Below, piece by piece: positions 1 to 40,888 of a stretch of 40,888 nt of DNA. The notes under the pieces were generated by a model. The model was not told the DNA's origin. It saw only the letters and a list, made by a program, of their open reading frames with translations, and did not search any database. This DNA is from Chitinophagaceae bacterium (lineage in GTDB: Bacteria; Bacteroidota; Bacteroidia; Chitinophagales; Chitinophagaceae): NCBI GenBank assembly GCA_947476485.1, contig CANJQU010000030.1, positions 1 to 40,888 of the forward strand. Direction: 5' to 3'. Made by a program: the position numbers and the translations under genes. Every line of letters starts with the position of its first letter. Positions within the stretch are counted from its first letter, which is position 1.

Positions 1-497
1 ACCTCATTTATGGGTTTGCCACCGTCGCGGTAATGATAGTGGTTGGTTTCCTTATTATATACATGGGCGCAGCATTGAATAAGGGGATGTCGCTGCTCAT
101 CCAGCTCCCTTTTTGTGCTGGTATTGTACTTAATGCGTTCGCTTATTCTAAAGCTAACGATGGGTACGTAACATTTGGCGATGCCTTCAAAAGCTGTTTC
201 AAGGCAGTACTGGTGATTATGGCCGTGCGCATCGCCTGGATACCTGTGTCCGACTTTCTTTTCCCGCATGTGAAAGAGCTGGCACTGGCAGAGATGCACG
301 ATAAGCTATCAAAGAACCCCGGGATCAACGAAGAACAGCAGGATACCTTTTCCAATTTCTTTATAAAGTATTGGGGTGCGATCATGTTTCTCGGTGTCAT
401 GCTCGGTACGTTGTTTATGGGCTCGATATATGCTGTAATAGCCGCCGCCATAGCACCTAAGAAAGGTACAAGGCCACCGCAGGGAGATAATTTTTAA
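1..497 (+). CDS. DUF4199 family membrane protein (5' partial)
   Basis: The reading frame is open to the first base of the window, so the N-terminus lies outside; the ATG at 33 is internal. The visible part has about four hydrophobic segments and the family hallmark in the loop 'DGYVTFGDAFKSC', followed by a membrane segment. This matches DUF4199, a family of small Bacteroidota inner-membrane proteins of unknown function. The C-terminus ends in a short basic tail (PKKGTRPPQ). A second member of the same family follows 23 bp downstream on the same strand, so the two probably form one operon. No catalytic residues are evident and no function can be given. Confidence 0.8.
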   Translation, partial: LIYGFATVAVMIVVGFLIIYMGAALNKGMSLLIQLPFCAGIVLNAFAYSKANDGYVTFGDAFKSCFKAVLVIMAVRIAWIPVSDFLFPHVKELALAEMHDKLSKNPGINEEQQDTFSNFFIKYWGAIMFLGVMLGTLFMGSIYAVIAAAIAPKKGTRPPQGDNF

Positions 498-520
498 TAA
501 CCTAATTATATACACAGATC

Positions 521-1063
521 ATGGAGAATATTACAAACGCCGAAAGAAATAAAATGGCCGCAACATATGGCTTATTGCTTGGTCTCATATACGTCATTCT
601 TACCACAGGTGTTAATATGGCTGTAGGGAGCCTTTTTGGATTTTACGGTCTCAAATTCGTTGTCTTTGTCCTTTACTTCGTTATGTTGGGCGTTTTTGCC
701 GCGCGCATCCGCACAGCGAATGGCGGTTTTATTACATTCAAAGAAGTATTTGGAGCGGTCATCATCATCATCTTTATTGCCGCGCTTATTAATTATCTGT
801 ACACAGCTATCTATATCAAGTATATCGACCCCGCATTCATGGATAAGATGAAAAACACTACCATCCAGTATATGGAGAAGAACAAGGTAGACGAAGCTCG
901 GATCGACGAATCTGTACGCAAGTTCGATGAAGGAATTGTCGCTTCTAAAAAGTTCGACCTGGGCAAGAATGTACTGGCTTATTTTGAATTGGTAATATTC
1001 GATTGCCTGATCGGCCTGATTGTCTGTGCTATTGTCAAAAAGAACAGACCTGTTTTTGAGTAG
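521..1063 (+). CDS. DUF4199 family membrane protein
   Basis: This 180-residue protein has N-terminal hydrophobic helices, the DUF4199 loop 'ANGGFITFKEVFGA' around residues 65-80, a long hydrophilic stretch (about 100-150) rich in Lys, Asp and Glu, and a final membrane helix ending in a KKNRP tail. It is a diverged paralogue of the gene just upstream (compare 'DGYVTFGDAF' with 'GGFITFKEVF'), and the short gap suggests co-transcription. DUF4199 genes often occur in pairs near GT2 glycosyltransferase genes in Bacteroidota; that statement is from memory. Function is unknown. Confidence 0.85.
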   Translation: MENITNAERNKMAATYGLLLGLIYVILTTGVNMAVGSLFGFYGLKFVVFVLYFVMLGVFAARIRTANGGFITFKEVFGAVIIIIFIAALINYLYTAIYIKYIDPAFMDKMKNTTIQYMEKNKVDEARIDESVRKFDEGIVASKKFDLGKNVLAYFELVIFDCLIGLIVCAIVKKNRPVFE

Positions 1064-1132
1064 GTGAATGTTTCAAATCACAAGTTGGGCCTTCAAGTTG
1101 GTTGGCCATTCTTCTTGTGTAAAAATATATTA

Positions 1133-1163
1133 TATGTTTGAGGTGACTATCTGTGACCTCAAA
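1133..1163 (+). promoter_or_regulatory. Promoter -7 box overlapped by an imperfect 27-bp palindrome (candidate ORF6N operator)
   Basis: TATGTTTG at 1133-1140 fits the Bacteroidota TAnnTTTG element exactly; no well-spaced TTTG lies upstream. Its last four bases begin a 27-bp inverted repeat (1137-1163) with arms TTTGAGGTGACT and TGTGACCTCAAA, complementary at 10 of 12 positions. A near-perfect copy lies inside the downstream gene at 1412-1438, with 24 of 27 bases identical. A site covering the -7 box and start point is the usual position for repression. The operator role is inferred. Confidence 0.6.
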
Positions 1164-1202
1164 CCAAATTTGAAAATGAATAGAGCGTATAAAACATAGT
1201 AG

Positions 1203-1745
1203 ATGGCTGGTAAAAATGAAATATCAGTATTGCCCGATGAAGTGATCATCAATAAAATCTACGTTTTCCGGGAACAAAAGGTAATGCTGGATAGTGATTT
1301 GGCGGAATTATATGGAGTATCGACGAAAGTCTTTAATCAGTCCGTTAAGAGAAACATAGAGCGTTTCCCAGGCGATTTTATGTTTCGACTTACCGACGAA
1401 GAAGAAGAATTTTTGAGGTCACAATTTGTGACCTCAAAGAGCGGAAGCGGTGGAAGAAGGTATTTACCCTACGCCTTCACCGAGCAAGGCGTAGCCATGC
1501 TCTCCAGCGTGCTCAACAGCGAAGTGGCCATAAAAGTAAACATCCGTATCATCAGGCTGTTCACTAAACTGCGCGAAATGCTGATGACCAATAAAGATCT
1601 GCTTTTACGAATGGAAAAAATAGAAAAGGATCTGGCAAGCCAGGGTCAAAACATTGATGTAGTGTTCAACTACCTCGACCAGTTCATAAAACAGGAGGAA
1701 AAACCTAGAGTAAAAATTGGTTTTAAACAAAAGCACGAGCAATAA
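1203..1745 (+). CDS. ORF6N domain-containing DNA-binding protein
   Basis: This 180-residue protein has the ORF6N fold across residues 10-100: 'YVFREQKVMLDSDLAELYGV', 'FNQSVKRNIERFP', 'LRSQFVTSK' and 'RYLPYAFTEQGVAML'. ORF6N domains (related to KilA-N/Bro) occur in phage antirepressors and as stand-alone chromosomal genes in Bacteroidota. The C-terminal third (about 120-165) is predicted helical and could be a coiled coil for oligomerisation. The gene is monocistronic. A palindrome covers its promoter, and a second copy falls in the codons for LRSQFVTSK, which suggests autoregulation. There are no adjacent phage genes here, so its role is probably chromosomal regulation; the targets are unknown. 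Confidence 0.88.
   Translation: MAGKNEISVLPDEVIINKIYVFREQKVMLDSDLAELYGVSTKVFNQSVKRNIERFPGDFMFRLTDEEEEFLRSQFVTSKSGSGGRRYLPYAFTEQGVAMLSSVLNSEVAIKVNIRIIRLFTKLREMLMTNKDLLLRMEKIEKDLASQGQNIDVVFNYLDQFIKQEEKPRVKIGFKQKHEQ
1412..1438. promoter_or_regulatory. Intragenic perfect palindrome, second candidate ORF6N binding site
   Basis: The arms TTTGAGGTCACAA and TTGTGACCTCAAA are perfectly complementary over 13 bp around one central base. The site encodes the conserved LRSQFVTSK segment of the ORF6N protein. It matches the promoter-proximal palindrome (1137-1163) at 24 of 27 positions, while the flanking sequence is not similar, so it is not a duplicated gene fragment. A bound protein here could act as a roadblock or form a loop with the promoter site; that is inference. 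Confidence 0.55.
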
Positions 1746-1803
1746 TCCAGGTTATTTATTGTTAAAATTCAATGATTTTGCGCTGACAAATTGATGGTTT
1801 TCC

Positions 1804-1833
1804 TTTGGTGGTCGGGGGTTTTCTTTATATTAG
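1804..1833 (+). promoter_or_regulatory. Promoter of the glycosyltransferase gene
   Basis: TTTG at 1804-1807 and TATATTAG at 1826-1833 are separated by 18 bp and resemble the Bacteroidota TTTG / TAnnTTTG promoter (seven of eight bases in the -7 box). The ATG at 1841 follows after 7 nt, giving a very short or absent leader. This argues that translation starts at 1841 and not at the TTG at 1805, which lies inside the -33 box. Confidence 0.45.
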
Positions 1834-1840
1834 CACCCGA

Positions 1841-2806
1841 ATGCAATTAGATATCTCTATCGTAATACCTCTTTATAATGAAGAAGAATCGCTGCCCGAG
1901 CTGGTAGCGTGGATAGAGCGCGTGTGTGCAGCGCATAAATATTCGCACGAGGTCATCATGATAGATGACGGCAGCACCGATGATAGCTGGAATGTGGTAA
2001 AGCAGCTAAAAGAGAAGCATACTGCTGTAAAAGCTATCCGGTTCCAACGCAACTATGGCAAAAGCCCTGCATTATACATGGGGTTCAAGGCAGCAACGGG
2101 CAATGTGGTGATCACCATGGATGCCGATCTGCAGGACAGTCCTGATGAGATACCCGGTCTGTACCAGATGATCATACAGGATGGCTACGACCTGGTAAGT
2201 GGCTGGAAAAAAGTACGTTACGACAATGCCCTTACCAAAAATCTACCGTCAAAGTTGTACAATGGTGTAAATCGCTGGCTCACGGGCATTAAGCTGCATG
2301 ATATGAACTGTGGCCTTAAGGCTTACCGGCGCAAGGTGATTAAGAGTATAGAAGTGTATGGCGAGATGCATCGCTTTATACCGGTGCTGGCAAAGCATGC
2401 AGGTTTTAAGAAAATTGGCGAGAAGGTAGTGCAGCACAGACCCCGTAAATACGGTGTTTCAAAATTCGGTTGGGAGCGGTTTATCAATGGCTTTCTTGAC
2501 CTGCTGTCTATTCAGTTTGTAAGCCGCTTTGGAAAGAAGCCAATGCACCTTTTTGGTGCGCTCGGTTCTTTCACTTTCCTTGTCGGGTTCGTTATAGTTT
2601 TCTGGCTCATTATCCAGCGGCTCACTGAGGGTGCCAGCTTTGGCCTCACACACAAAGTCGGGTTTTACCTCGCACCGCCTATTATGGTGATCGGCACGCT
2701 ATTTTTCCTTACAGGGTTTATCGCCGAACTGGTTGTGCGCAATGCTGCCGACCGAAATGTATACCTCACGGAGGAAACTTTAGGAATTGGTGACTCAAAG
2801 GTATAA
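1841..2806 (+). CDS. Polyprenyl-phosphate glycosyltransferase, GT2 (DPM1/GtrB-like)
   Basis: The 321-residue protein begins with a GT-A glycosyltransferase domain: 'VIPLYNEEESL', 'IDDGSTDDS' (about 41-49) and the nucleotide-sugar/metal motif 'MDADLQDSP' (about 93-101). 'MNCGLKAYRR' and the 'RKYGVSKFGW' segment are typical of dolichol/undecaprenyl-phosphate sugar transferases. Two C-terminal membrane helices (about 237-258 and 274-297) match GtrB-like enzymes, which move a sugar from a nucleotide donor onto a polyprenyl phosphate at the inner membrane. The sugar and acceptor glycan cannot be read from the sequence. Known functions in the family include O-antigen modification, protein O-glycosylation and lipid A aminoarabinose transfer. 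Confidence 0.9.
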   Translation: MQLDISIVIPLYNEEESLPELVAWIERVCAAHKYSHEVIMIDDGSTDDSWNVVKQLKEKHTAVKAIRFQRNYGKSPALYMGFKAATGNVVITMDADLQDSPDEIPGLYQMIIQDGYDLVSGWKKVRYDNALTKNLPSKLYNGVNRWLTGIKLHDMNCGLKAYRRKVIKSIEVYGEMHRFIPVLAKHAGFKKIGEKVVQHRPRKYGVSKFGWERFINGFLDLLSIQFVSRFGKKPMHLFGALGSFTFLVGFVIVFWLIIQRLTEGASFGLTHKVGFYLAPPIMVIGTLFFLTGFIAELVVRNAADRNVYLTEETLGIGDSKV

Positions 2807-3002
2807 TGAGCAATTGATGCCGGTTTCTCCCGGTATATTCCTTAAAAAAGTGGTTCGGAGATACAGATACGTGCATTGTGTGTAAATCATTCTGCTGCAC
2901 CATCTTCGTTACGAGTTCACAGCAGTGAAGTGGCGAAGCTCGCAGGGTGAATGCCCATTAACAATATTTTATTCCCCCAAAAGCTTATTTCTCGCATATT
3001 TC

Positions 3003-3031
3003 ATTGAATTTTGCCCGTTATTTTATATTTT
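3003..3031 (+). promoter_or_regulatory. Possible promoter of the TonB-type receptor gene
   Basis: ATTG at 3003-3006 and TATATTTT at 3024-3031 are 17 bp apart and resemble the Bacteroidota promoter pattern. The ATG at 3034 comes almost immediately after. The TTG at 3004 would lie inside the -33 box, so it is probably not the start codon. Confidence 0.35.
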
Positions 3032-3033
3032 TT

Positions 3034-5625
3034 ATGCACCTATTCCGATACATATTTTCCGTCCTTGTTTTTTGTTTGGTCACAACCGTTTCATATGCAC
3101 AACAGCCGCAACCTGTGGGCAGCATCACAGGCAGGCTGGTAGACGCTCAGAACAAGCCCGTATCTTATGCTACTGTAACTTTGCTGCGTCCCGACTCATC
3201 CGTTGCCAATGGTGACCTCTCAAAGGATGATGGCTCATTCAGCATTAACAATACCGGGACAGGAAGTTTTCGCCTTCGGATAGAATCAATAGGTGTAGCT
3301 ACGAAGTTTCTGCCTGTGCAGATCACTACCTCCGATCCCGATAAGAAGCTTGGGGATATCAAACTTACACAAACAGAGAATACACTTGGCACGGTAAGCA
3401 TCACCGGCGAAAAGTCTATTATGGAGCTGAAGGTGGACAAAAAGGTATTCAATGTAGAGAAGAATACCACTACAGCGGGCGGCAGCGCAACAGATGTGTT
3501 ACAGAATGTTCCTTCTGTGTCGGTAGGTGCAGATGGCGCTGTGAGCCTGAGGGGAAGATCGGATGTTACCATTTTGATCGACGGCAAGCCATCTACTTTA
3601 CTAGGGTCAGACGTTACATCGGCACTGCAAAGTCTTCCTGCTAATAGTATTGAAAGCGTGGAAGTGATCACCAACCCATCGGCAAAGTATGATGCGCAGG
3701 GCATGGGCGGCATCATCAACATCATTACCAAAAAAGATGGGCGTTTTGGGATAAATGGAAACGTAGCGCTAGGCGCCGGTACAAATAATAAATACAATGG
3801 TAGCTTCGGGTTGAACGCCCACAAAGGCAAATGGAATGTTTTCCTCAACAGCAGCTTTCGCCTGAACAATACTTATCATAATGTGACGACTGACAGAACG
3901 GATAAAATACCCGATAGCGTTGGTGTAACGCATTCCTATCATACTTACGAGCATGTGCCCCGCCAGTTCAATGGCTCATTCACCACGATTGGTGCCACAT
4001 ATGAACCCAATAAATACAATTCAATAACCCTTACTGAAAACATAAACATAATGAAATTCTCTTTTAAGGATACTTCGACATACAAAGTATATGGTAACGC
4101 AAACGAGACCGGCCCGCCGACGTTTCAACAAGCACGTTATTCCGAATTCTGGGGAAAACCATTATCGCTTTCCTCTGCTTTGGACTACAAGCACAAGTTT
4201 AAAAAAAAGGATGAGGAGCTTAACGTCGACGCCACTTTCGCGCTCACGGACTTCCATCGCGATCAGAGTTATGTAACCATAGATAATAATGGAAATTCTA
4301 CGCAGCATGCCCCTGGCGTTGGAACAAATAATACACTTAACATATGGGCTGATTATTCAGATCCCTTATTTACTAAAAATGGAAAGCTTGGCCTTGGTTT
4401 TAAATCCCAGTTTTATTGGTTCACCAGCAGCAATGAAGCGGTAATAAACCGAAATAATACAGGGAATGTTTTTGATCCCACGCTACTCGCCATTTATAAC
4501 TATGAGCAGCAGATACATGCCGCTTACGTAAACTGGAATGACCAGTTGGGAAAATTCGGGTACCAGGTCGGGTTGCGGTTTGAAAATGCGGAATATGATG
4601 GAAATGGCAAAACGCCAAATGATACCACTATGAGCAATAGTTTTGCGAGCCTTTTCCCGTCTGCATTTGTATCATATCAGTTGGGCAAGCAGCAAAGCAT
4701 TTACCTGAACTACAGCCGCCGCACTAACCGGCCGGGATTTATGCAGTTGCTGCCCTTTGTAGACCTTTCCAATCCAGGTACGGTAAACACAGGTAACCCA
4801 AGCCTGATACCGGAGTTCATAAACAATATAGAATTCAGCTATAGCAAAAATGATAATAGGGGTGACAATTTTATCCTGAGCACTTATTATGCCGTGACCC
4901 AAAACCTGACTGAGAAAATAACGAGGCCACTGACAATTGAGGAAGCGGCAAAATATGGAGTTCCGTCAAGCAATCTCTTTACCCAGCCGGTTAACATAGC
5001 TTCCGGTAGCACCTACGGGCTGGAAGGTACGGGGCACATACAGATCATACCCATATGGGATGCGACTATCAATGTCAACTTTTTTGAGAACATGTTGGTT
5101 ATCGGAGACAAGCCGGAGCTGCGCCAGTATTTGTCTGACAACAGTGGGTTTACCTGGTTCGGCAAAATAAATACGAGCATCAAGCTGCCGAAGAATTTCT
5201 CTATCCAGGTGAATGCTAACTACGAATCGCCAAAGGTGATCACGCAGGGCAACCTGAAAGAAACCTATTGGGTAGACCTGGCTTTGAAAAAGAGCTTCTG
5301 GAAGAATAAAGCGACTTTGGTGCTTAACTGTTCCGATGTATTTAAGACACACGTGTTTATGACAAACTATGACCTTAACACGTATAGCGAGACCATAAAC
5401 AGGGTAAAGGAAACGCGTATCGGAAATATCCAATTCACGTATCGTTTTGGAAAGCAGGATATGGGCAGCAAAGGCGGCAACGGTGGCAAGCGCAAGTCAG
5501 ATGACAAGATGAAACCTGAAAAGCCAACTGAGGAAGACCACGGTAAAAACATGAAGGAAAATGATGACAACGATCAGGGTGGCGGGCAAGGTGGTCCTCC
5601 CGGTGGTGGCGGCAAGAGCAAATAG
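3034..5625 (+). CDS. TonB-dependent receptor, outer membrane beta-barrel family
   Basis: The 863-residue outer-membrane protein starts with a signal peptide (cleavage near 'VSYAQ'). A carboxypeptidase-regulatory-like beta-sandwich follows ('GSITGRLVDAQNKPVSYATV'), then a plug domain ('VLQNVPSVSVGADGAVSLRG', 'DVTILIDGKPS', 'NPSAKYDAQGMGGIINIITKK'), then a C-terminal barrel of the PF14905 (OMP_b-brl_3) type. These receptors import large ligands or act with exported enzymes; no SusD partner is encoded nearby, so the substrate is unknown. After the apparent last strand ('IQFTYRFGKQ') comes an unusual tail of about 50 residues, rich in Lys, Asp and Gly and ending in a Gly/Pro run. The ATG at 3034 is preferred because it places the signal peptide at the N-terminus. 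Confidence 0.93.
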   Translation: MHLFRYIFSVLVFCLVTTVSYAQQPQPVGSITGRLVDAQNKPVSYATVTLLRPDSSVANGDLSKDDGSFSINNTGTGSFRLRIESIGVATKFLPVQITTSDPDKKLGDIKLTQTENTLGTVSITGEKSIMELKVDKKVFNVEKNTTTAGGSATDVLQNVPSVSVGADGAVSLRGRSDVTILIDGKPSTLLGSDVTSALQSLPANSIESVEVITNPSAKYDAQGMGGIINIITKKDGRFGINGNVALGAGTNNKYNGSFGLNAHKGKWNVFLNSSFRLNNTYHNVTTDRTDKIPDSVGVTHSYHTYEHVPRQFNGSFTTIGATYEPNKYNSITLTENINIMKFSFKDTSTYKVYGNANETGPPTFQQARYSEFWGKPLSLSSALDYKHKFKKKDEELNVDATFALTDFHRDQSYVTIDNNGNSTQHAPGVGTNNTLNIWADYSDPLFTKNGKLGLGFKSQFYWFTSSNEAVINRNNTGNVFDPTLLAIYNYEQQIHAAYVNWNDQLGKFGYQVGLRFENAEYDGNGKTPNDTTMSNSFASLFPSAFVSYQLGKQQSIYLNYSRRTNRPGFMQLLPFVDLSNPGTVNTGNPSLIPEFINNIEFSYSKNDNRGDNFILSTYYAVTQNLTEKITRPLTIEEAAKYGVPSSNLFTQPVNIASGSTYGLEGTGHIQIIPIWDATINVNFFENMLVIGDKPELRQYLSDNSGFTWFGKINTSIKLPKNFSIQVNANYESPKVITQGNLKETYWVDLALKKSFWKNKATLVLNCSDVFKTHVFMTNYDLNTYSETINRVKETRIGNIQFTYRFGKQDMGSKGGNGGKRKSDDKMKPEKPTEEDHGKNMKENDDNDQGGGQGGPPGGGGKSK

Positions 5626-5707
5626 TTAACTGTGCGCGTTTTGTTAAAACTGAGTTCGGTATAGAATCTGGTATTATATTTGATTTCAACTGGTAAACAA
5701 AAGATCT

Positions 5708-6454
5708 ATGGCTATCAAAACGCTCGTTGCATTTGTTGTATTAACGTTCTTTTCCGTTCAGACTCATGCGCAGTTAAGTAATTACCTGAAAAATGCGAAA
5801 AAGAAGCTGAATACCGACTATGGCACAGGTAAGAAAGGCAGCTCGTTGACACAGTCCGAGATATCAGACGGCTTGCGACAGGCTTTGCAGGTAGGTGCCA
5901 AGAATGCAACAGGTAAGGTTTCCATTGCCAATGGCTTCTTTGGGGATGCGTTGATAAAAGTGCTGATGCCACCTGAGGCTAAAAAAGTGGAGAAAACATT
6001 GCGGGAGATAGGCATGGGCCGGTATGTTGATGACGCGGTACTGTCTATGAACCGTGCCGCCGAAGATGCCTCTGCTAAAGCGTTCGACATCTTTGTGACC
6101 GCAATAAAGAGCATGTCGATACAGGATGCAGTCTCTATTTTGAATGGAGGCAACGACGCGGCTACGCAATACCTGAAAGCTAAAACCACTGCCCAACTTA
6201 CAAGCTCATTCAGACCGGTGATTCAGCAATCGCTGGAAAAGGTGAACGCTACGAAGTATTGGGCTATGGTTTTCAATACCTATAATCAGTTGCCCACCAC
6301 ATTTAATAAAGTAAATCCCGATCTGCCGGCTTATGTGACTGAGCGTGCGCTGAATGGCGTATTCGTGTACATTGCCAAGGAAGAAGCAAAGATCCGCAAA
6401 GACCCTGCAGCACAAGTGACCGACCTGCTTAAAAAAGTTTTTGGGGGAAAATAG
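5708..6454 (+). CDS. DUF4197 domain-containing secreted protein
   Basis: The 248-residue protein has an N-terminal signal peptide (cleavage near 'QTHAQ'). The remainder matches DUF4197: 'LTQSEISDGLRQALQVGAKNA', 'GFFGDALIKVLMPPEAKKVEK', 'DDAVLSMNRAAEDASAKA' and 'ALNGVFVYIAKEEAKIRKDP'. The family occurs across Bacteroidota and Proteobacteria as mostly helical periplasmic proteins of unknown function. It lies 82 bp downstream of the TonB receptor on the same strand and could be read through, but the gap leaves room for its own promoter. No catalytic motif is evident. Confidence 0.9.
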   Translation: MAIKTLVAFVVLTFFSVQTHAQLSNYLKNAKKKLNTDYGTGKKGSSLTQSEISDGLRQALQVGAKNATGKVSIANGFFGDALIKVLMPPEAKKVEKTLREIGMGRYVDDAVLSMNRAAEDASAKAFDIFVTAIKSMSIQDAVSILNGGNDAATQYLKAKTTAQLTSSFRPVIQQSLEKVNATKYWAMVFNTYNQLPTTFNKVNPDLPAYVTERALNGVFVYIAKEEAKIRKDPAAQVTDLLKKVFGGK

Positions 6455-6552
6455 CCGCAGGGTAGGTGGAATTTGTCTTCGGTCGGGCGAGCATTTTCGA
6501 CGCGGCACTGAGCTGCGGAATGCAATTGTGAAATGCGGGAAGCCATGTAGAT

Positions 6553-7572
6553 TTAGAACAACATACCGCCACCTTCTTTCTTCCTTCCCAGGTGCTTATA
6601 GGCCTTTTCGGTTGCTTCCCTTCCGCGCGGTGTGCGCATGATGTAGCCCTCCTGTATCAGGAACGGTTCATACACTTCTTCTATCGTTCCGGCTTCCTCG
6701 CTCACGGCTGTTGCTATGTTGCTGATGCCTGCCGGGCCACCTTTGAACTTATCTATAAGCGTCGTAAGGATCTTATTGTCCATATCGTCAAGGCCACTTT
6801 CATCTACATTCAGCGCTTTGAGTCCGTGCTCCACAATAGCCCGGTCAATAACCCCGTTGCCCAACACCTGTGCAAAGTCGCGCATGCGGCGCAGCAGGCC
6901 ATTGGCAATACGCGGTGTACCACGGCTGCGACGAGCTATTTCGCCGGCTGCATCTGAAGTTACCTTAACATTCAGCACTCCGGCAGCGCGCATTACGATC
7001 CGCTGCAATACATCAGCCGTATAATACTCCAGCCTGGATTTGATACCAAAGCGGGATAGTAATGGGGCGGTAAGCAGGCCGCTGCGGGTAGTTGCGCCTA
7101 CAAGTGTAAATGGATTGAGTGTAAGCTGTATTGAGCGCGCCGATGGGCCGCTGTCTATCATAATGTCGATCTTGAAATCCTCCATAGCGGCGTATAGATA
7201 TTCTTCAACCACTGTGCTCAACCTGTGTATCTCATCTATGAACAGAACGTCCCGTGCCTCAAGGCTGGTAAGCAGGCCTGCAAGATCGGCGGGTTTTTCT
7301 ATTACCGGCCCACTGGTCTCTTTTATGGTCACGCCCAGCTCATTAGCCACAATACGCGACAAGGTCGTCTTTCCGAGGCCCGGAGGGCCATGGAACAGAA
7401 TGTGGTCAAGAGCTTCGCCGCGCATATTCGCAGCCTTGATGAATATGCGCAGGTTCTCAATAAGTTTGGGCTGTCCGGCAAAATCTTCTATGGTTTGCGG
7501 TCGTATAGTATTCTCATACTCCCGCTCCTGGTTGGATAACTCGCCTGATGGCCGTACATGCGAACTGGACAT
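6553..7572 (-). CDS. ruvB: Holliday junction branch migration ATPase RuvB
   Basis: The 339-residue product has the full RuvB architecture: the N-terminal segment '[11 protein letters not shown]', Walker A 'GPPGLGKT' (62-69), Walker B 'DEIH' (113-116), the sensor stretch '[18 protein letters not shown]' and the C-terminal winged helix ('[21 protein letters not shown]'). RuvB forms hexameric rings that, with RuvA, drive branch migration during recombination repair. The start at 7572 (MSSSHV) is preferred over one nine codons upstream because it gives the usual family length. Neither ruvA nor ruvC is adjacent, which is common in Bacteroidota. Confidence 0.96.
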
Positions 7573-7687
7573 GCCTAAAGGTAGGAAAAAGACCACCACC
7601 TAGCAATTACCGAGGCAATAAACTTTAGCGATTTCCCGAAACTTTCGGACCTTGGAATTTCGATTTTTCCCTTTGGATTTTTGTAGT

Positions 7688-8683
7688 TTATTTCTTCGCT
7701 ACATCTGCCAGCGACGTGAACTTTACCACGTTATTTTCTTTGGGTTGCAGGCTATGTATATAGGCATAAACTGCCGCCAGGTCGCTCCGTTTCATGCCGC
7801 CATAAACCATCCATGGCATAATAGAATTATACGCGCCTTTTTCAATTGTTTGGGGCTTGTAATTTGAATCTGCATAGGCTGTAAACTTGTTGATGAATGC
7901 ATCCTCGCTCCAGTTACCGATACCGGTTGTGGTACTTGAAGTAATGTTGGCAGAACGCACGGTACCTGTGCCGGGAAGAATGAATTCTCTGCCACCGGAG
8001 AATGCAAGCTCAGGAATTATTTGTCCTTGTTTTGCAGGCGTGTGGCATTCAATACAGCCGCATGCATTTACAAGGTATGCGCCATAAGCCAGCGTATTCG
8101 ATTCATCAGGCCTTGTACCGCCTGGTGCTTTTTTAGGTATCAAGTTGATAATGATGCTCATCGGGAAGTCAGAAACTGACTCCTGAACATTATTTTCGAT
8201 CGGGTCGACCGTCCTGATATATGCTATGATAGACATAATATCATCCGGGTCCATTTTGCCATAATAAGGATATGGCATAACAGGGAACATGGCACGACCC
8301 TCTTTTGTAACACCGGTTGTAATGACACGGAATAACTCCCCGTCTGTATATCGGCTTATGCCTTTAGGGGTGATATTGCGGGAATAATATGCACCCGGAA
8401 AACCAAATTGTTGGTCGAAGCGTTCTCCGCCCTTCCCCAGAGTACCCGGAATAATTGGTCCTGAGAATTTTGTCCAGTCTCTTGTAGAGTGACAATCCAT
8501 GCAACCGGTGACATGGTTTGCCAGGTATCTCCCACGCTCTACGCGTTCCGGAGTATAGTTAATTTTAAGCTCGGTTGCAGGCCCAACGTTTGGCAGGGCA
8601 ACCTTCACATAGGAGATAAGACCGCCGACTACAATAATGAGAAACAGTAAAAAAAATCCGAGAATTCTGAATAATTTTTTCAT
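7688..8683 (-). CDS. Membrane-anchored diheme cytochrome c
   Basis: The 331-residue protein has an N-terminal membrane anchor (about residues 5-27) and two c-type heme sites, CMDCH (61-65) and CIECH (210-214). Each lies in a cytochrome c fold, with candidate distal Met ligands in 'FPVMPYPYYGKM' and 'SIMPWMVYGGM'. The layout resembles diheme cytochromes c that act as periplasmic electron carriers or as subunits of dehydrogenases. No oxidase or dehydrogenase gene is adjacent, so the partner is unknown. The gene is monocistronic, with an AT-rich region upstream. Confidence 0.9.
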   Translation of the reverse strand: MKKLFRILGFFLLFLIIVVGGLISYVKVALPNVGPATELKINYTPERVERGRYLANHVTGCMDCHSTRDWTKFSGPIIPGTLGKGGERFDQQFGFPGAYYSRNITPKGISRYTDGELFRVITTGVTKEGRAMFPVMPYPYYGKMDPDDIMSIIAYIRTVDPIENNVQESVSDFPMSIIINLIPKKAPGGTRPDESNTLAYGAYLVNACGCIECHTPAKQGQIIPELAFSGGREFILPGTGTVRSANITSSTTTGIGNWSEDAFINKFTAYADSNYKPQTIEKGAYNSIMPWMVYGGMKRSDLAAVYAYIHSLQPKENNVVKFTSLADVAKK

Positions 8684-9059
8684 TATTTATCTTTTTAGCA
8701 TGAAGTAAAAATATGTTGAAAAGGAGTTCTCAATAGTAAAAATATATAAATTTTTTTATTTTTTACAACAGCAAATAAAAATTCAGGCGATGGCATTGCC
8801 GCAGAAAAGTCGCCTTCGAACTTTCGGAGTGCCGAATGGTCTCGCCGGGGTAGTGCTTACGCGTGTTTATGTGTTAGGGATGCGAGAACAGGGTGCCTCA
8901 GTTACTGTGAAGGCAGTAGTATGTATCGGTCTCGTCCATCGATATCAGAGCTTCGAGGTTAGAAGCAGGGCCCCTGGTGTCAGAGCGATGTTTATTTGTG
9001 TTAGGGTGATTATATCGAAATGAAAAAGGGTATTAGTTCCGGCTTCACAAATTTAAATA
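8684..9059. other. 376-bp intergenic region, no supported gene
   Basis: The first 90 bp are strongly AT-rich and probably hold the promoter of the cytochrome gene. The rest contains an open frame on the + strand (8790-9023), but its product is Arg/Val-rich with no recognisable domain and no promoter-like sequence fits it. I see no RNA gene. Confidence 0.5.
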
Positions 9060-9398
9060 TCAACTGAGTCTGTCGCCCAATGCCACAGTGGATTTGGAAG
9101 GGGTTACCAATACATAACCCATCCCTTCCGTGTTCTTAAAGCCAAGAGTCAGTACCTCTGAATCAAAAGGTCCCACTCGTCTCACAGGAAAGTTTACCAC
9201 GCAGGCTACCATAAGGCCTTGCAATTCCTCTTTTTCGTAAGTACCTACCAACTGCACACTTGATCTTTTGATCCCGATATCAGGGCCAAAGTCTATGAAC
9301 AATTTGTACGCTGGTTTTTTTGCCTCGGGAAAATCTTTAACCTCAATAATTTTACCAAGGCGTATATCTACCTTTTCAAAATCTTCGTATGCGATCAT
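9060..9398 (-). CDS. csaA: tRNA-binding domain protein CsaA
   Basis: This 112-residue protein consists of a single tRNA-binding OB-fold domain: 'FEKVDIRLGKIIEVKDFPEA', 'YKLFIDFGPDIGIKRSSVQL' and 'MVACVVNFPVRRVGPFDSEV'. That is the usual size and pattern of CsaA, a dimeric protein with reported tRNA-binding and export-related chaperone activity in Bacillus; its physiological role is uncertain. The gene starts 14 bp downstream of the thioesterase gene and is very likely co-transcribed with it. Confidence 0.92.
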   Translation of the reverse strand: MIAYEDFEKVDIRLGKIIEVKDFPEAKKPAYKLFIDFGPDIGIKRSSVQLVGTYEKEELQGLMVACVVNFPVRRVGPFDSEVLTLGFKNTEGMGYVLVTPSKSTVALGDRLS

Positions 9399-9412
9399 AA
9401 GATTGAGTTATG

Positions 9413-9934
9413 TCATTTTATGAACAAGGCGCGCAATTCGCCTGCATCTTCTGTCTTCATTTTTCCGCCAAGTATTAACCGTAGTTGCCGGCGGCGCAAA
9501 GCCCCGTCAAACATCGTTTTCTCCAGGTCAGTCTCTGGAATGAGCTCGGGCACTTTGCGCGGCTTGCCGTGATTGTCCAAAGCCACAAAAGTCATGTAAG
9601 CCTCGTTCGACAGGTATTTATACTGAGCCGTAAGGTCTTCGCCCCATACCCGCAGGTATACTTCCATGGAGGTGCTGAACGATCGTGTCAGCTTGGCTTC
9701 TATGGTAAGCAGGTTCCCTAATTGAATGGGTTGAGTAAAAGACACATTGTCTACCGATACAGTCACTACCGGGCAGTTACAGTGTTTTTGAGATGCTATT
9801 GCAGCAGCGATATCCATCCAGTGCATTAACTTTCCGCCCATGAGGTTGCCCAGCGTATTCGTATCGTTAGGCAACACCAGTTCTGACATCATCACAAATG
9901 TATCCTGTGGTTTTTTTGTGTGCATTCCAGTCAT
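9413..9934 (-). CDS. Acyl-CoA thioesterase, hotdog fold (YciA/BACH-like)
   Basis: The 173-residue hotdog-fold protein carries 'LVLPNDTNTLGNLMGGKLMH' followed by 'WMDIAAAIAS'. The Asn in 'PNDTN' and the Gly-Gly helix start are typical of acyl-CoA hydrolases of the YciA/BACH group. A second conserved stretch is 'EVYLRVWGEDL'. The enzyme would hydrolyse acyl-CoA to free acid and CoA in the cytoplasm; chain-length preference cannot be inferred. It is the first gene of a two-gene unit with csaA. ATGs at codons 1 and 4 are both plausible starts. Confidence 0.9.
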   Translation of the reverse strand: MTGMHTKKPQDTFVMMSELVLPNDTNTLGNLMGGKLMHWMDIAAAIASQKHCNCPVVTVSVDNVSFTQPIQLGNLLTIEAKLTRSFSTSMEVYLRVWGEDLTAQYKYLSNEAYMTFVALDNHGKPRKVPELIPETDLEKTMFDGALRRRQLRLILGGKMKTEDAGELRALFIK

Positions 9935-9981
9935 GATTTTTGAAAACGAAAATTACGCCAATATCCACTCTTTTACAGAGA

Positions 9982-11415
9982 TTATTTTAACAGTTCGGCA
10001 TAAGTCATTACCGTGTAGGGTTTTGTAGAGTCGACCTGGAAGTAGTCTTTATTCAGTAAGCTTGAGGGAAAACCACCGAACGCCTCAACAAATAGTTTAG
10101 GGTTTTTAATGTTTTCCATTATTTGCTTCTCGTCAGGATTAACAAACAAAAACGTTAACTGCGGCTTGTTTCCATCCATTGAAGATATATACAGGCTTTC
10201 GTATGGCAGCCCCCAATATAGCTTTGATACAGACATTAGATGTGCGTCGTTATACAATGCCAATTTGTCGATCCCTTTTTTCCGCATCTGGGCTAATATT
10301 TTTTCCGTCATATTGTTCCTTTCGGTAAATGGTTGCAGGAACGAGATTATGTATAAAATTCTTACTACAAAGATCACCGCCAGCACCCAAGCGGCAGTTG
10401 AAGATTTGAGCCTTGGCAGAAAGTCAAAAACAAATGGAGTGGCAACTATAATAGCAATCCCCGACCATTCACTTTCAATATGGAACAACAGGATAGATTC
10501 TCCGCCCGGGCCTGCATAAGTCAGGCCCATAATTATTATGTAACCGAGTGCACTCAAAAACGTCCAGATTGCCAATCGTCGGTCATTGTTTTTTACAAGG
10601 GTAGCAATACTAATAATAAAAACCATGGTTCCCAGCCAATAGTTAGTTACGCACCGATAGTAGAACGCCCGTAAAACCGGGCTTGTAAACGCATCCAGGA
10701 TATCCTGTAGTGAAAAGTGTGTTACACCCCGTAAATGGTCATTGTCATAAGCGGAGGTGGTATCGAGGCATTTCAGTGCGATCACGACAGCTAGCAGGCA
10801 TGTAAGCAGTATTGAAACGTTCCTGGAAAAAGGCCAATTTTTCTTTTCAAGGATAAGGTATATCCATAAGTAGGCCATAGGAATCAATATTACAAAATGG
10901 CTAAAAATGGTAAGAAACGCCAACAGCAAGAACGGAGGAAGCAGTAAAAAGAGGTTGGGCCGCGTGTTCCAAATATGCTGGATGACAGAAAAAAGCAAGA
11001 ACATCCACGCAGATGCAAGATATGTTTCACTTACCCATATATAAGATTCGCTGCAAAATAATAAATAATATAGCACCATCAGTATTGCCAGCCGGTATTG
11101 CCGGAATACGAACACAATAACACCGGCTACAAAAAAGTAGAATAAATAGTAACCAACACTATAACAGAACAGGATTATTTTCACCGACAAATGTAGTTTC
11201 CGGGCTAAATAGGGCAGAACCTGCACGACAAATGCACCATACCTGTTGCCAGGTAAATCGAAACCGGAATAATTGATAAGATTGAACAATCTAAACGCCG
11301 CATCGGAAAATATTGCCCGCTCTTTATAATATATCGCACCTAAAATACACAACACAACCATTGCCACAAGTGCTATCCTGGAAGGTATTTTCAAAGAGTG
11401 ATGGTTAACATCCAT
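9982..11415 (-). CDS. Polytopic membrane protein, unknown function
   Basis: The 477-residue protein is strongly hydrophobic with roughly ten membrane helices and a soluble C-terminal stretch of about 110 residues ('ILAQMRKKGIDKLALYNDAH' onward). An early periplasmic loop contains 'FSDAAFRLFNLINYSGFDLP' and 'NRYGAFVVQVLP', with acidic and Arg residues placed as in GT-C-type glycosyltransferases, but I see no diagnostic motif and do not assign it to that group. The thioesterase gene lies 47 bp downstream on the same strand. It may be an exopolysaccharide or lipid-linked sugar protein. Confidence 0.75.
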   Translation of the reverse strand: MDVNHHSLKIPSRIALVAMVVLCILGAIYYKERAIFSDAAFRLFNLINYSGFDLPGNRYGAFVVQVLPYLARKLHLSVKIILFCYSVGYYLFYFFVAGVIVFVFRQYRLAILMVLYYLLFCSESYIWVSETYLASAWMFLLFSVIQHIWNTRPNLFLLLPPFLLLAFLTIFSHFVILIPMAYLWIYLILEKKNWPFSRNVSILLTCLLAVVIALKCLDTTSAYDNDHLRGVTHFSLQDILDAFTSPVLRAFYYRCVTNYWLGTMVFIISIATLVKNNDRRLAIWTFLSALGYIIIMGLTYAGPGGESILLFHIESEWSGIAIIVATPFVFDFLPRLKSSTAAWVLAVIFVVRILYIISFLQPFTERNNMTEKILAQMRKKGIDKLALYNDAHLMSVSKLYWGLPYESLYISSMDGNKPQLTFLFVNPDEKQIMENIKNPKLFVEAFGGFPSSLLNKDYFQVDSTKPYTVMTYAELLK

Positions 11416-11490
11416 ATAGGGAAAGGTACTACAAGCTTACAATATAAAAGGGAAGGCCACCAGCAGCCTTTCAAGGTTTTTCAGCGGCAA

Positions 11491-12654
11491 TTATTTTACA
11501 ATATCAATCGATCTCACGCACACCTGCTTGCCACCATTGCTAAGTCTTAAATAATATACGCCGGGAGCAACCGAAGGTGGCAGGACCAACTGGGTATGAT
11601 CGCTGCTCACGTTTATTACATCGGCTACGATAATCCGACCACTTATGTCTGCTAACTCATAATTCCAGCGTCCCTGCATGGCCGGAAGTGACAATGAAAC
11701 CTGGTGACCGCGTACCGGGTTTGGATAGACGCTAACCAATGAATTATCACTTACATTGGAAACACCGACATTTACCAGGCGTTGTGTATGTGTGGTTGCC
11801 TTGATTGGCGTTGTATAGGTGCTATCCGAAAACCTCACATTTGCAAAAGGTGTAACTTCACTTGCACGGTAATAGTTTTGCTCGTAAGTGGTTGTTATCT
11901 GACCTTGCGTCAGGCCTAAACCTGATAGTATCGTGACGGCCGCAGGAACTCCGTTGATGAAAAAACTATCAAGTGTTTTTGTGGTTGACTGTACCTGCAA
12001 AACATTGAACCAATCGGATGGGTTACCCAAAAGATCTTTTACTCTCATTTTCCCCCAACCAGTAACTGAATCCTTTTCAATCAAGTAAGTTCTAACAACG
12101 CCTGGAGTACCAGCGGGTAATACGGTTGCAATCGAAATCGTAAAGCTAACATCGAAATAAAGTTCAGATCTCCATCCCGAATGTAGCGCGGTTGGGAACT
12201 GGAGTATGCTTCGCGGAGAGGAGTATAAATTATTTTGTGCAGATATTATTAAACTATCTAGCGGCCCAAGAGTTATAGCTGTTAAACTGTAACCGGTATG
12301 GCGGACGTCAATTCCATATTCTAAAAGTCCTGTAGGACTAATAGCTTTTTGAGCATTTCCTTGATAACTATAATTTGACAAGCTATATAAATTACTATCG
12401 GCAAAAGACGCAGGAGAGACTGTTGCATTTACGTGATAAGAATACAATATAGGCATGGAATCTATCACAATACTCATGTCCCATGAGCCATCCGCAGTTG
12501 CGGTCAAAGATGGGAATGATGATGCAGCGGTTGTGGTCTTCAGGCTATCAGTCCCGATCACCGAAGCAGGATAATTACCTGAATTTAAGACGATCTGGCC
12601 ATAAGATGCGGCAGTTAAAATCAAAGCAATAGCCGATAGCAGAAGTTTCCTCAT
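11491..12654 (-). CDS. T9SS-exported protein with type A sorting domain
   Basis: The 387-residue protein starts with a signal peptide ('LLLSAIALILTAASYGQ') and ends with a type A sorting domain of about 80 residues: 'SVYPNPVRGHQVSLSL', 'YELADISGRII', 'LPPSVAPGVYYLRLSNGG' and 'CVRSIDIVK'. Such domains direct proteins through the type IX secretion system, after which they are removed and the cargo is anchored or released. The body (about 20-300) is beta-rich and Ser/Thr-rich without a recognisable enzymatic motif, so the cargo function is unknown. No T9SS machinery genes lie in this window. Confidence 0.88.
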   Translation of the reverse strand: MRKLLLSAIALILTAASYGQIVLNSGNYPASVIGTDSLKTTTAASSFPSLTATADGSWDMSIVIDSMPILYSYHVNATVSPASFADSNLYSLSNYSYQGNAQKAISPTGLLEYGIDVRHTGYSLTAITLGPLDSLIISAQNNLYSSPRSILQFPTALHSGWRSELYFDVSFTISIATVLPAGTPGVVRTYLIEKDSVTGWGKMRVKDLLGNPSDWFNVLQVQSTTKTLDSFFINGVPAAVTILSGLGLTQGQITTTYEQNYYRASEVTPFANVRFSDSTYTTPIKATTHTQRLVNVGVSNVSDNSLVSVYPNPVRGHQVSLSLPAMQGRWNYELADISGRIIVADVINVSSDHTQLVLPPSVAPGVYYLRLSNGGKQVCVRSIDIVK

Positions 12655-12718
12655 AAAAGCACTATTTACGAATTTTTGCTAAAATATCTGCATACAGTAG
12701 CATAGTAATCGCTCTGTG

Positions 12719-15574
12719 TTACTTGCTCAGGTGCATGCTCCTTTCTTTGTATAGATTTCTGAACCATGGATCGCGCAGGTTTTTAATGAAGCGTATCGCC
12801 TCTCCTGTGCTCTTCATTTCCGGCCCCAGCTCTTTATTCACATTCGGAAATTTATTGAAGCTGAATACCGGCTCCTTTACCGCAAATCCTTCCAGCTTTT
12901 GCACCAGTTTCAGGTCCTTTAGTTTCAGCTCACCCAGCATCACCTTTGTGGCAATATTCAGATAAGGGATACCATATGCTTTTGCAATAAATGGCGTGGT
13001 GCGGCTCGCACGAGGATTGGCTTCGATCACGTAGACTTTTCCATCCTTTATAGCATACTGAATATTTATCAACCCCTTTATCTTCAGGCGCAGCGCTACT
13101 TTTTTCGCTATATCCGCCATTTCATCCACAATAAGCGGTGTCAGGTTGAAAGCCGGCAATACAGCGTGGCTGTCGCCGCTGTGAATGCCAGCCGGCTCAA
13201 TATGCTCCATAATACCCATTATGTGCACAGTCTCGCCATCGCATATTGCATCTACTTCAGCTTCCTGGCAGCGATCCAGGAAGTGGTCTATCAGTATCTT
13301 ATTGCCGGGGAGATGCTTGAGCAGGCTAACCACGCTCTTTTCAAGCTCTTCGTCATTTATCACAATGCGCATCCGCTGTCCGCCCAGCACGTAAGAGGGG
13401 CGCACCAATACCGGGTAACCCACTTCTTTGGCCACTTCTATTGCTTCATCTGTGGTGTAAGCAGTACCGTAATTCGGATAAGGGATTCCCAGTTCTTTCA
13501 GCGTGTCGCTGAAGCGTCCGCGATCTTCGGCTATATCCATGTCGTCAAACGAGGTGCCGATGATCTTTATTCCTTTTTCATGCAACCGTTTTGCCAACTT
13601 CAACGCAGTTTGTCCACCGAGTTGCACAATGATGCCATCTGGTTTTTCATGCTCTATGATCTCCCAGAGATGCTCCCAATATACCGGTTCAAAATAAAGC
13701 TTGTCCGCAATATCAAAATCCGTTGACACCGTTTCGGGATTGCAGTTCACCATTATCGACTCATATCCTGCTTCCCTTATCGCCATCAGGCCATGCGTGC
13801 AGCAATAGTCAAACTCAATGCCCTGACCAATACGGTTAGGGCCGGAACCCAGCACTATTATTTTTTTCTTGCCGGTTACCTTACTCTCGTTAGACATATC
13901 CGCAACCCCTATAGTAGTGGAAACAGGCGCATGCTCAAAAGTGCTGTAAAAATAAGGTGTCTTTGCTTCGAACTCTGCACTGCAGGTATCCACCATTTTG
14001 AATACACGGGTAATGCCCAGCGACTTCCGGTGTTCATACACTTCTTCTTCGGTGCAGTCCTTTACAAGCTCAGCAATTTGCTCATCGCCAAACCCCATTT
14101 GCTTTGCCTGGCGCAACAGATCGACCGGTAGCTTTTCGAGATGTTTGTATTTGCGTATTTCGGTCTCAAGGTTTACGATATCCTGTATCTGGTATAAAAA
14201 CCAGCGGTCTATTTGAGTTAGTTCTCTTATTGTTTTTATTGATACCCCGGCCGCCATTGCTTCCTTGATACGGAAGATGCGGTCCCAGGTGGGGCGCTTC
14301 AAAGTGTCTATCAATTCTTCCGGCCGCAGGCGGCTTGTGCTGATGAAAGACAGGCCTGTGGCATTATTCTCCAGGCTCTGACAAGCTTTTTGCAACGCCT
14401 CGGGAAAAGTACGGCCGATAGCCATTACCTCACCAACGGATTTCATCTGTAATCCGAGGGTGTCGTCAGCTCCTTTGAATTTATCGAAGTTCCAGCGTGG
14501 CATTTTTACGATCACATAATCCAGTGCCGGCTCAAAATAAGCCGAAGTTGTTTGTGTGATCTGGTTCTTCAATTCATCAAGCGAATATCCTATCGCCAGC
14601 TTAGCTGCGATCTTAGCTATCGGGTAACCGGTTGCCTTAGATGCTAATGCAGACGAGCGGCTGACACGCGGGTTTATCTCTATCGCAATGATCTCTTCTG
14701 TTTCAGGGTTTAGTGCGAATTGTACGTTACACCCACCGGCAAAATTACCAAGGTCACGCATCATCATAATGGCCGTATTGCGCATTAGCTGAAATGCTGT
14801 ATCGCTGAGTGTCATTGCAGGAGCCACAGTGATGCTGTCACCGGTATGAATACCCATTGGGTCGAAATTCTCAACGGTGCAGATGATGACTACATTATCG
14901 TTCTTGTCGCGCAGCAGTTCCAGTTCAAATTCTTTCCATCCCAGCACCGCACGCTCTACCAGCACTTCGTGCATAGGCGAAGCTGTTAGGCCACGCTCCA
15001 GTGCACCATCCAGTTCATCTTTGTGCATGACAATACCACCGCCGGAGCCGCCCAGCGTGTAAGAGGGACGAATAACGATAGGTAGTCCAATCTCTTGCGC
15101 AAATTCCTTCCCTTCGAGCAACGAATTTGCTGTTCGTGCTTCGGCCACGGGAACCCCGATCTCGATCATCCATTTACGGAACAATTCACGGTCTTCGGCC
15201 TTATCTATTGCTTTTATATCAACTCCTATCAGCCGCACGTTAAACCGCTCCCATACACCTAATTCATCCGCTTCCTTTGCCAGGTTCAACGCTGTCTGAC
15301 CACCCATTGTCGGTAATACGGCATCTATATCATTTTCCTCCAGTATCTGCTCTATGCTTTCCACGGTGAGTGGCAGCAGGTATACCCTGTCTGCCATCAT
15401 TGGATCGGTCATTATCGTAGCAGGGTTAGAGTTTATCAGTATTACTTTTACTCCTTCTTCCCGCAGGCTTCTTGCCGCCTGGGTACCTGAATAGTCAAAT
15501 TCACATGCCTGTCCGATGATGATGGGACCAGAACCGATGATAAGCACACTTTTAATTGAAAGATCGCGTGGCAT
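12719..15574 (-). CDS. carB: Carbamoyl-phosphate synthase large subunit, without the MGS regulatory domain
   Basis: The 951-residue protein contains two homologous ATP-grasp halves. The N-terminal half begins '[20 protein letters not shown]' and carries '[13 protein letters not shown]'; the second begins '[20 protein letters not shown]' and carries '[14 protein letters not shown]'. It makes carbamoyl phosphate from bicarbonate, ATP and ammonia delivered by CarA, for pyrimidine and arginine synthesis. The E. coli protein is about 1073 residues; this one stops shortly after '[15 protein letters not shown]', so the C-terminal MGS domain that binds UMP, IMP and ornithine is absent. A short form is familiar in Bacteroidota. 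carA is not adjacent. Confidence 0.96.
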
Positions 15575-15628
15575 TCCAGAAATTAAAAATTAAAAATTAA
15601 AAAACGCGGGATGAGCAGATATAAAAAT

Positions 15629-15656
15629 CGGGCTCAACGCCCGAGGTGCAAATGTA
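15629..15656 (-). promoter_or_regulatory. carB promoter -7 box and leader hairpin
   Basis: On the minus strand, TACATTTG (15656-15649) matches TAnnTTTG; an ATTG lies 16 bp upstream. Just downstream the leader can form a hairpin with arms CGGGC and GCCCG and loop GTTGA (15643-15629), followed by ATTTTTATAT. This looks like a small terminator or 5' stability structure ahead of carB, whose ATG is at 15574. A regulatory role is not established. Confidence 0.4.
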
Positions 15657-15816
15657 TAAAAAATACCGATTGCAATTCTATTTTGACTTAATCCCCATCG
15701 CCATGTAAAAAATTACATATAAAGCAAAAAAACGTACGTATGCATAGAAAATATAATCTGCTTTGCGTTTTATACATATATCTGACAAATTACCCGTTCG
15801 GGGATAATTATTTGCA

Positions 15817-15876
15817 TAATTTTGCCAGAGGATAAAAACAATCCTCAACTGTACTACTTTTTTCGCATTTTTGCGA
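15817..15876 (+). promoter_or_regulatory. mreB promoter region with leader hairpins
   Basis: TAATTTTG at 15817-15824 is an exact TAnnTTTG match upstream of mreB (ATG 15899); no good TTTG is seen 19-21 bp further upstream. The predicted leader of about 70 nt contains two small stem-loops: GAGGAT/ATCCTC (15828-15846) and TCGCA/TGCGA with a TTTT loop (15863-15876). The 15575-15898 gap holds only this region and the divergent carB leader. Confidence 0.45.
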
Positions 15877-15898
15877 TTATTATAAAATTACCGCCATA

Positions 15899-16930
15899 AT
15901 GAGTTTTTTAGGCTTTTTTAAATTTCTTACACAGGAAATCGCAATAGATCTTGGCACTGCCAATACACTTATCATACATAACGACCAGGTAGTTGTGGAC
16001 GAACCATCTATAGTAGCTATTGACCGCACTACGAATAAGATTGTAGCCGTGGGCAAAAAGGCTATGATGATGCATGAAAAAACACACGAGAACCTAAAAA
16101 CCATACGCCCGCTGAAAGATGGTGTAATTGCCGACTTTAATGCTGCCGAGGGTATGTTGCGGGAGATGATAAAATTAGTTTATCCGAAGAAACCAATGTT
16201 CCCGCCAAGCTGGCGCATGGTTATCTGCATCCCGTCGAGCATTACCGAAGTAGAGAAAAGAGCGGTGCGTGACTCTGCGGAACAAGCCGGAGCTAAAGAA
16301 GTGTATATGATACATGAGCCTATGGCAGCAGCCTTAGGTATAGGTATAGACGTTGAAGAGCCAACCGGCAACATGATCATAGATATCGGTGGCGGCACGA
16401 CCGGCATTTCGGTGATAGCGCTTGCCGGTATCGTTTGTGACCAGTCAATACGTATTGCGGGCGATGAGTTTACCGGTGATATCATGGAGGCTATGCGCCG
16501 TTACCACAGTCTTATGATCGGTGAGCGTACTGCTGAACAAATAAAAATACACGTAGGATCTGCACTGAAAGAACTGGACAACCCACCCGATGACATAGCA
16601 GTAAATGGCCGTGACCTGGTAACCGGGATTCCCAAACAGATCATGGTATCGTACCAGGAAGTTGCAGAAGCGCTTGATAAATCCATATTCAAAATAGAAG
16701 AAGCCATTTTAAAGGCATTAGAAAGTACGCCACCTGAGCTTGCTGCGGATATTTATCGCCGCGGACTATACCTTACCGGCGGCGGCGCCTTGCTGCGCGG
16801 ACTCGACAAGCGTATTTCACACAAGATCAAACTGCCCGTGCATGTTGCAGATGATCCACTGCGTGCGGTGGTGCGCGGTACCGGCATGGCACTTAAAAAC
16901 ATCGCAAGGATGCCGTTTTTGATGAAATAA
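15899..16930 (+). CDS. mreB: Rod shape-determining protein MreB
   Basis: The 343-residue actin-like protein has the expected phosphate-binding loops: 'IAIDLGTANTLI' near the N-terminus and 'MIIDIGGGTTGISVIAL' around residues 158-175. It also has 'HEPMAAALG' and, near the C-terminus, 'LYLTGGGALLRGL'. An N-terminal amphipathic stretch ('MSFLGFFKFLTQ') fits membrane binding. MreB filaments guide the elongation peptidoglycan synthase. It is the first gene of an mreB-mreC-mreD cluster and has normal family length. Confidence 0.97.
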   Translation: MSFLGFFKFLTQEIAIDLGTANTLIIHNDQVVVDEPSIVAIDRTTNKIVAVGKKAMMMHEKTHENLKTIRPLKDGVIADFNAAEGMLREMIKLVYPKKPMFPPSWRMVICIPSSITEVEKRAVRDSAEQAGAKEVYMIHEPMAAALGIGIDVEEPTGNMIIDIGGGTTGISVIALAGIVCDQSIRIAGDEFTGDIMEAMRRYHSLMIGERTAEQIKIHVGSALKELDNPPDDIAVNGRDLVTGIPKQIMVSYQEVAEALDKSIFKIEEAILKALESTPPELAADIYRRGLYLTGGGALLRGLDKRISHKIKLPVHVADDPLRAVVRGTGMALKNIARMPFLMK

Positions 16931-17050
16931 AGCCCCATCCCCAAAAAGAGAACCTGGCATTTAGCTGCGCTTAAAACATTTAGCAAAAGGAATGAGTTTA
17001 GCAAAATGATGTTTATTATATTGCACGAAAATTCCCAAATTCCTTAATAA

Positions 17051-17905
17051 GTGCGCAATTTTATTCTTTTTGTACGGCGCTTTTTTAATCTCATATTGTT
17101 TCTGGCCCTGGAGATAGTATGTGTGATCCTTATAGAGCATACCAACACTTTGCAGGGTAATGACATTATCAGTTCGGCAAACATGGTATCTGGTCTTGTT
17201 TATAAAAAACAAAGCGACGTGGTCTATTATTTCGGTCTGCGTAAAATGAATGACAGCCTTGTGAATGAAAATGCACGATTGCGAAATGAAATTGATCAAT
17301 TGCACAGTGTAGATACGTTGAAGGACAGCGTTGTACATCGTAAATTATATTCTGCCGATTCGTCTACCCATATCGTAAAGTTTGCAGACTATGTGTACCG
17401 TACTGCGCGCGTAATCAATAATTCAACAAATGCCAGTGACAACTACATTACTATAAACAGGGGCTCCAGGGACGGGATCAGTAAAAATATGGCTGTGATA
17501 TCCGGCACCGGAATAGTAGGCAGGGTGGAGCACGTGTCTGCACATTTCGCGAGCGTGTTATCTGTGCTGAGCTCAAAACAAAAAGTTGCTGCCAAACTGA
17601 AAGACGGGACCACCGGCTATATAATATGGGATGAGAAACAACCTGATGCATTGATCATGATAGATGTCCCACAACAGGTGAAAGTAAAAAAGGGAGATTC
17701 TGTCTACACCGGTATATTCTCTATTTTTTCGCCGGATATAATGATAGGTACTGTTTTAAAAACTGTAGTAGTGAAGAAAAACGCGATGCAGCTTATCTAT
17801 CTTCAGTCATCAACTAATTTTCATAACCTGCAGTATGTGTATGTGATCGAAAACAAAATGATGATAGAAAAGAAAATTGTTGAAGATTCATCGGGAAAAA
17901 AGTGA
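17051..17905 (+). CDS. mreC: Rod shape-determining protein MreC
   Basis: The 284-residue protein has a short basic N-terminus, one membrane helix (about 10-28), a coiled-coil-prone segment around 'KMNDSLVNENARLRNEIDQL', and a beta-rich periplasmic domain with 'INRGSRDGISKNMAVISGTG' and 'IVGRVEHVS', which are typical of MreC. It links MreB to PBP2/RodA. Translation probably begins at a GTG (17051), since the membrane segment follows at the proper distance. The gene follows mreB by 120 bp. Confidence 0.94.
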   Translation: MRNFILFVRRFFNLILFLALEIVCVILIEHTNTLQGNDIISSANMVSGLVYKKQSDVVYYFGLRKMNDSLVNENARLRNEIDQLHSVDTLKDSVVHRKLYSADSSTHIVKFADYVYRTARVINNSTNASDNYITINRGSRDGISKNMAVISGTGIVGRVEHVSAHFASVLSVLSSKQKVAAKLKDGTTGYIIWDEKQPDALIMIDVPQQVKVKKGDSVYTGIFSIFSPDIMIGTVLKTVVVKKNAMQLIYLQSSTNFHNLQYVYVIENKMMIEKKIVEDSSGKK

Positions 17906-17991
17906 CCGCTCCCCGGCCCTCTCCGAATGAGTGGGTGAGCCGGTCTGATGGTAGACAGCATCGAATGACATAGGTAATAAAGGAAAGAGAC

Positions 17992-18537
17992 ATGAACGTT
18001 TACTTAAAAAATATGCTGCGCTTTTGCATTATCATCCTGCTCCAGGTGCTGATACTGGACAAGATAACGCTGCGCTGGTGGAGTGAACCATCTGGGTTCC
18101 CGGTGTTCATACCTTATGTTTACCCGCTATTCCTGCTTCTTCTGCCATTCGAAACACCAGTATGGGCATTGCTGATCATGGGGTTCATTCTTGGTATCAC
18201 AGTTGATTCTTTTATGAACACTGCAGGTATGCACGCTTTTGCAACAATCATTATCGCCTACCTGCGCACCAATGTGCTTAGCGCACTGCTGCCCCGGAAT
18301 CTGTCAGAATATGATGGTCAGCATCCTTCTATCAGAACCATGGGTTGGATGCCCTTCCTGGTATACAGCGCTTTCCTGATCATACTGCATCACTTCGTTT
18401 TCTTTTCCATAGAATTATGGAACCTGTCCAACTTCGGCTTTTTATTGCTGAAGGTAGTTGCATCGGCAGTTACCTCTATGTTGTTCATCATTGTTTACCT
18501 TTTGCTCTTTACCAGACAAAGTGCATCGCGGGTGTAA
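17992..18537 (+). CDS. mreD: Rod shape-determining protein MreD
   Basis: The 181-residue protein is strongly hydrophobic with about five membrane helices, the usual size and character of MreD, and it follows mreC in the conserved order. 'LGITVDSFMNTAGMHAF' fits the MreD core, where an Asp and a following membrane helix are common. It is a membrane component of the elongasome. In Bacteroidota the PBP2 gene (mrdA) and rodA usually follow; here a convergent phage gene ends 40 bp downstream of mreD instead. Confidence 0.9.
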   Translation: MNVYLKNMLRFCIIILLQVLILDKITLRWWSEPSGFPVFIPYVYPLFLLLLPFETPVWALLIMGFILGITVDSFMNTAGMHAFATIIIAYLRTNVLSALLPRNLSEYDGQHPSIRTMGWMPFLVYSAFLIILHHFVFFSIELWNLSNFGFLLLKVVASAVTSMLFIIVYLLLFTRQSASRV

Positions 18538-18577
18538 AGCTAAATCCTTGCGCACACGCTGTATACCAACGAGTGTA

Positions 18578-19354
18578 TTATGCAACATCATAGTTCGCGA
18601 TGAAGTTATGACCACCGTAAATGTTGCCAACATAACTAATTCTTGCAATCATCCAGTTGCCCGCAAATGTTGGGCTGCCTATTTCATGGATGGTTGCTCC
18701 ATATGGACCTGAAACTCCTCCGATACTTCCGGTTATGCCGGCAGTATAAACCATCAGCACTATTTCAGCTCCCAACACAAGCGAATTATTTACCAAATTG
18801 TAAACAAAAGTACCTGTCCCAGATGCCGCATAATAATGCACTTGTTTTGCCTGCGAATTTAAATGCAACTGAATGGCATGGCCTATTCCTGCGGTCCAGG
18901 TTGCCAGTGCAGTCTGGCTACAGTTTATATTGGCCAGCTCACTCAACAAAAAGTGCGTACTGTCATCGGCAGTCCCTATAGGTTGTGCGATAAGGCTAAT
19001 ACTATCGTCAAGAATTACGTTCGGTGAGCTACCATCGTTAAAGACGAGTGATGTCTCACTTGTATTTACCTGTACATAGGGGGCATGTGTGCTCTCATCA
19101 ATGCCAGCCAGGCCCAACGAGGGCACACGTATCATGCTGCCATTGAAATATATCCATCCCGATGTTGCGGAATAGCTGTAAGTCGTGCCGCTCACTAGTG
19201 TCCGGGTGATTACGCACCCGCTGACAACAAAGGGGCCATTGCCACCCATTGCGGCAAGTGCATTGATGGTCTCGGTATAAGCGGTTTGCAGGTATCCCAG
19301 TTGGTCCTGTGTTAGGGGAAAGCCGCCAGGCTGTGTAAAATCAATACTTTTCAT
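18578..19354 (-). CDS. Phage tail fibre-like protein
   Basis: This 258-residue protein is the last gene of the minus-strand phage module, where tail fibres are normally encoded. It begins 'MKSIDFTQPGGFPLTQDQLG', a start typical of Bacteroidota phage tail proteins that attach to the baseplate, followed by Gly/Ser/Thr-rich beta sequence without enzymatic motifs. It likely contributes to receptor binding. Its stop codon is close to the mreD stop codon on the opposite strand, so this is the edge of the phage region. Confidence 0.6.
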   Translation of the reverse strand: MKSIDFTQPGGFPLTQDQLGYLQTAYTETINALAAMGGNGPFVVSGCVITRTLVSGTTYSYSATSGWIYFNGSMIRVPSLGLAGIDESTHAPYVQVNTSETSLVFNDGSSPNVILDDSISLIAQPIGTADDSTHFLLSELANINCSQTALATWTAGIGHAIQLHLNSQAKQVHYYAASGTGTFVYNLVNNSLVLGAEIVLMVYTAGITGSIGGVSGPYGATIHEIGSPTFAGNWMIARISYVGNIYGGHNFIANYDVA

Positions 19355-19435
19355 AGCTACTTATTTCTTAAACGTTATTTAATAGGCCTTATAATTTCTC
19401 TCTTGTTGTATCTAATGCCAGGATAATTGCAATTA

Positions 19436-19963
19436 TCAGACAACCAGCACTGTGTAGTTGTTCTTGCTCACCAGGCGGTATTTGTCTACTATGGCCTTCA
19501 GTCGGTGTATATCATAACCTGGTGAAACTGATACTGCATATGGTACATTTACTACAAACTGTATGCCCAGCCAGTATGTCTCCGCAGTGGTATAAAGAGG
19601 CACAGGATCTGGCGCGAGTATTACCATGCTGCCTATTTCCGCCACAGTATCAATAAACAATGGTTTATCCTCGATCACTTCGTAAATGAAGTCGGGATCC
19701 ACATAAGCGCCATCACTTATAAATATCCCCCTGCCGGACGGATCGAAAACATCATTTAGTGCAGCCTGCAGGTAACATACTTGTCCGTTGTGTGCGAGTG
19801 AATACAGGTTGTTCTGTCTGTTCGTTGTGAAAACTGAATACAGGTATTTCACCGGGCTTGCCAATGCCTGTAGCCATGCCAGCATTTTCTTCAGCCGCAA
19901 CCGGACTGGCGTCAGGTATCGTGGTAATCCCGTACTGCTAAAATCAATATCAAATACGCTCAT
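19436..19963 (-). CDS. Phage tail protein in the gpI position
   Basis: A 175-residue protein between the gpJ-like baseplate gene and the fibre gene, where P2/Mu-type phages carry gpI/gp48. It begins 'MSVFDIDFSSTGLPRYLTPV' and contains 'RLKKMLAWLQALASPVKYLY' and 'YLQAALNDVFDPSGRGIFIS'. I do not recognise a named domain. By position it should connect the baseplate wedge to the fibre. Confidence 0.6.
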   Translation of the reverse strand: MSVFDIDFSSTGLPRYLTPVRLRLKKMLAWLQALASPVKYLYSVFTTNRQNNLYSLAHNGQVCYLQAALNDVFDPSGRGIFISDGAYVDPDFIYEVIEDKPLFIDTVAEIGSMVILAPDPVPLYTTAETYWLGIQFVVNVPYAVSVSPGYDIHRLKAIVDKYRLVSKNNYTVLVV

Positions 19964-19986
19964 AAGCTCATTTTAGATTTCTATAA

Positions 19987-20817
19987 TTAAGCGCCGTAAG
20001 CCACATAGCTCAAATGTGTATCAAACCACGTTGTATCAAGAGCCATATATCCTGCATCTGGAGTGTATTTAACATCGATAGCTACCGGTGGCACGCTGCC
20101 ATAAAAGGCCTGTACGTGGGCCACATCTGCGATCACAACCCCTGACACCGCTTGTATAGCTGCAATAAAGTTGTTCAGTATGAATATTCCATTGAACGGC
20201 AAGCTGTCGAGAAAAACATTTACTGCCACCTTCACCGGCGCGATAGACGTACCATCTATCCTGCTGCCATCGCTCCTCAAAACCAGCGGGTCATAGTATA
20301 TCACCATCGTAGGTTGAAAAGTGTCTGCGGCGCCACTGGTGCATTGCAGCCGTACTCCTGCGTCTTTTATCTGCATCATGTAGGCAGTGAACGCAGCAAG
20401 CTCGCCACCGCTCATTGCGCCTAAGCTACCACTCACCATTTTTGCTGCTTTTATCCTTACCAGGTTACTTAGTTCTATCGCGGCTGCATTTCTTACTATC
20501 AGCACCGTGGGATCAACCGGTGGTACCACCGCATAAATATCACTGTCCGCAGGCAACGCCACACCATACTGAAAGGCCTTCGCCTTCGTTACATACCATT
20601 GCAGGCTGTGAGGTTTCTGGGCTGCTATTATTCCTGTTACCTCATCTTTATGTACATCAAATAGATTTTCGAGCGTCCACTGACATACTGCTACCACATA
20701 AGTCCACAATTTCCATATCGCTACAGCGCTTGTGCTCGTCAATAGGGGTCCTAGTGTCGGGTCAATTTGCACATGAGTAACCATTGCTGCCTGTATCTGC
20801 GCTATACTTCTTGCCAT
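19987..20817 (-). CDS. Baseplate J/gp47-like wedge protein
   Basis: The 276-residue protein has a helical N-terminal half ('IWKLWTYVVAVCQWTLENLF'), an 'AAAIELSNLVRIKAAKMVSG' segment and a C-terminal part with 'AVNVFLDSLPFNGIFILNNF' and 'VSGVVIADV'. This pattern, a domain ending in an insertion that reads out an index of wedge residues, resembles the gpJ/gp47 family. Its position just before the gpI-like and fibre genes agrees. Such proteins form the baseplate wedge of contractile tails. Confidence 0.65.
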   Translation of the reverse strand: MARSIAQIQAAMVTHVQIDPTLGPLLTSTSAVAIWKLWTYVVAVCQWTLENLFDVHKDEVTGIIAAQKPHSLQWYVTKAKAFQYGVALPADSDIYAVVPPVDPTVLIVRNAAAIELSNLVRIKAAKMVSGSLGAMSGGELAAFTAYMMQIKDAGVRLQCTSGAADTFQPTMVIYYDPLVLRSDGSRIDGTSIAPVKVAVNVFLDSLPFNGIFILNNFIAAIQAVSGVVIADVAHVQAFYGSVPPVAIDVKYTPDAGYMALDTTWFDTHLSYVAYGA

Positions 20818-20862
20818 AAAAAAATAATTGTTTTTCTTCTAAAATTGATTGCATCGTTAGCC

Positions 20863-22146
20863 TTAATATTCGTCTCCGTAAGTAATAAATCCACCGGTTC
20901 CAATGTTACCTGGATCATTCTGGTTGTTGTATTCTGTTTTTTCCCAGTCAGCGGTTATTCCTGTATTCATTATCCGCACCTCGTCAAGCATACCTGTGTA
21001 AAATGAGTCAAGTAGATATTCGGGTATTTGTCCCAATGCCAGTTGCGTATTTGTGGTCACAAGTACAGCGCTTGAGGAAACTACTGTTTGCAAGACTCCA
21101 TCGAAATAGATCAGTACCTGGTCCAGATTGTTTGCTCCTGCAGGTAGTACCGCGGTTATCTTATGCCAGTTGGTGTCATATATCCAGGCAAATCCGGCAG
21201 ATGAGCCTGAAACTTCAAGACACAGCACATCTGATCCTGTGTAAAAAAATGAAAATCTCGTGTACGTTCCGATACCGACGTTATTTCCGTATCCTAAGAA
21301 TTCATGTGCCTGGTTTGCACCCATCTTAAACCAGCAGGTCATACTTCTTTCTGCTGTTCCCACCGGCAAACCCGTCGGAGAATCGCGTGTCATTGACTGG
21401 AATGATCCCGAGGAGAACATGGCTCCGCCACCAATCTTTCCGTCTGCCTGATTCACGTGATTATGATTTGTGAGTGTCAGGGCATTTGTCGTAGCATCAG
21501 CGGTCAGCGAACTGCCCAGGTGATACACAGCCCGGTAGTAACTATTCCATACGCTTCCGCTGGCACCTCCATGGAATGTAGTTATGCTGGTTTCCCCGTA
21601 ACGCATATAAAAAATAGTATCCGAACTACTGCTTATTGTTGACAATTTCAGCCAGGCAACTAATACACCCGAAAAGCCATCGTAGGATTCGATCTCCCAA
21701 TTTAGCTCATAGATTTCACCAGGGTCTTTGAAAAATAAAATGTCATATCCATCATTCCTGCACACATGTCCTCCATTAGCTACAGTTCTGAGCGTGGCGT
21801 GTGTTATGCTTACCAACACCGGGAAATCATGGCAATCGCTTCCACCACACAGCGTATAATCTATTGTCAAAGACCGGTGGTAGATGCCGGAGGGGAGCGG
21901 CGGAGATGCCATTGCATCCAATGTGCCAACTACAATGCCATTCTGGCTAAACTTTCGCAATATCCCGTGATCCCCCAAAGCAAGTGAAGAGTCACTCACG
22001 TTGAATACTGTACCCACAGCGGGTATAGCCGTTATGCTCACGTTGTTATCTTTGCAGAACTGTATTCCTGCATCAAGTGAACCTGTCGCCTGTACGATCG
22101 AGTCACACATGCTTTGATTTGGCTGCACTGTATATGTTGTTGCCAT
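20863..22146 (-). CDS. LysM-like, DUF2341 and LamG-domain baseplate-associated adhesin
   Basis: The 427-residue protein has three parts. The first 70 residues resemble a LysM-type repeat ('TYTVQPNQSMCDSIVQATGS', 'AIPAVGTVFNVSD'). A DUF2341-like domain follows ('RSLTIDYTLCGGSDCHDFPV', 'DILFFKDPG', 'DTIFYMRYGE'), then a concanavalin-like LamG domain ('ERSMTCWFKMGANQAHEFLG', 'YTGMLDEVRIMN'). LamG domains bind glycans or proteins. Its place within the baseplate genes suggests a receptor-binding or cell-wall-binding particle component. There is no signal peptide, as expected for a particle protein. Confidence 0.7.
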   Translation of the reverse strand: MATTYTVQPNQSMCDSIVQATGSLDAGIQFCKDNNVSITAIPAVGTVFNVSDSSLALGDHGILRKFSQNGIVVGTLDAMASPPLPSGIYHRSLTIDYTLCGGSDCHDFPVLVSITHATLRTVANGGHVCRNDGYDILFFKDPGEIYELNWEIESYDGFSGVLVAWLKLSTISSSSDTIFYMRYGETSITTFHGGASGSVWNSYYRAVYHLGSSLTADATTNALTLTNHNHVNQADGKIGGGAMFSSGSFQSMTRDSPTGLPVGTAERSMTCWFKMGANQAHEFLGYGNNVGIGTYTRFSFFYTGSDVLCLEVSGSSAGFAWIYDTNWHKITAVLPAGANNLDQVLIYFDGVLQTVVSSSAVLVTTNTQLALGQIPEYLLDSFYTGMLDEVRIMNTGITADWEKTEYNNQNDPGNIGTGGFITYGDEY

Positions 22147-22195
22147 CGGTTATTTTTTATCAATAAAATTTTAATTCCCGGACTATGTAGTTAAA

Positions 22196-22495
22196 CTATT
22201 TGTAGAAGGCATCGCTGGCTACCACCCCATCGGGTAAAACCTGTATGCGTGCCACGTCCATACCATCTTTGGTAAACTCAACACTGATTGCCCTGATAAG
22301 CTCCGAGAAGCCCTCATCATCCAGGTATTCAAACGCACCTGCACAAACGTCCGGGTTCTGTTTAAAATCGCCTTTATCGTTCAGTATCAATTGCCGTTGA
22401 TGCTGTGGAGTGCTTTCAACGATTGTAAAATCTCCTGCTATTATCTCAAGGCCATCAATTGTATCGAGGCTAATATCCATCATCAGTTTTGCCAT
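22196..22495 (-). CDS. gp25/gpW-like baseplate wedge protein
   Basis: About 99 residues, following the spike gene. It contains 'MDISLDTIDGLEIIAGDFTI', 'QRQLILNDKGDFKQNPDVCA' and 'GFSELIRAISVEFTKDG', a pattern seen in small lysozyme-like wedge proteins of the gp25 group: a short protein in which an Asn-Pro and a phage-conserved acidic segment lie in the middle. A GTG at 22513 overlaps the end of the spike gene; the ATG at 22495 is the more likely start. Confidence 0.6.
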   Translation of the reverse strand: MAKLMMDISLDTIDGLEIIAGDFTIVESTPQHQRQLILNDKGDFKQNPDVCAGAFEYLDDEGFSELIRAISVEFTKDGMDVARIQVLPDGVVASDAFYK

Positions 22496-22505
22496 ATTTA
22501 CATGT

Positions 22506-23057
22506 TTACGCACTCAATAGGTTATTCAATCTTGTTTGAAGGGTCGTAAATGTTGCCGCATTATTTGGGAGTCCGCTTGTCGCAGAACCTACCGCAACAG
22601 TTATCGCTGCAATGCCGGTCAGGAGGTCGTTCAGGATATCAAACAAACTTTCACCGCCGGTGCCCATTTTAAATACACTCGCGCCAATATTGAACACGAC
22701 TGGCCCATTTTTTATGTTTACTTGTGTATCGTCCATTTCATACGTCACGCTCCCTATCTTAATGCTCACCTGCTCCAATTCTCCTGCCTTGACGATCGAC
22801 CATATACCCGGTCCGTCTATGGTTGCGATAATTACGTTACTGTCGTCTTTAGGCACAACGATCATCCCGTCATTGTTGCCCGTCATGGTGCTTAGCAAAA
22901 CCCCTTCTATGGGTTCACTGGCATCGCTGGGTTGTACACTCACTGTATAGGCATCCGTGTCTATTGTGCCGGCCACAACTGTCCCGCTAATAATTTCATA
23001 GGGTTTATCGGCTAGGGCTGCTATACCTGCTCTTATTCTGGCAGTGTTCTTTGTCAT
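22506..23057 (-). CDS. Baseplate spike (gpV/gp45-like) protein
   Basis: The 183-residue protein follows the hub gene. It contains an OB-like stretch ('SGTVVAGTIDTDAYTVSVQP'), 'IEGVLLSTMTGNNDGMIVVP', and a repeated-beta segment ('VSIKIGSVTYEMDDTQVNIK', 'NGPVVFNIGASVFKMGTGGE') typical of the trimeric beta-helix of membrane-puncturing spikes, then a helical C-terminus. It would sit at the tail tip. Confidence 0.7.
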   Translation of the reverse strand: MTKNTARIRAGIAALADKPYEIISGTVVAGTIDTDAYTVSVQPSDASEPIEGVLLSTMTGNNDGMIVVPKDDSNVIIATIDGPGIWSIVKAGELEQVSIKIGSVTYEMDDTQVNIKNGPVVFNIGASVFKMGTGGESLFDILNDLLTGIAAITVAVGSATSGLPNNAATFTTLQTRLNNLLSA

Positions 23058-23065
23058 TGTTACTA

Positions 23066-24097
23066 TTATTTTGCGATTCCCATCATAGGGCCGATCTCCA
23101 CGATCCTACGTGCCCCGTTTACGCCAAACCTTACTTCTGTGCTCTCTATCAGGTATTTGCCATTCCGTTCAGGATACCGGACATCGGCAATACTTGCCGT
23201 GGCTCCGGGTGCTGCATAGGGCTCAAGAAATCCAACGATACTGCCCTCATAGCCCGAATAGTTTAGTTTTTCGGCTTTCTCAATTGCTAATTCCTTCAAC
23301 GCGGTTGCATCCTTCACCTGGTTTAGAATCCTGTTGTAGGTGCGAGCGATGCCATTACGCGTATCTGAAACGCCAGAGCATTTTTCGCCGCTGGCGAGCT
23401 TACTGCTATAAGTTACTTCCACAGGGTCGTTTTCGACGGAACGTTCTTTTAAATCGTTATCATTTATCACATTATAACCGAGTTTGTAATCAACCATGCC
23501 TGACTTGAACATATCTCTTCCTCTCGAAACCAGTGAGTATACAAAGCCACACCAGAGTACATCCGGTTCGATGAAAAAGCATGTCAGGCAGCCATCCGTA
23601 TATTTTATGATATTGGTGATGACCTCAAAACCACTACAACCTGGTATTTGTACATTCGTCAGCTTAAAATCAACCGTGCAACGTATTTTGATCTTGTAGC
23701 CTCTCTCAAGCTGATCAACGGCCTTCAGCAGCAGATTTTCAACAGTTATCACTTTTGCGAATATTTTTACACTATTCCTTCGTAGCAGCCAGCCGTAGCC
23801 GTCACAGGATATGGTCAGTGGCATAGCTAAGCTGCGATGGTTTACAAATCCCCTGAATTCGGTTTGCAGTATTCCGTTGTATCCTAGTTTTATTGTGACG
23901 GGATCTCCATCACGGAACTTTTTGCCTGTTGTAATAGTTTCCGCAAGTGTTTTATTCTTTGATGCAATTTTCCCAATTGACGGCAACTTAATTATTGCAT
24001 TATCCGCTATACTATGCATGCTGCGTTTTATACAGACTTCGTATACTCCGCTAAACCGAAAATTTCCGATGGTTATATCACTACTCAAAACAAACAT
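23066..24097 (-). CDS. Baseplate hub protein (gpD/gp44-like)
   Basis: The 343-residue protein resembles the gp27/gpD hub family: an N-terminal barrel-like segment with 'KFRDGDPVTIKLGYNGILQ' and 'TEFRGFVNHRSL' (typical of the hub's double barrels), and a C-terminal 'FLEPYAAPGATASIADVRYP' and 'KYLIESTEVRFG'. Hub proteins carry the spike and connect it to the tail tube. Gene order DUF6046, hub, spike, gp25 is consistent. Confidence 0.7.
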   Translation of the reverse strand: MFVLSSDITIGNFRFSGVYEVCIKRSMHSIADNAIIKLPSIGKIASKNKTLAETITTGKKFRDGDPVTIKLGYNGILQTEFRGFVNHRSLAMPLTISCDGYGWLLRRNSVKIFAKVITVENLLLKAVDQLERGYKIKIRCTVDFKLTNVQIPGCSGFEVITNIIKYTDGCLTCFFIEPDVLWCGFVYSLVSRGRDMFKSGMVDYKLGYNVINDNDLKERSVENDPVEVTYSSKLASGEKCSGVSDTRNGIARTYNRILNQVKDATALKELAIEKAEKLNYSGYEGSIVGFLEPYAAPGATASIADVRYPERNGKYLIESTEVRFGVNGARRIVEIGPMMGIAK

Positions 24098-24133
24098 GTT
24101 TACTGATTTATATAAGGTTCATTAAAGAATGTG

Positions 24134-24781
24134 CTAGGAGATAGTGACCAAATTGAATGGTTCGTCGCTCACCATTCGTAACAGGTATGGGCGCACATTT
24201 TTTACTCCGTTCATTGACGGAAAAGACAGTTCGCGTATCACAACCTGGTCGCTGCCACTTCTGTCCGGCCTCAGCAGGAATATATCCGTTAGCGGGCATT
24301 GAATAGATAGCGCAGTATTCTGTTCATATATTGTGCGCAATTTGGTCACATCTGCTTCCGGAAATTCATTAGTGTTACCAATAATAAACCCTCTTACAAG
24401 GATCTCGTAATCCTGTACATTTATCAACTCTTTTACAGTACCCTTTCGACCCGTGAGCGGTGTTTCAACTATAGTTTTTCTGCTTGTGACTGATATTACA
24501 GGGTAAGGCAGGTTCCATTTGCTTAGTGGTCCGGAGGATTCATTTGTGTTTAAGCCGGTGTCCTCCGAGGTATCGTTATACATAATCGTAACCGGCATGT
24601 AATACTCTTTGCCCAGTTCATCGATCGAATAATATGGAGATCCCTGAGCCCCATTTTCTTTCCTGCCTGCAAGCAGTGCGTTCTGTCCGGTGACCGATTT
24701 AAATTCAGGATCGAACGCTTTTGTCTTGTATCCAAATGTCTGTTCAAAAAGATCAGCTAAACTGAATGATATTTCCGCCAT
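24134..24781 (-). CDS. DUF6046-like phage tail protein
   Basis: The 215-residue protein between the tape-measure position and the hub resembles DUF6046, found in Bacteroidota phages. It has 'YYMPVTIMYND', 'LPYPVISVTSRKTIVETPLT' and 'GTVKELINVQDYEILVRGFI', then a C-terminal 'SFPSMNGVKNVRPYLLRMVS'. Its position matches tail-tip adaptors (such as gp43/gp53 types) that join tube to hub. Assignment is by resemblance and position. It starts 2 bp after the preceding gene's stop codon, so they are co-translated. Confidence 0.65.
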   Translation of the reverse strand: MAEISFSLADLFEQTFGYKTKAFDPEFKSVTGQNALLAGRKENGAQGSPYYSIDELGKEYYMPVTIMYNDTSEDTGLNTNESSGPLSKWNLPYPVISVTSRKTIVETPLTGRKGTVKELINVQDYEILVRGFIIGNTNEFPEADVTKLRTIYEQNTALSIQCPLTDIFLLRPDRSGSDQVVIRELSFPSMNGVKNVRPYLLRMVSDEPFNLVTIS

Positions 24782-24783
24782 GA

Positions 24784-25992
24784 TTATGATATTGCGTTTG
24801 CACTGTTAAGAACTTCAAGCAGCACCTCCTCCACTTTGCTTCTAAGGTCATCCAGACTGTTCATTGTTTGGGTTGTACTCATGGTTAAATTGCCGATCAA
24901 AGGGGTGTTTAGATTTACATTCACCATCCGGCCGGAACTATCGCTGCGCTTGGCTGGCTCCCGATTATAGTTGTATTGCCGTGCCACTTCAAACCCATCA
25001 TTTTCCGGATCAACCGGTAATCCGGAACTACCACTTCTTTCCAAAAACGAAAATGCAGGCTGTTCTCTAACTGTATTAGAAGCCGGTAAAGAATACAACC
25101 CTGAAGCAGGCCTTTGTAATGCTGGTCCAAGATGACTATTCATCAGGGCAGGATATTCCATAAGCGAGCTTTTCATTTCCTTATGGAAATCCATTATGGA
25201 AGGTGAATCATATCTATACACTTTAAACGGATCGAAAATTACCTTGTTACTGTCATTGGGTGATTTACCTCCTTCCTGATCTGTACTAAATTTCCATCCC
25301 AGCGGGTATAATGGTAAGTTCTGACGATGCTCATTATCAGGGACAATTTTTCTTATTGCCGGTGATAGATTTTTTGACGGGTCAATGATTGGTGTCGCAA
25401 TGTGTAAATTGTCTGCAAAATTTGTTTTGGGTAGAAAAATTGGAGGGCCGTTTGAAATATTATTGTAAGATGCAAGCTCATTCTGCAAAATGACACTCCA
25501 TTTTTTCATCCCGTTTATATAAACAGATTCTGGGTCGCCAAAATAGTAATTGAGTTTTAACCTGTGAACGTAGTCTTCAATATTTGTTGCATCAAGGGGA
25601 GCGCCAATGTTATTTTTTTTTAAGGCTTTTCTAAGATTACCGACTTGTGCCCATTTCTTTGCAAAATCGTTATTATCTTGAAACGATGCGTAGGCGATTC
25701 TTCTGTTGTGTTTTTCTTCATTTCCGGGAGCGGAAAAATTAGTGCTCATCTTCGCAGAGTTCTTGAGCGTGCTGTAATATTTTATTCCTCCAAAGTTATG
25801 ATTAGTCAATGCTTTTTCAAAAGTGAACCCGTTGGATTCGTGCGCAGCCTGAGCCATAAGTAAATTTAGCTGTAACCCTTTATAGCCATTATTTACAAGG
25901 TCTTGCCTTATCTCTAAAGCTATTGCCGTATTTAACTTAGGCTTTAATGGTTTCGGCTTGGCTATTGATTTTCTCTTGATTTTTCTTGGCAT
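24784..25992 (-). CDS. Glucosaminidase-like protein in the tape-measure position
   Basis: The 402-residue protein sits where the tape measure should be. Residues about 20-150 resemble a glucosaminidase/muramidase domain: 'LNLLMAQAAHESNGFTFEKA' (catalytic Glu candidate), 'HNFGGIKYYSTLK', 'IAYASFQDNNDFAKKWAQVG'. The middle is Pro/Ser-rich and low in structure. The last 60 residues ('LNTPLIGNLTMS', 'LRSKVEEVLLEVLNSANAIS') look like a tape-measure C-terminus. It lacks the long coiled-coil and hydrophobic segments of normal tape measures, and the N-terminus is very basic. It may be a truncated tape measure carrying a wall hydrolase. Confidence 0.65.
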   Translation of the reverse strand: MPRKIKRKSIAKPKPLKPKLNTAIALEIRQDLVNNGYKGLQLNLLMAQAAHESNGFTFEKALTNHNFGGIKYYSTLKNSAKMSTNFSAPGNEEKHNRRIAYASFQDNNDFAKKWAQVGNLRKALKKNNIGAPLDATNIEDYVHRLKLNYYFGDPESVYINGMKKWSVILQNELASYNNISNGPPIFLPKTNFADNLHIATPIIDPSKNLSPAIRKIVPDNEHRQNLPLYPLGWKFSTDQEGGKSPNDSNKVIFDPFKVYRYDSPSIMDFHKEMKSSLMEYPALMNSHLGPALQRPASGLYSLPASNTVREQPAFSFLERSGSSGLPVDPENDGFEVARQYNYNREPAKRSDSSGRMVNVNLNTPLIGNLTMSTTQTMNSLDDLRSKVEEVLLEVLNSANAIS

Positions 25993-26034
25993 TGTTCTGT
26001 ATTTTTTATTATTTTATCAATTGAAAATGTAAAA

Positions 26035-26556
26035 ATGAAATCGTTTAATCCTATACTCACTATTATATTCCTTTGCATATTCCACAACTGCAATGCCCAG
26101 ATTCATTTAAAGGGCTATAAGTGTAAATTTTACAAAGATCAATGGCCATATACAATGGCCGAGATGTGCAGTAAAAAAGATACTTTCCGCTATACACTAT
26201 ACTCCAGGGATATTTGGTATGAATTTTGGATTGAAACAGGGACAAATGACATTAAGCCTGAAGACGAATTAAGAATAGGGCTCGCTATGTGTTTTGAAAA
26301 CGAACATTACAAAATGACTAGTGATAGTTTGTACATTGCAACGGGCAGATACACAGATATAAACGACTACTACTACACGCTTTATGATCCTTATTTGATG
26401 TCTTCTGTATCGCTACGGTCAAAATATAATGATTCCTCATTTTCTGAAAAGAGTAAATGGCTCCTGTCACAAATAAGAAGCAATAAGAAAGGAGATATTT
26501 ATCTCATTAATGATAGAAATCAAACCTGCCAGGATCCAAATGAAAGAGAACACTAG
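26035..26556 (+). CDS. Secreted protein, inserted on the opposite strand of the tail module
   Basis: This 173-residue protein has an N-terminal signal peptide ('IIFLCIFHNCNAQ') and a short, Tyr-rich body with Cys residues and many charged residues, without a domain I recognise. It is the only + strand gene inside the minus-strand tail module, lying between the chaperone extension and the tape-measure-position gene, and it looks AT-rich by eye. This is the pattern of a cargo ('moron') gene expressed from its own promoter. The product would act in the host envelope. Function unknown. Confidence 0.6.
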   Translation: MKSFNPILTIIFLCIFHNCNAQIHLKGYKCKFYKDQWPYTMAEMCSKKDTFRYTLYSRDIWYEFWIETGTNDIKPEDELRIGLAMCFENEHYKMTSDSLYIATGRYTDINDYYYTLYDPYLMSSVSLRSKYNDSSFSEKSKWLLSQIRSNKKGDIYLINDRNQTCQDPNEREH

Positions 26557-26662
26557 ACTTCTTATTAACTACGCACAATAGACATTTAATGGCTATACAG
26601 CAAAAAAATAACAATTGCAATACATCGGAAAAACATCCTAAAATCCTGATATTATCTGCATC

Positions 26663-26842
26663 TCAGAGATGTAGTTTCCTGATGTACTGCAAATGTGCCA
26701 GCTTCTGTGCAAATGCTTCATCGCTCAATTCACGATGGTCAAGGCCCGGTAGATAATATTCAAGCAGCGTTTCTAAATAACCTAAGGAATCATGCGCCGG
26801 GCCTCCGCGCGACTCCTCTATAAGTTTACCAGTTTCGCCCGC
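26663..26842 (-). CDS. -1 frame extension of the tail assembly chaperone (gpGT-like)
   Basis: In the -1 frame relative to the chaperone gene, an open frame runs from just after a TAA (26845-26843) to a TGA at 26665-26663. Past the 0-frame stop (26820-26818) it encodes about 52 residues beginning 'IEESRGGPAHDSLGYLETLL' and ending 'YIRKLHL'. There is no ATG, GTG or TTG near its beginning, so it should be reached by a -1 frameshift and not by its own start, as in the G/GT genes of lambda and E/E' of P2. Slippage should occur between 26842 and 26818; AAACTTA directly before the UAG is one candidate, although it is not a classical XXXYYYZ heptamer. Confidence 0.6.
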   Translation of the reverse strand, partial: AGETGKLIEESRGGPAHDSLGYLETLLEYYLPGLDHRELSDEAFAQKLAHLQYIRKLHL

Positions 26843-27135
26843 TTACCTTCCAGCTTCACTTTCAGTTCCTGGCAGATACCTATAAATAGCTGATCATCAT
26901 CCAGCAATTCTTTACTGCCCCCTATGAATGTAACACTGGCGAGTGACTCATAAACATTGAGCACTTTGTCATTGTCTGCTTTGCTCATGGCAAAGTTGAT
27001 TTCGTTCCTGTCAGGGTTTTTAAAATACCCTATATAGCCGTCCGCCTCCAGGGCGTAAATACCGTATTTATGCTTTGTTTTCCACTCTGTTATCTGGGCA
27101 TCAGTGGCTTGCCCCTGCAATTTGTTGTCCTTCAT
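26818..27135 (-). CDS. Phage tail assembly chaperone (gpG-like)
   Basis: The 105-residue protein lies between the tail tube and the tape-measure-position gene, where tail assembly chaperones occur in nearly all long-tailed phages. It contains 'ATDAQITEWKTKHKYGIYAL' and 'YIGYFKNPDRNEINFAMSKA'. Its stop TAG overlaps a second reading frame that continues for about 50 more codons, suggesting a frameshifted longer form. Such chaperones coat the tape measure before the tube assembles around it. No database name is claimed. Confidence 0.65.
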   Translation of the reverse strand: MKDNKLQGQATDAQITEWKTKHKYGIYALEADGYIGYFKNPDRNEINFAMSKADNDKVLNVYESLASVTFIGGSKELLDDDQLFIGICQELKVKLEGKRAKLVNL

Positions 27136-27207
27136 AAATTTTGTTTAGTACGCGTGTGTAATAATCTCGTTATGCTTCTCTGCCGTAGCATCAACGCAAG
27201 CAGTAGA

Positions 27208-27639
27208 TTAACCGGTTATGAGCTTCATAAAGAGAACGGGTAGCGTCACATCCATATTCTTAGCGCCCTGCTCCCAGCCCTTTTCAAAGTCTTTAACTTC
27301 TACACTCACAAGCGTATCAGTCTGCAACGGCCTTGTACCCTTTGGTTTATAAGTGATCACAATGTCAAACTGCACATCCAGTATGTCTTCACCGCCGGCG
27401 CTTATTGCGGCCCGGTTCATATCATCGATAGCTCCTTTCAGCACTTTGATCTCACCCTCATAAGTGCGGTTTCCGCTCTGTATGCTTATAGGTTCATCGC
27501 CTGCTGCGTGTAGCAACTGCTTTTCTTTCGAGGCCTTATATTTCAGGCCGCGTATCTTGGTAAGTGGGGACCCTGCAAACATTACGGTCATATCCGCCCA
27601 CTCACAATCCTTACTGTCAAAAAATGGTATTGATGGCAT
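27208..27639 (-). CDS. Tail tube protein
   Basis: The 143-residue protein follows the sheath gene, as contractile tail tubes do. It contains 'FDSKDCEWADMTVMFAG', 'ITKIRG'-like strands ('LTKIRGLKYKASKEKQLLHA') and 'SIQSGNRTYEGEIKVLKGAI', and ends 'NMDVTLPVLFMKL'; the beta-rich pattern fits the Hcp-like tube fold. The ATG at 27639 (MPSIPFF) is preferred to one 14 codons upstream, because the upstream residues are hydrophobic and not tube-like. Confidence 0.75.
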   Translation of the reverse strand: MPSIPFFDSKDCEWADMTVMFAGSPLTKIRGLKYKASKEKQLLHAAGDEPISIQSGNRTYEGEIKVLKGAIDDMNRAAISAGGEDILDVQFDIVITYKPKGTRPLQTDTLVSVEVKDFEKGWEQGAKNMDVTLPVLFMKLITG

Positions 27640-27731
27640 AATAAAAATGTATTCGTTAATCAATTTTGTTAGACTACTCACTCTGTTTCACCCGCTCCTT
27701 CGGTGACCGCCCGGAAGACGGCCCAATTGTG

Positions 27732-28916
27732 TTATGGATGCTCAAATCCCAGGCTGATCTCTATATTTGTGGCATACCCCACAGGTGTTATTCTCAGTAC
27801 TACTCTTAGCTCATTTGTGCTCAGTATGTTTTGCTCCGGATCTATGAAGCAGCCTACATTACTGATCTCCTTGTTTGCGGTCATTGTATTGTTCACCTGG
27901 TTCACGATCTGTTGCTCCAGCCATTTGCAAAAGCCGGCATCAAGTGTGCCATCCGCGTTTACAGGCACCTCATCATCTACTTCCTGCACGAATGTTGTGT
28001 AAGCCAGTATGTGCGCTTTATCTATCACCCTGCCGCGCGCAAGCATGCAATAGTCGTCTGTAGTCGCAGTGCACATAGGATCTCCGCTGAAAAAGTAGCC
28101 ACTTACATTTGGGTATGTTGTGAATGTGATATACCCACGGCCCGCTATTACTGCAAGGTCGCCATCTGCCGCCTCAACGGTATTGTTGCCCACATAGGCT
28201 TTTGTAGTGGCCAGCGAGCCTGTTCTCACTCTGCTTATTTTTCGCTGCACTGGTATTGAAGATATTACTCCCAATAGTAAGCCCAGGCAAGCAGATGCGC
28301 TGCTGTAAGTGATGTCCGTATCTCCGATCAATATGGCTGTTCTGTTATTAGTGGTGCCGGTTGTTTCGTCAATAAGGTCACCGGGTGTGCCGGTATATGA
28401 TGTGCCGCCGATCACAGCCCTGAAAGGCTTTTCAGCCGCAAAATATGCCTGCGCCATAGTCCTCATATTTGATGCAGCGGTTAGAACATCTTCATTCAGT
28501 CCGCTGGCAATGGTGATCGTGCCACCGGCAGCAACAATGGCAAGGTCATCGCTCAGGAGTCCCAAAACCTTTATTTTGCCTGCCGCATAGTCGAGCAGTA
28601 CTTTGGCTCCTGCGGGGTTACTGTTATCCGCCATTTGTGCCACTGTCATTGTGGCGGGCACCAGCATCAGGTACAGTTGTGCGCCGGTACCGGCTTGGTT
28701 GTAAAATTCCTGCAATTGTTTTATTGCAAATGAATTCAAGGTGCCGGTAATGCCTGCCGTGGTCACGTCCGCCATACTGGTCACAAGTATTGGTGTGCCG
28801 GATACATAGCCTCCGAGCTCGCTCGCTCCGGTTAATACCATCCCTGTGATGCCGTCATTGGTCTGTATTGTTCCTCCTAGCTGGCCATTAGCCAGCGATA
28901 TATTTACACTACCCAT
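27732..28916 (-). CDS. Tail sheath protein (DUF2586-like)
   Basis: The 394-residue protein resembles DUF2586-type sheath proteins. It begins 'MGSVNISLANGQLGGTIQTN', has a central 'AAEKPFRAVIGGTSYTGTPG' and 'DLAVIAGRGYITFTTYPNVS', and ends with a typical sheath C-terminal domain: 'RGRVIDKAHILAYTTFVQEV' and 'LRVVLRITPVGYATNIEISL'. The presence of sheath, tube, hub, spike and wedge genes shows that the particle has a contractile tail. Confidence 0.85.
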   Translation of the reverse strand: MGSVNISLANGQLGGTIQTNDGITGMVLTGASELGGYVSGTPILVTSMADVTTAGITGTLNSFAIKQLQEFYNQAGTGAQLYLMLVPATMTVAQMADNSNPAGAKVLLDYAAGKIKVLGLLSDDLAIVAAGGTITIASGLNEDVLTAASNMRTMAQAYFAAEKPFRAVIGGTSYTGTPGDLIDETTGTTNNRTAILIGDTDITYSSASACLGLLLGVISSIPVQRKISRVRTGSLATTKAYVGNNTVEAADGDLAVIAGRGYITFTTYPNVSGYFFSGDPMCTATTDDYCMLARGRVIDKAHILAYTTFVQEVDDEVPVNADGTLDAGFCKWLEQQIVNQVNNTMTANKEISNVGCFIDPEQNILSTNELRVVLRITPVGYATNIEISLGFEHP

Positions 28917-28965
28917 TTTTCTCTCTTTGTTTTGTTATTATTAGTAGGTTTTCGCAATTGTGGTA

Positions 28966-29205
28966 TCATTCTGCATCCGGCTCATCAAGTGGATCGTAAT
29001 CCAGCACGTCATCCCATTTGTCGTTGGTAATGTCCTCCAGTTCCTTATCCAGTTCTGCTCTTGTTCTTACTGTCACAGTTGTATCATCAAGATTCTTCGA
29101 ATGGTTCACAGCATTCTGCTCGTCAAAAAAGGCCAGGCCATCGCTGGTGAAATACAACTTGTCCACTGCATCGTGGTTGTCGAAATATTGTTTTGCGTCT
29201 TTCAT
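28966..29205 (-). CDS. Small acidic protein, unknown function
   Basis: This 79-residue protein between the endolysin and sheath genes is in the same orientation, with ordinary coding character. It contains 'YFDNHDAVDKLYFTSDGLAF' and an acidic C-terminus ('DDVLDYDPLDEPDAE'). I recognise no domain. Small acidic proteins at this place in head-tail gene orders may be assembly factors, but that is a guess. Confidence 0.6.
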   Translation of the reverse strand: MKDAKQYFDNHDAVDKLYFTSDGLAFFDEQNAVNHSKNLDDTTVTVRTRAELDKELEDITNDKWDDVLDYDPLDEPDAE

Positions 29206-29279
29206 AATTAGAGTTTTTAGATTATTATTTTATTTTTTTTCAACTCGGAGGATACTTCGGGACAGAAGTGTCGGTTCTA

Positions 29280-29840
29280 TTAGGATTTGGTGAATCCCGT
29301 GTTCGCGGTATATCTCACAAAACCGATCAATGTCTTGTCATCAATACTACGTTGGTGCCTCGCTACTTCATATCCTTCACGACTCCCGTTACTATTGCTG
29401 TTGCCTTCAATGGTATGTAATACTGAACCCGTCACACGTTCTACTATTCCGGTATGGCCAGCGCTGTCGTTATAAAAAAGAATGAACTGGTCTCCCGGTT
29501 TTACCAGTTCGGGCCGTTTAGCAATCTCCGCTTTTAATAGTTTTATTACGGTAGTGTTTGAAGTTGTATCGTTCCAGCAATTGTGTACGCTGCCGGTTTT
29601 AACCACCGGATTAACAACTCCTGTTTTTTCCGCAGCCATTTTGTAACACCAGTATACAAAAGCCTGGCACCATGCATAACCCGGGGAAAGCCCCACAGAT
29701 TGCAGATATTCATTCACCATTGGCCCTCTGTTACTGCCTTTAGGATGCTCGCACTGGCCCAGTTGCGCTGCCGCTGCCTGTAGCGCTGCAAATGCGAGGG
29801 TTTCTGTAGCGTGGATTTTAGTTGAGTTTATTGGGGCCAT
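29280..29840 (-). CDS. CHAP-like endolysin
   Basis: The 186-residue protein resembles a CHAP/NlpC-type amidase-peptidase: 'YAWCQAFVYWCYKM' has the catalytic Cys candidate (Cys58), 'DSAGHTGIVERV' the His candidate (His129), and 'TIEGNSN' the third polar residue. 'PGDQFILFYND' precedes the His as in CHAP folds. It lacks a signal peptide, so release would need a holin. With a one-TM coiled-coil protein (30337-30624) close by, it probably forms the lysis cassette. Confidence 0.8.
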   Translation of the reverse strand: MAPINSTKIHATETLAFAALQAAAAQLGQCEHPKGSNRGPMVNEYLQSVGLSPGYAWCQAFVYWCYKMAAEKTGVVNPVVKTGSVHNCWNDTTSNTTVIKLLKAEIAKRPELVKPGDQFILFYNDSAGHTGIVERVTGSVLHTIEGNSNSNGSREGYEVARHQRSIDDKTLIGFVRYTANTGFTKS

Positions 29841-29900
29841 GCCTTATTGCGTTAATTTTCAATACCGGATCTGCTTTATGTCCTCATCCGTTTCTGTTCC

Positions 29901-30332
29901 TTACGACTTCGCCGCAGTATACTTTGCTTGCGTGTACAGGTCATACAGATTTTGTTTCAATCGTTGTCCGTCGAGATGAGCAGCAAGAAGGCTTGCCAGT
30001 TTTTGCAGTATGGCATCCTGGAGATGGGGATCACGTTGCTTTAGTTCCGCGATAAAGCAGTTGATCTTGGCATTCACATCTGCATAATGTTTGCAGTTTT
30101 CCACTATAGTCAAAGCCTCTACTGCCTTTGCTAGTGCGATTGTCAGTTCTTTCTGTATAACATTGTCTATCTCTCCCGGTATGATCGCTGTTAGAATATT
30201 TGCTACCGGTGATGAAAGCAGGTTCTTTAGTGCTGTTGTAATTTTAAGCGCCATAGCTACATGCTCATCTACATAGTTGTCAAAATCCCGCAGCAACGAT
30301 TTGACCTGGTTTTTCATTTTTGTACAAAACAT
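29901..30332 (-). CDS. Phage protein of unknown function
   Basis: The 143-residue, mostly helical protein lies between the one-TM coiled-coil protein and the endolysin, so it may belong to the lysis cassette. It contains a moderately hydrophobic stretch ('ALKNLLSSPVANILTAII'), then amphipathic helices rich in Leu, Lys and Glu. A holin-like role is possible but not shown; the hydrophobic region is weak for a membrane span. It is adjacent to its neighbours with a 4-bp gap upstream. Confidence 0.6.
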   Translation of the reverse strand: MFCTKMKNQVKSLLRDFDNYVDEHVAMALKITTALKNLLSSPVANILTAIIPGEIDNVIQKELTIALAKAVEALTIVENCKHYADVNAKINCFIAELKQRDPHLQDAILQKLASLLAAHLDGQRLKQNLYDLYTQAKYTAAKS

Positions 30333-30336
30333 AGGA

Positions 30337-30624
30337 TTATTGGTTTACGTTGTTTATTGCTTTGATCTCCAGTGTATGCAGGCGTGCTGAATGTTCGTTG
30401 AGGCGGCGGTGTATCATGGCATCCTGCTCTTGCAGGCCCTTTATCTGCTGTCCTTGTATCGTTGTGGCATTCGTTAGCTGTTTTAGTTCCAGTACTATTT
30501 CATCCAGCCTTTTTATCACTTGTCCCGTCACCATCTTGATAATGAAACCAAGTATCGTTGCCATGGCTCCCGCCACCCCAACTAGCACCCATATTTTTAT
30601 CTCTGAAAGCATATCACTTTTCAT
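30337..30624 (-). CDS. One-TM coiled-coil protein (possible holin or lysis accessory)
   Basis: The 95-residue protein has one membrane helix (about 11-31, 'WVLVGVAGAMATILGFIIKM') followed by a long coiled-coil-prone stretch ('DEIVLELKQLTNATTIQGQQ', 'QDAMIHRRLNEHSARLHTLE'). This layout is common in holin-associated proteins of the XhlA type and in other phage lysis proteins. It is just upstream of the unknown protein and the endolysin on the same strand. Confidence 0.65.
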   Translation of the reverse strand: MKSDMLSEIKIWVLVGVAGAMATILGFIIKMVTGQVIKRLDEIVLELKQLTNATTIQGQQIKGLQEQDAMIHRRLNEHSARLHTLEIKAINNVNQ

Positions 30625-30650
30625 TTTTTACATTGCACACTTCCACATTA

Positions 30651-31565
30651 CTACGCTGCAGCCTGCACTATTGCAACTATGCCTCTGGCATCACTGCGAC
30701 GCATCCGTGCACCCATGCGCACACTCACACTATACACATCGCCATAGTACGTAGGATCGCCAATCCGCTCGAAGAACTTGATATCGCCAAGTGCACGTTC
30801 TACAGCACCTGTCTGCCAGCACAATACACCGTCATTGTCTGCAACATCCGGTGTTGCTCCATAAGGGTTTACTTCCGGGGCTGTGTCGTTGGTATAGGTC
30901 ACCACGTTGCTGCGCATCATGATGTTGAAACCAAACAACCGACCCAGTACACCATCCTTCACGTCATATGCTGCACTAAAGTCCCTGTATTGGGTGGCAG
31001 ACATGTCGTCGATCAGTTGTTGGAACATATCCGCGCTGATCAGTGCATAACGGCCTTCCATAGGTATGTTCTGTTTGTTCAATTGCAGTTGTGCTGCCTT
31101 CAGATCATTGACGGTGAACTTTGCCCGGTTGCCCGTTGTTCCAGCCAGGGTAGTAGCCGTGGCAACACCGCTGGTGCGTAATACAAGACCTGTACTGCCA
31201 CTCGGCGACCAGTCTATCAGTAGGTTGTCTGCTACCGTTTGCCGTAAGGAAGACTCATATTCACCTAACACACTTTCGCGCTTGTTATAGCTCAGCTCGA
31301 AGGTCTCGGCATTTGGGATGAGTATCGGGTCTGTTGTGTATTCATCTAGGGTATACGTAATGTCCGTATCTCCACGCTGTACGACTGTTGCGGGCAGCGA
31401 CGATCGGTTCTTTACGACATTGGGCAGTGCACCTGCCTGAGGTATATGCACTACTTTTCCTTGAAGCACATACTGTCCTGCATCTGTTGATGCCAGAAGG
31501 AACTCATTGTTCTTGAACAAATTGCCTTCGATGTGATCTTGCCAGATCTCTTTTTGAATTGCCAT
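30651..31565 (-). CDS. Major capsid protein
   Basis: The 304-residue protein follows the protease/scaffold gene. It contains a long N-terminal arm ('EIWQDHIEGNLFKNNEFLLA'), 'GQYVLQGKVVHIPQAG', 'DTDITYTLDEYTTDPILIPN', 'YALISADMFQQLIDD', 'FGFNIMMRSNVV' and a C-terminal 'DVYSVSVRMGARMRRSDARG'. These fit the spine helix, A-domain and C-terminal strand of HK97-fold capsid proteins. It would form the head shell. Confidence 0.82.
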   Translation of the reverse strand: MAIQKEIWQDHIEGNLFKNNEFLLASTDAGQYVLQGKVVHIPQAGALPNVVKNRSSLPATVVQRGDTDITYTLDEYTTDPILIPNAETFELSYNKRESVLGEYESSLRQTVADNLLIDWSPSGSTGLVLRTSGVATATTLAGTTGNRAKFTVNDLKAAQLQLNKQNIPMEGRYALISADMFQQLIDDMSATQYRDFSAAYDVKDGVLGRLFGFNIMMRSNVVTYTNDTAPEVNPYGATPDVADNDGVLCWQTGAVERALGDIKFFERIGDPTYYGDVYSVSVRMGARMRRSDARGIVAIVQAAA

Positions 31566-32003
31566 TGGTTAATTGTTGTTTTTGTGATTAAGAATTATTG
31601 ATGGAATGGAATATGAAAAATGTCTCCCGGCTAGGTATAGCCTGGCGGTTGCTTCCGGCGCTGCAAAACCGATGGGGGCTTTGTATTACGTGAAAACGTT
31701 TGGAAAAGAAATGTAAGTACGTGCCCTCTAATACGGAATTCTGATTTTTGAAAGCATCAAATGTTTGAATTGATGACGACGGGCGATGTGCTGATGCTAA
31801 AGGCACCGCATATTTATGTGTTGCAGAAGATGATAGTAACCGTTAATACAGAACTCATAAAACCGGCAGAGGGTAAACCAAACTATGAAAAAGCAAGCAC
31901 TATGAAATTCAAAACCCTCCGCCCGCAACATGGAACGAAATAATAAGGTGATAGATGAACCAGAGATGAGAATGGTTCAAAAGCTCATTTCTTGGTTCCC
32001 CCT
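31566..32003. other. 438-bp gap between capsid and protease/scaffold genes
   Basis: The region is unusually long for a head operon. It has open frames on both strands: + 31761-31943 (60 codons, beginning MFELMTTGDVLM) and - 31588-31806 (72 codons). Neither product resembles a known domain. The + frame overlaps the - frame, so at most one is coding; the + frame ends close to the hairpin repeat at 31998. I see no clear promoter for either. Confidence 0.35.
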
Positions 32004-32018
32004 TCAGGGGGTCAGGGG
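31998..32018. repeat. GC-rich hairpin repeat that covers the 3' end of the protease/scaffold gene
   Basis: CCCCCT/AGGGGG arms form a tight hairpin with a TC loop (31998-32011), continuing into TCAGGGGG. This is a common interspersed sequence in Bacteroidota genomes, as I remember it. The stop codon and the last residues (NPLTP) of the protease/scaffold protein are encoded inside it. Confidence 0.5.
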
Positions 32019-33005
32019 GTTAAACTTCCTCTCAAACAACTCCCGGTACTTTACCGCATCATTCGCTCTCAGCTCCTTTAGCTTTTTCCCGGTAGGATCA
32101 TTTTTCTCATAATCATCCCATTGCCATTGTGTCTCATTCCGGTCCTGCTGTTTATTTTTCAATAACCCAGCTATCGATTGGTACGCTGGCATCGCGGCCA
32201 GCAGGCCTTTTAGTCCCTCTGGGTTGGCAGCGTAGTCGCTCGCCAGTTTGTCCCTTAGCTCAGCAGTTATTTTTTTGTCTTCAAGCGCACGTTCAAGTAA
32301 TGCTGTGGTTTCGTTACGTGTGCGCGCCCTGTTGATTTCTTCAATTTGTTGTTGCAGGTCATACTTATCACTGCGCAGCACTTTGTTTTCCAGTTCCAGG
32401 TTTTCAGTTTTGGCTACGAGACCTTGTACTGCATTGGTTATTGTTTGTTCATCGGCTTCGGTTGCGAGTTGCAAGGTTGCGCACAAGTCTTTTAGAGTTC
32501 CCTGCTGAACTACCTTCATCACCGGCAGATTTATATTCAGATCTGCCAGGTTCAGCTCGTTTTCCTGTGCGTCATATAATACCGTAAGGGCATTGCGGTT
32601 GCCGGGTATATCCACCAGGCTGCATTCTTTGTTATACCATTTCGTAATGGTCGGGCCGGTTTGTCCGGGTAGCATCGTATCCTTATCCATGCTGTATTCA
32701 AGCACCACTATATGGCCTACTGATGCTGCATTAAGAAAACCATTTTCTGCCTCGCTGCAGGTTTGTTCTCCTCTCCCGTTCGACAAATTTATCACTGGTG
32801 TGCCCAATACTTTATCATCCTCTATCCTTAGGTCTTCCCATTTCAATGCAATGCCGTCTTCGCGCCGGTGCATATAATAACCGATCGGATTTTTCTGGAA
32901 AAGCGCTATCTGGTAGCCCGAAGTAAGTAGCCGGAAACCATACTCATTTACTGTGCTGTCCGACAGCACATATTGCCGCTCTATTTTCTTGAATTTTTCT
33001 GTCAT
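32004..33005 (-). CDS. Prohead protease and scaffold fusion
   Basis: The 333-residue protein has an N-terminal protease-like part with 'YYMHRRED' (His candidate) and 'YNKECSLVDIPGN' (Ser candidate), as in U35/ClpP-like phage prohead proteases. The C-terminal half is a coiled-coil scaffold ('ENLELENKVLRSDKYDLQQQ', 'RDKLASDYAANPEGLKGLLA'). Such fusions precede the capsid gene in Mu-like phages (gp32/I position). The ATG at 33005 (MTEKFK) is preferred to a TTG at 33062, which overlaps the -33 box of the promoter. Confidence 0.72.
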   Translation of the reverse strand: MTEKFKKIERQYVLSDSTVNEYGFRLLTSGYQIALFQKNPIGYYMHRREDGIALKWEDLRIEDDKVLGTPVINLSNGRGEQTCSEAENGFLNAASVGHIVVLEYSMDKDTMLPGQTGPTITKWYNKECSLVDIPGNRNALTVLYDAQENELNLADLNINLPVMKVVQQGTLKDLCATLQLATEADEQTITNAVQGLVAKTENLELENKVLRSDKYDLQQQIEEINRARTRNETTALLERALEDKKITAELRDKLASDYAANPEGLKGLLAAMPAYQSIAGLLKNKQQDRNETQWQWDDYEKNDPTGKKLKELRANDAVKYRELFERKFNPLTP

Positions 33006-33031
33006 GATAGGGATATCGTTGTTTTGCGGCA

Positions 33032-33063
33032 CAAAGGTGTATCGGAATTTTAAGTTTGACAAA
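33032..33063 (-). promoter_or_regulatory. Promoter of the capsid-tail module
   Basis: On the minus strand, TTTG (33063-33060) and CACCTTTG (33039-33032) are exactly 20 bp apart; the -7 box differs from TAnnTTTG in one base. The ATG at 33005 follows after 26 bp, so the leader would be about 20 nt. The promoter of the terminase gene has the same spacing and a nearly equal -7 box (CATCTTTG). Confidence 0.55.
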
Positions 33064-33094
33064 AAGCATTTTTATGATGTGCTGAAAACGCACT

Positions 33095-33120
33095 GTCATA
33101 TGCCGCCTGCGGCAGATCAT
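33095..33120 (+). repeat. Copy of the 21-bp motif upstream of the capsid-tail promoter
   Basis: GTCATATGCCGCCTGCG at 33095-33111 matches the tandem repeat upstream of the terminase gene at 14 of 17 bases, and an ATCAT follows 21 bp later, as it does there. Over 26 bases, 21 match. The motif lies about 32 bp upstream of the -33 box of the divergent capsid-tail module, in the opposite orientation to its transcription. Confidence 0.45.
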
Positions 33121-33230
33121 GTAAATTTTTTGGCCGCTAAACCGCTGATATCTATGTTGCTATATGTTAGTGTTACCTCGTGTTTTTCACAAGTGCGTTT
33201 TCGCACGTTTTCATTCACGTATCAAAAACA

Positions 33231-33297
33231 TATTAGCCGTATTTTATGTTCCTTTCCGGGCAAAACACCACTTAAGAAACATATAATACGGCTAATA
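33231..33297. repeat. Inverted repeat with 20-bp arms and a 27-bp loop
   Basis: The arms TATTAGCCGTATTTTATGTT and AACATATAATACGGCTAATA are complementary at 19 of 20 positions. On the minus strand the second arm is followed by TGTTTTTG, so it may act as a terminator for the gene ending at 33392; the long loop and AT-rich stem also allow a protein-binding or recombination site. Confidence 0.6.
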
Positions 33298-33391
33298 GCA
33301 CTCACTACTCACACACCTTCCACTCACATTCTTCTTACAATCATCTGCTAAAATAATTCCTCGCAGACTTACGACTTATGACTTACGACTA

Positions 33392-33859
33392 CTATGCAAA
33401 ATCCATCTGGCTCTCTATGTAGCTGCGGATTTTGCGTATGTAGTCATAGTAACCCATCTGCATCCGCACAAAAAACACAGCCAATATTCCTATCCCTATC
33501 GCCAGCAGTGTATAACTGATCTTCACTTCTCCTCCTACCAGCATCATAATTACAGAGGCGGCTATCAGGAAAGAACTGAACATCACGATCAGCAATGGTC
33601 CGCCAACATCCAGCTTGCGCATTTTTGACGTTACTACCACGTTCATTTTGTTTCCATCCTGCTTCATTTCTACCTTGGTTATAGGCAGTGTCTTAATGCC
33701 CTCTTCCTGCTCTGCATGTGGTATGATGCGCAGCGACTGCTCCTTCTCTATAACCTCAAAATCCATGTTGTGTATCTTCACATGATGCCCTATAAGGCGG
33801 TTCTTGAGATCTTCTCTTGCCGTCGACGATTGGTACTTCTGCGTTCTTGTGAATAACAT
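33392..33859 (-). CDS. Small membrane protein, unknown, host-like
   Basis: The 155-residue protein has a soluble N-terminal domain of about 85 residues ('LKNRLIGHHVKIHNMDFEVI', 'EQSLRIIPHAEQEEGIKTLP') followed by two membrane helices ('GGPLLIVMFSSFLIAASVIM' and 'YTLLAIGIGILAVFFVRMQM') and a charged C-terminus. It resembles no phage protein I know. It lies between the two phage modules next to the helicase gene, so it is likely part of the host chromosome or a passenger. No function can be given. Confidence 0.65.
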   Translation of the reverse strand: MLFTRTQKYQSSTAREDLKNRLIGHHVKIHNMDFEVIEKEQSLRIIPHAEQEEGIKTLPITKVEMKQDGNKMNVVVTSKMRKLDVGGPLLIVMFSSFLIAASVIMMLVGGEVKISYTLLAIGIGILAVFFVRMQMGYYDYIRKIRSYIESQMDFA

Positions 33860-33984
33860 AAAATTAGTTTTTAAGGGTGCACAATAGCATTTCTTATATA
33901 GACGTTGGCAAGGGTCAAAAGGTTAGGGCCTTAATAGTATTTTAACAAAAAGTATGCCAGTCTTGACGTCTCACCATAGGCCAT

Positions 33985-35238
33985 ATGAGTTTATTGGCGG
34001 CACGTTATGTATCTTTAGTGGAAAATATACTCATTTTGAACTTCGAAGATTTTGGTTTTGATGATGATCTGATGGATGGCATTGACGACATGGGCTACCA
34101 TACGGCCACTCCCGTTCAGGAGCAGGTAATACCTCACATCATTGCAGGCAGGGATATTATTGCTGCTGCACAAACAGGTACTGGTAAGACTGCTGCCTTT
34201 TTGCTGCCCGTCATTCAGAAGCTTATTACCGAACATCATGAGGGGCATAAGATAAATGCAATGATCATTGTGCCTACCCGCGAGCTTGCTGTGCAGATCA
34301 CACAGACGCTCGAAGGCATTTCTTACTACACATCCATCAGTTTCATTTCTGTCTATGGCGGCACTGGCGGCGCACTTTTCGCCAATGAGAAAAAGGCGCT
34401 TACTTCCGGCGTTGATATTGTCATCTGTACACCTGGCCGTATGATCTCCCATCTCAATATGGGCTACGTGCCGCTCGATGGCCTCAGGTACCTTATTCTT
34501 GATGAAGCAGATCGTATGCTCGATATGGGCTTCTACGATGACATTATCAAGATCATTTCATACATGCCCGCAGAGCGCCAGAATCTGCTTTTCTCTGCCA
34601 CAATGCCCCCGGGCATACGTAAGCTTGCAAATACTATCTTAAAAAAACCGGTGGAGATCAATATTGCAATCTCTAAACCCCCGGAGCAGATAAAACAGGA
34701 AGCCTTCCTCGTATTCGAACCTCAGAAGATTCCATTGGTCAAGCATGTGCTGCAGCAATCGCAGTTCGACAGTGTGCTCGTATTCTGTTCCAGTAAACTA
34801 AGCGTAAAAAAACTGACCGAGGAACTGAAGCGGGCTAAATTCTCTGTCGACCAGATTCAGTCCGATCTGGACCAGGAAAAACGTGAGCAGGTATTGCTTG
34901 ACTTCAGGAGTAAGAAGCTGAAAGTACTTGTCGCCACAGATATCTTAAGTCGTGGTATCGACATCGAAGACATCGACCTGGTCATCAACTTCGATGTGCC
35001 GCACGATGGCGAAGACTATATTCACCGCATTGGCCGTACCGCCCGGGCTTCTACCAAGGGTGCAGCTTACACATTTATCACGGAAAAGGAGCAATACAAA
35101 TTTGATAAGATCGAAAAGCTCCTGGGCCATGCTGTTACGAAAGCTACTGTCCCGTCTGAATTCGGACCAACCCCTGTTCCTGGAGCGGCGCCATCTGGCA
35201 AACCCAAAAAGAAAAAACACCGCGGTCTCAGAAAGTAA
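33985..35238 (+). CDS. DEAD-box ATP-dependent RNA helicase (RhlE-like)
   Basis: The 417-residue protein has the canonical motifs: Q motif region 'TATPVQEQVIPHI', motif I 'AQTGTGKT', Ia 'PTRELA', motif II 'LDEADRMLDMG', motif III 'FSATM', IV 'VLVFCSSKLS', V 'VATDILSRGIDIEDID' and VI 'HRIGRTAR'. A basic tail (PKKKKHRGLRK) is common in RhlE-type helicases that act on ribosome assembly and mRNA. The ATG at 33985 is the first start; a TTG at 34036 (giving MNFEDFGF) is closer to the usual N-terminus of the family. It looks like a housekeeping gene but lies between two phage modules. Confidence 0.95.
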   Translation: MSLLAARYVSLVENILILNFEDFGFDDDLMDGIDDMGYHTATPVQEQVIPHIIAGRDIIAAAQTGTGKTAAFLLPVIQKLITEHHEGHKINAMIIVPTRELAVQITQTLEGISYYTSISFISVYGGTGGALFANEKKALTSGVDIVICTPGRMISHLNMGYVPLDGLRYLILDEADRMLDMGFYDDIIKIISYMPAERQNLLFSATMPPGIRKLANTILKKPVEINIAISKPPEQIKQEAFLVFEPQKIPLVKHVLQQSQFDSVLVFCSSKLSVKKLTEELKRAKFSVDQIQSDLDQEKREQVLLDFRSKKLKVLVATDILSRGIDIEDIDLVINFDVPHDGEDYIHRIGRTARASTKGAAYTFITEKEQYKFDKIEKLLGHAVTKATVPSEFGPTPVPGAAPSGKPKKKKHRGLRK

Positions 35239-35283
35239 TACATCATACCGCCGCAATTTGTTCGGCATTGACTGTACGTGCCA

Positions 35284-35327
35284 GCTCCCGCTCCTTTGGA
35301 GAGGGTCTGGGGGCGTTTTTATATTAA
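35284..35327 (+). terminator. Possible terminator downstream of the helicase gene
   Basis: A CTCC/GGAG hairpin with a TTT loop (35291-35301) lies in GC-rich sequence and is followed by GGGGGCGTTTTTATATT. It is similar to the Bacteroidota intergenic GC-rich repeats and lies about 50 bp downstream of the helicase stop codon. Confidence 0.35.
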
Positions 35328-35462
35328 AAAAATATCTCACAAATTAAAAGATCATAATTCGTCAGGCTTCAGGATCATTTACTTTCCACAACTGAATGGC
35401 TGTAATATTTATCACCCACATTTGCAAACAGTTCATCACCGGTATCCACACGATTTTTTTTA

Positions 35463-35509
35463 ATCATATGCAGCATGCGCGATATCATATGCAGCATGCG
35501 GTACATCAT
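35463..35509 (+). repeat. Tandem 21-bp repeat upstream of the terminase promoter
   Basis: ATCATATGCAGCATGCG occurs at 35463-35479 and, identically, at 35484-35500, with a third partial copy (ATCAT) at 35505-35509. The period is 21 bp, two helical turns, so proteins bound to each copy would lie on the same face. The repeat ends just upstream of the -33 box (35520), the usual place for an activator site. A related copy lies upstream of the capsid-tail module (33095). Confidence 0.65.
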
Positions 35510-35519
35510 AAAACCTAAA

Positions 35520-35551
35520 ATTGTTAGTTCCAAAAACACGCTCCATCTTTG
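35520..35551 (+). promoter_or_regulatory. Promoter of the terminase operon
   Basis: ATTG (35520-35523) and CATCTTTG (35544-35551) are separated by 20 bp, fitting the Bacteroidota pattern with a one-base change in the -7 box. The ATG at 35556 begins 5 bases later, so the transcript may be leaderless. Confidence 0.55.
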
Positions 35552-35555
35552 TGCC

Positions 35556-36020
35556 ATGAAAGAAGAATTATCGTACGATCAGAAGAAAGCATGGGCCAAA
35601 ACGCTCTATACAAAAGAGGATGCAGCAGTACCGGATATTGCGCTCATGGTAGGAGCAGACGAAGTGATCGTAAGCTCATGGATTGAAGAAGGGCGCTGGA
35701 ATGATATAAAGCGATCACTGCTCATTTCCAAAAAAGTTCAGCTCCACATTCTCTACGATACGCTGGAGCTACTCACTAACAACCTCCGTAAAGAAACCGA
35801 CCTTGCTAAGATGATCAAAGAGGTCGAGCTCATCGGCAAATACACTGCGGCCATAAAAAATCTCGAATCAGAAACAGGTGTCCCCTACATCGTTCAGGTT
35901 GCCGAGCAGTTCACTTCCTGGCTACTTCGCCGCGACCCTGAACTGGCACGACAAGTCAGCATTCATTTTGATGCCTTCATCCGCGAGCAGGACAGGACCC
36001 AACCCAGGAACATCCGGTAA
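35556..36020 (+). CDS. Terminase small subunit-like protein
   Basis: The 154-residue protein has an N-terminal helix-turn-helix ('KKAWAKTLYTKEDAAVPDIA', 'GADEVIVSSWIEEGRWNDIK'), as in phage terminase small subunits that bind the packaging site, then a helical region ('LLTNNLRKETDLAKMIKEVE') that can oligomerise, and a short C-terminal tail. It lies 175 bp upstream of the large subunit. The ATG at 35556 is preferred over an ATG at 35475 because the upstream codons run through the tandem repeats and the promoter. Confidence 0.75.
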   Translation: MKEELSYDQKKAWAKTLYTKEDAAVPDIALMVGADEVIVSSWIEEGRWNDIKRSLLISKKVQLHILYDTLELLTNNLRKETDLAKMIKEVELIGKYTAAIKNLESETGVPYIVQVAEQFTSWLLRRDPELARQVSIHFDAFIREQDRTQPRNIR

Positions 36021-36195
36021 CCCAAATACGTAACCCGCGGTTTCAACCCGGTAAACATCGCGATCAAATACGCGCAACCTTAATCTTCCCCGGTTGCCCT
36101 TTCGCGAAAAAATATGCACACCTTTTGGCGCATTAATTTAATCGGGATACCACCCCATTGCGTATCCGCGCCTTTGCAGTTAAATAAACAGATTT

Positions 36196-37710
36196 ATGAC
36201 AGACAAACAATGGATAGCACGCTGGGGCAGCCATTTCAAAATGATAATGGCCACAACAGAGATCGATCCTAATGAAACAAAAGAAAAGGCCGCTGAACGA
36301 CGACAGGAACTGGAGGAAGTGCCCGAAAAATGGTTCAATTACTATTTCCCCGCTTATGCATACGCCGCTCCGGCAGCCTTTCACAAAGAAGCCACAAAAC
36401 GCATCATCGAAAATTCAGAATGGTATGAGGTGCGCTTGTGGAGCCGCGAGCTCGCCAAGAGTACACGCACAATGATGGAGGTCTTTTACCTCACGTTGGT
36501 AGGGCATAAAACAATTGACGGCTCCCGTCACCGAAAGCGCTATGTGCTCCTCATCAGCAACAGCTTAGACAATGCCTGTCGCCTGCTTATGCCCTACAGG
36601 GCTAACCTTGAATGTAACCAACGCATCATCCAGGACTACGGTACACAGCAAACCACCGGTAAATGGCAGGAAAGCGAATTCATCACCCAAAGTGGGGCAG
36701 CCTTTCGTGCGCTCGGCGTAGGCCAGAGCCCGCGCGGCGCACGTAACGGTGAGGTCCGGCCGGATATATTATTGTTTGACGATGTAGACACGGATGCCGA
36801 TTGCCTCAACCCGGAGATAGTCGCGAAAAAGTGGAGATGGATAGAGGAAGCGGCCATCGGCACCCGTTCGGTATCGTCCTCAACTACGATCATTTTTTGT
36901 GGCAACCGCATCGCAGTAGATAGCTGCGTAGAGCGCGCATCAAAACTGGCAGACTGCACTGAAGTTATCAACATCCGCGATCCCGACGGTCGTTCGGCGT
37001 GGCCCGAAAAAAATACGGAAAAAGATATCGACCGTGTGCTCGCTCAGAAAAGCTACGCGGCCCAGCAGAAAGAATACTTCAATAATCCTATTACCGAGGG
37101 GTCGGTGTTTAAATCAATGGCATACAAGCCCGCAAAGCAACTATGTGAATATGATATACTCGTATGCTACACCGACCCTTCTTATAAAGACACCAACGAT
37201 TACAAAGCAACGGTACTCGTTGGCAAATGGCAGAATGAATTTCATATCATTAAATGTTTTCTCGCCCAGGCCACTACCGCCCACATGATCGACTGGCACT
37301 ATGTCATTATGGATATTGTGAAGGGAGAGCTATGCTATTATTTTATGGAAGAAACATTCATGCAGGATGTGCTCGTCAAAGAGGTAAGTGATGCCGGCAC
37401 GCGCACGGGCAGGATCATACCCATACGCGGCGACAATCGGCGAAAGCCCGATAAGTTCATGCGCATCGAAAGCCTCCTCGAACCGCTGCATCGGAATGGC
37501 CAGCTATATCTTAGTGCTGCCGAACGCGACAATCAGCACATGAAGCGACTCGCAGAACAATTCACCGCCTTCGCTCCGGGTTCCCGCGCCCACAACGATG
37601 GCCCCGATGCAGTAGAGGGCGCCATCTGGAAGATCAACGAAATATTGTTAAAGAAAGATGGCAAAGGTATATCCCTCTCAAAGCGACAACAGCACATTAA
37701 AAGATGGTGA
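36196..37710 (+). CDS. Terminase large subunit
   Basis: The 504-residue protein has an ATPase part with the deviant Walker A 'SRELAKST' (83-90) usual in phage terminases, Walker B 'ILLFDDVD' (191-198), a coupling-type 'TTIIFCGNR' (about 230-238), and an RNase H-like nuclease with 'YTDPSYKDTNDY' (325-336) and C-terminal 'HNDGPDAVEGA'. It pumps and cuts phage DNA into the head. The coding sequence is intact, with no sign of decay. It probably forms an operon with the small subunit. Confidence 0.93.
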   Translation: MTDKQWIARWGSHFKMIMATTEIDPNETKEKAAERRQELEEVPEKWFNYYFPAYAYAAPAAFHKEATKRIIENSEWYEVRLWSRELAKSTRTMMEVFYLTLVGHKTIDGSRHRKRYVLLISNSLDNACRLLMPYRANLECNQRIIQDYGTQQTTGKWQESEFITQSGAAFRALGVGQSPRGARNGEVRPDILLFDDVDTDADCLNPEIVAKKWRWIEEAAIGTRSVSSSTTIIFCGNRIAVDSCVERASKLADCTEVINIRDPDGRSAWPEKNTEKDIDRVLAQKSYAAQQKEYFNNPITEGSVFKSMAYKPAKQLCEYDILVCYTDPSYKDTNDYKATVLVGKWQNEFHIIKCFLAQATTAHMIDWHYVIMDIVKGELCYYFMEETFMQDVLVKEVSDAGTRTGRIIPIRGDNRRKPDKFMRIESLLEPLHRNGQLYLSAAERDNQHMKRLAEQFTAFAPGSRAHNDGPDAVEGAIWKINEILLKKDGKGISLSKRQQHIKRW

Positions 37711-37840
37711 ACAGATCAGCAACCATCTTTACCAATTAGTTACTCGACAAAACAACACAACCAAATACAAGACAAAAAGCAATAAATTTGCTCTTGAAAA
37801 ATTGCGCCTCACCGCCTGCACGGTTAAATCCAGACACAAT

Positions 37841-38392
37841 ATGAAAAAACACCTAATCATCATCTTTCTCCTCGCATTGGCTACTACATCCTCCGCGCAA
37901 ACAAAAAAGGAAGAACGGGACGAAAGAATTCAGGATATCCATCAAAACGCTGCAGAAAAGAAGATCGTTTCAAAACTGAAAGTTGACAACAATCTCTTCC
38001 GCCGCCAGATGCTCGCCCTTCCCGAATATGCTGATGAGCGTAAAAAGATCCCGGCTCTTCGCAATGCAAGTAAAATGCCCGTAAAGATCGCTGTTTATGT
38101 AGACTCCCTTGGTGATGCCGGTGACGAAGCTAAAACCCTGACTGGCTATATTTGCGAAAACATTGGCGACAACTCAACCAATATTTTCGAGATCACTTAC
38201 GACCGTGCAGCTAAGAAGATAACAGCCGTTAAGCCCACCGGCGAAACTTCCGACATAGAACAGGATAACGATACCGAGATCAGAAAGCCCGGAGTCAAAA
38301 AACCTGCCGCCAAAAAAAACAAGGGCGAAGATGATGACGATGATCCCGAAGAAGACGCCCCCGCCAGGAAAAAACTTCAGGACGAAGAGTAA
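37841..38392 (+). CDS. Secreted protein with a charged low-complexity tail
   Basis: The 183-residue protein starts with a clear signal peptide ('MKKHLIIIFLLALATTSSAQ'). The body (about 25-130) holds 'FRRQMLALPEYADERKKIPA' and 'VYVDSLGDAGDEAKTLTGYI'. The last 40 residues are a Lys/Asp/Glu-rich stretch with acidic runs. It resembles no phage head protein, and an exported protein between terminase and head-completion genes is unusual. It is probably cargo or a host gene. An earlier ATG at 37658 overlaps the terminase gene and is not credible. Confidence 0.65.
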   Translation: MKKHLIIIFLLALATTSSAQTKKEERDERIQDIHQNAAEKKIVSKLKVDNNLFRRQMLALPEYADERKKIPALRNASKMPVKIAVYVDSLGDAGDEAKTLTGYICENIGDNSTNIFEITYDRAAKKITAVKPTGETSDIEQDNDTEIRKPGVKKPAAKKNKGEDDDDDPEEDAPARKKLQDEE

Positions 38393-38438
38393 CCAGTTGG
38401 CTGTAAGAGCCACGCTACACCTCCACTCCTGTTTTTAG

Positions 38439-38488
38439 GTGCCTGCAAAGGCACGACCGAAGGTCTATGATCGGAGCTTGCTCCGATC
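38439..38488. repeat. Two adjacent hairpin repeats
   Basis: Hairpin 1: GTGCCT/AGGCAC with a GCAA loop (38439-38454). Hairpin 2: GATCGGAGC/GCTCCGATC with a TT loop (38469-38488), a perfect 9-bp stem. They lie between the secreted-protein gene and the gp36-like gene and may terminate transcription or belong to an interspersed repeat family; no T-run follows either. Confidence 0.5.
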
Positions 38489-38567
38489 TGGGGTGGTTGG
38501 CTCGCATACGGCACTAAACTCATTTCCTTAAAATACGGTCAAACAATATTACATAACTCAACTCCAC

Positions 38568-38622
38568 CTCACCCGCTTCTTCGGAGTGCGCGCCTGCGAA
38601 GGAGCGTAGCTCGCTGGGTGAG
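38568..38622. repeat. GC-rich intergenic inverted repeat
   Basis: CTCACCC (38568-38574) and GGGTGAG (38616-38622) flank GC-rich sequence that contains CGCTTCTTCGGAG. Similar sequence (CACCCGCTCCTTCGG) lies at 27689-27703 between the sheath and tube genes. These look like copies of a dispersed intergenic repeat. Confidence 0.45.
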
Positions 38623-38637
38623 CTTAACTTTTTCACC

Positions 38638-39072
38638 ATGCCTATCATCACCCCATCCGATCTCGCCACAAACATTTATCCGGAGATCATTACAGAAATT
38701 ACCCGCACAGACAACACTATAACAACCAGGGCCATCGATACCGCCATTCAGGAAGCCAAGATGTACCTCGCCCGCTTCGATCTTGTCCAGTTGTTCGGTG
38801 CCGGCATTACACCACCTGCGGTCAGGGACGAATACCTTAAGTCACTCGTCAAAGACCTCGCCTGCTGGCACCTGTTGCGGCTCTCCAATGTCGGTATAGA
38901 CTATGCAGCTTATCGCACTGCCTACGAAGACGCAATAGGCTCCCTGAAAAATATTATGACCGGGCAGGCACAGCCGCAGGGTTGGCCATACGCCGATACT
39001 ACAGGAGAAGAAACACCTGAGGGTGACTCCATTTCATGGAGCAGCAACCCCAAACGCAACAACTATTACTGA
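38638..39072 (+). CDS. gp36/DUF1320-like head completion protein
   Basis: The 144-residue protein begins 'MPIITPSDLATNIYPEIITE' and contains 'AIDTAIQEAKMYLARFDLVQ', 'EYLKSLVKDLACWHLL' and 'AYEDAIGSLKNIMTGQ'. This helical pattern is typical of DUF1320/Mu gp36 proteins, which fill the neck between portal and tail. In Mu-like phages the gene lies after the capsid gene; here it is separated from the capsid gene and placed between terminase and portal. Confidence 0.78.
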   Translation: MPIITPSDLATNIYPEIITEITRTDNTITTRAIDTAIQEAKMYLARFDLVQLFGAGITPPAVRDEYLKSLVKDLACWHLLRLSNVGIDYAAYRTAYEDAIGSLKNIMTGQAQPQGWPYADTTGEETPEGDSISWSSNPKRNNYY

Positions 39073-39093
39073 GCGGCCTTGCGGGAGATATCC

Positions 39094-39570
39094 TCACACA
39101 ACCCCGCCCTGCACATACTCCGTATACGAGATCGTTTTTGCCGGAAATGGCTTGCTTTGAAACGCGTTTTTGGGGTTTGGGCGTTTCTTGCGTATAGGTT
39201 CAGGGTGTAAAAGTTTCTGTATTTTGTCAATGTTCATAATATACGCCAGCACCAATATGCAAAGGCCCGTATAGATCATCACTGCGGTATACTTGGTCAC
39301 TTTTTTTGCGTCCTTAGATAAGTTCTTCCGGTTAGGCGTGGCCCTGTAGATCAGGTACGTCATCAGCAGCGCAGTAAAAATAATGTAAGGAAACTTAAAC
39401 AATTTCAATACAAAGGGAGGCGTCAGCCAGCCAGCCATCAGTTGCCCCAGTCCATAGATCATCACAAGGTTCAGCAGGCTTATGTATGCGATCGCAACAA
39501 CAAGTGAGAATAACTTGAAACGGGTTACATCATAGACCAGGCGATACACAGCAACAATTAAACTTCTCAT
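39094..39570 (-). CDS. Membrane protein, tandem paralogue 1
   Basis: The 158-residue protein has about four membrane helices ('LFSLVVAIAYISLLNLVMIY', 'FPYIIFTALLMTYLI', 'YTAVMIYTGLCILVLAYIM') and a basic C-terminal tail. It is paralogous to the next gene: both start MR-LI--VY--V, share 'AIAYIS'/'ALAYIS', 'IYG-G', 'GWL' and 'FPYII'. Both lie antisense to the head genes. Function unknown; superinfection exclusion is a guess. Confidence 0.65.
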   Translation of the reverse strand: MRSLIVAVYRLVYDVTRFKLFSLVVAIAYISLLNLVMIYGLGQLMAGWLTPPFVLKLFKFPYIIFTALLMTYLIYRATPNRKNLSKDAKKVTKYTAVMIYTGLCILVLAYIMNIDKIQKLLHPEPIRKKRPNPKNAFQSKPFPAKTISYTEYVQGGVV

Positions 39571-39658
39571 TTTCTAAGTCTTGTAATAGGACGAATAAAG
39601 GTAGTAATTTAATGCAGTATCAAAAATGCAAAAGCAGGCTATCCTCCGTTTCGATTTG

Positions 39659-40024
39659 TCAATACTCCGCTAGGTACAGGTAAAAATATTTTATGTAAAT
39701 AAATAACAGCAGCGCTGCCATGGTAAATACCACCAGCGGCACATACATTACCCCTGCTTCTTTCGATCTTGATAAATTCTGCAACGGAAGCATGATCACA
39801 AAGTTGAAAACAAGCATCGCTATGATGACGCCGATAATATATGGAAACGCAAAGGCAATATGAACGTATGATGTAGGTAGCCAGCCCTCGGCCAGTATAC
39901 CAAAACCATAGATAAGCAACAGGTTAAGTGTGGAAATATATGCAAGAGCCGTGAAGAGCGAGATTACCTTATTACTTGTTAATCTGAAAACTATTTTATA
40001 AACATCGGCTATTAACCTCCTCAT
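39659..40024 (-). CDS. Membrane protein, tandem paralogue 2
   Basis: The 121-residue protein has the same four-helix plan as its neighbour at 39094 ('LFTALAYISTLNLLLIYGFG', 'FPYIIGVIIAMLVFNFVIML', 'LVVFTMAALLLFIYIKYF') but lacks the C-terminal basic tail. It is separated from that gene by 88 bp and lies head-to-head with the portal gene. The pair probably arose by tandem duplication. Confidence 0.65.
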   Translation of the reverse strand: MRRLIADVYKIVFRLTSNKVISLFTALAYISTLNLLLIYGFGILAEGWLPTSYVHIAFAFPYIIGVIIAMLVFNFVIMLPLQNLSRSKEAGVMYVPLVVFTMAALLLFIYIKYFYLYLAEY

Positions 40025-40099
40025 TTTATCTGGCGTATTTTATTCCGCACAAGATAGAGTTTTTTAAAGGATCATAATAATAGTGAATAATAACAATTT

Positions 40100-40888
40100 A
40101 TGGCAAAAACATACAAAACAGTACACGAGCCCGGATCTATAATTCTTAACGAACTTAATATTCGTTCCGTAGATCGTGGTCGAAAGGATATTCAGACATG
40201 GCGCGGTGCACTGGTCAGCGCAGAATCTATATGGTATCCAAATCGCTCTCGGCTCTACGACCTCTACGAAGACATCATTCTCGATGGCCATCTTTCCGGT
40301 GTCGTTTCAAAGCGCATCGATGCAGTGCTGAATAAAGAGATCTGCTTCGAAACTCAAGGCACGAAGAACCTCGCAATGAATGAGCTCATTCAGTCCTCTG
40401 CATTTCGCGAAATTATGCGCACTATTATGGAAACTCGGCTATGGGGCATTTCCGGTATTGAGTTCCTGCCCGGTGCAGAACTCGCCTGTGAGCTCATCCC
40501 ACGCAAGCATATTAAACCAGAGTTAGGGATCGTCGCATTTGAGCAGGCCGGTACCGATGGCATACCTTATACATCGCTTGATAGTGTATGGATAATCGGA
40601 GATGAAAAGGATCTCGGACTGCTCCTGAAGTGTGCACCGTACTGCCTCTACAAGCGTGGCGGCATTTCCGATTGGGCTCAGTATATCGAGCTCTTCGGCC
40701 AGCCCGTCCGCGTTATCAAGTACGATTCTTACGATGAGCAGACGAAACTAGAGCTGAAAAAGATACTTGATGAAAGTGGCAGCTCCCTCTCCATGATGAT
40801 ACCCCGTCAGGCCGACTTCGAAATAAAAGATGGTAAGCAGACCAACTGCGATGGCAACCTACAGTTGTCCTTTATCAAGGCGCTCAAC
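40100..40888 (+). CDS. DUF935 portal protein (Mu gp29-like), 3' partial
   Basis: The frame is open from ATG 40100 to the last base of the window (263 codons), so the C-terminus lies outside. It contains 'LYEDIILDGHLSGVVSKRID', 'FREIMRTIMETRLWGISGIE', 'LIPRKHIKPELGIV', 'GLLLKCAPYCLYKRGGISDW' and 'YIELFGQPVRVIKYDSYDEQ'. These fit DUF935, the portal family of Mu-like phages (gp29): the portal forms the dodecameric head vertex through which DNA enters. A gp30-like minor head protein normally follows. Confidence 0.88.
   Translation, partial: MAKTYKTVHEPGSIILNELNIRSVDRGRKDIQTWRGALVSAESIWYPNRSRLYDLYEDIILDGHLSGVVSKRIDAVLNKEICFETQGTKNLAMNELIQSSAFREIMRTIMETRLWGISGIEFLPGAELACELIPRKHIKPELGIVAFEQAGTDGIPYTSLDSVWIIGDEKDLGLLLKCAPYCLYKRGGISDWAQYIELFGQPVRVIKYDSYDEQTKLELKKILDESGSSLSMMIPRQADFEIKDGKQTNCDGNLQLSFIKALN

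Follow-up and report, generated by a model that had tools for sequence, protein, structure and literature searches.

Our analyses make it probable that the window (the whole stretch of DNA analysed here, 40,888 nucleotides) encodes a domesticated, mostly vertically inherited contractile-tailed Mu-like phage particle, most likely acting as a gene transfer agent (GTA). We also lean towards a broader reading: an independently domesticated contractile GTA of Bacteroidota in a clade of at least six GTDB-type genera, anchored at the cell-shape operon mreBCD, with operator-linked dispersed loci and recruited clade-specific secreted and membrane proteins. We infer that the particle would package and deliver host DNA. 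The odds of a domesticated particle rest on its fixed site, dispersal and descent, rather than on the absence of mobility genes. The proposal of the first-pass annotation that the minus- and plus-strand modules form one system, possibly GTA-like, thus finds support in the conserved host site, the dispersed loci, the purifying selection and a descent that is mostly vertical.

Gene Content of the Window

The window is the entire contig C30 of a 215-contig assembly. Pfam and PHROGs profile matches reveal Mu-like contractile particle genes across 18.6–40.9 kb (Table 1). The minus strand carries a Mu-like_Pro protease/scaffold, capsid, CHAP endolysin, DUF2586 sheath, tube, DUF6046 protein and hub, and the plus strand encodes TerS, TerL, gp36 and Portal_Mu, which confirms the contractile-tail gene set read earlier from the letters. 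Its description as complete holds in relatives but not in C30, where, as had been noted, the window stops at the portal, the contig end cutting the gene. The full-length portal has 373 aa in locus L113, and downstream of it relatives carry a gp37-like protein, joined in some cases by a small HTH-like protein and a secreted one. Contig C71 was checked beside gyrB for the remainder of the window's packaging module, which is not there. The labels "wedge," "spike" and "chaperone" are backed by position or by PHROGs with no stated function, and the module, first drawn as starting at 18578, is adjoined just outside that point by mreBCD.

Table 1. Features of the window.
Feature	Position	Strand	Basis and remarks
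mreB, mreC, mreD, host anchor	15899..18537	+	Pfam MreB_Mbl, MreC; mreD from position, without Pfam match
g01, tail/fibre-type, last gene of module	18578..19354	-	Conserved beside mreD; no family match; role from position
g02, baseplate-region, family unassigned	19436..19963	-	Conserved in carriers and cousin prophages
Baseplate wedge-like protein	19987..20817	-	PHROG 38413 (no stated function), E 2.5e-53; wedge from position
Fibre/receptor-binding candidate, Laminin_G_3	20863..22146	-	Pfam E 4.9e-8; varies among relatives
g05, small baseplate-region protein	22196..22513	-	Conserved; without family
g06, spike-like	22506..23057	-	Position, conservation; DUF7446 match below cut-off
Baseplate hub	23066..24097	-	PHROG 4930, E 7e-50
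DUF6046 baseplate hub protein	24134..24781	-	Pfam E 5.8e-28; PHROG 5233
Tape-measure-position protein, glucosaminidase-like domain	24784..25992	-	Pfam Glucosaminidase E 1e-4, below cut-off
Small secreted-type protein	26035..26556	+ (opposite to module)	Matches in 5 genomes: G000, G098, G099, G101, G102
g10, tail assembly-region protein	26818..27135	-	PHROG 19076 (no stated function), E 7.7e-14
Tail tube	27208..27681	-	PHROG 4579 tail protein, E 1e-8; tube from position beside sheath
Tail sheath (DUF2586)	27732..28916	-	Pfam E 7.3e-49; PHROG 907
CHAP endolysin	29280..29840	-	Pfam E 2e-9; PHROG 9589; some carriers without match
g14, small lysis-block protein	29901..30332	-	No match in cousin prophages compared
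Holin-like single-TM protein	30337..30624	-	Position and sequence by eye; PHROG 1009 weak, no stated function
Major capsid protein	30651..31565	-	PHROG 267, E 4e-32; Pfam Phage_capsid_2
Head maturation protease/scaffold	32004..33005	-	Pfam Mu-like_Pro; start revised from 33062
Palindromic operator candidate	33074..33099		68 bp upstream of protease start; p 0.0147
Membrane protein, probable host neighbour	33392..33859	-	Present in L038 and L194, loci without structural module
DEAD-box RNA helicase, probable host neighbour	33985..35238	+	Pfam E 1.8e-47; present in L194
Degenerate palindrome	35463..35488		67 bp upstream of revised TerS start; position and spacing only, not significant alone
Terminase small subunit (TerS)	35556..36020	+	PHROG 4151 DNA binding protein, E 1.5e-22; TerS from position; start revised from 35475
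Terminase large subunit (TerL)	36196..37710	+	PHROG 38, E 1.1e-64
Secreted-type protein inside packaging module	37658..38392	+	Family alignment; accompanies module in many loci
gp36 head-tail adaptor	38638..39072	+	Pfam Phage_Mu_Gp36; PHROG 195
Small membrane protein, clade-restricted family	39094..39570	-	Alignment with 39659-40024
Second membrane protein, same family	39659..40024	-	Alignment with 39094-39570
Portal (Portal_Mu), truncated by contig end	40100..40888	+	Pfam E 2.4e-40

Among the structural genes, the capsid has matches in 37 of the 39 genomes. The putative tube protein scores better against PHROG 9206 (E 9.7e-23), but that family is labelled major head protein, while the product at the tape-measure position (402 aa) is very variable, the longest ORF at the same place in carriers ranging from 287 to 693 aa. 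The protease and TerS probably start at 33005 and 35556, respectively, instead of at the first start codon, and the true start of the secreted-type protein at 37658 probably lies further in. TerL motifs, which we take to be of the ATPase and nuclease type, are kept across the 33 sequences compared.

The interleaved genes, taken at first as non-phage, fall into two groups. The DEAD-box helicase and the membrane protein at 33392 do look like host neighbours, and we found no support for them as particle genes, since both stay in genome G150, where the phage modules are gone. In contrast, the secreted-type protein at 37658 and the membrane proteins at 39.1–40.0 kb accompany the packaging genes in most, although not all, carriers. 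The supposed paralogy of the latter pair is borne out by their mutual alignment as one family. Predicted folds gave no useful PDB match for the 37658 family (best E 0.11) and zero PDB matches for the membrane family.

Chromosomal Site, Dispersal and Losses

The synteny comparison suggested at the outset showed that the structural module occupies one host site, while the packaging genes are dispersed. The structural module and mreD share a contig in the genomes of 25 related Bacteroidota species, in convergent orientation and at near-constant spacing (1377–1535 bp from the wedge gene to mreD in the 24 genomes measured on that gene), even though the MreC of these genomes can be as little as 54% identical to that of the window; hence, the varied insertion sites of a temperate prophage are not seen for this module. 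The position of the packaging module varies among hosts. When on one contig, TerL and the capsid gene are separated by about 5 to 124 kb (124 kb in G106, 86 kb in G107, about 24 kb in G102); elsewhere they lie on separate contigs, and TerL genes standing free among host genes were also found. A separation of as much as 124 kb (G106) would make joint packaging of the loci implausible. As the genes for the particle are no longer gathered in a single element that could be packaged, host DNA would be the expected head filling.

Most head, tail and packaging genes are near-constant in length where fully contained. Damage was seen in TerL (stop-bearing pieces in G079, fragments in G089), in the G108 capsid (two overlapping pieces) and in the G123 sheath (two pieces). 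Moreover, G150 and G097 have lost both modules and G140 the structural one. Beyond mreD, G005 and G062 carry other genes; a strict empty site at mreD was not clean, as the neighbours in non-carriers vary.

Descent and Selection

The capsid is at least 75% identical in 26 of the 35 genomes of the genus. Among 294 genomes of the family, a class with 68–100% capsid identity comprises 17 genomes in six genera, and the remaining 17 capsid-matching genomes show at most 59%. On a GyrB tree of 36 rows, all 30 carriers fall into a single clade (7 changes versus 19.6 when shuffled) with an SH-aLRT support of only 82. Distances of the particle genes correlate with those of the unlinked GyrB (capsid r 0.75, sheath 0.78, TerL 0.75, portal 0.77) much as do those of the host control mreC (r 0.74). 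The structural and packaging trees have 14 of 22 splits in common (permuted mean 0.17), the structural and GyrB trees 8 of 22, and the packaging and GyrB trees only 4 of 22 (permuted maximum 3). Each comparison also contains four to five conflicts with strong support. The dN/dS values are mostly 0.01–0.10 (mreC, 0.05–0.07). Thus, the test for vertical inheritance and purifying selection proposed beforehand came out in favour of mostly vertical descent, with partial congruence: for the most part the core genes appear undamaged, and they seem to be kept by purifying selection and to agree broadly with the host phylogeny. Such selection is compatible with an active prophage or a killing particle as well.

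A Palindrome Upstream of Both Operons

Many carriers have a palindrome ahead of both operons, typically 67–69 bp upstream, and within one genome both copies resemble each other; given this, the separated structural and packaging loci look co-regulated. The palindrome was first noticed in shared strings and then tested statistically, and in several carriers (e.g., G121, G089 and G062) it is not significant at either operon. Some cousin prophages carry it too. A search for a single k-mer common to the upstream regions returned mostly A/T runs. A possible regulator is an HTH-like protein of about 102 aa, which has matches beside the packaging modules of 13 carriers as well as in cousin prophages; its best HTH-named match among solved structures is GerE (E 0.38). 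However, it had no match in the DNA examined for G110, G112 and G113, the owners of the best operator sites, and we therefore regard it as a weak candidate activator.

In the mechanism that we propose, some activator binding the palindromes would turn on both operons in some cells, TerS and TerL would pack heads with host DNA, and particles would be released via the holin and endolysin; the contractile tail would then hand the DNA to related cells, where recombination could be possible.

Cousin Prophages and Mobility Genes

Mu-like cousin prophages (G119:C37, G114:C13, G069:C36, G120:C31, G121:C5 and G021:C2) share with the window the divergent two-module order and homologous proteins (TerL identity 38–58% in those compared), but they are compact and devoid of the window's interleaved genes. 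Because these cousins have the same layout, the divergent order is ancestral, and host-gene insertion and dispersal are derived. Hence, the split into two divergent modules, which the first-pass annotation had stressed, stands as part of one system but provides no evidence for a GTA, and we discarded it as a GTA hallmark. Porphyromonas and Bacteroides phages are related to the window by TerL. The best match among phage records was 47% for TerL (among the best 15 of 203) and 36.6% for the sheath (among the best 15 of 16). Five of the seven IMG/VR sheath matches were carrier-type fragments, none longer than 12.2 kb, in which structural genes alone were matched, and two were prophage-type.

Of 14 carriers, only G114 had a Mu-transpos_C match, some 416 kb away from its capsid gene, and no PF00589 integrase match was found in the placed modules of the 14. 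The earlier observation that integrase and transposase genes are missing thus held for these modules, and the MuA or integrase beside the portal that would have indicated an ordinary prophage was not seen. Both carry little weight, and we do not count them as strong evidence, since most cousin prophages are negative in the same test: only one of the six genomes with cousin prophages had a Mu-transpos_C match near the cousin (G021, in which an AAA ATPase accompanies it), the cousins in G114, G119 and G120 had no integrase match nearby, and the Mu-transpos_C model may miss divergent transposases.

Comparison With Known Systems

GTAs are defined by six points (PMC9662315): particle proteins that come from tailed phages, heads holding mostly random host DNA, full endogenization (often at several loci), a genome of their own that cannot be packaged in full, mostly vertical descent along with the host, and delivery of the packaged DNA to other cells. 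In the system described here, the particle proteins derive from tailed phages (caudoviricetes), the genes are, as judged by sequence, fully endogenized at multiple loci, and descent is mostly vertical and co-diversifying with the host, with supported conflicts and a host tree built on a single gene (GyrB). RcGTA, BaGTA and BhGTA/VSH-1 likewise have phage-derived structural genes at several chromosomal loci and mostly vertical descent. Unlike these, the putative GTA of the window combines contractile-tail and Mu-like genes with a Bacteroidota host; in the accessible text, tails of the Bartonella and Brachyspira GTAs are mentioned as absent or non-contractile. PBSX and PBSX-like particles of Bacillus resemble it in being domesticated, conserved across related strains and equipped with a sheath protein; PBSX heads are described as holding random host DNA (PMC8347963). 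PBSX, however, is one region of about 33 kb, whereas the window system occupies two or more dispersed loci. R-type tailocins have no capsid, terminase or portal, and all three are present here. If true, our reading would extend domestication for gene transfer to a further type of phage and a further phylum, the case being an environmental Bacteroidota clade whose carriers include a named strain; the natural losses (G150 and G097) and the loci-linking operator bear on the persistence and co-regulation of dispersed phage genes.

Alternative Explanations

The main rival, a PBSX-like domesticated killing particle that would fill its tailed head with random host DNA and act as a bacteriocin with no gene transfer, is possible but unlikely. 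The contractile tail genes and the variable fibre and tape-measure-position genes would suit it, and PBSX itself is described as packaging random 13-kb host fragments and killing related strains (PMC8347963); on the other hand, the fibre genes at 18578 and 20863 show dN/dS of 0.09–0.12 in measurable pairs, with no diversifying divergence. Killing and transfer cannot be told apart from sequence. We consider it improbable that a resident Mu-like prophage, ordinary or slowly decaying, is widespread in the clade by chance: its phage origin is clear, like-ordered cousin prophages are present in five carrier genomes and a few genomes hold broken copies, but the fixed mreD site, the dispersal over up to 124 kb and the near-constant gene lengths speak against it. 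An active prophage is likewise disfavoured by site and dispersal.

The unlinked modules in many genomes could also suggest a capsid-tail island and a separate, unrelated packaging island with independent histories, which we hold to be very improbable given the common operator with copies alike within genomes, the splits shared by the structural and packaging trees, and the cousins, in which the complementary genes follow one another in a single contiguous stretch. Finally, an assembly or binning artefact is barely credible. The carriers are, by record titles, metagenome-assembled genomes with one exception, and G123 (listed as G148 with 6% contamination) is perhaps a strain mixture, its sheath lying on a short separate contig; nevertheless, mreD and the module are joined on single contigs in 25 genomes, and one such mreD-linked contig comes from the named strain Flavipsychrobacter stenotrophus RB1R16 (L024/G114, L110).

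Fixed position of the structural module

The window is one complete contig (C30, 40,888 bp) of a 4.58-Mb assembly in 215 contigs, and its features are listed in the table together with those of related loci; the roles given to the Mu genes are those we take them to have. A TerL pattern scan of the genome_contigs collection (84,980 genomes, one per species) yielded 49 loci. A TerL match was present in 15 of the 98 family genomes, and capsid was present in 37 of 39 genomes selected for TerL. Comparison of the surroundings revealed that the structural module is convergent to mreD in 25 genomes. In the 24 that were measured on the wedge gene, this gene lies 1377-1535 bp from mreD, a near-constant spacing despite MreC identities to the window down to 54% (G120, part of MreC) or 57% (G121). 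G069 may belong to this mreD-anchored set; its sheath lies 6.5 kb from mreD (locus L119), and the structural-module genes g01-g03 were unmatched. The exceptions are G005 and G062, with other genes after mreD and the structural module on another contig, G079, with no structural module within 4.5 kb of mreD, and G089 and G033, where the sequence ends less than 1 kb from mreD.

In relatives, the packaging module extends to a gp37-like protein (matched at 50 loci among all fetched, prophages included), followed in some by a secreted protein and a small HTH-like protein, the latter on the opposite strand. The assemblies of G105 and G111 additionally contain free-standing full-length TerL genes surrounded by other genes; the DNA fetched around them held no match to gp36 or portal. 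Upstream of free-standing TerL genes, a TerS match was seen at locus L009 and an operator-like site at L013.

Features of the window and of related loci, and TerL-capsid distances computed from locus coordinates
Feature	Position or distance	Strand	Sequence or genomes
Carbamoyl-phosphate synthase large chain, mreBC(D) (host genes, among genes examined)	left of module		window
Mu-like protease, capsid, lysis block, sheath, tube, baseplate	18.6-33.0 kb	minus	window
Tape-measure-position protein	24784-25992		window
Small secreted-type genes within tail module	26035-26556		window
Small secreted-type genes within tail module	6266-9488		L093
TerS, TerL, gp36, portal	35.6 kb onward	plus	window
37658 (secreted-type)	37658-38392		window
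Membrane proteins (39094 family)	39.1-40.0 kb		window
Their homologues outlasting phage genes	4861-5888		L194
Their homologues outlasting phage genes	10302-11249		L219
Free-standing full-length TerL amid other genes	9947-11530		L013
Free-standing full-length TerL amid other genes	1982-3607		L009
Free-standing full-length TerL amid other genes	635-2182		L033
TerL-capsid distance	~5 kb		window, G098
TerL-capsid distance	6-8 kb		G116, G120
TerL-capsid distance	14.5 kb		G114, G062
TerL-capsid distance	19-24 kb		G124, G089, G119, G118, G102
TerL-capsid distance	86 kb		G107
TerL-capsid distance	124 kb		G106 (both on one 1.295-Mb contig)
TerL and capsid	separate contigs		G103, G105, G109, G111, G112, G113, G121, G005

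Shared candidate operator

A candidate operator, a 26-27-bp palindrome with half-site ATGATAGTACG, lies upstream of protease and TerS. A leave-one-genome-out matrix was trained on sites from the tested regions, with close relatives retained. At p 0.01 or lower it matched 18 of the 29 protease regions and 17 of the 31 TerS regions, G104 entering each set twice; for 15 other genes, 5 of the 337 upstream regions matched (TerL 1, mreB 3, mreD 1). The three mreB matches are out of 15 regions. In a matrix-free palindrome test the same threshold was reached by 8 of 28 protease and 6 of 30 TerS regions, compared with 3 of 143 regions of six control genes. Some of the best palindromes from this test overlap or adjoin the operator rather than being the operator itself. 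Of 19 protease sites, 14 lie 67-72 bp from the start codon and five lie 89-90 bp away, farther by about two helix turns; the 16 TerS sites measured comprise 10 at 67-68 bp and others at 47-114 bp. Sites of the same genome are more alike than sites paired by permutation (14 pairs, p 0.0002, uncorrected for site choice). The window's protease site has p 0.0147, and its TerS site is degenerate, backed by position alone. Since three of nine prophage-type elements, scored with no null model, exceed 13 (G097:C41, 21.6; G119:C37, 15.5; L217, 13.4) and six do not, the operator may be ancestral.

Distribution and descent

Within the genus, capsid occurs at at least 75% identity in 26 of 35 genomes; one genome has a 67% copy with the coordinates of L043, a prophage-type element (TerL 48%) whose assembly also contains a carrier-type locus (L023), G097 has a 55% prophage copy, and no capsid was found in seven, three of them under 66% complete. 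Across the family, capsid was matched in 34 of 294 genomes, of which 17, from six genera, are at 68-100% and the other 17 at no more than 59%; a seventh genus is represented by G092 (70% identity, genome 60% complete). A GyrB tree of 58 rows places all 30 carriers (genomes with modules of this type) within one clade of 36 (SH-aLRT 82; nested in a branch of 98), and carrier state changes 7 times versus 19.6 with shuffled labels (0 of 500 shuffles as low). Six rows of this clade are labelled non-carriers (G079, G151, G123, G140, G097, G150); G079 has pieces of TerL and a sheath at 57%, G151 has g01-g03 at mreD, and G123 a sheath in two pieces.

Gene distances correlate with GyrB distances for all 24 genes tested (r 0.30-0.78, p at most 0.034; 7-29 genomes per gene), host mreC, included as control, giving r 0.74. 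Among 25 genomes, the structural and packaging trees have 14 of 22 splits in common (permuted mean 0.17, maximum 4), the structural and GyrB trees 8 of 22, and the packaging and GyrB trees 4 of 22 (permuted maximum 3), with four, four and five strongly supported conflicts, respectively. Such sharing alongside conflict points either to mostly vertical descent with exceptions or to noise in GyrB as a one-gene guide. Most genes have dN/dS values (NG86, with several dS values saturated) of 0.01-0.10; higher values are reached by g09 (up to 0.40), holin (up to 0.24), TerS and 37658 (up to 0.20), 39094 (up to 0.19), and gp36 and g14 (up to 0.14). Damaged copies occur in G079, G089, G108 and G123.

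Both modules are lost in G097 and G150, members of the carrier clade. In G150 (L194) mreD is followed by a gene like the membrane protein 33392, the DEAD-box helicase gene (DEAD), homologues of 37658 and of the 39094 type, GNAT and gyrB, and the window's phage genes have no match there. G097 (L219) still carries both the 37658 type and the 39094 type next to GNAT. Because their homologues persist where phage genes are gone, these two families may have a function of their own. The 39094 family was found in 5 of 96 family genomes, every one inside the carrier clade, and not in carriers G033, G062 and G069. One assembly (G140/G115; L025, L193) has the packaging module only; no structural module follows mreD, and neither capsid nor sheath was found genome-wide.

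Nature of the system

Related Mu-like prophages inside carriers G119, G114, G069, G120 and G121 have a compact, divergent layout, and the DNA fetched for them, short of the far end in two, held no match to 33392, DEAD, 37658 or 39094. Integrases occur in 14 carriers, none in a placed module (the contig number of the G109 packaging locus is presumed). One of 14 carriers has a Mu-transpos_C hit, some 416 kb away from capsid, and 0 of 14 control genomes have one. This test hardly separates carriers from the compact prophages, since among six genomes with such prophages it lies near only one, that of G021 (another genus), where a 660-aa Mu-transpos_C protein and an AAA ATPase stand about 15 kb from TerL. 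Among the matches listed from phage records, the best sheath reached 36.6% and the best TerL 47%, all being under 60%.

We show the parts, place, descent and co-regulation signature of the system. The particle genes would be switched on in a fraction of cells, chromosomal DNA packed by a headful mechanism, and particles released by lysis to deliver DNA through tail contraction. The main rival model is a particle of the PBSX type, the Bacillus phage-like killing particle, which is likewise contractile and is not known to transfer genes. PBSX packs random host DNA and kills relatives (PMC8347963). The sequences bear out three of the six points in the gene transfer agent (GTA) definition of PMC9662315; on a fourth, whether the system can package its own genome in full, loci as far apart as 124 kb make packaging of all of them together implausible. 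We therefore describe the system as GTA-like rather than as a proven GTA. No GTA of Bacteroidota and none with a contractile tail was recognised in titles and abstract openings of the open-licence literature among the matches listed. PMC12946183 describes gut Oscillospiraceae and Ruminococcaceae with GTA activity, and lateral transduction in Bacteroides; these differ from the mreD-anchored system.

Small secreted-type genes lie on the opposite strand within the tail module, in varying number. The tape-measure-position protein has the highest dN/dS among genes measured. The type of its N-terminal cell-wall hydrolase differs among close relatives, being glucosaminidase-like in the window and endolysin-type in L093.
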